The notes beneath the pieces are model-generated. The model had not been told where the DNA came from. It saw nothing but the letters and a program-made list of their open reading frames with translations, and searched no databases. A stretch of DNA of 37,165 nt, taken from the IMG/VR virus record IMGVR_UViG_3300035698_012912, positions 1 through 37,165 of that record. One strand, written 5' to 3'. Position numbers and translations under genes: made by a program. Positions 1 through 37,165 of this stretch are shown piece after piece (the stretch's first letter is position 1; every line of letters begins with the position of its first letter). This DNA comes from a virus.

Positions 1-780
1 TCGGCCGGAAACGGTGGTGTCCTTCGCCGCCGGAATACCAGCACCGGTTTATGGACTGTTTTGGCCACCGGCGTCATGGATGTATGCCGAACCGAAAACC
101 ATATTTGGTATTTGAAATCAGAGGCCAGCGACGATGTGACAGTTTATGAAATCAATTCAAGTTGGGCGAATGCCGCTCGCGGCGCCGGTGTGTCGGCCGG
201 AACTGCCGGCGGTAGAGAAATCAACATGGTTGCGTCACGCCATAGTGATTGGGTATGGGTTCACGGCAAAAGCGGGTCACTGCTTAATTTCCGATTTCAA
301 GCAGCAACCCCAACCACCAGAATATCTTTCCCGGAATCGGCGAGATTCAACGATTGCCAATATCAATTAGAGGTCAATGCTGATGGCGATTGTGTAGCTT
401 TCCAAGGCCGATCGATTTATAAGTATAAAATATCAACGGGGGCTGTTATTGAACACGCCGATGTGATTCCTGATGTTGCAAAAAATGGCACATTCCCCGG
501 CAACATTTGTCAAATGAATGCAGCCAATGATGTCTATGCCGTCGGCCTGCAAAAATCAAATAACAAGGCGGCGATATACATATGTACTACATCTGGATCA
601 GAACAAGCCGTTGAGTTTACCGAGGACTTTCCCACATCTGGGACATGGCCCGAATTGAACCCGGGATTGTCACGAATTGGAAACACCGGAATTTTTGCCA
701 TGGTTCGCCAAACCACGGCGACAGCGACAGGCAAACAAACCACGGCGACCATTGTCTATCGGACGACCATCGAAGTATAA
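1..780 (+). CDS. Collagen-like tail fibre, C-terminal part (continues from 35893 across the contig junction)
   Basis: Reading is open from base 1 in the frame that ends at 780. The preceding in-frame part is at the other end of the window, because 37039-37165 duplicates 1-127. Joined over the circle, the gene runs from 35893 to 780 and encodes about 641 residues. This portion is the C-terminal, probably receptor-contacting domain. It is a beta-rich, Gly/Thr/Asn-rich sequence with recurrent tryptophans and no recognised enzyme motif. The in-frame ATG at 79 is an internal methionine, not a start. A weak hairpin and T-run follow the stop. Fibre assignment rests on the collagen repeats of the N-terminal part and on location; the fold of this end is unknown. 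Confidence 0.85.
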   Translation, partial: SAGNGGVLRRRNTSTGLWTVLATGVMDVCRTENHIWYLKSEASDDVTVYEINSSWANAARGAGVSAGTAGGREINMVASRHSDWVWVHGKSGSLLNFRFQAATPTTRISFPESARFNDCQYQLEVNADGDCVAFQGRSIYKYKISTGAVIEHADVIPDVAKNGTFPGNICQMNAANDVYAVGLQKSNNKAAIYICTTSGSEQAVEFTEDFPTSGTWPELNPGLSRIGNTGIFAMVRQTTATATGKQTTATIVYRTTIEV

Positions 781-783
781 TGC

Positions 784-808
784 GCTCGGCTGCGCTGAGC
801 CCCGTTTT
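784..808 (+). terminator. Probable terminator after the tail fibre
   Basis: GCTCGGC (784-790) pairs with GCTGAGC (794-800) around a TGC loop, with one G-U pair, followed by CCCCGTTTTC. The 12-mer GCGCTCGGCTGC at 782-793 recurs at 839-850, just before the terminase promoter. Modest stem, so only moderately supported. Confidence 0.5.
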
Positions 809-849
809 CATTATCATCATAAAATCACGCTAGCAAGGGCGCTCGGCTG

Positions 850-855
850 CATAAT
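850..855 (+). promoter_or_regulatory. Leaderless -10 element for terminase small subunit
   Basis: CATAAT ends seven bases before ATG 862. It follows GC-rich DNA and leaves no room for a ribosome-binding site. Confidence 0.7.
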
Positions 856-861
856 CGCATT

Positions 862-1650
862 ATGCCATCGAATGGGAACAGGTTAAACAAAGGGGCTAGC
901 GGCGGCCGTAGCAAGAGCCAAGGCAAGAAGCCAGTCAAGGTCCCCAAGGCCCTGACCCTAGTTCCAGAAATAAATAAAATATCTGATGACATTATCGGCA
1001 AGCGACACCAAATCAATTGCAATTTGGCACAGCCAAAAAAGGGAGTAAGAACGGGACAGGAAATGGTTGAGGCCAGGGTGCGCAATCTTGTTGAGATGAA
1101 GCGGAGTGGATGGAACAGGGGGGAGATGATGGACGCCATGATCTCCAAGTGGGGAATAAGCGATAGAATGGGAGATAACTACATGGCGAAAGCCTATAGG
1201 AAAATAGAGGAACAAAACAAGGGAGACCATGGGCTAGTGATAAAGGATGTCAATATTGCTCGGCTTGAATTTGCGATTGAGCAATCCATGCGTGACGCCA
1301 ATTATGGATTGATGCAAAAACTGATCCATGAACAATCAATGATAATGGGACACCACAAACAGGAGATCAGCATCACCGATCAGCGATCGCAGCTGGCGGA
1401 CAAATATGATCCGGCTGAATTGATCAAAGCACGGGACGAGATAGAAAAGGCCAGAGTGTTGACCATAGAGGCGGAAGCGGTAGAGGTTGATGCTATGGGG
1501 CGGGAGATAGATAATGGCAGTGAGAAGGGGAGCGCTGAGAAGGGGAGCGCTGAGAAGGGGAGCAGTGAGAAGGGGAGCGCTGAGAGCGATTCTAAGGCCG
1601 TTGATAATGCTGATGACCTAGCAGACCAAGAGAAGCAAAACATTGCATAG
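862..1650 (+). CDS. terS: Terminase small subunit (probable)
   Basis: A 262-aa protein directly before the large terminase. Residues about 70-115 form a helix-turn-helix-like segment (a WNRGEMMDAMISKWGIS-type stretch) expected of the DNA-recognition domain of small terminases. A charged helical middle probably oligomerises. The basic N-terminus is rich in Gly, Lys and Arg. Near the C-terminus, residues about 220-242 are built from four 15-bp tandem units coding for EKGSA-like repeats. The start is fixed by CATAAT at 850-855. Function is inferred from position and architecture; I see no family-diagnostic residue. Confidence 0.75.
   Translation: MPSNGNRLNKGASGGRSKSQGKKPVKVPKALTLVPEINKISDDIIGKRHQINCNLAQPKKGVRTGQEMVEARVRNLVEMKRSGWNRGEMMDAMISKWGISDRMGDNYMAKAYRKIEEQNKGDHGLVIKDVNIARLEFAIEQSMRDANYGLMQKLIHEQSMIMGHHKQEISITDQRSQLADKYDPAELIKARDEIEKARVLTIEAEAVEVDAMGREIDNGSEKGSAEKGSAEKGSSEKGSAESDSKAVDNADDLADQEKQNIA
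1522..1581 (+). repeat. Four 15-bp tandem repeats inside terS
   Basis: The unit GAGAAGGGGAGCGCT occurs at 1522, 1537, 1552 (variant ending CAGT) and 1567. It keeps the reading frame and codes for a Glu-Lys-Gly-Ser-Ala tract, a minisatellite likely to vary in copy number between relatives. Confidence 0.9.
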
Positions 1651-1725
1651 TAGCTGAAAGGCACAGGCTGACGGGCTATGCAATGACTACCCCGCGAGAT
1701 CCACCAGAATAGCCGCGCCCGCTGG

Positions 1726-1731
1726 CAACAT
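1726..1731 (+). promoter_or_regulatory. Possible leaderless -10 for terminase large subunit
   Basis: CAACAT ends eight bases before ATG 1739, one base more than the spacing at most starts of this genome, so this is a weaker case. Confidence 0.4.
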
Positions 1732-1738
1732 CTCTGAT

Positions 1739-3331
1739 ATGGGTATGAACACGATCCACGCAAGCAGTGATAATCATTCGGTCAAAGAAACGGAATGGCC
1801 ATGCAATCGAATCTTGAAGATGCCGGCGGCCGAGATCGATCTGATCTTTAATTCTACTAAGCATATCTATTATGACTTATTTACCGAGGATGAGCTTTAC
1901 AAGCTGTCTGATCCTGATACAGGTTTTCTATATTTTGTTGATAACTATGGCAGCGCGGTCACCGCTAAGGGCGGGCAAGCAATGCCGCTCGATCTGTGGC
2001 CGGCTCAGCGTGATCTAATCATTCCGGCATACAGCTCAAACCGCGACATTATTGTAGGAAAGACAAGGCGGTTCGGAGCAACGACCCTTCTAGCCCATCT
2101 CTTCTATTGGGCCGCTAATTTCAAAGCAGGAGCGATCAACACCAATCTGATTTATATCTCCAACCGCTTTGATAACTCCTCAGACATTTTAGAGCTGATC
2201 CGGACCATTGACCAATACATCAGCAAGAAGGCGCCATGGATCAAGATTCATCAGCTAGATGGTAAGAACAGCACCAAGGAAATCAGCATTCCCGGCCGGG
2301 GCGTTCGCATTCTCGCCTATCCCCCAGGGGAACAGGTTCGTGGCATGACGGCCTCTATAGCGGTCTCAGACGAAGCGGCAAGGCTGTTCGGCTCTACCAG
2401 CCCCGAAGAGCTCTTGGCCGCGCTTGAGCCGACGACAGCGGGTGGCGGGAAGCTGATGATCATTAGCACTGGGAATGGGGAGACCGGCAAGGGGGAACTG
2501 TTTTCGAAGAAGTTCTGGGCAGCTCACAAGGGTGAGGACACCAACACAGACGCGATCTTTATGCCACGATCTCAACACCCATGGTTCAACTATAAAGGAT
2601 TCGAGAAAATACAGCTGGCAAAGAACGGCGGCAGCAATCTTCGGCTGATGCGGGAATTCCCGGAATTTCCTGAGCACATGTTTCTTGAAGATCCTGAGGG
2701 CGCTGTGTTTGATCTGGAAGCACTCGAGATCGTCTTTGAACTAGGCCGGCGGATCAGGGAACAGGTGGCATTCGGTGGCCTTGTATCGGTGGGCATTGAC
2801 TGGGGCGGTGGCGGCACCGGCTGGGTTGTCAATAGGACCTTGGCCAATAACGGAATCCATATCCCCGAATCAGGAACCAGCACCACGGGTGCCCCCACTA
2901 ATCAGGTTGACATGATCTATGCCAAGGCCAAGAGCTATTCTGATTATTTGGATAAAGAGTTTTATGACCCGGGCGGATCGGGAGACCATGTCAATCGTCA
3001 ATGGGCTGACAAGTATGGCCGGGAGATGCGCCCATGGCCGGTTCCCTTTGGAACAACTAAAAGGCCGAACAGGGACTTCTTGATGTATCTGATCACTCAT
3101 ACATCTGAGCAATGCCAGAAGTATGATTTTGATATTGGGCAGATGCAGCTGTTCCTGGCCATTGATCCTGATAAGTGCAAGGACCTCGCGGTTCAGATGC
3201 GATCGGCTAAGACCAGCGAGATTCCTTCAGGGATACTGAAGGACAAAAAAAATGAACAGCATGAGTTTGATGCATTGCTTTGTTCTGTCAACGGACAGCG
3301 ACTGGATTGGTTCCGGAACTTTAGCCATTGA
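1739..3331 (+). CDS. terL: Terminase large subunit
   Basis: This 530-aa protein is the ATPase-nuclease that pumps DNA into the prohead through the portal. The N-terminal ATPase shows a Walker A-like VGKTRRFGATT at about residues 105-115 and a Walker B-like IAVSDEAA at about 206-213. The C-terminal RNase H-like nuclease has VGIDWGG (about 350), an aspartate in GGSGDHVN (about 411) and EFDALL (about 509), the usual acidic triad spacing. Length matches the family. It follows terS with an 88-bp gap. Another ATG lies at 1745; 1739 better fits the weak upstream promoter. Packaging mode (cos or headful) cannot be told. Confidence 0.93.
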   Translation: MGMNTIHASSDNHSVKETEWPCNRILKMPAAEIDLIFNSTKHIYYDLFTEDELYKLSDPDTGFLYFVDNYGSAVTAKGGQAMPLDLWPAQRDLIIPAYSSNRDIIVGKTRRFGATTLLAHLFYWAANFKAGAINTNLIYISNRFDNSSDILELIRTIDQYISKKAPWIKIHQLDGKNSTKEISIPGRGVRILAYPPGEQVRGMTASIAVSDEAARLFGSTSPEELLAALEPTTAGGGKLMIISTGNGETGKGELFSKKFWAAHKGEDTNTDAIFMPRSQHPWFNYKGFEKIQLAKNGGSNLRLMREFPEFPEHMFLEDPEGAVFDLEALEIVFELGRRIREQVAFGGLVSVGIDWGGGGTGWVVNRTLANNGIHIPESGTSTTGAPTNQVDMIYAKAKSYSDYLDKEFYDPGGSGDHVNRQWADKYGREMRPWPVPFGTTKRPNRDFLMYLITHTSEQCQKYDFDIGQMQLFLAIDPDKCKDLAVQMRSAKTSEIPSGILKDKKNEQHEFDALLCSVNGQRLDWFRNFSH

Positions 3332-3370
3332 CCCGAGTAATAGAAAGACCATGCGCGCCGAATACATGTC

Positions 3371-3376
3371 TATAAT
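3371..3376 (+). promoter_or_regulatory. Leaderless -10 of the 3383-5277 operon
   Basis: A perfect TATAAT lies seven bases before ATG 3383. The alternative in-frame ATG 3377 would sit one base after the hexamer, before any plausible transcription start, so 3383 is preferred. Confidence 0.75.
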
Positions 3377-3382
3377 ATGGCT

Positions 3383-3739
3383 ATGGATTCGATAAATAAA
3401 CCAATAGAAATAGATGAAGAAATAAACAATGCTATCGCCGCCGCCGTAAAGATGCGAAAGCTTGAACGAATTGCCGAGGTGCCAATCGACAATGCCGTTA
3501 AGAAATTGCTGGAGCAATATGCAGATTCGCCGCGCATTGTCGGATATATCTATCGGTCATGGTCTCCGTTCCTCAGCGACCGGGGACGCCGAATGATCGC
3601 GCTGATCGAAGATCGATATTATGTTGATCTATATGATGCGCCAATCAGAGAGATCAAGAAAAGCATCATCAATTATTTGCTTTCATACGACTGGGAATAT
3701 GCCGCTGGTGAGACTGTAGGCGTGGAGGCGGGGCGATGA
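3383..3739 (+). CDS. Unknown protein, first gene of the cargo operon
   Basis: A 118-aa protein when started at ATG 3383, where the TATAAT at 3371-3376 places the transcript start. Composition is mixed helical, with no signal peptide or membrane segment and no family I recognise. The C-terminus ends in EAGR, as does that of the next gene, because both stops lie in the same GAGGCGGGGCGATGA junction. It overlaps the next gene by ATGA and heads a six-gene unit between terminase and portal, a usual site for accessory genes in phages. Confidence 0.65.
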   Translation: MDSINKPIEIDEEINNAIAAAVKMRKLERIAEVPIDNAVKKLLEQYADSPRIVGYIYRSWSPFLSDRGRRMIALIEDRYYVDLYDAPIREIKKSIINYLLSYDWEYAAGETVGVEAGR

Positions 3740-3984
3740 TACATGCCAGGACTTTCAAAGAGGCAGAGCGGGAAGCTATTGCTGAGGCAGAATATGAGGC
3801 GCTGAAAAAGTCAGGCAATCACCCTATCACCGATATGCTTGAAAACATAAAGGATATTAGTAAAAAAGAGGAAGCACTGGATAATCTCAGCACGGATCAG
3901 CTGTACGATTTAATGATAGAGCAGCTAGACCAAGATGCAAGAAACGCTATCAAGGCCGAGTGGCGAGATGAGGCGGGGCGATGA
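3736..3984 (+). CDS. Small acidic helical protein of unknown function
   Basis: An 82-aa, strongly charged and probably all-helical protein rich in Glu, Asp, Lys and Ala. Its ATG overlaps the previous stop (ATGA at 3736-3739), behind a GGAGGCGGGGCG ribosome-binding stretch. It ends in EAGR inside a second copy of the same junction. No domain recognised. Tight coupling indicates co-translation with its neighbours. Confidence 0.65.
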   Translation: MIHARTFKEAEREAIAEAEYEALKKSGNHPITDMLENIKDISKKEEALDNLSTDQLYDLMIEQLDQDARNAIKAEWRDEAGR

Positions 3985-4169
3985 TGGAGACGATGATTGA
4001 GTTCTGCACATGGGGGTTGTTAATTATCAGCACCGTCCTGATCGGAGGAATGCTGCTGTTTATCGCCGGCTGGTTAATAGGCGGATCGGTCTACTGCGCC
4101 TATCTGGTCGCGGTGACGGTACGCGAAGAAATCAGGGACGCCCGAGCATCGGAGGCCCGCGATGAGTGA
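3981..4169 (+). CDS. Small membrane protein with two predicted helices
   Basis: A 62-aa protein. Residues about 9-34 form a long hydrophobic stretch with GG and GW, and about 36-48 a second one. A charged, Arg/Glu-rich cytoplasmic-like tail follows. The start overlaps the previous stop (ATGA) and the end overlaps the next start. It could act in superinfection exclusion or as a holin-like or membrane-anchored partner of the operon; the sequence alone does not decide. Confidence 0.65.
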   Translation: MMETMIEFCTWGLLIISTVLIGGMLLFIAGWLIGGSVYCAYLVAVTVREEIRDARASEARDE

Positions 4170-5004
4170 TACAAAACTAATCGCATATCATGGAGATCCT
4201 GAGCTCAAGGCGCAAACAATTGCGCAGATGAAGCAGCATCGGATCGCAGATACGATTATCAAGGGGCACTATTGGCAAGGTGGAAAGGGCAGCGCTGTCG
4301 GCTGTCTGACCCACGGCCTTGACGGAGGCCATGATCAGTACCCGGAACTGTTCGGAATCCCGGAATGGCTGGCTCACTTAGAAGATAGGGTGTTTTCGAA
4401 TTTACCTAATGATCAAGCCAAGCTCTGGCAGGAAAGGTTTCTATCAGCAATCCAGCCCGGGGCCGACTTTGACGGGCTGAAAGATAGGCTTGCCATACTG
4501 CGGCTCAGAGAGTGTTTGAGAATTTCTTCAGTATGGGACCATGAATACCGGCAGCAAGTAGTTGATGCTATTGAGCAAACCATCGAGGCCATTGAGAGCG
4601 GTACAGAAGATGAACTATTAAGGGCTAATTATGCCGCCAGATTAGCCGCCAACGACACGACCTTGGCATTCTCGGCCTACAGTGGGGGTCTCGTTTTAGA
4701 CACACCAGCGTCCTCTGCCAACTCAGCAGCCAACTCAGCTGCCCTCTCAGCATGGCGTCCAGCAGGCTATTTAGCCGCCGAATACTCAGGCGCGCCGGCG
4801 TTAGCCGCCAACGCCGCCGCCCGCTCATTTGCCAACGCCGCCGCCTTGTTATTAGTCAAACCAATAGCATGGGCTAAAGACCCAGGCGCCGCCGACTTAG
4901 CAGCAAAAAGAGCCAAGTCAGATGGCAATTTTTATGCCTGGAGCGAGGAGGCTGATCGCATAATCGCAGAACTAGAGAAGCTGGGGAGGCGGGGCGATGA
5001 GTAG
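4162..5004 (+). CDS. Conserved phage protein with GGKGSAVGC and IPEWLAHLED motifs
   Basis: A 280-aa protein. The N-terminal half carries HPELK-like (GDPELKAQ), IIKGHYWQGGKGSAVGC and FGIPEWLAHLEDRVF motifs. I know this arrangement from uncharacterised proteins of many prophages and accessory islands. The central segment (about 170-245) is a run of Ala-, Asn- and Ser-rich imperfect repeats (NSAANSAAL, AANAAARSFANAAA). The C-terminus is charged. It overlaps its upstream neighbour by eight bases and its downstream neighbour by eight. Function unknown; it is usually carried by mobile elements rather than being structural. Confidence 0.7.
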   Translation: MSDTKLIAYHGDPELKAQTIAQMKQHRIADTIIKGHYWQGGKGSAVGCLTHGLDGGHDQYPELFGIPEWLAHLEDRVFSNLPNDQAKLWQERFLSAIQPGADFDGLKDRLAILRLRECLRISSVWDHEYRQQVVDAIEQTIEAIESGTEDELLRANYAARLAANDTTLAFSAYSGGLVLDTPASSANSAANSAALSAWRPAGYLAAEYSGAPALAANAAARSFANAAALLLVKPIAWAKDPGAADLAAKRAKSDGNFYAWSEEADRIIAELEKLGRRGDE

Positions 5005-5140
5005 CCGCTGGACAGATACAACCAGAGAACTTGTAGAACAAGCGATTATCAGAGGTATTAAACTGGGGTGGTCTGCGGGAGGGATTGCCTCTTCGGTCCT
5101 GCACGTAGTAGAGGAACAAGAAAAGAAAGAGCAATCATGA
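4997..5140 (+). CDS. 47-aa unknown protein
   Basis: The ATG lies in the third GAGGCGGGGCGATGA junction (4986-5000), giving an excellent ribosome-binding site. The product begins MSSRWTDTTRELVEQ and ends in a Lys/Glu-rich tail. It looks like a short amphipathic helical protein. The stop overlaps the next start (ATGA 5137-5140). Existence is supported by coupling at both ends; function unknown. Confidence 0.6.
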   Translation: MSSRWTDTTRELVEQAIIRGIKLGWSAGGIASSVLHVVEEQEKKEQS

Positions 5141-5277
5141 TTCACCCATTGATGAACCCCATGATCCCCGCTTTGATCATTGTTCTTATCGTCTGCGCGG
5201 TTGATCTGGGGCATTTTCTGTATTGCAAAATCCGAAAGGCTGTGACAGCGGCTACAAACCAACCTGCGAAACGGTAG
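5137..5277 (+). CDS. 46-aa single-pass membrane protein
   Basis: The product starts at ATG 5137, overlapping the previous stop; upstream in-frame codons are not needed. Residues about 9-30 are a hydrophobic helix (IPALIIVLIVCAV), followed by a basic tail (KIRKAV...AKR), giving an N-out/C-in topology by the positive-inside rule. Last gene of the six-gene operon and its second membrane protein. No family recognised. Confidence 0.55.
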   Translation: MIHPLMNPMIPALIIVLIVCAVDLGHFLYCKIRKAVTAATNQPAKR

Positions 5278-5515
5278 GGTAAGCGGCTGAAAAACGGGAG
5301 GGGCAGCGTTCGGCGGCACCAGGTTGTTGTCAGCGTTCGGCGGTGAAATAGTAGGTTTTAGATTAGTATGCGCCAGCACCGACGCAGTATGCGCCGGTTA
5401 GCATAACCGTGTAATGCTATCGGCCGCCGCTCGGATTACCTAGCCGCCGGCCCTCTGATTCCCTAGGACAACGAAAGACCCATGCTAGATCCGCGCTAAT
5501 CCCCGCGCGCGCCTG
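5278..5515 (+). other. Intergenic region with short direct repeats
   Basis: No gene is supported here. CAGCGTTCGGCGG occurs at 5304-5316 and 5331-5343, and AGTATGCGCC at 5365-5374 and 5386-5395. No clear terminator is visible. The right end is the GC-alternating promoter of the portal gene. Confidence 0.6.
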
Positions 5516-5521
5516 CACAAT
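5516..5521 (+). promoter_or_regulatory. Leaderless -10 for portal gene
   Basis: CACAAT ends seven bases before GTG 5528 and is preceded by CCGCGCGCGCCTG (from 5503), a GC-alternating block shared with the promoters at 9588 and 11715. Confidence 0.75.
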
Positions 5522-5527
5522 TGGAAT

Positions 5528-7144
5528 GTGTTCGACGCAAAGATGATAAATCAGGGGATAGAAGACGGGAACATTCCGATTGACCCCATCTCAAAGGAAC
5601 TGTCAGAAGCATGGAAGGTAGCTGACAAATACGACGAGATCGCCATTGATGAAGGTGGGGAATGGAGCCGCCGTCAAGCGGGCATCGAAGGCAAGCTAGG
5701 CACTGAGGACCTCAATAAATATGTCAGCATTCCGGTTGCTGGACAGATATGCAAAGCATCAGCATCACTACTTTTCTCTCAGGCTCCCATATATACATCG
5801 GCAGACCCCGAGATTCAGGCGTGGAATTCTAAAAAGATCAAGGCACATGGCTTCAATGATAAGTTTCTACGCGGTGCTGAGCTTCAGGAACGACTGGGAT
5901 CGTGCTATCTGCGAGTACTAGACAATCCCGAATCCCCGAAAGGCCGCCGCTACGGCGCCAACCTTGAGCTGATCAAGTTTCAGAATGTCATTCCCTATTT
6001 CTCAGGTGATGAGCTGGTTGCTGCAATTGTCATCAAGCACTATGACCGAACAAAGGCGGAAGGAACCAAGGGATCACAACGAGCACCAGGGCAGTTCATC
6101 ATCAAGGGGAACGGAACATTCTTCACGCACTTTGAAATACTCGAGATAGGCAAGACCACCAATCTTCTTTTCCGTGGAGACTCAGAAAACATCGGCAAAG
6201 AGGTTGATCTTTCGGAGCTGGATGTGACATCTGGGATACAGAGAGAGACAGAGACTGGCGTTGATCATCCTTTGATCGTTTTCCTTCCGCAGAATCAAAT
6301 CAAAGAAGGCAGCTTTGGCACGAGCGGTTTGGCCGGCCTTGAAGATCTGTTGCTGAATATCAACGAAAGCGCAACCATGCTTCAGGACCGGGTCAGGGTA
6401 TCGGCTCCCGTCATATACGCCAGCGAAGAATTGATGCAATCACAGAAGACTGTTGGCACTGATGGCAAGGTAACGGAAAACAGAAAGACTTTGCATGTCC
6501 CCAATGGCCCGCGCGTTGTCTCTGCATCTCAAACCTCCGGCGCTACCAACGCCGGCAGAGACCTTCTAGAAATCACTTGGCCTGAGCCCGGATTAGAGGA
6601 ATTCGAAACCCACAAAGGCAATGACATCAATACCGCCCTGGAAGCCGCTGGGATCGCGCCTCAGGCCCTTGGCCGATCTGTTGATGGCACATTCCCAGAA
6701 TCAGGCAAGGCCCGTGAGCTACAAATGGCAAACACGCTGGCGAATGTAGGCGTCAAGGCGCGTGCATGGGAATCAACATTGTCAGAAATCATGACCGCAA
6801 TCGTTGAGCTTGATATTGCTCGGGGCCTTGTATCTCCAACCGAAGGCCTTGACCCGGCGATCAGCGTTGACATTAGAGAGGGATTCCCAGAAACGCAGTC
6901 TGAAAAAATGGAGCGGGTGCAGTCACAGTATGTCGCCGGTTTGATATCACTTGAATCTTCGCTGAAAGAAATTAACCCGATGTGGAGTGATGAAGAAATT
7001 ACTATTGAGGCTGAAAGAATTGATGATGCTAAGGCCGTTGAAAAGCTTGACGCCGTCAGCGTGATTGATCTGGGAGTGGACACTGATTCTTTTGAGGATG
7101 ACCTCGGCGCCGAGCTTGATGGCATAGACGCCGCCACCGCCTAG
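5528..7144 (+). CDS. Portal protein
   Basis: A 538-aa protein of typical portal length, placed between terminase and scaffold/capsid. It forms the dodecameric vertex ring through which DNA passes. The N-terminal half has the mixed alpha/beta wing pattern. The second half contains the long helical stretch (about residues 275-300 and 355-400) and an acidic C-terminus (about 495-538) as in SPP1 gp6-like portals. Start is GTG 5528, dictated by CACAAT seven bases upstream; the ATG at 5526 is out of frame. Family assignment rests on position, size and overall sequence character. Confidence 0.85.
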   Translation: MFDAKMINQGIEDGNIPIDPISKELSEAWKVADKYDEIAIDEGGEWSRRQAGIEGKLGTEDLNKYVSIPVAGQICKASASLLFSQAPIYTSADPEIQAWNSKKIKAHGFNDKFLRGAELQERLGSCYLRVLDNPESPKGRRYGANLELIKFQNVIPYFSGDELVAAIVIKHYDRTKAEGTKGSQRAPGQFIIKGNGTFFTHFEILEIGKTTNLLFRGDSENIGKEVDLSELDVTSGIQRETETGVDHPLIVFLPQNQIKEGSFGTSGLAGLEDLLLNINESATMLQDRVRVSAPVIYASEELMQSQKTVGTDGKVTENRKTLHVPNGPRVVSASQTSGATNAGRDLLEITWPEPGLEEFETHKGNDINTALEAAGIAPQALGRSVDGTFPESGKARELQMANTLANVGVKARAWESTLSEIMTAIVELDIARGLVSPTEGLDPAISVDIREGFPETQSEKMERVQSQYVAGLISLESSLKEINPMWSDEEITIEAERIDDAKAVEKLDAVSVIDLGVDTDSFEDDLGAELDGIDAATA

Positions 7145-7154
7145 CCGGCAATCA

Positions 7155-7226
7155 GGGCTGGTAGCTCAAATGGAAGAGCACCGCGTTTGCAACGCGGAGG
7201 CGAGGGTTCGACTCCCTCTCGGTCCA
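7155..7226 (+). tRNA. tRNA-Ala (anticodon TGC)
   Basis: A full cloverleaf of 72 bases. Acceptor GGGCTGG pairs with TCGGTCC, including a G3-U70 wobble, the key alanyl-tRNA synthetase identity element. D stem GCTC/GAGC, anticodon stem CCGCG/CGCGG around TTTGCAA, T stem GAGGG/CCCTC around TTCGACT, discriminator A. CCA is not encoded. It lies between the portal stop and the GroES promoter, so it is probably processed from the portal transcript. A single tRNA inside a head module is unusual. Confidence 0.95.
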
Positions 7227-7269
7227 TTATCCATGATTTGAAAAAGAACCATAAAGCTGTGCCCGGTGG

Positions 7270-7275
7270 CACCAT
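7270..7275 (+). promoter_or_regulatory. Leaderless -10 for GroES-like gene
   Basis: CACCAT ends seven bases before ATG 7282. TATAAA also lies at 7275-7280 but is too close to the start to be the -10 of a transcript that includes the ATG. Confidence 0.6.
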
Positions 7276-7281
7276 ATAAAC

Positions 7282-7581
7282 ATGGAGATTCAAACTAAAA
7301 AAGAATTAGACACTGACCTGATCGCAATCACTGACCGTATTGTTGTGCGCATAGAGGAAGAAGAAAGCGTGAGAGAAAGCGGGCTATTCCTTCCCGATCA
7401 GGCCAAGGAGATTCCGCACAAGGGAATAGTCCTTACCGCCGGCCCGGAGTGCTGGAAGAAGGGCATTGATAAGGGAGACAGGATTATATTTGTCAAATGG
7501 GGCGGAGCTAAGATCCGCTGGAACGAAGAGATTTTGATTGTCATGGACATCAATGATGTCCTAGCAAAGATCACCAACTAA
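7282..7581 (+). CDS. GroES-like co-chaperonin (Cpn10)
   Basis: A 99-aa protein matching the full length of GroES. It has the DRIVVRIEEEE first strand, a mobile-loop-like segment ending ESGLFLPDQAKE (residues about 33-44), which corresponds to the GroEL-contacting loop, then HKGIVLTAGPE, a KGDRIIFVKWGG strand pair and the closing EEILIVMDINDVLAKI. It would cap host GroEL and assist folding of the capsid protein, like T4 gp31. Its place between portal and scaffold/capsid fits that role. Promoter CACCAT. Other assignments seem unlikely. Confidence 0.9.
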   Translation: MEIQTKKELDTDLIAITDRIVVRIEEEESVRESGLFLPDQAKEIPHKGIVLTAGPECWKKGIDKGDRIIFVKWGGAKIRWNEEILIVMDINDVLAKITN

Positions 7582-7593
7582 TCACAAAAAACA

Positions 7594-8199
7594 ATGACTA
7601 AAGAAAACGACACAAAAGATGACAGCACCGGAAAGGTGGAAAATAACGACAGTTCAACCGGACCAGAGAATGCTGCCGGTCATGTCGGCGAAGATGGCAA
7701 AGGCGACGGTACCAAAGTTGTAACCGTGGACCCGGCAGATTTGGCAAAGCAGTTGGCAGAGGCACAGGCTAAAGCCAAGGACGCTGAATCACTAGCGGCC
7801 AAGGTTGCTGAGTATGAGGAGGCAGAGACAGCCCGAGAGGAAGCCAAGAAGTCAGATGAGCAGAAGCAGGCAGAAGCATTGGCCACCGCGCAGAAGACGG
7901 CAGAAGAAGCGCAAAGCGCCGCAGCTGCTGAGGTCTTCAAGAATAAGGTCTATCGTGCAGCCAGTGCGGCAGGATTCAATGACCCTGACGACGCGACCAA
8001 GTATCTGTCACAGGATTCCGCCGATATAGAAACCGATATTGCCGAACTTCTAGAGCAAAAGCCATATCTGGCATCAACTGATGGAGAGGGTAAACCTAAG
8101 CCACGCACACAGCTTGGCGTTCAAGGCGGCCCCGGATCTGGTTCAGAGGCCAAGACTGATACAGAGAAGCAGGCTCAGGGGCTGTCGCAAAGCTTCTAA
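7594..8199 (+). CDS. Capsid scaffolding protein
   Basis: A 201-aa acidic protein immediately before the major capsid gene. Residues about 45-115 are an Ala/Glu/Lys/Gln-rich coiled coil, followed by an AASAAGFNDPDDATKYL segment and a Gly/Lys-rich C-terminus, the usual plan of siphovirus scaffolds. It would occupy the prohead interior and leave before packaging. The ATG lies 12 bases after the GroES stop with no obvious Shine-Dalgarno, so it is probably translated by coupling. No protease is seen nearby. Confidence 0.8.
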   Translation: MTKENDTKDDSTGKVENNDSSTGPENAAGHVGEDGKGDGTKVVTVDPADLAKQLAEAQAKAKDAESLAAKVAEYEEAETAREEAKKSDEQKQAEALATAQKTAEEAQSAAAAEVFKNKVYRAASAAGFNDPDDATKYLSQDSADIETDIAELLEQKPYLASTDGEGKPKPRTQLGVQGGPGSGSEAKTDTEKQAQGLSQSF

Positions 8200-8222
8200 G
8201 ACTCAAAACATAGGGCAAGATA

Positions 8223-8346
8223 ATCAGCCCCCAGAGCAATCCAAACCAAGAATGTTGCTTAGTTGATGACAAGCGATAGAGAAGCTTACGACGGTAAGGG
8301 CGGGAATTAGTCAGCCCCCTTGGTTTGGATTGCTCTGGGGGCTGAT
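8223..8346 (+). repeat. 28-bp perfect inverted repeat before the capsid gene
   Basis: Bases 8223-8250 and 8319-8346 are exact reverse complements (arm begins ATCAGCCCCCAGAGC), separated by 68 bases. The right arm also takes part in a shorter, overlapping hairpin, so the two folds exclude each other. Confidence 0.9.
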
Positions 8347-8357
8347 CTCTTTTCTGT
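8311..8357 (+). terminator. Terminator-like hairpin between scaffold and capsid
   Basis: TCAGCCCCC (8311-8319) pairs with GGGGGCTGA (8337-8345), followed by TCTCTTTTCTG. It can end or attenuate read-through from the scaffold into the capsid gene, which has its own promoter at 8412. The longer inverted repeat would act as an antiterminator. Confidence 0.65.
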
Positions 8358-8377
8358 TACCGTTTCATTTTCGGGGT

Positions 8378-8419
8378 ATGCGAAACACTGGCAAACGCCG
8401 GCTGCCGCTGGCATTTTTA
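8378..8419 (+). promoter_or_regulatory. Capsid promoter, first copy of a 42-bp duplicated promoter
   Basis: Identical over 42 bases to 12627-12668. It begins ATGCGAAACACTGG and ends with the -10 CATTTT at 8412-8417, seven bases before ATG 8424. Conservation far beyond the -10 suggests a strong promoter or the binding site of a late activator. Confidence 0.8.
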
Positions 8420-8423
8420 CAAC

Positions 8424-9461
8424 ATGCCCCAAAATACAAATGACATCCTGAATTCCGGCGCTGCAGCTAAAGGTGGAAACACCCTCAACACCGTCGACAT
8501 TCCTGAAATTTATTCGAACACCTTTGCAACCCAGAATGGCCTGTTGGCTGTTTCCAGTGCACTCGGTGCCCAAATCAACTTGGTGAAGCCCATCGATCGC
8601 GAGCGCAGGCTTGCCATTTATGACACGGACATCAACCCGTCCACCAAGACTGACTTCAGCAAGCACGCTGTAGGAACCGCCAACACCGCCGAGCGGACTG
8701 TTGCAGTTGGTTCCATCTCCGCGCAGATTGCCTGGAGCAAGAAGCAGACTGAAGACTTCCGTGCCCGTCTGGCACAGGGAGACCTTGAGGCTGTTGTCAA
8801 CAGGCAGACTGTTGACAGCTTCGAGAAGAGCTGGAATGAAGGGTTCTCCGGTCTTGATAACGGATTCGTCCGCGAGACTCCGGTTGTCACGCATGTTGCA
8901 GACACAATTGCCGCGAAGGTAGTTGATGATTCAATCCCGCAGATTGCCATTGAGGACATGACTGGCGTCAACACTTTTGCCAAGGCTGTTGCCCTGGCAA
9001 AGAGGAGCATCGCTCAGGCATCCAACGGCTCGAACAGAGCTGACGGTTTGATTGTCCCTGACGACTTCGAGCTGATCGACGAACTGAACAAGGCTGAGGT
9101 TGCTGCCGATCAGTTCACTTCGAATGCTCATGGTCTGGTCAGTGCAACTGACTTCACCCTGGCACAGATTGTCGCTGCCAACGATGTTGTCACCGATACC
9201 GGCAAGCGAGTCATCGCTGTTGTCGCTCACTTCGCCAATAACTTCGAGGCGCTGATTGAAGGCAGCCTAGATGTTAGCGTTGGAAACGGAATCCTGACCA
9301 ACACGGACGGTGCTGTTGTTTGGAGCACCTCCGAGATGGGCGGAAAGATCGTCACCTACGAGCAATACGGAACCGAGTGGTTCAAGTATGCCAGCCAGAT
9401 CTGCGTCATTACACGCGGAACCGGTGCAGCTCCCGCAGGATACGACAACATCGAGGCCTAA
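8424..9461 (+). CDS. Major capsid protein
   Basis: A 345-aa protein after the scaffold gene, of the size expected for an HK97-fold shell protein. The N-terminus (NTNDILNSGAAAKGG) is followed by a conserved-looking VDIPEIYSNTF... segment. Codons are noticeably more C-ending than in neighbouring genes, as in highly expressed genes. It has its own leaderless promoter, and a strong terminator closes the unit. Homomultimeric shell assembly is inferred; the HK97 fold is not proven by motif. Confidence 0.85.
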   Translation: MPQNTNDILNSGAAAKGGNTLNTVDIPEIYSNTFATQNGLLAVSSALGAQINLVKPIDRERRLAIYDTDINPSTKTDFSKHAVGTANTAERTVAVGSISAQIAWSKKQTEDFRARLAQGDLEAVVNRQTVDSFEKSWNEGFSGLDNGFVRETPVVTHVADTIAAKVVDDSIPQIAIEDMTGVNTFAKAVALAKRSIAQASNGSNRADGLIVPDDFELIDELNKAEVAADQFTSNAHGLVSATDFTLAQIVAANDVVTDTGKRVIAVVAHFANNFEALIEGSLDVSVGNGILTNTDGAVVWSTSEMGGKIVTYEQYGTEWFKYASQICVITRGTGAAPAGYDNIEA

Positions 9462-9496
9462 TCCTCGAGTCGCTCCTAGAGCTATCAATCAACTGA

Positions 9497-9537
9497 GAAA
9501 GGGCCCCGAGAAATTGGGGCCCTTTCCTTTGTCCTTT
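9497..9537 (+). terminator. Strong rho-independent terminator after the capsid gene
   Basis: GAAAGGGCCCC (9497-9507) pairs perfectly with GGGGCCCTTTC (9516-9526) around an 8-base loop, followed by CTTTGTCCTTTT. Confidence 0.92.
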
Positions 9538-9587
9538 TACATATGGATCACAAAAGCAAGAAACGAGCGAATGACCGCGCGCGCCTG

Positions 9588-9593
9588 CATTAT
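9588..9593 (+). promoter_or_regulatory. Leaderless -10 for connector operon
   Basis: CATTAT ends seven bases before ATG 9600, preceded by the block CCGCGCGCGCCTG from 9575. Confidence 0.78.
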
Positions 9594-9599
9594 TGAGCT

Positions 9600-10043
9600 A
9601 TGGCCGATTATGCAAATCTGGAAGACGCGAACGAATACATCCAAGACCGTTACCCGAACATAGATGTTTTGTCAGAAGCTGACCTTCGCGCGGCGTCATT
9701 TGATGTTGACACAATGGTTGATGGGAAGATCAGTGTCACCACCGGCCTCAAGCTAGACCCGACTGACACTGAATGGACAGACCATCAGATCATTTGCCTT
9801 CTCCGTGCTACTTCAGAGCAAGCGGTATATCGCAGGGAAATGAATATCATGGGTCATTCTTTCCAAATCCGAGATGAGCTTGAAGATGTAAGAGGAGCAG
9901 ACGGATCAGCGCGGAAGCGAGCTCGAGCTAAGTTCTCACCGTCTGGAAGGTATTGGCTGAATCAGTCTGGGATCGAAGCGGTGATTGGTGTTATCGGCAC
10001 ATCTGAAACCGGCATTGGAAGTCTTCAAGTAGGAGGCTTCTAA
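9600..10043 (+). CDS. Head-tail adaptor (connector) protein
   Basis: A 147-aa protein in the usual place of the gp15/gp6-type adaptor that docks under the portal. It starts with ADYANLEDANEYIQDRYPN, typical of the helical N-terminus of this group, and has an acidic middle with basic RKRARAKFSPSGRYW near residue 115. It is the first gene after the capsid terminator. Assignment by order and sequence character; the exact subgroup is unknown. Confidence 0.7.
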   Translation: MADYANLEDANEYIQDRYPNIDVLSEADLRAASFDVDTMVDGKISVTTGLKLDPTDTEWTDHQIICLLRATSEQAVYRREMNIMGHSFQIRDELEDVRGADGSARKRARAKFSPSGRYWLNQSGIEAVIGVIGTSETGIGSLQVGGF

Positions 10044-10045
10044 AC

Positions 10046-10417
10046 ATGAGCTCATTGGCATCTACAAACGCGGCCATGATCAAGATCACCCGCCCAGGAA
10101 TAGGTGCCGACAGTATGAGCAAACACGAAACCGGAACCGGAGTCGGAACTGCTGCCGCATCTGAGATTGTCTGGACTGGATCAACCGGTGTAGAAGTGTT
10201 GAAGGATGCGACTGTTCGCAGCATGGGATCCAATGAAAAAATGAACACAGCCAAAATACGCCGGATCAAGACGCCGTTCATTCCTATATCTAATCGTGAT
10301 CTTATCGAGCTGGTCATTGATGGGCAGACCGAAGAGATCAAGGTCAATTCCGTTGAGCCCCATATGGACAGCGCAACTGGTGACCGCTGGCAGGTGATCG
10401 AGTTCGAGAGGGCTTGA
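10046..10417 (+). CDS. Head-closure/head-tail connector protein (probable)
   Basis: A 123-aa beta-rich protein, with a clear Shine-Dalgarno AGGAGG at 10031-10036 nine bases upstream of ATG. That is one of the few real ribosome-binding sites here and fits an internal operon gene. The C-terminal half (DGQTEEIKVNSVEPH...RWQVIEFERA) resembles stopper-type connectors. Its stop (10415-10417) lies just before the MuF start. Function inferred from synteny. Confidence 0.6.
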   Translation: MSSLASTNAAMIKITRPGIGADSMSKHETGTGVGTAAASEIVWTGSTGVEVLKDATVRSMGSNEKMNTAKIRRIKTPFIPISNRDLIELVIDGQTEEIKVNSVEPHMDSATGDRWQVIEFERA

Positions 10418-10419
10418 TC

Positions 10420-11682
10420 ATGGCTGGTCTGAACTCTAAACAACAGCAGGCTGTTGATAGAAAGGCAATTAACAAACTTCTTGGACAATATGAGGAGAAG
10501 CTTCAAGAGCCATATATTGCCTTGCAGAAATACCTAGACAAGCAGACCGCTAAGATCGCCACCGCTACACCAGCAGAAGCAACATCGATTCAGCGCAATG
10601 TAAAACGCGCACTGGCTCGATTTGAAACCAAGATGAAGGCATTGAATCAGCAGGTGGTTCGCAATCTTTTTAACAATGGCAGCACATATGTGAAGCAAAA
10701 GCAATTTCGGGATGCCCTACAGGTTGCGAATGAAGCCCGGGCCGGCAAACTAGATCTGCCTAAAGGGATCAAGAAGGCTGACATTCCTAGCCCGGAAGTA
10801 ATAGAGGAGAAGCTAAAGCCCAAGAAACCAAAGAGAACCAATGTCCCAAAGCCCAGAACGCCCAAGCCCAGGGGTTCAGCGGCAAAAACATCTGCTAAAT
10901 CTAAGCCCGGTACAGCTAGGCAAACTGCTTCTAAGGGCAAGGCGACCGGCACCAATAAAACAGCCGCCAACAAGGCTAAGGAAGCCGCCAACAAGGCTAA
11001 GGAAGCCGCCAACAAGGCTAAAAGTGCAGCCCCAAAGACGACCGCAAAGCTTCCAACTGCCAAACAGATAAATGATGCCACACGATACAGCACAACCAAG
11101 GGCGCAGCCCAGCGCCTGACAATGGAGATATCCCCGAAACAGCGCCTAATCATGGAGCAGATGGAGAACAATCTGAACAACCGGATATCTGAAATTTCCA
11201 AAACGATCGGCCGGCGCCATGATGACGCGGTCAGAGCAATTCAATTGCCAGAAGTTCGTGCCATCGTTGAGAACAAAGAAGCCGCGCAAAAGTTAGCTCC
11301 GCGACTTAGAGCAGCACTTGATGATGCCAATCTGATCATGACTGACGGCAAGGTCAAATGGGTTGAACTATCCGGGCGCAAATATGAGTTGCGCAAATAT
11401 TCAGAAATGGTTGCAAGGACGATCACCAGGGAGGCAATGACTATCGGAACTATTGAGCAGATCAAGGCCTCCGGTGGCGATCTGGTTGAGATTGACACGA
11501 CCGTTGATTGCTGTGATCTATGTAAGGAATTCCAAGGAAAGATCTATTCGATCTCTGGCACCTCTACAAAATATCAGGCTTTGACTCAGTATCCTCCCTA
11601 TCATCCTAATTGTGGCCATGTATTAATGCCGTTTGTTGAGAAGAACGAATTGCTTGATCTCTTGATCCTCAATTTTGACTGA
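10420..11682 (+). CDS. MuF-like minor head protein with Lys/Ala repeats
   Basis: A 420-aa protein from ATG 10420. The C-terminal domain has TTVDCCDLCKEFQGKIYSI (about 360-378) and YPPYHPNCGHVLMPF (about 393-407), the Cys/His signature of Mu F-like minor capsid proteins. The middle (about 110-215) is a basic, Pro/Lys/Ala tract with three NKAKEAA units in 21-bp repeats. MuF proteins are minor head components, sometimes ejected with DNA or fused to toxins. Its location after the connectors rather than after the portal is less common. No toxin domain is seen beyond the zinc-like motif. Confidence 0.75.
   Translation: MAGLNSKQQQAVDRKAINKLLGQYEEKLQEPYIALQKYLDKQTAKIATATPAEATSIQRNVKRALARFETKMKALNQQVVRNLFNNGSTYVKQKQFRDALQVANEARAGKLDLPKGIKKADIPSPEVIEEKLKPKKPKRTNVPKPRTPKPRGSAAKTSAKSKPGTARQTASKGKATGTNKTAANKAKEAANKAKEAANKAKSAAPKTTAKLPTAKQINDATRYSTTKGAAQRLTMEISPKQRLIMEQMENNLNNRISEISKTIGRRHDDAVRAIQLPEVRAIVENKEAAQKLAPRLRAALDDANLIMTDGKVKWVELSGRKYELRKYSEMVARTITREAMTIGTIEQIKASGGDLVEIDTTVDCCDLCKEFQGKIYSISGTSTKYQALTQYPPYHPNCGHVLMPFVEKNELLDLLILNFD
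10970..11032 (+). repeat. 21-bp coding tandem repeats in the MuF-like gene
   Basis: AACAAGGCTAAGGAAGCCGC-type units repeat about three times in register and code for NKAKEAA heptads, likely a helical basic linker. Confidence 0.8.
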
Positions 11683-11714
11683 GCTTAAACCCGGCGAATC
11701 CCCGCGCGCGCCTG

Positions 11715-11720
11715 CATTAT
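11715..11720 (+). promoter_or_regulatory. Leaderless -10 for tail-completion gene
   Basis: CATTAT ends seven bases before ATG 11727, preceded by CCGCGCGCGCCTG from 11702. It is nearly identical to the promoter at 9588. Confidence 0.78.
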
Positions 11721-11726
11721 TGACTC

Positions 11727-12152
11727 ATGGCTATCCAAACAAAAATCGATTTCATTTCTCTAGGTGAAAAAGAAGTATCGAAAGCAGTTATTGAGGGAAC
11801 CGAAACCGGCATGCTGGATGTCATTGACGCCATGTCCAATGCAGCAATGAAGATGGCGCCAAAGAAAGATGGCCATCTTCGCGATTCCATGGCATCGAAG
11901 GTTGAGATTGATGGAGACTCAGTCAAATCATGGATCCGGTTTGACATCATCTATGCTGCCTATCAGCATGAAGGTATCTACTATCGGAACGGCAATTATG
12001 GGAATCCGCTGAACTACACGCACCCCGACGCCCGGCCAAAGTTTTTGCAGCAGGTTCTTGATGCCAACGAGAATGTCATTGGCAAGGTCATTGCTGGACA
12101 TATCAAGAAATCAGTGAAGGGTGATTTGGCCAAGAGGGTTCCGAGACGATGA
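11727..12152 (+). CDS. Neck/tail-completion protein, HK97 gp10-like
   Basis: A 141-aa protein with the family pattern: an N-terminal charged helix, then AAMKMAPKKDGHLRDSMASKV (residues about 45-65), a beta segment, an AAYQHEGIYYRNGNYGNPLNYTHP loop containing the usual YQHEG, and a C-terminal helix ending in basic residues. Such proteins sit at the head-tail interface. The stop overlaps the next start (ATGA at 12149). Confidence 0.8.
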   Translation: MAIQTKIDFISLGEKEVSKAVIEGTETGMLDVIDAMSNAAMKMAPKKDGHLRDSMASKVEIDGDSVKSWIRFDIIYAAYQHEGIYYRNGNYGNPLNYTHPDARPKFLQQVLDANENVIGKVIAGHIKKSVKGDLAKRVPRR

Positions 12153-12616
12153 AATTTATCCCGGCAGCCATAGCCAAACAGCTAATCACCGACGGAGTCT
12201 TTGAACCTCGAGGCGCTGTGGATTCGACGCGAGTTTGTTTTGTAGAAAACCGAGAGGTTCCTACTCCAAGCGAAGTCGGACCAGCGGTTGAGACGGTCAC
12301 CAGTATTACCCTAGCCGGCGGATCTGCGCCCGGAATGTTTACCGGCCACATTTACAAGCCCTTGATTCGCATTGATATTCGAGAAAGCACGGATCCTGAT
12401 TCTGAATCCGCGATTGATGTATATACAGACATCGTTGAATCATTGGGAATTGGTGATGTAATTACTGCCAACGGATACCGTGACATCGGCGGCGCAAACA
12501 TCGGCTACCTGGAAATCGCCCAAGAAATCAGCAGAATTGATCACCTTTATCCGGGCGATGCGTTCACATACACCTTTGCTTTCAGGTGTCAGGCCCACAG
12601 GGCCGATTTGATCTGA
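12149..12616 (+). CDS. Tail terminator protein (probable)
   Basis: A 155-aa alpha/beta protein translationally coupled to the gp10-like gene and located just before the tail-tube unit, the standard place of the tail terminator that caps the tube. Contains the family-like RIDIRESTDPDSESAIDVYTDIVESLG stretch around residues 72-98, cited here only as the region spanned. No catalytic motif. Confidence comes mainly from order and size. Confidence 0.65.
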   Translation: MKFIPAAIAKQLITDGVFEPRGAVDSTRVCFVENREVPTPSEVGPAVETVTSITLAGGSAPGMFTGHIYKPLIRIDIRESTDPDSESAIDVYTDIVESLGIGDVITANGYRDIGGANIGYLEIAQEISRIDHLYPGDAFTYTFAFRCQAHRADLI

Positions 12617-12626
12617 TAGTCACGGC

Positions 12627-12668
12627 ATGCGAAACACTGGCAAACGCCGGCTGCCGCTGGCATTTTTA
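12627..12668 (+). promoter_or_regulatory. Tail-unit promoter, second copy of the 42-bp duplicated promoter
   Basis: Exact copy of 8378-8419. The -10 CATTTT at 12661-12666 ends seven bases before GTG 12673. It drives the 67-aa gene and the major tail protein. Confidence 0.8.
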
Positions 12669-12672
12669 GGGG

Positions 12673-12876
12673 GTGAGTGCACAAACGAAAATTTACAAAT
12701 TGAAAGATGATCTAGCATCCGCGACCGTTGTTATGAACGTGTCAGCCGGTGACGAGATCGCAGTTCATAGCGGTTCTAATATCGCAAATGAGCTGGAAAA
12801 ATGCGCTGTCCTTGCTTCTTCGCCAGCCGTAAAGCCGGCCACCAAGCAAGGCGCCGATATAGGAGAGGTTAGCTAA
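12673..12876 (+). CDS. 67-aa small protein before the major tail gene
   Basis: Starts at GTG 12673, positioned by the duplicated promoter. The product is a small beta-type protein (KIYKLKDDLASATVV...) without a recognised domain. It ends two bases before the tail-tube ATG and carries that gene's Shine-Dalgarno (GGAGAGG) within its 3' end, so it is co-translated. A minor virion or regulatory role is possible. Confidence 0.65.
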   Translation: MSAQTKIYKLKDDLASATVVMNVSAGDEIAVHSGSNIANELEKCAVLASSPAVKPATKQGADIGEVS

Positions 12877-12878
12877 TC

Positions 12879-13913
12879 ATGGTCAGCACAATCAGAACAG
12901 GACAAGGCAATGTCTATTTTGCCAAGCAGACCGCTGTTGGCTCCCCGGCCACTGACGCGCGGACCGTTGTTCAGCGTATGGAAGGCGGAATAAAGAGCAC
13001 GCAGGAAACCGGCAAGATCAAGATCCCTGACGGATCTAGATACAGCCGCGAGTTCCTATGGAAGAAGCGCATCAGCGCTGAATTCAGCTACAAGGTCACC
13101 GCGACCCCAGAAATGTTCGCATTGCTGGGAGCTGCCTACTACGGAAACAGCGCCGCTGGCGTTGCGAACGGCGACGGCATCAGTGTTCACACGACCACTT
13201 CTGCTGGATCTGAGTTTGTCCCCCTGACCATATGGGAGACGATAGGATCTGGTTCGCAGAAAGTATGGCGCAAGATTGAAGACGCGTTCATTACTAGCTG
13301 GAAGCTTGACAGCAATGTTGATGCGGATGAGCCGGTGATCATAGAGATCAACGGATTTGCCTCTACGACCGAAACCATTGATGTTGCTCCAGATGTCACT
13401 GACTCAGATGTTTCTGATCCGTTGACATGGGCCGATGGTGTCGCCAACTTTGTTGTTGATTCAACAACGCTGACCGGCGCCACTGCTTTCAGCCTGGAAG
13501 TTTCTTCTGGACTCGAGCAGGTTTTTGCCACTGGCATCAATGCACATTCGACTAAATTCAATTCAGATGACTCCGGCCTTGAGGGCGACGGGGCATGTGT
13601 TCTTGACGCTGACGGACTGGCTCTGTTCAACAAAGCCCGGTACGGAACCGCGACCCCATCGACTGGATCAAGTCCGGTTTCGGATATTTTCGAAACTGAG
13701 CTTGAAATTGCATTCAGCTATGGATCAGCCGCCAACTTGCGCAGCATCAAGCTGAGCATGCCAAACTCAATTGTCTCCTTTGAGGATGACATTGCGTTTA
13801 GCGCCGATGGCGAAACCGTCCTAGCGTATAAGGTAATGCCAAGGAAGAGCGCGGACGGAACCGTTGAAGCACTGACTCTGACTGCCGATCTGCCGCACGA
13901 CGACGCTTACTAG
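12879..13913 (+). CDS. Major tail (tube) protein
   Basis: A 344-aa protein, beta-rich, with the beginning TIRTGQGNVYFAKQTAVGSPA and an EFSYKVTATPEMFALLGAAYYG region typical of long siphovirus tube proteins. It sits between the tail terminator and chaperones, has C-ending codons like the capsid gene, shares the capsid's promoter sequence, and is followed by a terminator. It polymerises into the tail tube around the tape measure. Confidence 0.82.
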   Translation: MVSTIRTGQGNVYFAKQTAVGSPATDARTVVQRMEGGIKSTQETGKIKIPDGSRYSREFLWKKRISAEFSYKVTATPEMFALLGAAYYGNSAAGVANGDGISVHTTTSAGSEFVPLTIWETIGSGSQKVWRKIEDAFITSWKLDSNVDADEPVIIEINGFASTTETIDVAPDVTDSDVSDPLTWADGVANFVVDSTTLTGATAFSLEVSSGLEQVFATGINAHSTKFNSDDSGLEGDGACVLDADGLALFNKARYGTATPSTGSSPVSDIFETELEIAFSYGSAANLRSIKLSMPNSIVSFEDDIAFSADGETVLAYKVMPRKSADGTVEALTLTADLPHDDAY

Positions 13914-14010
13914 GTCAAGACCAAAAGCTTATCTGGAAACAATCGTTTAACGCGATTGCTGAAAGGATAGGAAACAGCACCGCAAGGTGCAACGAATCCC
14001 ATCAAGAGAG

Positions 14011-14033
14011 CCCGGCACCCGCCGGGTTTTCTT
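14011..14033 (+). terminator. Rho-independent terminator after the major tail gene
   Basis: CCCGGC/GCCGGG stem with an ACCC loop (14011-14026), followed by TTTTCTT. Confidence 0.88.
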
Positions 14034-14093
14034 GTACATGAACATATGTGCGTTTCTTTATGCACAAAATATCGTGCTCCGAAAAAGTTGTGG

Positions 14094-14099
14094 CACATT
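14094..14099 (+). promoter_or_regulatory. Leaderless -10 for HNH gene
   Basis: CACATT ends seven bases before ATG 14106. An upstream in-frame ATG at 14046 has no such element. Confidence 0.65.
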
Positions 14100-14105
14100 T
14101 ACCAT

Positions 14106-14462
14106 ATGAAATCAACCACGATTAAGATTGGAAAGGAGATCAAAAAGAAGTTTTCATCTCACCCCGGTCTATTAAATATCTCTATAAACCACGAAACAGG
14201 ATGTCACGAATGGCAAGGCGCCAAGAATTCAGCCGGCTATGGATATGTCAAGATCGACCATAAAGTGTTCCGCGTTCATCGCTTGACATATGCCATAAAA
14301 AACGGAGCCATCAACCCTGAGCAGGTTATCATGCACATGTGTGACAATCGCATTTGCTGCAACCCGGATCACCTTGCCGCCGGTTCACAGAAAGCGAACA
14401 TGCGTGACATGATATCCAAGAACCGCGCTGGGTGGCAAAAGGAGGTTCTGATTGAGGTATAG
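14106..14462 (+). CDS. HNH endonuclease (homing type)
   Basis: A 118-aa protein from ATG 14106. It contains GCHEWQGAKNSAGYGYVKI (residues about 34-52), FRVHRLTYAIKNG, and MHMCDNRICCNPDHL (about 78-92) with the HNH-type His/Cys/Asn-His core, then GSQKANMRDMISKNRAG. This is the free-standing HNH architecture common in phages, a DNA-nicking enzyme that promotes its own spread. It is inserted between the tail-tube terminator and the chaperone genes and has its own promoter. Confidence 0.88.
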   Translation: MKSTTIKIGKEIKKKFSSHPGLLNISINHETGCHEWQGAKNSAGYGYVKIDHKVFRVHRLTYAIKNGAINPEQVIMHMCDNRICCNPDHLAAGSQKANMRDMISKNRAGWQKEVLIEV

Positions 14463-14492
14463 CAAGAATCACACAAACGCAGTGCTGGCGGC

Positions 14493-14498
14493 CATGAT
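14493..14498 (+). promoter_or_regulatory. Leaderless -10 for tail chaperones
   Basis: CATGAT ends seven bases before ATG 14505. Confidence 0.65.
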
Positions 14499-14504
14499 TA
14501 TTTC

Positions 14505-15215
14505 ATGGCCGATTCAGTTAAAGAGAATTCACACATTGACATTGATAAAAACGCAATCGACGCTGAGGTTCAAGCAGTTGATGAAACCAGCGCTGAGGCG
14601 CTAGAAGAAGGAGGCTCTCCGGTTGATTTGCTTCTAAAGGGATTCAACATGGACGAGATCCCGAATGTCAGCGCAGATGTATTCCATGCGTATTCAAAAC
14701 CGTTTAACAATATGATGCAGTTCTTGGCTGATGCTGATAATGGCCTAATGGAATTGCTGACGCTAGGACAGCGGACTTCTGAGATTGCCATCACTGGTGA
14801 TGCCTATCAGCGAATGGGTGATACATCTAAAGAATTTCTGTCAACACAGTTCGGCGTTGAGGGGGCGGAATTCTTTGAAGGCGGCGAGACTCTTCAAGTG
14901 CAAAACACAGAGCAAGTAGATGATCCAATGGCGGAAGCTTTGCCGGTGATCATCAGATTGGTTCCCGGACTTCTTAATGAATGCTATGCAGACATGAAGA
15001 CATTGGCATTGCTCCAGTCAATCCCGCCGAAGCTCATTGCCAAGGCCGTTGATAGCGGAACGCTCAGCGCCGTCCTAAAGGACGCAAAGAATCAGAATGA
15101 ATTGACCATGGAGGAGCTGGGACAAAGAGCCACCACAGGGCTCCTGACCGTCGCAAAAGCAATGCAACAGTTGATCGGTGGCGTGGGAAAATCGTTGGCG
15201 GCGGCCAAGAAATAA
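14505..15215 (+). CDS. Tail assembly chaperone (gpG-like)
   Basis: A 236-aa acidic N-terminus followed by helical domains, located directly before the tape-measure gene. It is the first of the two chaperone products that coat the tape measure during tail assembly. Near its end the reading frame contains GGGAAAA (15185-15191), read as G GGA AAA, a canonical -1 slippery heptamer of the type used by lambda G/GT. The stop is at 15213-15215; the -1 frame continues to 15586. Confidence 0.82.
   Translation: MADSVKENSHIDIDKNAIDAEVQAVDETSAEALEEGGSPVDLLLKGFNMDEIPNVSADVFHAYSKPFNNMMQFLADADNGLMELLTLGQRTSEIAITGDAYQRMGDTSKEFLSTQFGVEGAEFFEGGETLQVQNTEQVDDPMAEALPVIIRLVPGLLNECYADMKTLALLQSIPPKLIAKAVDSGTLSAVLKDAKNQNELTMEELGQRATTGLLTVAKAMQQLIGGVGKSLAAAKK
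15185..15191 (+). promoter_or_regulatory. Programmed -1 frameshift site G GGA AAA
   Basis: Heptamer in the correct phase of the upstream gene. The -1 frame is open from before the heptamer to 15586, so slippage yields a G-T fusion of about 360 residues. Confidence 0.85.
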
Positions 15216-15586
15216 CCGCAACCGATGAAGATGAATTTGATGTAATGAACTTGATCACCGGGGGGCTACCCTGGGAAGAGGCCAAAAGCCGAATATTATT
15301 TGAGACGTTGAATGCAGAATTTGGCGTGTCAGGAGTATCAAAGAAGGATCTGTTCCAGCGCATGCCGGTTCTTTCCATGATGACTTTACATATGCGCGCG
15401 CTGAGCCAGAGAGAAATCCAAATAAGTCAACGGATTGCGTTGGCTGGTGGGGATCCACCGCCGCAGCGCATATTCCTTCCTGAGGAGTTGAGGAGTATGG
15501 ACAAGAACAAGAAGGTTGATGCGGGAAAGATAGCCCGCTTGAAGTCAGGAATGCAGCGGGCAAAGAATATCAAAATAAGTTCCTGA
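15191..15586 (+). CDS. Frameshift extension of the tail assembly chaperone (T part)
   Basis: Expressed as the C-terminal part of the fusion made by -1 slippage at GGGAAAA; after the slip the frame reads IVGGGQEITATDEDEF and then on to 15586. There is an internal ATG at 15245 but no promoter hexamer or Shine-Dalgarno for it. The product has the helical MNLITGGLPWEEAKSRIL start and a basic C-terminus, fitting the T domain that contacts tube subunits. Confidence 0.78.
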   Translation: MVGGGQEITATDEDEFDVMNLITGGLPWEEAKSRILFETLNAEFGVSGVSKKDLFQRMPVLSMMTLHMRALSQREIQISQRIALAGGDPPPQRIFLPEELRSMDKNKKVDAGKIARLKSGMQRAKNIKISS

Positions 15587-15627
15587 CTGACGTCAGCAAT
15601 ATCTCAGCAATATATCGGGCGCGGGCG

Positions 15628-15633
15628 CATTCT
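15628..15633 (+). promoter_or_regulatory. Leaderless -10 for tape measure
   Basis: CATTCT ends seven bases before GTG 15640, after GC-rich CGGGCGCGGGCG. Confidence 0.65.
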
Positions 15634-15639
15634 TAGAGG

Positions 15640-18600
15640 GTGAGCGGATACGATTCAGGACTGGATATTGGCGAGCTGCGCGCCAAAATCAAATTTGACT
15701 ATAACGACGCAGATATCAAAGTTGCCAAAAAGGACTTTGATGACTTGGCTAAGGTGGTTGATGAAACCTCCCGCGATATGGCCCGCGACATGGAGAAGGG
15801 CGAAGACAAGATTTCTGCTTCTCTTAAAAAGGTTGATGCCTCTCTAGAACGCAATGAAGGCAGCCTAAAAGAGACCAACCGCGCCTATGATAAGGCAGCG
15901 GACAAGTCAGGGATATCAGCCAAGGAGATTTCTGCTGATGCCGAGCGCAAAGAGAAAAACATCAAGGAGTCCGAAAAGGTTATTCGAAGCGAGATAAAGA
16001 AGACCTCGGTCGCCCAGTCTCGAGCCGCTGCTTTAAGGGTCAGAAATTCTAGCGGTCAGTTTATGGGCGCCGGGGCCGCAGCTGCTGGAACATCGCTTTC
16101 GGCAATAAGCGCAAGGTCACAAAAGGCCATGGCTGGGCTGTCACGAGCCTCAACCGCAACCAGCGCCGCCATTGCTGGAACCGGCCGAATGGCCATGAAA
16201 GCATCACTTGGTATTGGCATTGCTGGCTATGCGGCCAAGCGTGCCCTGGATCCATTCGCTCAATACGAAGCTAACATGAACACCCTGCAGGTGGCCGCCA
16301 AGGCTACCGGCGGACAAATGGCAAAGCTTGGAACCCGAGCAAAGGAGCTCGGCGCCGATGTTGACATTCCGGGCGCTTCAGCCCGCGATGCATCAGAAGC
16401 TATGCTCGAGCTGACCAAGGCCGGTTTGTCAGTCAATCAAACAATGACTGCATCCAAGGGAACCATGGTCTTGGCCGCCGCCGCTCAGACCTCCAATGCT
16501 GAAGCCGCTGTGATCACCGGTGATGCCCTAAACGCTTTCAGTCTTGAAGGATCAGAGGCCATCGTAGTGGCCGACACTTTGGCCGGCGCCGCTAATGCAT
16601 CTTCTGGTAATTTGATTGACTATGCATATGGCTTGAAATCGGTGGCAACCATTGCCTCCACTATGGGCGTCAACCTTGCTGATACCACGACATCATTGGC
16701 AATGATGGCCAAATCAGGACTGAAAGGACAGGACGCCGGTACCTCGCTCAAGGCAATGCTGCTGGCCCTATCTGCACCCAGTGCCCTTGCCTCAAAATCT
16801 CTGAAGGAGATCGGCGTTTCAGTATTCGACAGCGAAGGAAAGATGCGCGACTACACCGACGTTCTTGATGATCTGCGATCCAAGACGCAAGGCATGACCG
16901 ATGAAGCCCGCTCAGGAGTGATGAAAGACATTTTTGGAACTGACGGCTTGCGCGCTGCCAACATTCTTTTGAAATCGAGCGGCAAGGAATTTGACGATCT
17001 CAAAACTAAAGTCACGGCTTCGGGACAGGCAGCGAACATGGCCAAGGCGCAGAACAAGGGACTGCAGGGAGCATTCGAACAGATGGCCAATACCGGAGAG
17101 AATGCCCTGATTCAATTGGGTGAAGCTCTGTCGCCGATCTTGACCCCGGCTCTAAAAAACTGGGCATCTCAAGCTGACGATGCCATCACTAAATTCTTCG
17201 ATGAAATCAAGGCAGGAACAGGAACCGGCGGCGACTTTGTCAAGACCATGAAGGATATTGGAAAATTCATCAAACAGATGGTGCCATATGTGAAGATGGC
17301 GGCCAAAGCATTATTCACAGTTCTCAAGGCATTCCTAGCAATGCCGGCCCCAGTTCAAGCAATGATCGTTGGCCTTGGGGGAATGTTCTTGTTGTTGCCG
17401 AAAATCATGGCATTTGCTAGCGCCATTGGAAAATTCATCAGCATACTCAAACTTCTGCGAGCATCATTCATGGCAACCCGCATTGCCTCTACTCTGGCTT
17501 TCGGACCAATAGGAATTGCCATCATGGCTCTTGTTGCGATTGGCTACCTGGTGTACAAAAACTGGGACATGATTGTCAAGAACCTTGGCATCAGCTGGAA
17601 GTGGCTGAAAAAGATGGCCATTAATGTCTGGGGCGGAATCAAGAACCTGATTGGTAAGGCCGCCAAATTGGCCGGCAAGGCAGCAAAAATTGGACTTCTT
17701 GGCCCGATCCCGTTCATCATCGCGAATTGGAAGAAACTCAGCCAGATGGGTCAGTCAATTTGGAACGGCATCAAGGATTTTGTCAGCAAGGCAGCCCGAT
17801 TTGCTGGAGACATGGCCAAGAAGGGTCTGCTCGGGCCGATCCCGTTCATCATTACACGCTGGAACGACATCATTGATTTCTTCAAATCCATTCCCGGCCG
17901 GATTGTTAGTGCCTTCAAGAGCCTGGGAGGCGGTCTGGCTAGTGCCCTCAAGGGAGCATTCAAGGGAGCTATTAACGGCGCCATTGATATCATCAATAAT
18001 TTCCTAGAAAAATATAATGGAATCGAGCTGAAAATCCCTGAGGTTGCAGGCATAGGCGGTGGAACAATAGGCACCCCCGATATTCCACTGATTCCTAGAT
18101 TGGCCCAGGGTGGTGAATTCAGCCGTGCCACTTTCGCAATCATTGGCGAAGACGGATCTGAGCGCGTTGTTCCGACCAATGGAAAAAACAAGCAACACGG
18201 CCTCAAGCAGCTGATGCTGGCAGCTGAGGAGTTGGGAGTTCCTATGATGGCCAAGGGTGGAGGACGTCGCAACCCGGATCGGGCTGTCAACCGTCTGCTA
18301 GCTCGAGCATCGGGCGCGGCAGATTGGGGATCTAAGATGTCTTCTCGCTACTCAGCCACGGGTGGAATTACCACAGCAGCTGAGCAAAAAAAGGTGCTCA
18401 AAAACCTTCGCCTTCAGGAGCGACTACTGGCCCGTGCTGTCACGGTCGCATCCACCAGCGCCAAACGCCGTGAGGCCCGGGGTGCACTGGTTGATATAAA
18501 AACAGCAATCATCGAGGCCAAAAATTCCATGACATCAATTCGCGACGAAAAGGCAGCAAGCAAATTGAACAATGTCACGAAGACCCCATATGACAATCAG

Positions 18601-19020
18601 ATTGATTCGCTCTATACCGACATGTCGCTGGCCGAAATAGGAGTTGGTGGAAAGGATGAGAAGACCATTGCCGGCCAGATCGGCGAACTGCTTTCTTCTA
18701 AGCTGCAATCATTGGTCAATCGTCTAGGAATGAACCGCCCTGCGGATCAGGTCGCAAGCTTGAGAGAAGCAATCCGCGCCGTTGCTGGTGAGATTCAGTC
18801 CAATCAAGACAGGCTGACATCATCTGCAGGCAACGCCGGCCAGCAGATCGGAGCAATCAGCGAGGGACAGCTAAACCTATTCCGCGAATTCGCGGGCAAT
18901 GTGCGTTCAAATTCTCCAACATCCAATGACAATCGCCGCAATGTGACAATCAATGTTTCAGGACAAGACAAGCCACATTCCTTTGTCCGGGGAATCGCGG
19001 CGAATATGAACTACATCTAG
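15640..19020 (+). CDS. Tape measure protein
   Basis: 1126 residues starting at GTG 15640. N-terminal coiled coil (about 1-135), then the TP901-type core (about 210-480) with ASARDASEAMLELTKAGLS and GLKGQDAGTSLKAML motifs. A hydrophobic region follows (about 565-660, several transmembrane-like helices that can enter the host membrane). Two near-identical AARFAGDMAKKGLLGPIPFI-type units lie around 680-735. The Gly-rich GGEFSRATFAIIGEDGSERVVPTNG sequence lies near 825-850, with charged helical repeats at the end. It sets tail length and is ejected with DNA. Confidence 0.95.
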   Translation: MSGYDSGLDIGELRAKIKFDYNDADIKVAKKDFDDLAKVVDETSRDMARDMEKGEDKISASLKKVDASLERNEGSLKETNRAYDKAADKSGISAKEISADAERKEKNIKESEKVIRSEIKKTSVAQSRAAALRVRNSSGQFMGAGAAAAGTSLSAISARSQKAMAGLSRASTATSAAIAGTGRMAMKASLGIGIAGYAAKRALDPFAQYEANMNTLQVAAKATGGQMAKLGTRAKELGADVDIPGASARDASEAMLELTKAGLSVNQTMTASKGTMVLAAAAQTSNAEAAVITGDALNAFSLEGSEAIVVADTLAGAANASSGNLIDYAYGLKSVATIASTMGVNLADTTTSLAMMAKSGLKGQDAGTSLKAMLLALSAPSALASKSLKEIGVSVFDSEGKMRDYTDVLDDLRSKTQGMTDEARSGVMKDIFGTDGLRAANILLKSSGKEFDDLKTKVTASGQAANMAKAQNKGLQGAFEQMANTGENALIQLGEALSPILTPALKNWASQADDAITKFFDEIKAGTGTGGDFVKTMKDIGKFIKQMVPYVKMAAKALFTVLKAFLAMPAPVQAMIVGLGGMFLLLPKIMAFASAIGKFISILKLLRASFMATRIASTLAFGPIGIAIMALVAIGYLVYKNWDMIVKNLGISWKWLKKMAINVWGGIKNLIGKAAKLAGKAAKIGLLGPIPFIIANWKKLSQMGQSIWNGIKDFVSKAARFAGDMAKKGLLGPIPFIITRWNDIIDFFKSIPGRIVSAFKSLGGGLASALKGAFKGAINGAIDIINNFLEKYNGIELKIPEVAGIGGGTIGTPDIPLIPRLAQGGEFSRATFAIIGEDGSERVVPTNGKNKQHGLKQLMLAAEELGVPMMAKGGGRRNPDRAVNRLLARASGAADWGSKMSSRYSATGGITTAAEQKKVLKNLRLQERLLARAVTVASTSAKRREARGALVDIKTAIIEAKNSMTSIRDEKAASKLNNVTKTPYDNQIDSLYTDMSLAEIGVGGKDEKTIAGQIGELLSSKLQSLVNRLGMNRPADQVASLREAIRAVAGEIQSNQDRLTSSAGNAGQQIGAISEGQLNLFREFAGNVRSNSPTSNDNRRNVTINVSGQDKPHSFVRGIAANMNYI

Positions 19021-19069
19021 GCCGATTCAATCCATATGAGAGAAAGGCCGTGCGCGTCTTTTCTTCACC

Positions 19070-19075
19070 TATTAT
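19070..19075 (+). promoter_or_regulatory. Leaderless -10 for the moron-like gene
   Basis: TATTAT ends seven bases before ATG 19082. Confidence 0.72.
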
Positions 19076-19081
19076 CTGATC

Positions 19082-19606
19082 ATGGAGATTCAGATAACAT
19101 ACACCACTTGTGGACATACAGAAACCAGATCAATCCCCGGCTTCAATATTTACGAAGTCGAACACAACGCCGATTGGCATCGCAACAATCGCGTTTGCTC
19201 GGAATGCTATACAGCGACCGTAGAGCAAACCAGAGAGAAGCAGATCAGAGATGCCAAAGATCGCGGAAGCATGAATGGCCTTCACGATTTAAAGGGAACC
19301 GAGAAGCAAGAGAAATGGGGCATGGCAATTCGCCAAGTCAAAATTGACGAAGCCGGCCGATACATGAATCAACTTCGAGCTGATCTCGATTCATACAAAG
19401 CTGACCTGGCAAAGCCGGGGCGGTTCAGCCAACACAGCGAGCGCCGGGTTAATCAAATAACGGCACAGCTAGAAAAGTTTGAAAGCGAATGGCAAGAATG
19501 CCTGCGAGATAAGGTCTGGGCTAAATTCTGGATCGAGCAGAGGAGCAGCAATCTTCCCTGTCTTGTTCAAGAAGCTGTCAATCCGAAGCCAATCGAGTTT
19601 GTTTAA
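19082..19606 (+). CDS. Moron-like zinc-ribbon protein of unknown function
   Basis: A 174-aa protein. The N-terminal TTCGHTETR and VCSECYTATVE (residues about 8-16 and 38-48) form a Cys-x-His ... Cys-x2-Cys zinc-ribbon-like site. A long charged helical middle and a KVWAKFWIEQRSS segment near the end follow. I recall a similar CGH...CPECY plan in small uncharacterised proteins of Gram-positive mobile elements. It stands alone between tape measure and Dit, with its own promoter and a strong terminator, the classical moron layout. Not expected to be structural. Confidence 0.7.
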   Translation: MEIQITYTTCGHTETRSIPGFNIYEVEHNADWHRNNRVCSECYTATVEQTREKQIRDAKDRGSMNGLHDLKGTEKQEKWGMAIRQVKIDEAGRYMNQLRADLDSYKADLAKPGRFSQHSERRVNQITAQLEKFESEWQECLRDKVWAKFWIEQRSSNLPCLVQEAVNPKPIEFV

Positions 19607-19647
19607 AAGTTTGTAGGGCTGGGACTTGAACATCCCCAGCGAGAATC

Positions 19648-19683
19648 AAAGCCCCGGGGCTAAAAACTCCGGGGCTTTTTCTT
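19648..19683 (+). terminator. Strong terminator after the moron-like gene
   Basis: AAAGCCCCGG (19648-19657) pairs with CCGGGGCTTT (19669-19678) around 11 bases, followed by a T-run. Confidence 0.92.
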
Positions 19684-19730
19684 TGCTCTGATGCTAATGC
19701 TGAAACCCGGCGAATCTTCGCGCGCGGCGG

Positions 19731-19736
19731 CACAAT
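19731..19736 (+). promoter_or_regulatory. Leaderless -10 for the tail-tip operon
   Basis: CACAAT ends seven bases before GTG 19743, after CGCGCGCGGCGG. Confidence 0.75.
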
Positions 19737-19742
19737 CATTTT

Positions 19743-20636
19743 GTGTTCCAAATTGATGAAGTCAACTACAATGTCATTTTCGAAGATCTGGCAAACGATG
19801 GGCGGGGAGCGTTTCAATATGTCTTTGGCATGGACAAGACAGCTGAAAACTGGACTGCCTTTCTTCGTTTGCCAACACGAGAGATTGAATCAAGCGAAGG
19901 TGCAGCAAGTCTGACCGGCATAGACGGCGGCGTGATGACATCGGTATATGCCGGCCCGCAGCAGATTGTCTGGGATGTCGATGTGATTGAGACCGACACG
20001 CTGACCCGAGAAGAGGCAGTTGAATCCATTATGGATTTAAACATTGGACTCAAGCGGGATCTCCGTATTGAATGGACGGAAAAGGGAACCGGCCTGACCA
20101 AGATCATTGAGAACGCCCGCCTGACCAAATACATCACCCCGATCCCGTCTGGTGATGACATCACGAAATCTTTTCAAATATCATTCATGGCGCCTGATCC
20201 ATTCATTTATGGCGCCGACGAATTCCACAATGGCAATGCCGACGGAGATCCCCCTGATCTCGAGGAAGATATTGAAGAAGGCACTCCGACATCATGGGAC
20301 GGGGCCAATGCTGGCAATGCCCCAACATGGCCACGGTTTTATGTATATGGCCCATTCACCGCCCTCTCCATCAGCGATGTAAATTCAGCGCATCAGATCG
20401 CGATCAATGCCGGCGATTATACATGGGCGGAAAATGACTTTCTCTATATAGACACCGACCCGCGCACCCGCTCTGTTCTTTTGAACGGCGTGCACAATCG
20501 TTATGGCTGGCTGGACCTTGACAATACCGACTTCTTCCCCATTTTCCCGGGTGCCGAGCAAACAATCACTGCCGCTGCCACAGACACTGACGTTGCTTCA
20601 AAAATTATATGCCGGTGGAGGTCGGCCTGGTATTAA
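19743..20636 (+). CDS. Distal tail protein (Dit-like)
   Basis: A 297-aa protein following the tape measure, the standard Dit position. The first 140 residues carry the siphovirus tail-component pattern (FQIDEVNYNVIFED..., a PTREIESSEGAASLTGIDGG loop, then RKDLRIEW-like strands). The IPSGDDITKSFQISFMAPDPFIYG segment ends the N-terminal domain, followed by a beta-rich galectin-like second domain. Starts at GTG 19743. It forms the hub ring at the tail end. Confidence 0.78.
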   Translation: MFQIDEVNYNVIFEDLANDGRGAFQYVFGMDKTAENWTAFLRLPTREIESSEGAASLTGIDGGVMTSVYAGPQQIVWDVDVIETDTLTREEAVESIMDLNIGLKRDLRIEWTEKGTGLTKIIENARLTKYITPIPSGDDITKSFQISFMAPDPFIYGADEFHNGNADGDPPDLEEDIEEGTPTSWDGANAGNAPTWPRFYVYGPFTALSISDVNSAHQIAINAGDYTWAENDFLYIDTDPRTRSVLLNGVHNRYGWLDLDNTDFFPIFPGAEQTITAAATDTDVASKIICRWRSAWY

Positions 20637-20651
20637 TCCGGGGGCTATTTG

Positions 20652-21902
20652 ATGTATGAATCTCTATACAGAATCACGGCGCACGATTACCAAACCGGAG
20701 ATGCCTTTGGCGAGGTCAATTATAGTGACCTCGAAATCACCGCCGCGCGGAATCAGCTGACTGCTGCCAGCTTCGGCGGTGTTTTGTTCGGCATAACCGC
20801 CGGCGAATTGCTCGAGCGAGAATTTGTGATCATCAAGATTGATGCCTACAATCCGCGCTGGGAAAATCAAGACGGTCATTGGGTAGATGGGTACCTTGAT
20901 TTTACGGATCCCGATGATGTGGTTCTGGTTCCGCCAACCTTCGAGCTGACCACGGTTCCGAAATGGACCACGGTTCTTACTGGGGCCATGATAGAATTTG
21001 AAGAGATCGAAGACGGAAATGATTTCCCGACCTTTCAGGCATCTGTAATTTCAGGCGCTAAGCGCTTGGAAAAGATCATTGCCGATGATTCAAGCGGTTC
21101 CAATCCGGGGCGAACGCCAGAAGGACTGAAGCTGCTCCAAGATGACAGGGGTATGCATATTTTTAAGATGATCAATGATGCCAAGGAGAATTGGGGGAAC
21201 ATATGGATTCGGGCCGAGATTGGAAACCAAGGACAAGATTGCGGAACCGTATCTGTGCCCCATGGCCTTGGCGGTTTCAAATCTATGGCGGCTGTTCTAG
21301 ACGAGCTGGCAGTGTCTGAATCTCTGGCCGGGTTTGAATATAAATTCAAGCACACCCTGGAGCAGACCGAAGACGGCCTGATTCTCGCTGACTTTCAGAG
21401 CGGCGGAGTGATCGGGAAAGATCTCAGCAATGATGTCTTTTTTGAAAAGGGATGTGGCCTCAACAACATTACTTCTACCAGTATGCGCAGATCGACAATC
21501 GGATATTTGAACAGGGCGATACACCCCGTGGCAGGACTTGACCCGTATGCCATCGTCGAACAGGATTCCGCCGATATCGCCGACAAGGGAATACATGAAG
21601 AGGTCGTTGATCTTGATCTGTCATCAACTGATCTCAGAGAACAATGGGCCAACCAGAATGTCCAAATTCGCGGCGATGCGCAGAAGATATACACGGCCAC
21701 GCCCGACACCATCACTACCGATTCAATTAAGAATCATCACCAGTTTCTGCCGTTCATCGATTACGACATTGGCGATTTGTGCAGATACCGGTGGCAGCGC
21801 AACAGTCGCAGCCGTGTTGATGGTTCCGTTAGAATCTGGGGCAAATCAGTGTCAGTAGATGAATCGCGCCGGGTCAATGTCAACCTCGAACTCCAAGCCT
21901 AG
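20652..21902 (+). CDS. Tail-associated hub protein (Tal / Gp37-like)
   Basis: A 416-aa protein, from ATG 20652 (a TTG three bases before is in frame). Beta-rich beginning (YESLYRITAHDYQTGDAFGEV), a central alpha/beta part and a C-terminal segment with YDIGDLCRYRW and SRRVNVNLEL. These resemble Gp37-like hub proteins of actinobacterial and Firmicutes siphoviruses. No lysozyme or peptidase domain follows. It ends three bases before the next ATG. Confidence 0.7.
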   Translation: MYESLYRITAHDYQTGDAFGEVNYSDLEITAARNQLTAASFGGVLFGITAGELLEREFVIIKIDAYNPRWENQDGHWVDGYLDFTDPDDVVLVPPTFELTTVPKWTTVLTGAMIEFEEIEDGNDFPTFQASVISGAKRLEKIIADDSSGSNPGRTPEGLKLLQDDRGMHIFKMINDAKENWGNIWIRAEIGNQGQDCGTVSVPHGLGGFKSMAAVLDELAVSESLAGFEYKFKHTLEQTEDGLILADFQSGGVIGKDLSNDVFFEKGCGLNNITSTSMRRSTIGYLNRAIHPVAGLDPYAIVEQDSADIADKGIHEEVVDLDLSSTDLREQWANQNVQIRGDAQKIYTATPDTITTDSIKNHHQFLPFIDYDIGDLCRYRWQRNSRSRVDGSVRIWGKSVSVDESRRVNVNLELQA

Positions 21903-21905
21903 ATC

Positions 21906-22259
21906 ATGGCATTCAATCAAAATCCAAACAGAATTGATAGAAGCGTCAACGACATTTTTGCTCGGCGCATTGCCAAGCTAGAAAGTCAGATGGCCACTCT
22001 GCGAAGCTCTGGGGCCGACATGGTTAAAGGCGGAGCTCGCATATGGGTTCAGGAGATTGAGGGCGACGCAACCGCAACCGACTTTGAAGCCCTCCATCCA
22101 TTTCAAACCAGAGATGTTCAAATATATGTTGTAGAGACAGTGACGCCATGGGCGAAGTTTGATGTTGATGTTGACCACACAGACATTGATCGAGTCATGG
22201 TCAAGTTTGCATCAGCCCCAGCAGCGGCGAAGAAGTTCAATGTGATCATTGTCGGATAA
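21906..22259 (+). CDS. Small tail-tip accessory protein
   Basis: A 117-aa protein with an N-terminal helical/coiled part (NDIFARRIAKLESQMATLRSS, residues about 15-35, given as the region) and a beta C-terminal domain ending VMVKFASAPAAAKKFNVIIVG. This resembles a short fibre or hub-associated protein: trimeric coiled coil plus a small beta head. It follows the hub gene by three bases without its own promoter, so it is co-translated. Confidence 0.6.
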   Translation: MAFNQNPNRIDRSVNDIFARRIAKLESQMATLRSSGADMVKGGARIWVQEIEGDATATDFEALHPFQTRDVQIYVVETVTPWAKFDVDVDHTDIDRVMVKFASAPAAAKKFNVIIVG

Positions 22260-22329
22260 ATCAAATAGCATTCATATTGAACGCACGATGACGGCGAACG
22301 AGCCGGCGCGAAGGCATCATTGAAAAACC

Positions 22330-22746
22330 GTGCCTGAACCTTCGAGCGACATAATGACTGCCCTAATCACCAGCGTTCCGCTCTTCGGCTTTCTTGTTTA
22401 TCTACTCAAGCACGGACAGAAGCACACCGAATCAGTAGTAAAGGCCAGCGAGTCAGTGCTGAAGATGCAAGAAGGGTTGATCAAGGAGCAAGCAATCAAA
22501 TTAGTTTCATTGAGAAAAGAAGTCAGGATTCTAGAAAAACATGTACATCAATCAGTCATATCACAAATAGACTTGGCTAAAATCAAGGCCGATTTAGTGA
22601 CAATCGAATTGCAGTTGAAAGTAACCGAGACACACCGCGACAATTTGCAGATTGAAAATCAAGGATTGAAATTAGAAATCATGGAATTGCGCCAAGAAGT
22701 GGACACGCTGCGAAAACAAATCAATGCTGCCGCTGCCATCTCATAA
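22330..22746 (+). CDS. Holin-like membrane protein with coiled coil (candidate)
   Basis: A 138-aa protein, GTG start. One hydrophobic helix at residues about 10-26 (MTALITSVPLFGFLVYLL), then about 100 residues of continuous heptad coiled coil. It precedes the lysin, which suggests a lysis role as holin or membrane anchor. CATCAT at 22315-22320 lies ten bases before GTG, off the usual spacing, so the start is less certain (ATG 22354 is the alternative). A single helix and a long coiled coil would be atypical for a simple holin. Confidence 0.55.
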   Translation: MPEPSSDIMTALITSVPLFGFLVYLLKHGQKHTESVVKASESVLKMQEGLIKEQAIKLVSLRKEVRILEKHVHQSVISQIDLAKIKADLVTIELQLKVTETHRDNLQIENQGLKLEIMELRQEVDTLRKQINAAAAIS

Positions 22747-23090
22747 TCGCTCTAAGCCATTCTAAGGCCTTTGACATTAGTTTGATCCTATCCTATGCAT
22801 AACGATTCAAAGCCGCTGATGCAGGGTCTGGGGGTGCATAGATTAGACCTATGGGGAAACCCCCATGGTTTCTATGGCAAAGCACCTATATAAAGTGGTT
22901 ACAGCGTCATCAATCAATGACCCAGTAACCAAGGCACATCCCCGGATGCGGGCGCGCTAAAACAAAAGAAGAGGAAAATAAGGGGTGTGATTAGAATACC
23001 CTATAACCGGATCAGGATTGACATGATTCAAAGAAAATCTGGCTCCGATTTGTGAATTGCTAGAAACACACAAACGCTAATGCCCCAGCC
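22747..23090 (+). ncRNA. Structured intergenic region, possible small RNA
   Basis: No protein-coding gene is supported in these 344 bases. Two well-formed stem-loops occur. The first is CATAGA/TCTATG (22837-22842, 22871-22876) enclosing ATGGGG-AAAC-CCCCAT (22851-22866). The second is GGTTAC/GTAACC (22897-22902, 22925-22930) enclosing GTCAT/ATGAC (22906-22910, 22917-22921). TATATAAAG at 22887-22895 lies between them. Could be a regulatory RNA or the lysin gene's control region. RNA identity is unproven. Confidence 0.35.
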
Positions 23091-23096
23091 GACAAT
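23091..23096 (+). promoter_or_regulatory. Leaderless -10 for the endolysin
   Basis: GACAAT ends seven bases before ATG 23103. Confidence 0.75.
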
Positions 23097-23102
23097 TGGA
23101 GT

Positions 23103-24758
23103 ATGCGATTTGGACTAATTGATGGATGCCCCGCTGACATTCGACTGATCAGAATTTTAGAAGAGATCAGGGCCATGGGCTGCCCGGTCACATATCAGTC
23201 ATTGGATCGTTCACAGAATGCGATTGATTATGCCCGCTCACAGGGATCAAGCAAGTCAAGTCAGGCTGAACTCTATTACGGATTTACGCATGGATTACCT
23301 GGGTATAACCCGGCCAACCCTCCAGGGCAGAGCACACATGAGCGCGCATCTGATGGCGTCGCATATCCTGGACCCATTGGCCGGCGCCTTGCTTGGTGGC
23401 AGACCGGCATTGATTGTTCAGATGCAGCGACATTAATTGTTTGGCTGCGCAAGTTGGACATCGTCGCGACCATTACCTATCCCGGGAACCCGGCCGAGGG
23501 CCATCACATCAACATCCGAAAGGCGCCTATTGCCGGCCTTACCGATCGCGTTCTGAAGCGCGGCAATACTGGAAATGATATCAAGAAGCTGAATGGATCC
23601 TTGAATTGGTTGATTTCCCCGAATACCGACACCAGGTATTTGAAGGGCAGCGATAAGGGAGCGGCTGGAAACAAGTTCACCAAGGACACCGAGCATGCCT
23701 TAAAAAGATTTCAAAAAGAACATAAGCAGGTTGGCGACGGTGTCTATGGGCCGAACACTGAGAAGCAGCTTGAGGTTGCCATCCGGCGGCAGAAGAAGAT
23801 CATCGAACGGCTAAAAGATCAGCGCGATCATTTGCTAAATGTCGGATCGAAAAATTCCAAGACTTGGACACAGGCTCAATGGCGCCAGATGGTTAACAAG
23901 CTGCGCCGGCTCAAGACATACGGAGTTCGAAATAAGCCAGTCAATTTGCCAAACAGAGTGCCGGCCAAATATGACCGTCAGATTTATGAAAAGCGGATCA
24001 AGGTTCATGGACTAATCAACAAGGCCAAGCGCAATAAGCGCTGGACTGAGAAGGATTGGGCCACCGCTGTTCGCCTGCTTCGTAAGCTCGAGGAGTTGGG
24101 CATGCGCAACTCATCTCCGTCCATTGAACAGCCACCGCCACCGCCAAAGTTCAAAGATCCGAAGCCTAAGCCGAAGCCCAAGCCGAAGCAAAAAACACCA
24201 AAACCAAAAGATGACACGCCGCAAGTTATGCGAATCAGCATGCGCGGAATTGATTTCATCGAGGAATTCGAAGGATTGCCAAACGGCGGCAAGGTTTACA
24301 ACGACCCGCTCGGCCATGCGACAGTGGGATATGGTCATCTGCTTCACCTTGGACCAGCTACTGATGCTGACCGCAAGGGCATCTGGATAGACGACCAACA
24401 GAAGCCGGGTCAGTTGCTTAGAATTGAAGCTAGAATTCTTCTGCGCCAAGATCTAAATAATAGGTATGAGCCAGCAGTTCGCAAGCTATTTAGAAAGGGG
24501 GGCATTCTCCATGGTCTATTTACTCAGGAGAGATATGACGCGTTGGTTTCATTCGCTTATAATATGGGCGTTGGATCAGTTACCGGAAAACCGGTCACAG
24601 GATTTGAGACAATCGGTCGAGCAATTGAGGCCCGTGATATTGAGAAAATAGCGGCGTCATTCATATTATATCGCAACCCGGGTACAGCAGCAGAACAAGG
24701 ATTACGGCGCCGCCGAGAGCGAGAAGCAAAACTATTTCTGAATGGCTTATACCTATAG
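23103..24758 (+). CDS. Multidomain endolysin: M15-like peptidase, PG-binding, repeats, GH24 lysozyme
   Basis: 551 residues. The N-terminal domain (1-150) has STHERASDG (about 77-85) and EGHHINIRK (about 131-139), the zinc-site pattern of M15-type D,D- or L-Ala-D-Glu peptidases. A peptidoglycan-binding domain spans about 155-230. Two similar 27-residue units (KTWTQAQWRQMVNKLRRL..., KRWTEKDWATAVRLLRKL...) sit near 252 and 310. After a Pro/Lys linker (about 342-370), a GH24 lysozyme (about 378-549) has EEFEGLPNGGKVYNDPLGHA and TVGYGH, i.e. the catalytic Glu/Asp/Thr. Cuts host peptidoglycan during lysis. The stop TAG supplies the first base of the tRNA-like element. Confidence 0.85.
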   Translation: MRFGLIDGCPADIRLIRILEEIRAMGCPVTYQSLDRSQNAIDYARSQGSSKSSQAELYYGFTHGLPGYNPANPPGQSTHERASDGVAYPGPIGRRLAWWQTGIDCSDAATLIVWLRKLDIVATITYPGNPAEGHHINIRKAPIAGLTDRVLKRGNTGNDIKKLNGSLNWLISPNTDTRYLKGSDKGAAGNKFTKDTEHALKRFQKEHKQVGDGVYGPNTEKQLEVAIRRQKKIIERLKDQRDHLLNVGSKNSKTWTQAQWRQMVNKLRRLKTYGVRNKPVNLPNRVPAKYDRQIYEKRIKVHGLINKAKRNKRWTEKDWATAVRLLRKLEELGMRNSSPSIEQPPPPPKFKDPKPKPKPKPKQKTPKPKDDTPQVMRISMRGIDFIEEFEGLPNGGKVYNDPLGHATVGYGHLLHLGPATDADRKGIWIDDQQKPGQLLRIEARILLRQDLNNRYEPAVRKLFRKGGILHGLFTQERYDALVSFAYNMGVGSVTGKPVTGFETIGRAIEARDIEKIAASFILYRNPGTAAEQGLRRRREREAKLFLNGLYL

Positions 24759-24833
24759 GGGCAGACATGGTGTCGATCATGGTGACTGCCAAAGCGCGAC
24801 CATGAGACCTCGGTTCGAATCCGAGCTGCTCCA
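24758..24833 (+). ncRNA. Aberrant tRNA-like element
   Basis: 76 bases with an intact acceptor stem (GGGGCAG with CTGCTCC, one G-U) and a perfect T arm (CTCGG-TTCGAAT-CCGAG), discriminator A and no CCA. No canonical D or anticodon arm can be drawn. Instead TCATGGT (24777-24783) pairs with ACCATGA (24799-24805) around a 15-base loop. It may be a decayed tRNA, a tRNA mimic, or a relic of an old attachment site. It lies just upstream of the excisionase and integrase. Confidence 0.55.
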
Positions 24834-24865
24834 TGCCTCAAATTGAAATCAATGCCGATATATGT

Positions 24866-24871
24866 TATTAT
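24866..24871 (+). promoter_or_regulatory. Leaderless -10 of the excisionase gene
   Basis: TATTAT ends seven bases before ATG 24878. Confidence 0.72.
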
Positions 24872-24877
24872 GCCCCT

Positions 24878-25219
24878 ATGGAAATCGGAGAGGCTGAAAA
24901 GGCAGAGAATGAATTGACCCATCGCAACGCCAAGGAATGGGCGCGCATCTCTGGCATCTCCTATCGAACCATACTTTCAGAAGTTCGCGCCGGGTCTCTC
25001 GAGGCCATTCAGCCAGGGGGTAGCACTGGAACCATCTACATTTCTTCAAAGGCCTTCGAAGATTGGCGCGACGGCTGCCGAGTAAAGGTCAAGCTTCCAG
25101 ACCGCTCCTCTACTGGTGGCGGTATCCGTCGCCCGAATAGGTCCATGGCAAAGAAGAACCGAACCAGCCTTGACGATTTCCGCCTGGAGTCGGTCAGTGC
25201 CAGCCCCTTCATTTACTAG
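24878..25219 (+). CDS. xis: Excisionase-like DNA-binding protein
   Basis: A 113-aa protein when started at ATG 24878 as the promoter dictates; the upstream in-frame ATG 24833 overlaps the tRNA-like element. Residues about 14-55 match the MerR/excisionase-type winged helix (AKEWARISGISYRTILSEVRAG...IYISSKAFEDW). The basic C-terminus (about 70-100) is Arg/Lys-rich. It lies 13 bases upstream of the integrase, hence the Xis assignment: it would bend attP/attL DNA to favour excision. Confidence 0.72.
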   Translation: MEIGEAEKAENELTHRNAKEWARISGISYRTILSEVRAGSLEAIQPGGSTGTIYISSKAFEDWRDGCRVKVKLPDRSSTGGGIRRPNRSMAKKNRTSLDDFRLESVSASPFIY

Positions 25220-25232
25220 GTTCTAAAACCTA
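25217..25232 (+). promoter_or_regulatory. Hairpin between xis stop and int start
   Basis: TAGGTT (25217-25222) pairs with AACCTA (25227-25232) around CTAA. The xis stop codon forms part of the stem and the int ATG follows directly. It probably modulates translation of int. Confidence 0.5.
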
Positions 25233-26588
25233 ATGATGGTCAAAAATACCGATTACGGAAAATTGGAAAGAGGGATTGAGCAATACAAGCTCAGCTCTGG
25301 ATCTCTGCGTTGGCGGGTAAGATTTAGCGATGAGAGCGGCAAGAATCGATCCAAGACATTTACCAATGTCAGCAAAGCACGATCATTCTATGCTGCTGTA
25401 CTTGTATCAGCGGAACGAGGCGAGCGCCCATCTGTATTCGCCGGCCAAGAGTCAATCACGCTGGCGGAATTTGCCGTAGATATATGGACACCAGAAGTCA
25501 AGAAGTACAAGGCTGCTGCGACCTGGGACCGCGACAAGCGGGTTTTCCACAATCACATTCTGTACAAGCTCGGCGACCGAGCTCTGTCGCAGATAGACAC
25601 CGAAGATATTCTTGACTGGAAGAAGGAGCGAGAGGATAAGGGCGTGGGAGCGGCGACAATTGCCAAGGCTCTTTCCCTACTGTCCTCAATATTTCAGGAA
25701 GCAATGATGCGCCAGCGCACAACCGGGGTTAAAGAGAACCCGACGATTGCGATCAAGAAGCCCAAGGTTTCGAACAATCGTGCCGTCAGGGTCTACCCGT
25801 TGGAAGCCGTGGAAATGATTTGCCAGCTGCTCCGGGCGCCACGGTTTAGTGATCGCATTGGAAAACGGCGCGAATTCTTGGCCTATCAGGACGCCGCATT
25901 TTTGGAGATCATGTTGCAGACTGGAATGAGGCCGGCAGAATTGATGGCGCTGAAGTGGGCTGACATTTCCGACGACCGTATTATTGTTGACAAGGCCTAT
26001 GGACTCGAGGGAATCAAGGAAACAAAGACCGGCAAGAGCCGTTCAATTCCGATTCTTGACACGCTGGAAAATGACTTGAAGATTCTGAGGCAGAAGCAGG
26101 ATAGGGATCAGGCGGCTCGGAAAAACCGGCCATCTGAATATGTGATCTGCTCGGCGACCGGAGACCATTGGCAGCAGCACGACAAGAACAATTGGCACAA
26201 GCGCCACTTCAAAAGCGCCGCTCGTAAGACTGTCAGCTGGTGGGCGGAGCTGAACAAGCGGGAAAAGTTGCCGGAAGATTTGCTGGATTCGATCAAGGGA
26301 TTACTGACAGCCAGGCCCTATGAACTCGGGCGCCATACCCATTCTGCCCTGCATCTGTCAACCGGTATTACGCTGATCGAGTTGAGTCAAATTCAGGGGC
26401 ACAGCGTCAGGACATTGTCAGAGGTATATGCCCACCAGTTGACCGTCAGGGCCGGCGCCACGGCCGCAGAAGAAATAACCGAAGCCCGGGATCGGGTTCA
26501 GAAATTGATGAAGACCGTTTATCAAGTGCAGTCAAGAAGCGAGCAAGAAGCGAGCAAACAAAACGAAAGAAGGATGCAGCCCGTATGA
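25233..26588 (+). CDS. int: Tyrosine integrase
   Basis: A 451-aa recombinase. The N-terminal arm-binding/SAM-like part (about 10-170) is followed by the catalytic domain. First Arg in QTGMRPAELMALKW (about 231), Lys near KTGKSRSIPI, the RHTHSALHL box (about 365-373), IQGHSVRTLSEVYAHQ with the His (about 390) and the catalytic Tyr (about 399). Completes phage integration at a tRNA-Thr gene using attP at 27716-27760. The stop overlaps the following gene (ATGA 26585-26588). Either ATG 25233 or 25236 can be used. Confidence 0.95.
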   Translation: MMVKNTDYGKLERGIEQYKLSSGSLRWRVRFSDESGKNRSKTFTNVSKARSFYAAVLVSAERGERPSVFAGQESITLAEFAVDIWTPEVKKYKAAATWDRDKRVFHNHILYKLGDRALSQIDTEDILDWKKEREDKGVGAATIAKALSLLSSIFQEAMMRQRTTGVKENPTIAIKKPKVSNNRAVRVYPLEAVEMICQLLRAPRFSDRIGKRREFLAYQDAAFLEIMLQTGMRPAELMALKWADISDDRIIVDKAYGLEGIKETKTGKSRSIPILDTLENDLKILRQKQDRDQAARKNRPSEYVICSATGDHWQQHDKNNWHKRHFKSAARKTVSWWAELNKREKLPEDLLDSIKGLLTARPYELGRHTHSALHLSTGITLIELSQIQGHSVRTLSEVYAHQLTVRAGATAAEEITEARDRVQKLMKTVYQVQSRSEQEASKQNERRMQPV

Positions 26589-27097
26589 GTAAAGAAATTG
26601 ATAGTGCTAAGAAGTCGATCAGCGCAGAGATCAATCACCACCAGGCCGAGATCTCCCGGCTCGAATCAGCGCTAAAGATTTTGGGCGGTGATGTCAAGGA
26701 CTCATCCACGGACAGCAAGCCCAAGGCCACCGGGAAAAAGCGTAGCAAGAGAGGCAAGCGCCCGGACGAGATCACAGAAATTATCAGTAATGATCCAGGA
26801 ATTAAGGCCAAGGCCATTGCTGATCAGCTTGGGGTCAAGCCACCTGGGATCTATGTGGTCACCAAGAAGCTGATCGCAGACGGCAGAATTGAGAAGGATG
26901 CCAACGGTGGTTTCAATCTGCCACAGGACAGACCCGAGCCTGAGGCAAGCGAGAGTGAGAAGAAGCAAGAAGAACCAACAGAAGAAGAGAGTATTGCTGA
27001 AATGGTTATTGGAGATAATCCAATTGAGACTGAGGCCATTGAGAAGAGCAGTTCAGCTTTTGGCAGCACCGGCAGTGATCGAGGATTTGGAAGCTGA
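26585..27097 (+). CDS. Winged-helix protein coupled to the integrase
   Basis: 170 aa. Residues 1-38 are a coiled coil, 45-62 a basic Lys/Arg stretch, and about 62-112 a winged HTH (EITEIISNDPGIKAKAIADQLGV...IYVVTKKLIADGRIEKDANGGFNL). The acidic C-terminal tail is Glu-rich. The ATG overlaps the int stop. Candidate regulator of the lysogeny module, perhaps acting at the palindromes at 27121-27231. No CI/Cro sequence similarity is seen. Confidence 0.7.
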   Translation: MSKEIDSAKKSISAEINHHQAEISRLESALKILGGDVKDSSTDSKPKATGKKRSKRGKRPDEITEIISNDPGIKAKAIADQLGVKPPGIYVVTKKLIADGRIEKDANGGFNLPQDRPEPEASESEKKQEEPTEEESIAEMVIGDNPIETEAIEKSSSAFGSTGSDRGFGS

Positions 27098-27120
27098 GGC
27101 CAGAGCCAGACATGGTAGCA

Positions 27121-27162
27121 ATCCTTTCCGTATGGTAAATTTTATTACCATACGGAAAGGAT
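27121..27162 (+). repeat. 18-bp perfect inverted repeat downstream of the int operon
   Basis: ATCCTTTCCGTATGGTAA and its exact complement, separated by six bases (ATTTTA). A 42-base hairpin with no T-run; it could end the int transcript or be an operator or recombinase site. Confidence 0.85.
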
Positions 27163-27207
27163 GGGCACGATCGCGCATGTTTCCGACATAACCCCAAAAA
27201 CTGACAC

Positions 27208-27231
27208 CCGTTTGCGCGATCGTGCAAACGG
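27208..27231 (+). promoter_or_regulatory. 24-bp near-palindromic operator candidate
   Basis: CCGTTTGC-GCGATCGT-GCAAACGG. The inner GCGCGATCGTGC (27214-27225) is also present in inverse at 27166-27177 (GCACGATCGCGC), giving two half-related sites within 66 bases. Confidence 0.65.
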
Positions 27232-27233
27232 TT

Positions 27234-27383
27234 ATGAGCAGAGAGCGTCAGAAAAATAGGATCCGCAGCGCGATGAGAGAAATGCCACAGATGAACATGC
27301 CGCCCCGATCATTGTGGGGTGAGCTTTATGCGTATTCAGTGCCACCGCTGTCAGCACCGCGACATCTGCACGACCGAAAATAG
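27234..27383 (+). CDS. Possible 49-aa ORF after the palindrome
   Basis: Begins MSRERQKNRIRSAMREM, three bases after the 24-bp palindrome, and overlaps the better-supported zinc-finger ORF from 27319 in another frame. No leaderless hexamer or Shine-Dalgarno. It may be spurious; its first 27 codons do not overlap anything. Confidence 0.2.
   Translation: MSRERQKNRIRSAMREMPQMNMPPRSLWGELYAYSVPPLSAPRHLHDRK
27307..27312 (+). promoter_or_regulatory. Leaderless -10 for the zinc-finger ORF
   Basis: GATCAT ends seven bases before GTG 27319. Confidence 0.55.
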
Positions 27384-27525
27384 CTTGAGGGGTTGGCCGC
27401 AATGCTGCCACCGGTCAATGACCCTGGTCGGCCGGCCATACTTGACCCTCCAGGATGCTAGAAACGGATCACGCAAAAGGTTCGATGAAAGTTACGCAAA
27501 AGGTTCTTCCGTAAAAAGCGGATAG
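27319..27525 (+). CDS. Small zinc-finger-like protein
   Basis: A 68-aa product with MRIQCHRCQHRDIC and WPQCCHR, i.e. Cys8, Cys11, Cys17 and the Cys29-Cys30-His31 cluster, consistent with a compact zinc ribbon. GTG 27319 is positioned by GATCAT. The C-terminal third is encoded by repetitive DNA (a 23-bp-period repeat) and may be unstructured. It sits immediately left of attP. Function unknown; regulatory or recombination-related use is possible. Confidence 0.55.
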   Translation: MSFMRIQCHRCQHRDICTTENSLRGWPQCCHRSMTLVGRPYLTLQDARNGSRKRFDESYAKGSSVKSG

Positions 27526-27548
27526 TTTCTTCCGTAAAAAGCGGATAG
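27471..27548 (+). repeat. 23-bp-period direct repeats left of attP
   Basis: ACGCAAAAGGTTC occurs at 27471 and 27494; a 22-bp unit (core CCGTAAAAAGCGGATAG) occurs at 27504-27525 and 27527-27548. All have a 23-bp period. The first 22-bp copy contains the stop of the zinc-finger ORF. Confidence 0.85.
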
Positions 27549-27595
27549 ACCCCCTTTCAATATCAGCAAGTTACCTGCCCAAACCCCCACCGCCT

Positions 27596-27626
27596 CCCCC
27601 ATATCACCCCCATATCACCCCCATTT
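27596..27626 (+). repeat. attP left arm: three 11-bp repeats
   Basis: CCCCCATATCA at 27596-27606 and 27607-27617, and CCCCCATTT at 27618-27626. Period is 11 bp (about one helical turn). Mirrored by the right-arm repeats at the same distance from the tRNA-Thr core. Confidence 0.75.
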
Positions 27627-27715
27627 AGATCACAGTCTGCGAGCTGCTGATATCAATAACGGCATAAACCTATTGGCAGAGCCAAGATATTTTGCCCCTA
27701 AGATTGCTGACCTAA

Positions 27716-27760
27716 TCCATGGTAAGGAAGGGGTCTCCGGTTCGAATCCGGATCCGGGCT
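27716..27760 (+). other. attP: attP core: 3' half of a tRNA-Thr gene (GGT anticodon)
   Basis: Contains the anticodon loop ATGGTAA (GGT), the 3' anticodon-stem strand GGAAG, T arm TCCGG-TTCGAAT-CCGGA, acceptor strand TCCGGGC and discriminator T. The 5' half of a tRNA is absent; identity to a tRNA breaks at the 5' side of the anticodon stem (AATCC instead of CTTCC). Integration here would restore the host tRNA-Thr. Flanked symmetrically by arm repeats. Confidence 0.82.
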
Positions 27761-27856
27761 TGTAGCAAACGCAGACAGAGAGCCACAAACAAGCACTATC
27801 GGCACAGAGTAATAACGGTCAGAATGTCGGTCTGTGACCCCATATACAACCAGTGT

Positions 27857-27889
27857 CCCCCATATGGCCCCCATATGGCCCCCATATGG
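27857..27889 (+). repeat. attP right arm: three 11-bp repeats
   Basis: CCCCCATATGG at 27857, 27868 and 27879. Same unit as the left arm in its first nine bases. Distance from the core end is about 96 bases, versus about 89 on the left. Confidence 0.78.
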
Positions 27890-27938
27890 GAGCGTCAATT
27901 GTGCAGCCGGTGGTTGCACAGATGCCAGGGCTGCCGTC

Positions 27939-28307
27939 CTAGGAGAAATCAGGGCCGAGAAAATCCTTCAATTCTTCAGGATGCGCGGCAATTTCCTCAT
28001 CAGTTGGGTCAAGATTTTCCTCTTTTTTTATGCGCTCCATATCCATATACGCAGCAATTATGATGTCGCCAGCAATCTCGCCCTGGAGCACGGCCTCAAA
28101 ATTGTCAGGCATTTTTTTGGCCTGATCCATGGCCGCCGAGCATTGATCCAGACAGTCAGTGGTCATCAGCGCCGGCCGCGACTGGAAAAAATCTGTGACC
28201 CAATCGCTGTATCCGGAAATCATTCGCTCCTCCCAGGTGCCCTCTATTGGCTCAGCCCTAGTCTCAATTCGAAATACCTTGCATGCTGCTTTCTGGATCC
28301 GGTTCAT
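27939..28307 (-). CDS. Unknown protein, paralogue of the next gene
   Basis: 122 aa from ATG 28307, placed after AGGAG (28316-28312) and overlapping the stop of the leader ORF. Contains SDWVTDFFQSRPALMTTDCLDQCSAAMDQAKKMP (cited as the region around residues 34-67), a W-V-x2-FF-x2-P ... C-L-DQC pattern repeated in the next gene. The C-terminal half is Glu/Asp-rich. No known family. A TTG at 28343 is in frame but its promoter spacing is wrong. Confidence 0.65.
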   Translation of the reverse strand: MNRIQKAACKVFRIETRAEPIEGTWEERMISGYSDWVTDFFQSRPALMTTDCLDQCSAAMDQAKKMPDNFEAVLQGEIAGDIIIAAYMDMERIKKEENLDPTDEEIAAHPEELKDFLGPDFS

Positions 28308-28336
28308 GATGCTCCTGAAATCTCGTAGTTTGTCAT
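28304..28336 (-). CDS. Leaderless 10-aa leader ORF
   Basis: ATG at 28336 follows the -10 TATCAT (28348-28343) with the standard seven-base spacing. The product MTNYEISGAS ends in TGA overlapping the ATG of the 122-aa gene (ATGA, 28307-28304). It would allow leaderless initiation to feed a Shine-Dalgarno gene by coupling or act as a regulatory leader peptide. Confidence 0.5.
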   Translation of the reverse strand: MTNYEISGAS

Positions 28337-28342
28337 GGGTCA

Positions 28343-28348
28343 ATGATA
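28343..28348 (-). promoter_or_regulatory. Leaderless -10 for leader ORF and 122-aa gene
   Basis: TATCAT on the minus strand, seven bases before ATG 28336. Confidence 0.65.
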
Positions 28349-28394
28349 GGTGTAGAAATCCTGAAGTGTGGGATATATCAAAGACCCCTGTGAA

Positions 28395-28673
28395 TCAGTG
28401 AAATCCTTTCCGGCATGATATGCCCCTTGACAACATGAGCACTTCTGAGATCGCGCCGTACGCCTGCTTTCGGGCATCGTATGGTTCCTTCTCTGCTGCT
28501 CGGATCGAAGCCATGCACTGGTCTTGGCAACTCGGATCAATCAAGCGCGGCTGAGCATCGAAGAATGAATGGATCCAATTGATCGTCCAATATTGGATCT
28601 GCTCCATTTCATAAATCTGATCCTGAAGATATTCAATCTGAACTTCAAGATCAGATTTTGTCTTGGCAGCCAT
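28395..28673 (-). CDS. Unknown protein, paralogue of the 27939-28307 gene
   Basis: 92 aa. Shares W-x2-NWIHSFFDAQPRLIDPSCQDQCMAS (residues about 29-55, region) with SDWVTDFFQSRPALMTTDCLDQCSAA of its neighbour, then AEKEP versus AKKMP. The N-terminus is a coiled coil. Two adjacent diverged copies point to duplication. ATG 28673 follows CACAAT on the minus strand. The Cys-x3-Cys-type pair (C..DQC) might bind a metal or form a disulfide. Function unknown. Confidence 0.65.
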   Translation of the reverse strand: MAAKTKSDLEVQIEYLQDQIYEMEQIQYWTINWIHSFFDAQPRLIDPSCQDQCMASIRAAEKEPYDARKQAYGAISEVLMLSRGISCRKGFH

Positions 28674-28679
28674 AAATCA

Positions 28680-28685
28680 ATTGTG
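28680..28685 (-). promoter_or_regulatory. Leaderless -10 for the 92-aa gene
   Basis: CACAAT on the minus strand, seven bases before ATG 28673, after a GCCCGCGCGCGGG block. Confidence 0.72.
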
Positions 28686-28751
28686 CCCGCGCGCGGGCTT
28701 AAAGCCTGCAATCTGGCAAAGCAATTTCCCCAGCTGCGCCGGTCATATTCC

Positions 28752-29954
28752 TCAGCTGCGCATCTGCACTGATCCGGCAAGATACTTCCCCCCACCGCCA
28801 ATCTCCAGCGGCTTCCCGGCGCCATCAACAAAGACCGGATCAACCCGTTTGGTTTCAATTGTCCAATCTTCATGACCGGCATCGCGAGAATGAAGCCCGG
28901 GAATATCTGGCAGGGAATAGGAATGCAACGCGATTAGGTTCCGGTGTCCGGTTCTGGCCACTACCTCTATATCAATTCCCCTAGCCTTTATTGTTTTCTT
29001 GAACCCGTTCCTCGAGGCTGAGCAGATAGAAGTAAGATCCCCGATAGTCCAAGATGTATCAGCGCCGAACCCGTCCTGAAAATCCCTGAGCGTTGCCAGC
29101 GCTGCTATGGTCACCAACTCTTTTGCGCTCCATGGGTTCTCCAGATCGCCCATGATCGCCATAACAAGATCAAGGGAACCAAAGAAGGATCCGGCGAAAG
29201 ACTTTCCCGTTTGGTCTTTCCAGATCTCAGCCATATCATCGGCCGCTGCATCGAGCTGATCAACATCAAACTCAACTCTCTGATCCTTGGATCCCGGTGA
29301 ACTAGACATACCGATCACGCCCTTGCTCTGTGCCCCGTGGAGCGCGCCTGATAGTGATTGGACGGAATAATGACCAGACATGCATGAAGACGACCCGGGA
29401 GCTAGAGGAGCGACGAGAGCAGAAAAGGAGACTCGCCACGAAAACATTTCCCAATTCTCCACATAAGGATCTTGGCTAGCGGTTGGGAGCTGGGAGCTAG
29501 GAGATTCTTGGGAGCTAGAAAAAGGCCCTGTCCCTAGTTGTTGATCTTGATGCATACGAATAAGGAATTGCCAGCGATTGACAATTAGATGAAGGACAGC
29601 ACGGAGCTCGGGCGCTGTGAGATTGTCTGATCCTTGATTGATAAGATGGGAGCTAGGAGCTGAAGCTTTTAAGGCCTCGGTGAGATTATAAATCTGTGCG
29701 AAAAATTCGCGATCGACTCCGCGTGGCGCTTGGTCTTCGCCGCCGGCAATCAGATCAGCCATATTGGAAATGACAAATGACATGACCACGGCGCTGATCA
29801 TCGCCCCGAACTTTGATGAAATCCAATTGCGAAACTCTTGGGGATTAGCCGGAGGAGTCTGAGGCAAAGTCATTCGCCGTTCTATTTCATCGGTTGTTTC
29901 TTTCTCGAGCTGGTCAGATACATCTCCCAGACCCTGGACTGTGGTGTTGAACAT
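28752..29954 (-). CDS. 400-aa protein, candidate replication initiator
   Basis: Starts at ATG 29954, fixed by CATATT (29966-29961). N-terminal Glu-rich part, then a hydrophobic stretch (about 48-70, FGAMISAVVMSFVISNMADLI). A Ser/Pro-rich low-complexity middle (about 140-215) is followed by an HTH-like segment in TSWTIGDLTSICSASRNGFKKTIKARGIDIEV (about 295-325, region). Divergently faces an iteron array with flanking inverted repeats, and carries four GGGAGCTAG motifs in its own sequence. Replication role is inferred from context only; a repressor or partition protein is an alternative. Marked composition difference from the virion genes. Confidence 0.5.
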   Translation of the reverse strand: MFNTTVQGLGDVSDQLEKETTDEIERRMTLPQTPPANPQEFRNWISSKFGAMISAVVMSFVISNMADLIAGGEDQAPRGVDREFFAQIYNLTEALKASAPSSHLINQGSDNLTAPELRAVLHLIVNRWQFLIRMHQDQQLGTGPFSSSQESPSSQLPTASQDPYVENWEMFSWRVSFSALVAPLAPGSSSCMSGHYSVQSLSGALHGAQSKGVIGMSSSPGSKDQRVEFDVDQLDAAADDMAEIWKDQTGKSFAGSFFGSLDLVMAIMGDLENPWSAKELVTIAALATLRDFQDGFGADTSWTIGDLTSICSASRNGFKKTIKARGIDIEVVARTGHRNLIALHSYSLPDIPGLHSRDAGHEDWTIETKRVDPVFVDGAGKPLEIGGGGKYLAGSVQMRS

Positions 29955-29960
29955 ATTGCG

Positions 29961-29966
29961 AATATG
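29961..29966 (-). promoter_or_regulatory. Leaderless -10 for the 400-aa gene
   Basis: CATATT on the minus strand, seven bases before ATG 29954. Confidence 0.68.
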
Positions 29967-29998
29967 CCACACATTTTGAAGAGCACGGCAATTCTCTC

Positions 29999-30166
29999 AA
30001 AGATTGTCATTTTCTTGAGACGAAGTACAGTTAATATATAGAAGCTTCTATACAAGTAAAGGCAAGTAAAGGCTAGTAGGAGCTAGTAAGGGCTAGTAAG
30101 GGCTTTCTTAAATAGTAAAGAATATAGATATAAACGGTACATCGTATCAAGAAAATGACAATCTTT
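29999..30166. other. Candidate replication origin: inverted repeats, palindrome and iterons
   Basis: AAAGATTGTCATTTTCTTGA (29999-30018) is the exact reverse complement of 30147-30166. Between them are the 16-bp palindrome TATAGAAGCTTCTATA (30037-30052), five tandem 10-bp repeats (30053-30102) and an AT-rich stretch (30103-30146). The layout is that of an iteron plasmid origin or a partition site, beside a possible Rep gene. Origin function is inferred. Confidence 0.6.
30053..30102 (+). repeat. Five 10-bp iteron-like repeats
   Basis: CAAGTAAAGG (twice), CTAGTAGGAG, CTAGTAAGGG (twice); consensus CWAGTARRRG, period one helical turn. Directly abuts the 16-bp palindrome. Confidence 0.9.
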
Positions 30167-30255
30167 ACTCAGATCGTTCCTAAGGGCATCAATTCCTTTA
30201 CTTATCCGCTAACACCTAGAAAGTGAAAATGTGCCTGAGATCGCCGGAGAACGCG

Positions 30256-30288
30256 CCTCTGTGCATATTATGACCATATGCACAGAGG
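30256..30288 (+). promoter_or_regulatory. 13-bp perfect inverted repeat
   Basis: CCTCTGTGCATAT pairs with ATATGCACAGAGG around TATGACC. It lies 47 bases before the ATG of the 208-aa gene and could be an operator or hairpin in the region upstream of its promoter. Confidence 0.85.
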
Positions 30289-30323
30289 AAAGCTAGAAAC
30301 ACGCGCTGAACCCTGCTAGCGCT

Positions 30324-30329
30324 GACAAT
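30324..30329 (+). promoter_or_regulatory. Leaderless -10 for the 208-aa gene
   Basis: GACAAT ends seven bases before ATG 30336. Confidence 0.72.
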
Positions 30330-30335
30330 CATGAC

Positions 30336-30962
30336 ATGAGTGATTCGAATGAAAGGAAGGAGAAAAGAAAGCCGCATACCAAAGAGCGGCATGATGTGAC
30401 CAAGCTTCTCCGCATTCGCAGGGAGTCAGGCATCTCAGCCAAGGCCGATGATCCACGGATCCGAGACAAGAAAGAGGGCGATGCACACCTGGCTGCGCGG
30501 CAAGCTGCCTTCAATGCTTCGCTGTCTAGGTCTGTCTTTGTCAAGAAAACCTACAAGGATTTTCTCATTGAGCTTTCCGGGAGTATTGAGGATGATGGAA
30601 TCCCGAAGGAGTATATCGGGAAGATTATCGCGCTATCGATCAAGCGCTGCTATCACCGCGACATTCCCGTGCACCTGCAAACCGCCGGCCGGCTATACCG
30701 CCCGCCACAGGAGCAGATTGAGAAGGCCGTTCACACAACCATTCGCCAGTTTTATGATTATCAAGTATTGACAAAGTCAGATGATCAGAGCCCCGCCGCT
30801 TTCATCGCTGAGCAAGACAAACAGGATGCAGATAATCAGGAGCACCTGCGACAGCTAGACAAGATCGGCGATCAATTCCGAAATTCAGAGAGGCATATTC
30901 CCAACACGGAATCATGGGCAAAGAGAAAAAAGAAGCGTGACGAGAAGCTAGAAGAAGGATAA
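30336..30962 (+). CDS. Basic, helical unknown early protein
   Basis: A 208-aa protein. The N-terminus (1-50) and C-terminus (about 180-208) are rich in Lys, Arg and Glu, suggesting nucleic-acid binding. The central part (about 70-150) is predicted helical (TYKDFLIELSGSIEDDGIPKEYIGK...). No recognised domain. It has its own promoter and an inverted repeat upstream, and is transcribed divergently from the candidate Rep with the origin region between. It might assist replication or regulate it. Confidence 0.6.
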   Translation: MSDSNERKEKRKPHTKERHDVTKLLRIRRESGISAKADDPRIRDKKEGDAHLAARQAAFNASLSRSVFVKKTYKDFLIELSGSIEDDGIPKEYIGKIIALSIKRCYHRDIPVHLQTAGRLYRPPQEQIEKAVHTTIRQFYDYQVLTKSDDQSPAAFIAEQDKQDADNQEHLRQLDKIGDQFRNSERHIPNTESWAKRKKKRDEKLEEG

Positions 30963-31013
30963 AGCCGGCGGCAAATCTATAAGAGAAAATAACCATGCGC
31001 AAAATTTTGCGGC

Positions 31014-31019
31014 TACATT
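31014..31019 (+). promoter_or_regulatory. Leaderless -10 for the 31026 leader ORF
   Basis: TACATT ends seven bases before ATG 31026. Confidence 0.6.
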
Positions 31020-31025
31020 CAATAT

Positions 31026-31121
31026 ATGCAAAATGAAAATGACACCACAAAGAAAGGTCAAAGACTAGACGAATTTGATGAAGCCCTCAACGAGCTGAAC
31101 GCAGCGGACATCTTGGCATGA
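31026..31121 (+). CDS. 31-aa leaderless leader ORF
   Basis: Product MQNENDTTKKGQRLDEFDEA... of 31 residues, acidic. The start is placed by TACATT; the stop TGA overlaps the ATG of the next gene (ATGA at 31118-31121). Same plan as the leader ORF at 28304-28336. It may be a small functional protein or mainly a way to couple translation. Confidence 0.5.
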   Translation: MQNENDTTKKGQRLDEFDEALNELNAADILA

Positions 31122-31495
31122 CACCCGGCGAGAAGGTCATTGAAGCTCTGGCATCTATTGATGACCAAAACATGTCTCCGGAAATAAAGGCATTCGGAGT
31201 TGCGAAGGCATTGCTTGTTCAGTACGGCGCTATACTAGCCGAGATGCAAATGATCGGTAAGATGCTTGAATCACCATCTGATGAAGCTATGAGAAAGAAG
31301 CTGCTGAAGCGCGGCAATATATCTTCGAAAAAGCTTCTGGAAATTATCGGGGCAATGGATGAATTGCTTTATGGCGATGGGGCAGATACCCTGGGCATCA
31401 AATTTGATGACGAGTTTGCCGCCGATATGAAGAATTCGCTCAAAATATTTATTCAGGTTCGAGATGCATTTGTGAGGGATGTTCTGAGCACATAG
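31118..31495 (+). CDS. Acidic helical unknown protein
   Basis: 125 aa, mostly helical, with acidic C-terminal half. Starts in the ATGA overlap with the leader ORF and ends 32 bases before a strong terminator. No recognised domain. The two-gene unit 31026-31495 is bounded by promoter and terminator. Confidence 0.6.
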   Translation: MTPGEKVIEALASIDDQNMSPEIKAFGVAKALLVQYGAILAEMQMIGKMLESPSDEAMRKKLLKRGNISSKKLLEIIGAMDELLYGDGADTLGIKFDDEFAADMKNSLKIFIQVRDAFVRDVLST

Positions 31496-31526
31496 ACAAA
31501 ATGATCAGCAAGAACAGAACAGGGAG

Positions 31527-31551
31527 CCCGGCTGATGCCGGGTTTTCTTTT
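31527..31551 (+). terminator. Rho-independent terminator
   Basis: CCCGGC-TGAT-GCCGGG (31527-31542) followed by TTTTCTTTT. The stem sequence is the same as that of the terminator at 14011. Confidence 0.9.
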
Positions 31552-31720
31552 GCTCTGATTCAGGACGCAGAAAGGGCGCCCTTGTCGGACGCCCTGACCA
31601 CATGAAATAAACCACTCTTATCAACACCACATTGATGAGTAAACTATAACAGCGCGCATCAGATTAGTGTTCATATCGCACAAATTGGGCGAATGAATAT
31701 GTCTGCATCTATCTTTGAGC

Positions 31721-31900
31721 ATGGCCACCAGGCGCCCGAAGCAAACAGATGAAGAGCATTTTGATCTGCCGCCAATTTTTTATGTTGGTTTGCTGGGTAT
31801 ATCCATTGCCATATTCATTTCCAAAGGGATAGTAGAAAAGACAAACAGTGAGGCAGGGAAGATCAGTAGGGCAAGACGAGACCGAGACCGGATCCGCTAG
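31721..31900 (+). CDS. 59-aa single-pass membrane protein
   Basis: From ATG 31721; TATCTT (31710-31715) lies six bases upstream of the usual spacing position, so the promoter is less certain. Residues about 19-34 (IFYVGLLGISIAIFIS) form a hydrophobic helix, followed by a strongly basic tail (SRARRDRDRIR). Convergent with the minus-strand gene; the two stop codons share a CTAG at 31897-31900. Function unknown. Confidence 0.5.
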   Translation: MATRRPKQTDEEHFDLPPIFYVGLLGISIAIFISKGIVEKTNSEAGKISRARRDRDRIR

Positions 31901-32664
31901 AGAGCCCACCATTCATATTCCTCAACCATCCCGATAATATCGTCGGCAGAGATATCCAAATCTATTCCGCTATTTCGGCAGATGTCACGAACCATTTCAA
32001 ACGGCATTCCGGCGATCATCGGGATACGCTCGGTCGGCTTGATCAATATCGGCGGCTGATCTTCTTTATCAAAATCAACCTCGCCGGTGTGCATCTTTTT
32101 CCTATCCTTTGGCCAGAACATAATCGCGGCGTCATTCTCTCGGTGGCACTCACCCAGATAAAACCACATCTCGGCAAATGTGAAGCCAGCCTTGTTCTGA
32201 ATCGTGATTGCCGGCTGAATCGAAGAATGGAGAAGGTCGCCGGCAGATAGGTTGTTGAGCACAATGGTTGTCAGGTCTTCGGGCAGAGCAATCTTTTTCT
32301 CAACGATGATTTCGAATAGATGTTGAGTTGCCAGATCAATCTTGGTTTGATCAAAAACTCCGGGCATATCTCGGCGCAGTTTGGCGCCAATCTCAGTTGG
32401 GATAGTCCAAAAGGTGATCAGGTTCCCATCGCTATCGCGACAGGTCATTTTTCTTGAAGCCGCCTCAAGCTTCTGAGAAACAGGGCCGAGGAGATCAAGC
32501 TGATTGGGCGCGCCGTAGTGAATTGATTTCATTTCCCAAGAATACTGAGGACGGCTAAGCGGCGAGCGAATGAAGTCAATCGGTTCAAGATCTCCACGAT
32601 AGGCCAGATCTGAATCAGCGTCTCCACCTTCACCCTTGCCCAATGTTTGTCTGATAATGCCCAT
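31897..32664 (-). CDS. 255-aa unknown protein
   Basis: Starts at ATG 32664, placed by GATAAT on the minus strand. Mixed alpha/beta, with no signal peptide or membrane segment. Features include IPTEIGAKLRRDMPGVFDQ near 88-106 and an acidic C-terminus (DIIGMVEEYEWWAL). Shares a divergent promoter region (32665-32749) with the metallophosphoesterase. Encoded against the surrounding orientation. No family recognised. Confidence 0.65.
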   Translation of the reverse strand: MGIIRQTLGKGEGGDADSDLAYRGDLEPIDFIRSPLSRPQYSWEMKSIHYGAPNQLDLLGPVSQKLEAASRKMTCRDSDGNLITFWTIPTEIGAKLRRDMPGVFDQTKIDLATQHLFEIIVEKKIALPEDLTTIVLNNLSAGDLLHSSIQPAITIQNKAGFTFAEMWFYLGECHRENDAAIMFWPKDRKKMHTGEVDFDKEDQPPILIKPTERIPMIAGMPFEMVRDICRNSGIDLDISADDIIGMVEEYEWWAL

Positions 32665-32670
32665 GTGTTG

Positions 32671-32676
32671 ATTATC
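32671..32676 (-). promoter_or_regulatory. Leaderless -10 for the 255-aa gene
   Basis: GATAAT on the minus strand, seven bases before ATG 32664. Confidence 0.75.
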
Positions 32677-32737
32677 ATGCAGGGATTGATGGATTGTTTA
32701 TTTATGCACAGATCAGCGTACCCGTTTCTTATTGTGG

Positions 32738-32743
32738 CAGATT
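32738..32743 (+). promoter_or_regulatory. Leaderless -10 for the metallophosphoesterase
   Basis: CAGATT ends seven bases before ATG 32750; the in-frame TTG 32732 is thereby excluded. Confidence 0.6.
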
Positions 32744-32749
32744 TATGCT

Positions 32750-34315
32750 ATGAGTAAACCAATCAGCCGACCGAAAGGAGGCAAGAATGATCAGCAGGAA
32801 ACCAACACCACCAAAAAGACCAAGGCAACAAAGGAAGAGATTCTTGCCGTAGCCGAAGAGTGCCGGGGGAATCTAGATTTGATTGCCCATACTCTAGGTG
32901 TTTCACCCCGAACCCTCGGAACTAGAATGCATCAACATTCAGATGTTAAGGATATGGTTGAGTTCTACCGCGAGCAGGCCAAAATAATGGACCCGCTCGA
33001 GATAGAAACAATAAAAGATGAACAGTCTTTTGTCGTTTCCAATTTACCGGACGGAGCCAACTTCACGCCGGAGCTTCTTTTGGACCATGTTGGGTTGGAT
33101 CCAACCGCTTGGATTATTACCAACGTTAAGGCGATTGGCAATCACTGGGGGAACCCGGACATGCCGAGCAGCCAAATCAAGCTAATCTTGTCGTGTAAGC
33201 AGAAGACCGAAGACGGATTGCGAGAGTTGGAAAATATTGGAGTTCATAGAGATTACCTGAAGCCGATTATCGAAAACGATTATAAGCCGCCAGTGTCTGG
33301 CCGGCTAATTCTCAGCCGCAAAAAGGGGCAAGAGCGCTGGCTAATTCTCAGCGATCAGCATGCGGGAAGTTCGATTGATTGGGTACAGGCTCACGCAACG
33401 GTAAGAGCGCTCAAGGATATCAAGCCGACGCATGTGCTATTCGGCGGCGACCTACTCGACCTCGGCGCCATTGCCCGCCACGCCAAACAGGACAAATCAT
33501 TCGAGCGGCCGGTGATGTATGACATCGATTGCGGCGCATGGTATCTGCATATGATTATAGAGGCTGCGGTCAAGGCGAACAGCAAGGTGCAGTTCATCAT
33601 TTTGATCGGTAACCACGACACTATCGCAATGCGCAAGCTGCTAGACAAGGCACCCTGGGTGCTCGATATGGCGAACCCGACCGGATTCGGTGATCAAAAA
33701 CCATTCATGGCTTTTGAGTCATTCCTGAATCTGCAGCATCTCCGGGATAAATTCAAGGTCAGTATAGAGATGGCGCTTAATGACAAGAGCCAGATGGATC
33801 GCTATCTTAATCAGGTGGTAGATATCGCTGCTGATTTCTCATTCTCCCACGGCACTAAGACCGCAGCGGGGTCAGGTAACAGCGCCCGCAAAAAGAGTAT
33901 GAACAAGGACTATGGGGTCGGGCAGGGACATGTTCATCGTCTAGCCATCGGGCACCGGACGATGTATGGAATAGGCGGCGAAAGCAAAGTATTAGCCTAT
34001 GCCGAAGCCGGCTGCAGCTGCCGGGCGAATGTCTGCTATTCGGAAGATCAAGAGATAGACTGGCAGCAGGGCGCCCTGGTCGTGACCGTGGATAACCCAA
34101 CCGGGAAGTTTGAAGACACGACCTCACGGCAAGAGCTAATCAGGTATAACGAGAACAGCGCAGAACTCACCTGGAGAGATTACAAATGGAGCGCTGAAAA
34201 GTTCATGAAGCCAGATGCTAACCCGACGCCGAAGCCGGTATTGAATAAGTGGCAGGCAGCCGGCTACCCGGAAATCAGAGACGGGTTCTACGCACGAGGG
34301 GGAAGGATCGGATGA
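32750..34315 (+). CDS. HTH-metallophosphoesterase
   Basis: 521 aa. N-terminal HTH (about 28-60, EEILAVAEECRGNLDLIAHTLGVSPRTLGTRM as region), a small middle domain, then a calcineurin-like phosphoesterase. Metal motifs are SDQHAG (about 201), GGDLLD (about 232), GNHD (about 286), FSHG (about 364) and GHVHR (about 393). All five metal-binding blocks are present, so it should be active. Substrate unknown: DNA end processing, a cyclic nucleotide or another phosphodiester are possible. Such HTH fusions are known from phage genomes. Overlaps the next gene by ATGA. Confidence 0.85.
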   Translation: MSKPISRPKGGKNDQQETNTTKKTKATKEEILAVAEECRGNLDLIAHTLGVSPRTLGTRMHQHSDVKDMVEFYREQAKIMDPLEIETIKDEQSFVVSNLPDGANFTPELLLDHVGLDPTAWIITNVKAIGNHWGNPDMPSSQIKLILSCKQKTEDGLRELENIGVHRDYLKPIIENDYKPPVSGRLILSRKKGQERWLILSDQHAGSSIDWVQAHATVRALKDIKPTHVLFGGDLLDLGAIARHAKQDKSFERPVMYDIDCGAWYLHMIIEAAVKANSKVQFIILIGNHDTIAMRKLLDKAPWVLDMANPTGFGDQKPFMAFESFLNLQHLRDKFKVSIEMALNDKSQMDRYLNQVVDIAADFSFSHGTKTAAGSGNSARKKSMNKDYGVGQGHVHRLAIGHRTMYGIGGESKVLAYAEAGCSCRANVCYSEDQEIDWQQGALVVTVDNPTGKFEDTTSRQELIRYNENSAELTWRDYKWSAEKFMKPDANPTPKPVLNKWQAAGYPEIRDGFYARGGRIG

Positions 34316-34713
34316 CCGGCACGCAGGAAAATCCGATAGCCAATAAAGGTCCCGGTTCAATCGGGCCTGAAGCGCAGAAGGCAATCATTCATATCATCAA
34401 GTCAAAGCCCAAACAGTTCTTTGTGACGGTGACACGCGGGCAGCTGCTCAATCGGATTGACAAGATGAATGATAACAGGGAGAAAGACAGCAATCTTCCC
34501 TTCACTATTTCGAGTGATGGGAATGAAGGCGCCGGCTGCCTATTGATCTGGGATTGCCCGATCACTGGCGGAAAGCGAATGAATAAGAATCTCTATATCG
34601 GCACGAACCGATTGGCTGCTCTTCGATATTGCATGGAAGAAATGACCAATATATATCGTGGACTAGATCTCTTAGATCTTACATACGAAGAAATTAGACA
34701 CAAAGAAAAATGA
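34312..34713 (+). CDS. 133-aa unknown protein coupled to the phosphoesterase
   Basis: ATG 34312 lies in an ATGA overlap with the upstream stop, behind GAGGGGGAAGGATCGG (good Shine-Dalgarno); upstream in-frame ATGs are not used. Mixed alpha/beta with TITRGQLLNRIDKM-like and RLAALRYCMEEM helices. It might work with the phosphoesterase. No family recognised. Followed by two hairpins, the second a terminator. Confidence 0.6.
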   Translation: MTGTQENPIANKGPGSIGPEAQKAIIHIIKSKPKQFFVTVTRGQLLNRIDKMNDNREKDSNLPFTISSDGNEGAGCLLIWDCPITGGKRMNKNLYIGTNRLAALRYCMEEMTNIYRGLDLLDLTYEEIRHKEK

Positions 34714-34724
34714 TGCAAATCAAT

Positions 34725-34810
34725 TCTCTGCCCCATTGGCAGAGAGTGTAGCACATATGCATAATGGGATGAAGCCCGGGGGATCAGTCAAATCCTTCGG
34801 GCTTTATTTT
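34725..34810 (+). terminator. Hairpin and terminator after the 133-aa gene
   Basis: TCTCTGCC/GGCAGAGA (34725-34745) is the first hairpin. AAGCCCG/CGGGCTT (34772-34778, 34798-34804) with an inner GGAT/ATCC and a following TATTTTGTT is the terminator. Confidence 0.8.
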
Positions 34811-34851
34811 GTTCTATATCGGAGAAATGAGAAAAGGATTGCCCCCGGCAT

Positions 34852-34857
34852 TACATT
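34852..34857 (+). promoter_or_regulatory. Leaderless -10 for the 137-aa membrane protein
   Basis: TACATT ends seven bases before ATG 34864. Same hexamer as at 31014. Confidence 0.68.
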
Positions 34858-34863
34858 CATTGC

Positions 34864-35277
34864 ATGGACAAGGTCAAGGAATACATCAATAATATCGTCA
34901 ATCGAGTGAAAGCAAATCCGGCAATAGTTCGAGCAGGGCTGGTTCTGCTTGTTTCCTTTGGCATCCTTGTCATGAGCGATGTTCAGGTTGATGCGCTGAA
35001 CGCAATCATCATTGCTCTGCTTGCTGGCTCAGCAGCCGGCGCGCCTAAGGCCGCCAAGGTCACAAAGAAGAATGTTGTCAAAGCACAAAATCGAATGAAT
35101 CATCTGGCACACCCTGAAGAATCAGATGCGATACAGCAGAAATTGGCAGACCTTGAGGCAGAACTTGATATGGATCCAATCGTCATCGCAGACGGCAAGA
35201 CCTATCAGCCAATCTCTGATCTGAACGAGGAATCCAACTATTCAAAAGACTCTGATCTTCCTTATCACGGTGAGTGA
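34864..35277 (+). CDS. Two-helix membrane protein (holin candidate)
   Basis: 137 aa. Two adjacent hydrophobic helices, about 20-38 (IVRAGLVLLVSFGILVMSD) and 43-60 (ALNAIIIALLAGSAAGAP), joined by a short acidic turn. An amphipathic N-terminal helix precedes them and a charged C-terminal tail follows. Such hairpins occur in class II-type holins. It is far from the lysin on the linear map but lies just before the fibre unit on the circle. The other holin candidate is at 22330. Confidence 0.6.
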   Translation: MDKVKEYINNIVNRVKANPAIVRAGLVLLVSFGILVMSDVQVDALNAIIIALLAGSAAGAPKAAKVTKKNVVKAQNRMNHLAHPEESDAIQQKLADLEAELDMDPIVIADGKTYQPISDLNEESNYSKDSDLPYHGE

Positions 35278-35460
35278 AGACGCGCATCAGAAAAAAGCAG
35301 AGACCGAAACAGATCGGCCACGCCATAATCATCGAACGCATTTCATGGGATTCGACTTCACGCATCACATTTAAATCTGGATGATTCACAACACGGTAAA
35401 GCAGCTGACAGCCAGAGCATGGCGAACTGCAAGATCAAAGCTTTAGGCCGTGCTATCTAT
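35278..35460 (+). other. Intergenic stretch without a supported gene
   Basis: Only short ORFs occur, such as a 21-codon one from ATG 35381, with no correctly spaced promoter hexamer. CACATT at 35366-35371 is ten bases upstream of that ATG. Confidence 0.5.
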
Positions 35461-35473
35461 GATCATATGACCA

Positions 35474-35893
35474 ATGGCCATTTTCGACAAATTAGAAATC
35501 ATTCAGGGAACCGATTTCACCTGGAGCTGGATATTGAAAGAGAATGGCACCCCGGTTGATCTTTCTGCATATGAAGGCATCTTTCAGATTCGCAATAAGC
35601 CGGCAATCCACACGGATTCAGAGCTGTTTGTTGATTGCGCGTCCTACGACTCCATAGATGGTGAGCTGACATTCAATGCGGACGGGGAGATCACGATCAT
35701 TCTTCCCGCATCCTTGACCAATTCTATTGCCGCTGACATCGTTGCTAGCGATATGCCGCTAGGATATCAGAGCCAACGACTGTTGTTCGAGATCAAATAC
35801 CGATCTGGCCCAACCGCTGTTCTGAACTCGGTGGGTATAGGCAGGGTTGATTTCTATTATTCGATTACTGATTTCTATGAGGAGCCGGTGTAA
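35474..35893 (+). CDS. Tail accessory protein upstream of the fibre
   Basis: 139 aa, predominantly beta. FDKLEIIQGTDFTWSWIL, AYEGIFQIRNKPA and a closing VDFYYSITDFYEEPV suggest a small baseplate or fibre-attachment protein. GATCAT (35461-35466) ends eight bases before ATG. The stop TAA overlaps the fibre ATG (TAATG, 35891-35895), showing coupled translation with the fibre gene. Confidence 0.6.
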   Translation: MAIFDKLEIIQGTDFTWSWILKENGTPVDLSAYEGIFQIRNKPAIHTDSELFVDCASYDSIDGELTFNADGEITIILPASLTNSIAADIVASDMPLGYQSQRLLFEIKYRSGPTAVLNSVGIGRVDFYYSITDFYEEPV

Positions 35894-37165
35894 TGAGAGA
35901 CATCAGCACAAAGAATCAGAATCAGACAATCATCAAAGGCCCCGGCTCCTCTGGGCGCACTATCCGGTCTGACAATACCAAGATCGGTCCCGCTGGCGGG
36001 CCGGGCGCAGACGGCTTAGACGCCCTCTCGCTGACTCCAGCCGATCCCTGGGACAATTCTACTACTTATGCAGAAGGAACGATTCTGACGCATCTCAGGG
36101 CCGACAGCGGGGACGGTGGCATCTACTTCTCCATGCAGGACAACAACACCAATCATTCCCCCGGCGATGGCGCCCCATGGTGGCAACTGATCGGTGAAGC
36201 CGGGGAGGAGGGCCCGCAAGGCCCAGCCGGTGATGACCTTTTGGGCGCCGTTGATGGTATGAAGCTCCGTCATGGCTGGGCAGCGGCATTGAGCTATGTT
36301 GTCAATGACCTTGTGACATACAACGGCGCTGTGTATGCATGCATCGATGCACACACATCGGCATCTGGAAACAAGCCGGGATCAGGTGGTGGCAAGTGGG
36401 CTATATTCCTTCCCCGTGGTAAACAGGGTATCAAGGGAAACAAGGGGAACACCGGAAACCAGGGGAACAAAGGAAACCAGGGAGATCAAGGTGAAAAAGG
36501 AGAGAAGGGCGACAAGGGCGACAAGGGCGACGCCGGTACAAATGGAACAGACGGTGATCCGGGAGGCCCACCGGGCCCAGCAGGAGCCGATGGCGCAGAC
36601 GGTGAACAAGGACCAGCGGGCGCAGACGGTGAGGACGGAGCACAGGGCCCCGCCGGGTCTGGCCCAGTAACCACAGTTTCCGATGGCTTTGTATATGAAC
36701 AAACCGTTATTAATGATTACCCGCATACTTTTGCTAATAACGGCGATGTGCGAACATACGCAAAGCGTGGATCGGGATCAAGCCAATCATGGGATTTCCC
36801 ACTGCGCGGATTTGTTGATCAAAGTAATCAATTAGGCGAAGGCGTCGGAACACTAGTCGTTCCGGCCTATAACGGCGCGCCGGCAAGTAATGGCAAAGTA
36901 TGGGGACTGACGGCCGCTAATTTTCTTGACCGCGCCGATTTTACCGATGCCGGTGGGAATGTGGCAAACCCGACGCAGGCATTCATGTTTCAGGGCGATA
37001 TCGTTTTATTCTGTAAAACTGGTCAGAATAAGTATGTTTCGGCCGGAAACGGTGGTGTCCTTCGCCGCCGGAATACCAGCACCGGTTTATGGACTGTTTT
37101 GGCCACCGGCGTCATGGATGTATGCCGAACCGAAAACCATATTTGGTATTTGAAATCAGAGGCCA
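35893..37165 (+). CDS. Collagen-like tail fibre, N-terminal part (continues at base 1)
   Basis: ATG at 35893, overlapping the previous stop. N-terminal tail-attachment region (1-60), then a short GPAG-type linker. A carbohydrate-binding-like module spans about 128-170 (WAAALSYVVNDLVTYNGAVYACIDAHTS, as region). A collagen-like Gly-X-Y tract runs from about 175 to 256, with many GNK, GDK and GPA triplets. Then comes a globular region that runs over the contig junction to 780. Total length is about 641 residues. It should form a trimeric triple helix and bind the host surface. Confidence 0.85.
   Translation, partial: MRDISTKNQNQTIIKGPGSSGRTIRSDNTKIGPAGGPGADGLDALSLTPADPWDNSTTYAEGTILTHLRADSGDGGIYFSMQDNNTNHSPGDGAPWWQLIGEAGEEGPQGPAGDDLLGAVDGMKLRHGWAAALSYVVNDLVTYNGAVYACIDAHTSASGNKPGSGGGKWAIFLPRGKQGIKGNKGNTGNQGNKGNQGDQGEKGEKGDKGDKGDAGTNGTDGDPGGPPGPAGADGADGEQGPAGADGEDGAQGPAGSGPVTTVSDGFVYEQTVINDYPHTFANNGDVRTYAKRGSGSSQSWDFPLRGFVDQSNQLGEGVGTLVVPAYNGAPASNGKVWGLTAANFLDRADFTDAGGNVANPTQAFMFQGDIVLFCKTGQNKYVSAGNGGVLRRRNTSTGLWTVLATGVMDVCRTENHIWYLKSEA
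37039..37165. repeat. 127-bp terminal duplication of bases 1-127
   Basis: Exact repeat of the window start, in the same reading frame of the fibre gene. Its length is typical of a de Bruijn graph k-mer overlap, so it marks a circular assembly rather than a biological terminal repeat. Confidence 0.93.

Follow-up and report, generated by a model that had tools for sequence, protein, structure and literature searches.

Gene content of the phage genome

The window analysed here, the whole 37,165 nt of virus record IMGVR_UViG_3300035698_012912, is a complete-looking 37-kb genome of a temperate phage. Its genes include those for the terminase large subunit (TerL, start at 1739), the portal (GTG start at 5528), a GroES-like protein (7282), an HNH endonuclease (14106), the tape measure protein (15640), a Dit-like protein (19743), a lysozyme (23103), a Xis-like helix-turn-helix protein encoded ahead of the integrase (24878) and a metallophosphoesterase (32750). 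The portal product was only 20–24% identical to actinophage portals. The product of the gene at 8424 had no family match, and its synteny suggests the capsid position. Exact patterns of 30 and 25 bases taken from the putative attP, which is tRNA-like, matched no host genome. Pfam and PHROGs searches recognised no sigma factor or polymerase among the ORFs scanned; the DNA-binding domains found in these ORFs were those of a winged-helix protein (26585–27097, plus strand; HTH_24, E = 9.9e-5; D5-like phrog_323, E = 1.4e-4), of the HTH_17 protein at 24878 and an HTH_8 domain in the 32750 product, with no others.

A −10 box at a fixed distance from start codons

The sequence-only reading of this genome had described a hexamer NANNNT ending seven bases upstream of 24 start codons. 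Each of the 24 coordinates proved to be an ATG or GTG, and −11 is A and −7 is T throughout; the description is therefore exact. These two bases are key positions of the sigma-70 −10 box, which occupies its canonical register, −12 to −7, when +1 is set on the A or G that opens the start codon. A Y−1/R+1 initiator pattern was present at the listed starts, position −1 being a pyrimidine at 21 of the 24 vs at 7 of 13 cluster-internal starts. The base at −12 was C at 14 sites, T at 6 and G at 4, a minority of T that is unusual for a plain sigma-70 −10 box. No TTGACA-like −35 was seen in columns −36 to −30 of the 24 aligned sites, and a consensus sigma-70 scan of positions 1–20000 returned 19 sites against 19.6 expected, which is chance level.

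When the first possible start only of 47 mechanically chosen ORFs was considered, 20 fitted the motif, against a mean of 2.74 over 80 other spacings; the next-best count, 16 at spacing +8, is trivial, since at that distance the motif's T coincides with that of the start codon. When starts anywhere within the first 60 nt were admitted, the fits rose to 26 of 47 (mean 4.96), with another trivial 26 at +8. Among 87 loci surveyed, the window came out at the top, with 24 of 32 first ORFs fitting, and the other 86 loci together gave 103 of 970 (83.4 expected). Searches for a relative carrying the module found none.

First and internal genes carry different start signals

The motif preceded 26 of 34 first-of-cluster ORFs and none of 13 cluster-internal ORFs (Fisher p = 1.4e-6), whereas Shine-Dalgarno matches showed the opposite split (0/34 vs 8/13; 3/32 vs 5/9 by a looser measure). 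Four of the 26 fits are absent from the original list (the TTG at 112 in ORF 61–780, 5379 on the minus strand, 15245 and 27834) and may be due to chance. As to the eight first ORFs without a fit, the element is displaced by one base at 1739 and 35474, and 31118 comes after the short, 31-codon ORF at 31026, whose stop overlaps its ATG; 13910, 36016 and 36382 (all minus) and 36926 are doubtful ORFs, and no element was seen at the eighth, 22330. The tail-fibre ORF (36133) showed no element either. The proposal that nearly every transcription unit of the phage would be leaderless is roughly right in extent, the motif standing before 26 of the 34 first ORFs as delimited by mechanical rules, but two or three of the listed sites are not supported by the full element (24878 fails; 3383 and 28336 are weak).

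A conserved upstream box accompanies the −10 element

Alignment of the 24 sites revealed that −46 to −36 is conserved as well, with a consensus close to ATGCnARAAAY, a block that the earlier reading had missed. Its information content was 6.67 bits, whereas no shuffle exceeded 2.38, and stood at 6.76 bits once four near-copies had been removed; the conserved columns included T−45 (17/24), G−44 (15/24) and C−43 (12/24). The box is asymmetric and has the same orientation at every promoter. With 41 registers tried, its best register was 0 at 16 of the 24 sites and +1 at 4, two of these four being the doubtful sites 24878 and 28336. Since the sites had not been selected on the box, it provides an independent check on the motif, and it makes them one defined promoter class beyond a −10 consensus at start codons. 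Box and −10 element form a sequence module of near-fixed spacing, which precedes packaging, head, tail, lysis and minus-strand genes. In leave-one-out scoring over −48 to −1, ranked against all positions, 21 of the 24 listed sites fell within the top 0.1%. The box alone was weak (leave-one-out score <5) at 3383, 7282, 11727, 14505, 15640, 31026, 28673 and 32664. Away from promoters, box-only matches were at shuffle level at cut-offs 7 to 11 (e.g. 24 vs 24.0 at ≥9); strong matches (≥13) numbered 3, at 18225, 34679 and 29742, vs 0.6 in shuffles, and weak ones (≥5) were in excess, with 390 vs 335.5 and 0 of 200 shuffles as high. No hairpin excess was found between −35 and −8 of the 24 sites (mean z −0.31).

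The putative promoters, all predicted from sequence, are given with their span, −10 box and leave-one-out score, on the plus strand unless stated. The gene before TerL (862) is preceded by a promoter at 816–864, with the box at 816–826 and CATAAT at 850–855 (24.2), and that of 3383 (3337–3385) combines a weak box with TATAAT at 3371–3376 (−0.9, top 0.6%). They are followed by the promoters of the portal gene (5482–5530; CACAAT, 5516–5521; 30.6), the GroES-like gene (7236–7284; CACCAT, 7270–7275; 12.7), 8424 (8378–8426; CATTTT, 8412–8417; 26.0), 9600 (9554–9602; CATTAT, 9588–9593; 30.5), 11727 (11681–11729; CATTAT, 11715–11720; 22.8), the GTG start at 12673 (12627–12675; CATTTT, 12661–12666; 22.6) and the HNH endonuclease gene (14060–14108; CACATT, 14094–14099; 13.4). 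At 14505 (14459–14507; CATGAT, 14493–14498; 12.3) the best box lies one base nearer (+1), and the GTG of the tape measure gene (15594–15642; CATTCT, 15628–15633; 7.8) has a weak box, best at +7. Further along are the promoters of 19082 (19036–19084; TATTAT, 19070–19075; 10.0), the Dit-like gene, also with GTG (19697–19745; CACAAT, 19731–19736; 26.4), the lysozyme gene (23057–23105; GACAAT, 23091–23096; 17.8), the GTG at 27319 (27273–27321; GATCAT, 27307–27312; 5.8), 30336 (30290–30338; GACAAT, 30324–30329; 16.8), 31026 (30980–31028; TACATT, 31014–31019; 8.0; weak box, best at +15), the metallophosphoesterase gene (32704–32752; CAGATT, 32738–32743; 7.5) and 34864 (34818–34866; TACATT, 34852–34857; 13.4). 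On the minus strand, promoters were assigned to 28673 (28671–28719; CACAAT, 28680–28685; 17.8, box alone 2.6), 29954 (29952–30000; CATATT, 29961–29966; 11.8) and 32664 (32662–32710; GATAAT, 32671–32676; 12.0; best box one base nearer, +1). The box position of the 32750 promoter overlaps that of the divergent 32664 promoter.

Two listed sites stand apart. At 24878 (24832–24880) a TG precedes TATTAT and the box is absent in register (4.0 in the +1 register; leave-one-out −18.9), so that this site is a doubtful member of the module, or a separate extended −10 promoter. The minus-strand site at 28336 (28334–28382), with TATCAT at 28343–28348 and a weak box before a 10-codon ORF (−2.5, top 1%), is probably not a member. 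Conversely, the terminase large subunit gene appears to have an overlooked module promoter at 1692–1741, with the box at 1692–1702 and CAACAT at 1726–1731, one base farther from the ATG (full-model score 11.2 at 1738). The same may hold, less surely, for 35474 (35427–35476; GATCAT, 35461–35466, also one base farther), also absent from the list, whose score of 9.3 at 35473 is no higher than that of a few non-start matches.

Discussion

Leaderless initiation at these starts is well supported by the sequence, because the −10 box stands in the −12 to −7 register, the starts show the Y−1/R+1 pattern and no Shine-Dalgarno match precedes them, while 8 of 13 internal genes have one. We consider, with a probability of about 0.7, that the phage uses a single promoter module, leaderless and lacking a −35, in which a −10 box is combined with a factor bound at the upstream box. 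Such a module would be deployed about 22 to 24 times. RNA polymerase carrying the housekeeping sigma factor would open the −10 region, and the box at about −41 would be held from the upstream side by an activator protein or by the C-terminal domain of alpha, replacing the contact of sigma region 4 with a −35. The mRNA would then begin on the AUG or GUG and be translated as a leaderless message, and the downstream genes of each cluster would rely on Shine-Dalgarno or overlapping stop-start signals. The sequence shows the module, its near-fixed spacing and the split between first and internal genes; where transcripts start, the upstream factor and the leaderless mode of translation are our inferences. 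In a stronger form, most clusters would have their own promoter of this dedicated class, active only with a factor, probably phage-coded, at the box near −41, and expression would come largely from it; we put this forward tentatively, as rather less probable than its opposite. If every promoter needed the same factor at its box, a single protein could control the head, tail, lysis and regulatory genes jointly, and all of these would be translated from leaderless messages. Among the proteins scanned, the winged-helix protein is the clearest non-Xis candidate for binding the box, a speculative assignment.

It is a serious possibility, somewhat short of even odds, that box and −10 together make up the usual strong promoter of a host lineage not yet sequenced, read by a host sigma factor, alpha domain or activator and copied by the phage. 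The module serves several gene classes, as a constitutive host-type promoter would, and the failure of the Pfam and PHROGs searches to recognise a sigma factor or polymerase among the scanned ORFs agrees with it; it would, however, be odd for a temperate phage to place lysis and other genes under one constitutive class. This explanation is compatible with a repeated module, the difference being who reads it. Rather unlikely is that the promoters are leaderless −10 promoters only and the box a UP-like A-tract for the alpha C-terminal domain without a specific factor. The ARAAA at −41 to −37 lies at the position of the proximal UP subsite, and the box is weak at eight sites, but the conserved T−45, G−44 and C−43 are not features of an A-tract. 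In Deinococcus a −10 motif adjoining an ORF can be the promoter of leaderless genes (PMC12340547), which also favours such a simple arrangement.

The box might also be the operator of an immunity repressor that silences the prophage. Repressors of Cluster A mycobacteriophages have been described as binding as monomers to asymmetric sites, the stoperators, distributed over the genome and stopping elongation (PMC9283540), and the box here is likewise an oriented asymmetric site, with some 20 copies across a temperate genome and the few strong matches off promoters. The box is nevertheless bound to a −10 element and a start codon, in register 0 or +1 at 20 of 24 sites, its off-promoter matches stay at shuffle level at cut-offs 7 to 11, if not among the strongest and the weakest, whereas stoperators are described as distributed over the genome, and without a −35 something should provide the upstream contact; we regard an operator as improbable. 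That the motif arose from picking start codons to suit a weak pattern has a negligible probability, even though seven of the listed 24 either have an earlier start in their ORF of the greedy list (3383, 14106, 24878, 29954 and 32750) or lie outside the listed ORFs (31026 and 28336): the first-start-only test kept its 20 of 47 fits and the box, never used in selection, is strongly conserved, and this explanation was rejected on both grounds.

The MotA box lies near −30, whereas the repeated module has the centre of its box near −41, and the Pfam and PHROGs searches found no match to MotA or AsiA among the ORFs scanned. The parallel is with the principle of T4 middle promoters, at which, through sigma appropriation by MotA and AsiA, the site of a phage factor takes the place of the −35 (PMC7403470). 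Thermus phage phiYS40, in which most middle and late mRNAs are reported to be leaderless (PMC3594737), is a tailed phage like the one predicted here from sequence alone to have such messages. Over the first 40 kb of phiYS40, the A and T of the −10 box were most frequent at spacings 0 and −1 (5 and 4 of 19 first genes), and a TTGAC-type −35 was visible by eye at 6 of 19 listed starts; the present phage differs in having no −35 column, a box at −46 to −36 and a larger share of first genes with the signal. In TA-led bacterial genes a −10-like TANNNT stands some 12 bp ahead of the start codon and the genes are read as leaderless (Zheng 2011; PMC3160421), as with the Deinococcus −10 motif (PMC12340547). 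The likeness extends to the position of the signal (24/24 listed starts) and to the absence of a Shine-Dalgarno (0/34 first ORFs), but here the first base of the hexamer is mostly C, not T, and an extra upstream box stands at near-fixed spacing. In Cluster O mycobacteriophages, the leaderless SigA promoters PL1, PR2 and PL2 are three of 8–9 predicted −35/−10 promoters per genome, vs some 22–24 here without a −35. The SAS/ESAS motifs of Cluster K mycobacteriophages are similarly repeated ahead of many start codons in one phage genome (PMC3203893); ESAS, however, consist of imperfect inverted repeats of 17 bp whose spacer varies, in contrast with the asymmetric box at near-fixed spacing.

In the reports considered here, leaderless phage mRNAs appear as single cases or, in Thermus phages, as a temporal class. 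In this 37-kb genome most gene clusters seem, from their sequence, to begin their RNA on the start codon, with an upstream box replacing the −35. The module bears on the assignment of gene starts in this genome. If the proposed reading is true, the phage would provide a compact natural system for studying how a viral programme that is largely leaderless is dealt with by ribosomes and RNA polymerase, and for asking what reads a box at −41 without a −35.

A −10 hexamer at a fixed distance from start codons

The sequence-only reading had proposed that leaderless promoters occur genome-wide, with a NANNNT hexamer ending seven bases before 24 ATG or GTG codons. Alignment of these sites with the first base of the start codon as +1 bore out the hexamer at positions −12 to −7, with A-11 and T-7 in 24/24 sites. 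When a mechanical gene set (longest ORFs chosen greedily, some of them doubtful) was analyzed with the first possible start only, the −10 fit was found in 20 of 47 ORFs, in comparison with a mean of 2.74 over 80 other spacings; the next-highest count (16, at spacing +8) arises because the T of the start codon falls there. Allowing any start within 60 nt, the fit was observed in 26 of the 34 ORFs that come first in a cluster and in none of the 13 internal genes. Shine-Dalgarno matches of at least four bases showed the opposite distribution (0/34 first ORFs and 8/13 internal genes, with 10.8% at random positions), the motif-bearing start being taken wherever an ORF had one, and a looser measure gave 3/32 first and 5/9 internal ORFs. 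Since the two signals are distributed oppositely in first and internal genes, they are nearly exclusive. Position −1 was C or T in 21 of the 24 sites and never A, the corresponding value for internal starts being 7/13.

A conserved upstream box and no −35 column

Column statistics on the 24 aligned starts revealed that the hexamer is only half of the motif: a second block (approximately ATGCnARAAAY) at −46 to −36 had been missed in the sequence-only reading. This box is made up of A-46 (14 sites), T-45 (17), G-44 (15), C-43 (12), A-41 (17), A or G at −40 (21), A-39 (20), A-38 (19) and A-37 (15), and is followed by G or C and then C at −33/−32. Its information content was 6.67 bits, in comparison with a maximum of 2.38 for 11-column blocks over 1,000 shuffles, and 6.76 bits once four near-copy promoters were removed. 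With 41 registers tried by leave-one-out, the box was placed at register 0 in 16/24 sites and at +1 in 4/24, the remaining four being at +3, +4, +7 and +15. No TTGACA-like −35 column was found over the 24 aligned starts.

A box-only model was built on 22 sites, leaving out 24878 and 28336. By leave-one-out the box alone scored below 5 at 8/22 sites, so that box strength varies. At a score of at least 9, the model gave 38 matches, 14 at the promoters and 24 elsewhere, the latter to be compared with 22.6 (sd 3.9) under shuffling and 24.0 (sd 4.9) when the shuffles were local; matches off promoters equalled the shuffle level at cut-offs 7 to 11. At a score of at least 13 there were three matches off promoters vs 0.6 in local shuffles (6/200 shuffles as high), and at a score of at least 5 there were 390 vs 335.5 (0/200 as high). 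The box belongs mainly to promoters; the genome may also hold some stray copies and a weak excess of background matches, which makes the promoter model slightly less likely. Strong box matches implied by positions 18225, 34679 and 29742 (plus) lack a correctly spaced −10 and start codon, and strong stray boxes of this type are slightly commoner than in shuffles.

Ordinary sigma-70 promoters were discarded as a feature of the sequence, as a consensus scan of positions 1-20000 gave 19 matches vs 19.6 expected by chance. A hairpin between box and −10 was also discarded as a common feature (mean z −0.31 over 24 sites); such hairpins are present at some sites (8424, 12673, 28673 and 30336). One idea is that there are two promoter classes, with C-12 promoters carrying the box and T-12 promoters being less dependent on it.

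Strength of individual promoters and additional matches

Leave-one-out scoring over the full 48 bases (−48 to −1) placed 21 of the 24 sites within the top 0.1% of all positions. Weaker values were obtained for 3383 (top 0.6%) and for 28336 on the minus strand (top 1%), which opens an ORF of 10 codons, and 24878 (plus) failed. This last site, located before the Xis-like and integrase genes, has a good extended −10 (TG plus TATTAT) and no box in register. Full-model matches were also found one base before the ATG of two plus-strand genes, at 1738 for the TerL gene at 1739 (score 11.2) and at 35473 for 35474 (score 9.3), where the predicted leader would be of one base. On the plus strand, a 31-codon ORF (31026-31121) with its own predicted promoter has a stop overlapping the ATG of 31118, and might encode a coupled leader peptide or a small protein.

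Matches off start codons reached comparable or higher scores at 1810 (minus, 17.3), 19488 (minus, 14.4), 34515 (plus, 10.7) and 814 (minus, 9.4); an ATG outside the listed starts, at 27151 (minus), scored 8.7. Those at 1810, 19488, 34515 and 27151 may be chance matches or may mark antisense or non-coding promoters. The promoters at 8378-8418 and 12627-12667 (starts 8424 and 12673) are near-copies with about 40 bases in common, and near-copy stretches are also found at 5528 (portal gene), 9600, 11727 and 19743, suggesting that the module may have spread by intragenomic copying or recombination.

The phage genome

The 37,165-base record looks complete because it carries an exact direct terminal repeat of 127 bases (1-127 and 37039-37165); a 561-codon ORF starting at 36133 crosses the record ends and joins the ORF at 61-780. 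Family searches identified head and packaging genes (TerL, portal, scaffold-like protein, minor capsid protein), tail genes (tail tube, below its Pfam cut-off, tape measure and Dit), and genes for a lysozyme, an integrase, an HNH endonuclease, a GroES-like protein and a metallophosphoesterase. From this content, the phage is temperate and probably siphovirus-like. Its portal matched actinophage portals at about 20-24% identity, the lysozyme matches were scattered across many hosts, and no near DNA match for bases 1-24000 was found among 50,697 phage records.

The GroES-like co-chaperonin gene (7282-7581; phrog_3188, E 5e-15; no tblastn match against phages) lies between the portal and scaffold-like genes, adjoining the one tRNA-Ala gene found (7155-7226). 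The stretch 24804-24833, which precedes the Xis-like and integrase genes, resembles a tRNA 3′ end (T arm plus acceptor strand) and is a possible attP core; exact 30- and 25-base patterns from it were unmatched in the genome-contig collection searched for hosts. The metallophosphoesterase (32750-34315) carries an N-terminal HTH_8 and is distantly similar (26-27%) to a protein whose annotation is RDF in Mycobacterium phage Fredward and metallophosphoesterase in BabyRay. Strong terminator-like stems between gene clusters at 9497-9526 (13 pairs) and 19648-19678 (12 pairs) are consistent with separate transcription units; 28 terminator-like sites were counted in 1-20000 vs 20.6 in shuffles.

A model for transcription from these promoters

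Sigma captures two bases of the −10, A-11 and T-7. Taking the start codon's first base as +1 would put the hexamer at its canonical position, −12 to −7, and the pyrimidine at −1 would be as at normal initiators. Leaderless transcripts are the simplest reading of these promoters because of this −10 register, the initiator-like −1 and the missing Shine-Dalgarno. The A run of the box is separated from the −10 by 24 bases, and a normal contact of sigma-4 with the −35 uses a 17-base spacer, so the box would be too far for that contact. Its center near −41 is at a position bound by class II activators or by the alpha C-terminal domain, and the conserved T, G and C at −45 to −43 favor a protein that reads sequence. 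Candidate factors were few among the phage proteins scanned, the clearest one appearing to be the winged-helix protein encoded at 26585 (HTH_24, D5-like PHROG). Neither a phage-coded sigma factor nor an RNA polymerase was found with Pfam or PHROGs among the subset of ORFs scanned.

Search for relatives and comparison with known systems

IMG/VR single-protein scans with TerL and with the portal retrieved no relative, and an exact 20-base promoter pattern gave no match. For the comparison of loci, a 23-site full model without 24878 was used, whose score cut of 8 was passed by 19/23 window sites in leave-one-out. Only 7 start codons reached this score across the 1.07 Mb of 85 loci consisting of the best 80 of 279 loci aligned by portal (about 21-27% identity) plus five named phage stretches, and 15 did so across the 0.67 Mb of the best 80 of at least 580 loci aligned by TerL. 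Three promoter patterns matched 10, 14 and 59 IMG/VR contigs, and of the loci found in this way, none of 10 had more than three start-codon matches at score 4 and none of 73 had more than two at score 6; these loci (L086-L168) are biased towards one match because they were fetched by the patterns themselves. Gene-level inspection of L086, L090, L092, L095, L138 and L166 revealed no recurrent module, and the pattern scans, which may have left out records very near the window, gave no relative carrying it. Among 87 surveyed loci of 9 kb or more, window included, the window had the highest share of first ORFs fitting the −10 (24/32), and the other 86 together had 103/970 vs 83.4 expected.

Leaderless genes preceded by a −10 near position −12 occur in many bacteria (PMC3160421; PMC12340547), and most middle and late mRNAs of Thermus phage phiYS40 are leaderless (PMC3594737). 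In the first 40 kb of phiYS40, the −10 signal was found at spacing 0 or −1 in 5/19 and 4/19 first genes, respectively; TTGAC was seen by eye upstream of 6/19 starts, unlike the window promoters. Cluster O mycobacteriophages have three predicted leaderless SigA promoters, and the SAS/ESAS of Cluster K and the stoperators of Cluster A are repeated motifs of a different kind from the box. In the literature searches made, no account was found of a leaderless class that extends through a phage genome and has a box in place of the −35. Leaderless promoters as a kind are already known; their combination with the box, and their extent in this phage, appear to be new.

What the first reader, a model, noticed from the sequence alone, without database searches (positions are those of the whole stretch)
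27596..27889. Symmetric attP: tRNA-Thr 3' half with three 11-bp arm repeats on each side
Seen: CCCCCATATCA-type repeats at 27596-27626 and CCCCCATATGG repeats at 27857-27889 lie about 90-96 bases from the tRNA-Thr fragment 27716-27760. Known: tyrosine integrases bind arm sites on both sides of the core, and tRNA 3' ends are common attB targets. Inferred: attP with integrase arm sites in direct triple arrays, one per helical turn.
Basis: partly seen in the sequence, partly recalled or inferred. Interest (0 to 1): 0.72.

Follow-up and report, generated by a model that had tools for sequence, protein, structure and literature searches.

The report
Phage integration site for tRNA-Thr gene
This is the DNA site that a temperate phage uses to insert itself into a threonine tRNA gene, probably in a freshwater actinobacterium, and the repeats on either side are most likely docking sites for its integrase, a familiar arrangement found here with more repeats than usual.

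Summary
27716-27760 is the 3' half of a tRNA-Thr(GGT), flanked by three 11-bp direct repeats on each side (27596-27628, 27857-27889). An extra copy at 27838-27845 was missed. The window is one phage record with 127-bp end repeats and a tyrosine integrase gene at 25233-26588. The best attB candidate is tRNA-Thr(GGT) of a Solirubrobacterales (Actinomycetota) genome: 49 of 51 bases match 27716-27766, the two differences form one compensating T-stem pair, and host 5' half plus phage 3' half folds as tRNA-Thr. Distant integrase relatives in that order sit beside tRNA genes (34 of 60 places; 13 of the 34 are Thr(GGT)). Twelve of 14 relative attachment cores carry the same design: same-direction repeats at an 11-bp period on both sides, the left one starting 121-145 bp before the core. 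The attP reading is well supported. Binding by the integrase is inferred, and the exact host was not found. Known mycobacteriophage attP sites have the same build (Omega: pairs; Pixie: two left, three right), so this is a new member of a known kind with more repeats than usual.

The parts
24833..25219 (+). small helix-turn-helix protein directly upstream of int; candidate excisionase (RDF)
   Evidence: Pfam HTH_17 E 0.00047, below the curated cut-off; position is inference
25233..26588 (+). tyrosine integrase, 451 aa; predicted arm-binding N domain residues ~10-62, core-binding and catalytic domains (R233, K265, R367, H390, Y399)
   Evidence: Pfam PF00589, phrog_1, alignment of 21, N-domain model
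27596..27628 (+). left arm array: three 11-bp direct repeats CCCCCATATCA, CCCCCATATCA, CCCCCATTTAG
27716..27766 (+). attP core: tRNA-Thr(GGT) 3' half from the end of the anticodon stem (TCC), loop ATGGTAA 27719-27725, to the discriminator T at 27760, plus 6 bases shared with the candidate host
27838..27845 (+). single extra arm-like copy CCCCATAT, at the distance where relatives have their first right-arm repeat
27857..27889 (+). right arm array: three identical 11-bp direct repeats CCCCCATATGG

Best explanation
27596-27889 is the attP of a temperate phage with a tyrosine integrase. The integrase exchanges strands at the anticodon loop of a host tRNA-Thr(GGT) gene. The phage's 3' half (27719-27760) replaces the host's, so the tRNA stays intact at one junction and a broken 3' half marks the other. 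The repeats on each side, in one orientation and one helical turn apart, are arm-type sites held by the N-terminal domains of integrase molecules whose catalytic domains sit on the core. This folds attP into the recombining complex and lets integration and excision use different subsets of sites. Shown: the sequence anatomy, host-type target, restored tRNA in silico, and the same layout in integrated relatives. Inferred: binding, crossover point, excisionase.
For: Integrase gene 1.1 kb upstream on the same strand. Best attB candidate 49 of 51 identical with a compensating T-stem pair and 6 shared bases beyond the tRNA; hybrid called tRNA-Thr(GGT) by ARAGORN, the reciprocal junction not. A relaxed 39-base pattern scan of the genome collection gave 3 loci, all Actinomycetota, two titled Solirubrobacterales. 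Integrase relatives in that order: 80 of 232 genomes at E<=1e-10; 34 of 60 places beside an intact tRNA with its 3' end facing int within 1 kb, 13 Thr(GGT), 5 Thr(CGT); 11 of the other 26 places have a tRNA 3'-half-like T arm nearby. Repeated 3' halves found in 12 of 23 elements, 14 cores, the repeat starting at tRNA base 31-33 in 11 of 14. Right and left arms of one element share a repeat of 11-bp period in the same direction at the family distance in 12 of 14 cores (G179 and G189 show it weakly). Period 11 enriched 3' of the tRNA: 14 of 33 against 5 of 603 control windows; no other period has a comparable excess; 17 of 33 against 33 of 990 in a second test.
Against: No integrated copy of this phage was found. 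The exact 40-base core is in no genome contigs record. Repeat similarity does not track N-domain similarity among 24 relatives (Mantel rho 0.03, 712 of 2000 permutations as high), so recognition by the N domain is not supported by covariation. Fold search of the N domain is not decisive. Two of 14 relative cores (G170, second G060 core) lack the paired layout. The integrase has a one-residue insertion in its second catalytic box (PYELGR against PY[D/T]LR).
Confidence: 0.9

Rival explanations
1. The repeats are excisionase (RDF) sites rather than integrase arm sites; the region is still attP.
For: RDF sites can be direct repeats one helical turn apart (phage 186 Apl, abstract start in search listing). 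A small HTH protein gene lies just upstream of int. No covariation of repeats with integrase N domains.
Against: The same repeat lies on both sides of the core at similar distances in 12 of 14 relative cores, as described for putative integrase arm sites of Omega, Giles and Pixie. A tblastn of the window's HTH protein against the relatives' loci gave no E below 0.02. That RDF sites usually lie on one arm is recalled.
Confidence: 0.1
2. The repeats are iterons or repressor operators that happen to lie beside a dead tRNA fragment.
For: Short tandem repeats in a gene-poor stretch; other repeats (27471-27546) lie close by.
Against: Two arrays of one motif bracket the tRNA half, and relatives show the same layout at integrated ends.
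Confidence: 0.03
3. The working attachment site is the tRNA-like element at 24757-24832.
For: T-arm-like GGTTCGAATCC and a pairing acceptor stem.
Against: Not called by ARAGORN or by Rfam tRNA at gathering threshold; its 3' part matched none of 8 candidate host genomes within 3 mismatches. No arrays of the CCCCCATAT motif there.
Confidence: 0.02

Closest known systems
attP of mycobacteriophages Pixie (K3), Omega/BAKA (J), Giles, L5
   Same: Putative arm repeats of 10-11 bp (lengths given for Omega/BAKA and the K1 phages) flank the core; the Omega and Pixie cores are 44-47 bp and overlap tRNA genes, Omega's attB starts at the anticodon loop with attP 3' of int; Pixie has two repeats left and three right in direct orientation (passages read in PMC3203893 and PMC3706429)
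   Different: Here three and three plus one extra copy, different repeat sequence, tRNA-Thr target, different predicted host group
Integrated elements of Solirubrobacterales found here (e.g. G134, G061, G065, G130, G129)
   Same: tRNA 3'-half core from or near the anticodon loop, same-direction 11-bp-period repeats on both sides, homologous integrase (27-31% identity)
   Different: Mostly two repeats per side; each has its own repeat sequence; where an intact tRNA faces int nearby, int lies on the right-arm side, in the window on the left-arm side
Lambda attP/Int
   Same: Heterobivalent integrase with arm sites both sides of a core (passages read in PMC4880445)
   Different: Lambda has five arm sites and IHF/Xis/Fis sites; none of the latter tested here; attB not a tRNA (recalled)

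Membership tests
Lambda-type (heterobivalent) tyrosine integrase system | Tyrosine recombinase catalytic residues | tested here: met
   PF00589 E 1.8e-13; R233, K265, R367, Y399 invariant and H390 nearly invariant in 21 sequences; one-residue insertion in box II
Lambda-type (heterobivalent) tyrosine integrase system | N-terminal arm-binding domain | tested here: inconclusive
   Residues 10-62 modelled as three strands and a helix, mean pLDDT 75.9; arm-type domains 3rmp, 3jtz, 3ju0 appear at Z 3.4-4.0 among unrelated rows of like score; no Foldseek match at E<=0.001
Lambda-type (heterobivalent) tyrosine integrase system | Repeated arm sites on both sides of a core | tested here: met
   relatives
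Lambda-type (heterobivalent) tyrosine integrase system | Integrase binds arm sites and core | not testable with these tools
   Needs footprinting
Lambda-type (heterobivalent) tyrosine integrase system | Bending-protein sites (IHF, Xis) between core and arms | not tested
   23-bp-spaced repeats at 27471-27546 noted only
tRNA-targeting attP that restores the gene | Core identical or nearly so to a host tRNA 3' half | tested here: met
   49 of 51 in L004; exact 40-mer absent from genome contigs, so the true host is not in hand
tRNA-targeting attP that restores the gene | Recombined tRNA functional | tested here: met
   ARAGORN calls the hybrid tRNA-Thr(GGT); in silico only
tRNA-dependent lysogeny (phage tRNA replaces a destroyed host tRNA) | Phage carries an intact tRNA of the target isotype | tested here: not met
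   Only tRNA-Ala(TGC) at 7155-7226 is called

The most novel reading that the evidence does not exclude
Across a family of actinobacterial integrative elements, attP follows one fixed plan: same-direction arm repeats of 11-bp period at set distances on both sides of an anticodon-loop crossover. The plan stays while the repeat letters change from element to element, so that elements sharing one tRNA gene need not cross-recognise. This phage carries an enlarged version (three copies left, four right) whose extra copies could serve separate integrative and excisive complexes.
Probability: 0.35. Interest if true: 0.5.

Novelty: new member of a known kind. Interest (0 to 1): 0.33.

Why it matters
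It gives a likely attachment site and a likely host group for a phage without close relatives in the collections searched. The comparison also yields a set of about a dozen integrase and arm-repeat pairs of one layout but different sequence, useful for asking how the N domain reads its site and for building integration vectors for uncultured Actinomycetota.

Tried and rejected
No close relatives: integrase and portal gave none in viral contigs, DNA of the int-attP region none in phages, the arm-array pattern and a 31-base core none in viral contigs. Phage and plasmid tblastn with the integrase gave only matches of about 22-27% identity in the rows listed. Terminase gave 7 weak phage records. 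Host order search with a 51-base pattern: only G003 of 232; phylum sample with the 45-base core: only G003 of 396. Portal relatives in 2 of 232 order genomes at 26% identity: weak support for the host group. Covariation of repeats with integrase N domains: none. Single-sequence model of the whole integrase was poor, mean pLDDT 37.3. Profile search of solved structures covered core-binding and catalytic domains only. In the structure searches the lambda and Tn916 N domains were not among the rows shown. Literature searches; searches turned up, in the rows listed, no title on phages of Solirubrobacterales (listing only).

Full report
What is there. The window is a single virus record of 37165 bases whose first and last 127 bases are identical, so it is probably a complete circular or terminally redundant genome. 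That 127 is a common assembler overlap length is recalled. It holds terminase, portal and minor head genes, tape measure, lysozyme, a small HTH gene (24833-25219) and a tyrosine integrase (25233-26588). About 1.1 kb beyond int lies a tRNA-Thr 3' half, 27716-27760, with three 11-bp repeats on each side. The arrays are far beyond chance. A further exact CCCCATAT lies at 27838-27845. All copies run in the same direction.

The target. The exact 40-base core occurs in no genome contigs record. A relaxed 39-base pattern found three loci, all Actinomycetota, two titled Solirubrobacterales, each an ARAGORN-called tRNA-Thr(GGT). The closest, L004 (a Solirubrobacterales MAG by its title; that its isolate name points to a lake is inference), matches phage 27716-27766 at 49 of 51 bases. 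The two differences are the two sides of one T-stem pair, so pairing is kept, and identity runs six bases past the discriminator. Upstream of 27716 identity stops. Joining the host 5' half to the phage 3' half gives a tRNA-Thr(GGT) by ARAGORN, while the reciprocal junction gives none. G003, the genome of L004, has no integrase match at E<=1e-10, so its site looks empty. In the order (232 genomes) only G003 matches a 51-base pattern, and in a phylum sample of 396 only G003 matches the 45-base core. So the host is probably a relative of this group, not a species in hand.

The relatives. The integrase finds matches in 80 of 232 Solirubrobacterales genomes. Regions holding the 60 best places were fetched. 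In 60 integrase places at 58 loci, 34 have an intact tRNA within 1 kb whose 3' end faces int: 13 Thr(GGT), 5 Thr(CGT), 16 of other kinds. Of the other 26 places, 11 have a T-arm fragment within 1.5 kb. Six of the seven nearest integrases on a FastTree tree are at Thr(GGT) or a Thr(GGT) fragment, but at these distances the tree is weak. Twelve of 23 elements, several cut by contig ends, show the repeated 3' half expected of integration, 14 cores in all, starting at tRNA base 31-33 in 11 of 14.

The repeats. In 33 integrase-tRNA loci, an exact 8-mer repeated at period 11 occurs 30-230 bases past the tRNA in 14, against 5 of 603 control windows; no other period shows a comparable excess. A second test gave 17 of 33 against 33 of 990. 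In 12 of 14 cores the same repeat lies on the other side of the core, in the same direction, starting 121-145 bp before it; in G179 and G189 the second copy is weak. Own right-left matches average 16.6 of 19 (window included) against 13.7 for 204 cross pairs and 14.2 for inverted own pairs. The window fits: its left repeat starts 122 bp before the core, and the extra right copy lies 77 bp past the tRNA, close to where most relatives have their first right repeat. Its right triple sits 20 bp further out. The enlarged number of copies is what sets it apart.

How it works. By analogy with lambda (PMC4880445, passages), N domains hold arm sites while catalytic domains act on the core. The window's N-terminal 71 residues model as three strands and a helix (mean pLDDT 75.9); arm-type domains of P4-like, HPI and HAI7 integrases appear among its weak structural matches, but not above unrelated rows. 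Binding is therefore inferred. Covariation of repeat and N domain was sought in 24 relatives and not found; the sample is small and repeat registers are uncertain.

What is known. Mycobacteriophage attP sites of this build are in print: CrimD has two pairs of 11-bp repeats (inverted across the core), Pixie two left and three right in direct orientation beside a 47-bp core at tRNA-Lys (PMC3203893, passages), Omega pairs of 10-bp direct repeats with a 44-bp core starting at the anticodon loop of tRNA-Leu, attP 3' of int (PMC3706429, passages), and further pairs are mentioned for attB-4 phages (PMC10865867, passages). The finding is a new member of that kind. The host group, the copy number (three left, four right) and the comparison across Solirubrobacterales elements are the new parts.

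Noticed in passing
24757-24832: tRNA-like fold (acceptor GGGGCAG/CTGCTCC, T-arm CTCGGTTCGAATCCGAG) filling the gap between lysozyme and the HTH gene; not called by ARAGORN
   Followed up: partly
7155-7226: tRNA-Ala(TGC) gene right after the portal gene
   Followed up: no
27121-27162: Near-perfect hairpin, z -7.7, between the 26585-27097 ORF and attP; terminator or operator
   Followed up: no
27471-27546: Two pairs of repeats at 23-bp spacing (ACGCAAAAGGTTC; TTCTTCCGTAAAAAGCGGAT) just left of the left array; possible excisionase sites
   Followed up: no
26316-26333: Integrase box II reads PYELGR, one residue longer than PY[D/T]LR of most relatives
   Followed up: partly
8375-8419 and 12624-12668: 45-bp direct repeat, 98% identical
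   Followed up: no
G054 and G060 elements: Two distal tRNA 3' halves downstream of one tRNA-Thr, suggesting elements stacked at one site
   Followed up: partly

What the first reader, a model, noticed from the sequence alone, without database searches (positions are those of the whole stretch)
29397..30288. Plasmid-like replicon: iterons, palindrome and 20-bp inverted repeats beside a candidate initiator
Seen: a 20-bp perfect inverted repeat (29999-30018 / 30147-30166) encloses a 16-bp palindrome, five 10-bp repeats and AT-rich DNA. The divergent 400-aa gene carries four GGGAGCTAG copies (29397, 29492, 29510, 29648), and AGGAGCTAG recurs inside the array (30078). Known: iteron origins next to rep genes with autoregulatory sites. 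Inferred: the 400-aa protein binds these repeats to start replication, or to partition an extrachromosomal prophage.
Basis: partly seen in the sequence, partly recalled or inferred. Interest (0 to 1): 0.78.

Follow-up and report, generated by a model that had tools for sequence, protein, structure and literature searches.

The report
Possible replication origin of temperate phage
In a complete temperate phage of an uncultured freshwater actinobacterium, the repeats and easily melted DNA between two divergent genes are real and probably form the phage's replication start or early-gene switch; the phage integrates into the chromosome, so this is not a plasmid-style replicon, and nothing shows that the neighbouring 406-residue protein is the initiator.

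Summary
The sequence features are confirmed. The 20-bp perfect inverted repeat extends to 49-nt arms (84%). Inside it lie a 16-bp palindrome and five 10-bp direct repeats. It holds the least stable 50-, 100- and 150-bp windows of the genome, and GCTAG, the core of both repeat types, is the most locally clustered 5-mer of the genome. The window is a complete circular temperate siphophage (127-bp assembly overlap) with a tyrosine integrase and an attP in a tRNA-Thr(GGT) gene matching freshwater Solirubrobacterales, so an extrachromosomal plasmid-like prophage is unlikely. The 406-aa ORF is longer than chance allows but has no relative in any collection searched, no family match and an unusable AlphaFold model; a winged-helix initiator profile test was negative. 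Its coding signal fails exactly where the GGGAGCTAG copies lie, reminiscent of lambda O, whose gene carries its iterons in mid-gene. Best reading: phage origin with overlapping divergent promoters (0.42). The main rival, an early/immunity operator region without origin function, is nearly as likely (0.36). Without relatives or experiments the two cannot be separated. A second long hairpin upstream of the capsid gene shows that long hairpins in this phage need not mean an origin.

The parts
28752..29972 (-). 406-aa orphan ORF, candidate initiator or regulator; start codon uncertain (GTG 29972 or ATG 29954)
   Evidence: Longest stop-free frame of the region is 414 codons against at most 234 in 1000 shuffles. 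No relatives and no family match. Codon score positive at both ends, negative in 29372-29672.
29397..29656 (+). Four GGGAGCTAG copies (29397, 29492, 29510, 29648) inside the 406-aa ORF, read in two different frames, in the low-complexity Ser/Pro linker region
29999..30047 (+). Left arm of the 49-nt imperfect inverted repeat (first 20 nt perfect)
   Evidence: fold z -8.8
30037..30052 (.). 16-bp palindrome TATAGAAGCTTCTATA
   Evidence: sequence
30055..30104 (+). Five 10-bp direct repeats (AGTARRGGCT)
30024..30173 (.). Least stable 150-bp window of the genome (z -4.3); the minima for 50 and 100 bp also fall here: candidate unwinding element
30118..30166 (-). Right arm of the inverted repeat; carries the best promoter-like match (TTGATA-18-TATATT, minus strand, 30150-30121), directed through the array towards the 406-aa ORF
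30256..30288 (.). Operator-like palindrome, 13-bp arms with 7-bp spacer, 47 bp before the 208-aa ORF
30336..30962 (+). 208-aa orphan ORF, divergent partner, predicted all-helical with low confidence
   Evidence: Coding score 0.146 per codon; no relatives; model pLDDT 63

Best explanation
The 29.4-30.3 kb segment is the early control region of a temperate Solirubrobacterales phage and most likely contains its replication origin. Shown: tandem 10-bp repeats with an AGCTAG/GGCTAG core sit in the genome's most easily melted DNA, framed by a long imperfect inverted repeat, between divergent orphan genes, and the same core recurs in the linker part of the minus-strand gene. Inferred: a phage protein (the 406-aa product or, less likely, the 208-aa product) binds the GCTAG repeats, melts the AT-rich stretch and recruits host replication proteins after infection or excision, while its binding also shuts off the overlapping minus-strand promoter. 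This would work like lambda O/ori-lambda, not like an autonomous plasmid.
For: Least stable 50-, 100- and 150-bp windows of the genome. GCTAG the most clustered 5-mer, strand-biased. 10-bp array. IR z -8.8. [quoted passage not shown] No replication protein was recognised among the scanned ORFs, so an unidentified initiator is expected. Promoter-like matches 4 against 1.1 expected.
Against: No relatives, so no test of conservation. No initiator domain: Pfam HTH_36 gave no candidate in the whole genome and a home-made wHTH profile does not pick the ORF. The four in-gene copies are irregularly spaced (95, 18, 138 bp), and a 10-bp unit is short for iterons. No cluster of DnaA boxes. GC skew follows gene direction and does not mark an origin. 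AT-rich, repeat-bearing intergenic DNA between divergent genes is equally expected of a regulatory switch. Another long hairpin (8223-8346) lies far away.
Confidence: 0.42

Rival explanations
1. Divergent early/immunity regulatory region without origin function: the 10-bp array and the palindromes are operators of a lysis-lysogeny switch between the minus operon (406-92-134 aa) and the plus early genes. The in-gene GGGAGCTAG copies are further binding sites or mere expansions of a low-complexity linker.
For: Position between divergent operons next to the integrase; operator-like palindromes; promoter-like matches overlapping the repeats; no other recognised repressor among the scanned ORFs; minus operon supported by the paralogous 92- and 134-aa ORFs.
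Against: A genome-minimum melting window and a 49-nt inverted repeat exceed what operators need. No known repressor domain in either orphan protein.
Confidence: 0.36
2. Structured RNA element: the inverted repeat is transcribed and folds into a long hairpin (leader, antisense or RNA-based origin).
For: RNA folding z -5.7 on both strands. The phage has a second long hairpin with terminator-like features upstream of the capsid gene. RNA-based prophage origins are known in mycobacteriophages (PMC7157519).
Against: No Rfam match in the region; no U-tract after the stem; no relatives for covariation; tandem DNA repeats in the loop are not explained.
Confidence: 0.12
3. Insertion of a MITE-like 168-bp element with terminal inverted repeats.
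For: 168 bp bounded by a perfect 20-bp inverted repeat, AT-rich compared with the phage.
Against: No second copy in the phage or in 232 genomes of the host order. The exact 20-mer is absent from IMG/VR contigs. No clear target-site duplication. The GCTAG motif continues outside the element.
Confidence: 0.05
4. Partition site: the 10-bp tandem repeats are a centromere bound by a phage ParR/ParB-like protein.
For: Tandem direct repeats of about 10-11 bp near a promoter resemble parC-type sites (own knowledge).
Against: No ParA, ParM or ParB match in the scanned ORFs; an integrase and attP make partition unnecessary.
Confidence: 0.05

Closest known systems
Phage lambda ori / O initiator (lambdoid origins)
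   Same: Direct repeats inside the middle of an early gene and an AT-rich melting stretch; in Stx phages two added iterons merely add 13 residues to the protein (PMC7466680).
   Different: Here the AT-rich stretch and a second repeat array lie upstream of the gene, not beside the in-gene copies. Spacing is irregular, the unit is 9-10 bp against 19 bp, no relation of the protein is detectable and no helicase loader was found.
Iteron plasmid origins (e.g. P1 RepA)
   Same: Tandem direct repeats next to a candidate rep gene and overlapping its likely promoter.
   Different: 10-bp unit, no Rep family match, and the element is an integrating phage.
RepA and RNA-based prophage origins of cluster A mycobacteriophages (PMC7157519)
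   Same: Actinobacterial temperate phages whose origin could not be read from known replication genes alone.
   Different: Those phages replace the integration cassette with parABS. This phage has an integrase and attP and no recognised parABS.
cI/cro-type divergent operator regions of temperate phages
   Same: Divergent early genes, palindromes and overlapping promoters.
   Different: No repressor family recognised; tandem 10-bp repeats and a genome-minimum melting window.

Membership tests
Iteron-type plasmid replicon | Initiator gene of a known Rep family beside the repeats | tested here: not met
   No Pfam, PHROG, NCBIfam or PDB match for the 406-aa ORF; HTH_36 gave no candidate; own wHTH profile negative
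Iteron-type plasmid replicon | Tandem direct repeats beside an AT-rich melting region | tested here: met
   (unit only 10 bp)
Iteron-type plasmid replicon | Autonomous extrachromosomal maintenance | not testable with these tools
   Needs cloning; integrase and attP argue that the prophage integrates
Lambda-type phage origin | Initiator-binding repeats within the initiator gene's linker | tested here: inconclusive
   Four GGGAGCTAG copies in two frames in the weakly coding middle; binding unknown, spacing irregular
Lambda-type phage origin | Helicase loader or helicase gene downstream | tested here: not met
   None recognised in PHROG, Pfam or NCBIfam scans of neighbouring ORFs
Extrachromosomal (parABS) prophage | Partition genes and no integrase | tested here: not met
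   Tyrosine integrase 25233-26588; no par match
MITE | Multiple copies and target-site duplication | tested here: not met

The most novel reading that the evidence does not exclude
A new initiator family: an orphan 406-aa protein with a bipartite origin, a helically phased 10-bp array in the promoter-proximal melting region and dispersed copies of the same core inside its own coding sequence, joined by looping.
Probability: 0.15. Interest if true: 0.6.

Novelty: new member of a known kind. Interest (0 to 1): 0.3.

Why it matters
No replication protein of this phage is recognisable, and the paper search here turned up no study of Solirubrobacterales phages. If the region is the origin, it narrows the search for a new initiator to a few orphan genes. 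If not, it is an ordinary phage control region.

Tried and rejected
Homology of the 406-aa and 208-aa proteins in phages, plasmids (406 aa only), IMG/VR, GTDB contigs (406 aa only), 399 Thermoleophilia genomes (406 aa) and 232 genomes of the host order (208 aa): nothing. By eye the C-terminus of the 406-aa protein resembles a wHTH (SAKELVTIAAL...SASRNGFKKTIK); Pfam HTH_36 found no candidate in the genome, and a profile from nine relatives ranked other ORFs of the window above it, so I dropped it. AlphaFold without an alignment gave pLDDT 36 for the 406-aa and 63 for the 208-aa protein, so no fold search was run. A distant relative phage contig in a Solirubrobacterales genome (G176:C2) shares head and tail genes only and has no comparable hairpin or repeat array. 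GC skew is uninformative. No enrichment of DnaA boxes. MITE rejected. Further IMG/VR searches with the terminase, portal, capsid and phosphoesterase proteins found no close relative.

Full report
What the window is. The window is a whole virus record of 37,165 bases. Its first 127 bases recur at its end, the usual sign of a circular assembly, so the phage genome is about 37,038 bp and probably complete. It encodes a terminase, portal, scaffold, minor head protein, tape measure, tail proteins, endolysin and a tyrosine integrase. The portal resembles those of Streptomyces and Gordonia phages distantly.

Host and lysogeny. Beyond the integrase and the gene that follows it lies the 3' half of a tRNA-Thr(GGT) gene (27716-27766). 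The same sequence is found in tRNA-Thr genes of three actinobacterial MAGs, two of them named Solirubrobacterales. For L006 the match runs 51 bp, past the end of the tRNA gene (TTGTAGC), with two differences that exchange one base pair of the T-stem. Five CCCCCATAT copies flank the core (27597-27624, 27857-27889), placed like arm-type integrase sites. A contig in a genome of the same order holds a distant relative of the head and tail genes. The phage therefore probably integrates into tRNA-Thr of a freshwater Solirubrobacterales, which removes the need for a plasmid-like prophage.

The observation. All features are present at the stated coordinates. Three tests show that they are not chance: the hairpin (z -8.8 as DNA), the local clustering of GCTAG (10 of 35 copies in 981 bp, the top 5-mer cluster of the genome), and the 10-bp array (13 matches against 3.4 expected genome-wide). 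The region also holds the least stable 50-, 100- and 150-bp windows of the genome.

The inverted repeat. The 49-nt arms differ at positions 21, 26, 31, 35, 40, 43, 45 and 46, and every mismatch is purine against purine on the + strand. The first five fall about every 5 nt. I have no explanation; the strand's general purine excess accounts for part of it.

The 406-aa ORF. It is not a chance frame (414 codons against at most 234 in 1000 shuffles), and it probably heads a minus-strand operon with two small paralogous ORFs. It has no detectable relative and no family. Its codon score is positive at both ends but negative in 29372-29672, where all four GGGAGCTAG copies lie, three in one reading frame and one in another. 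[quoted passage not shown] This resemblance is a lead, not membership. The domain tests were negative, the spacing is irregular and no helicase loader was found.

Mechanism. I judge an origin with overlapping divergent promoters slightly more likely than an operator region alone. The reasons are the melting minimum, the array inside it and the absence of recognised replication genes. The anatomy fits both. The strongest promoter-like match lies in the right arm and points through the array at the 406-aa ORF, so autoregulation by an array-binding protein is plausible in either case. Steps shown: repeats, stability minimum, gene arrangement, likely integration site. Steps inferred: protein binding, melting, recruitment of host replication proteins, autoregulation.

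Caution. A second long hairpin, with 28-bp perfect arms, lies upstream of the probable capsid gene (8223-8346). It can alternatively form a terminator-like stem, so long hairpins in this phage may serve transcription. This lowers the weight of the inverted repeat as an origin mark.

Verdict. Observation confirmed; plasmid-like interpretation not supported; phage origin plausible at 0.42 against a regulatory switch at 0.36. The thing is probably an ordinary type of element in an unexplored phage lineage, with an orphan protein that deserves a test.

Noticed in passing
8223-8346: Second long hairpin (28-bp perfect arms, 68-nt loop) just upstream of the 345-aa gene at 8424, probably the major capsid gene. 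The right arm can instead pair with TCAGCCCCC near 8312 and is followed by TCTCTTTT, a possible terminator/antiterminator pair.
   Followed up: partly
27597-27889: attP: tRNA-Thr(GGT) 3' half (27716-27766) flanked on both sides by CCCCCATAT direct repeats, likely integrase arm sites.
   Followed up: yes
27504-27548: Exact tandem 23-bp repeat TTCTTCCGTAAAAAGCGGATAGT next to the attP arm, possibly excisionase sites.
   Followed up: no
27939-28673: 92-aa and 134-aa minus-strand ORFs are paralogous (29% over 51 aa, E about 1e-6) and without known family.
   Followed up: partly
7155-7226: A tRNA-Ala(TGC) gene sits directly after the portal gene, inside the structural module.
   Followed up: no
32732-34315: 527-aa protein with a Fis-type HTH and a metallophosphoesterase domain, distantly related to a mycobacteriophage protein annotated as a recombination directionality factor.
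   Followed up: partly
29999-30166: Mismatches of the inverted repeat are all purine-purine on the + strand, and the first five are spaced about 5 nt apart.
   Followed up: partly
L034/L035 (G176:C2): 35-kb contig in a Solirubrobacterales-order genome is a distant relative phage with a serine recombinase; only head and tail genes are shared.
   Followed up: partly
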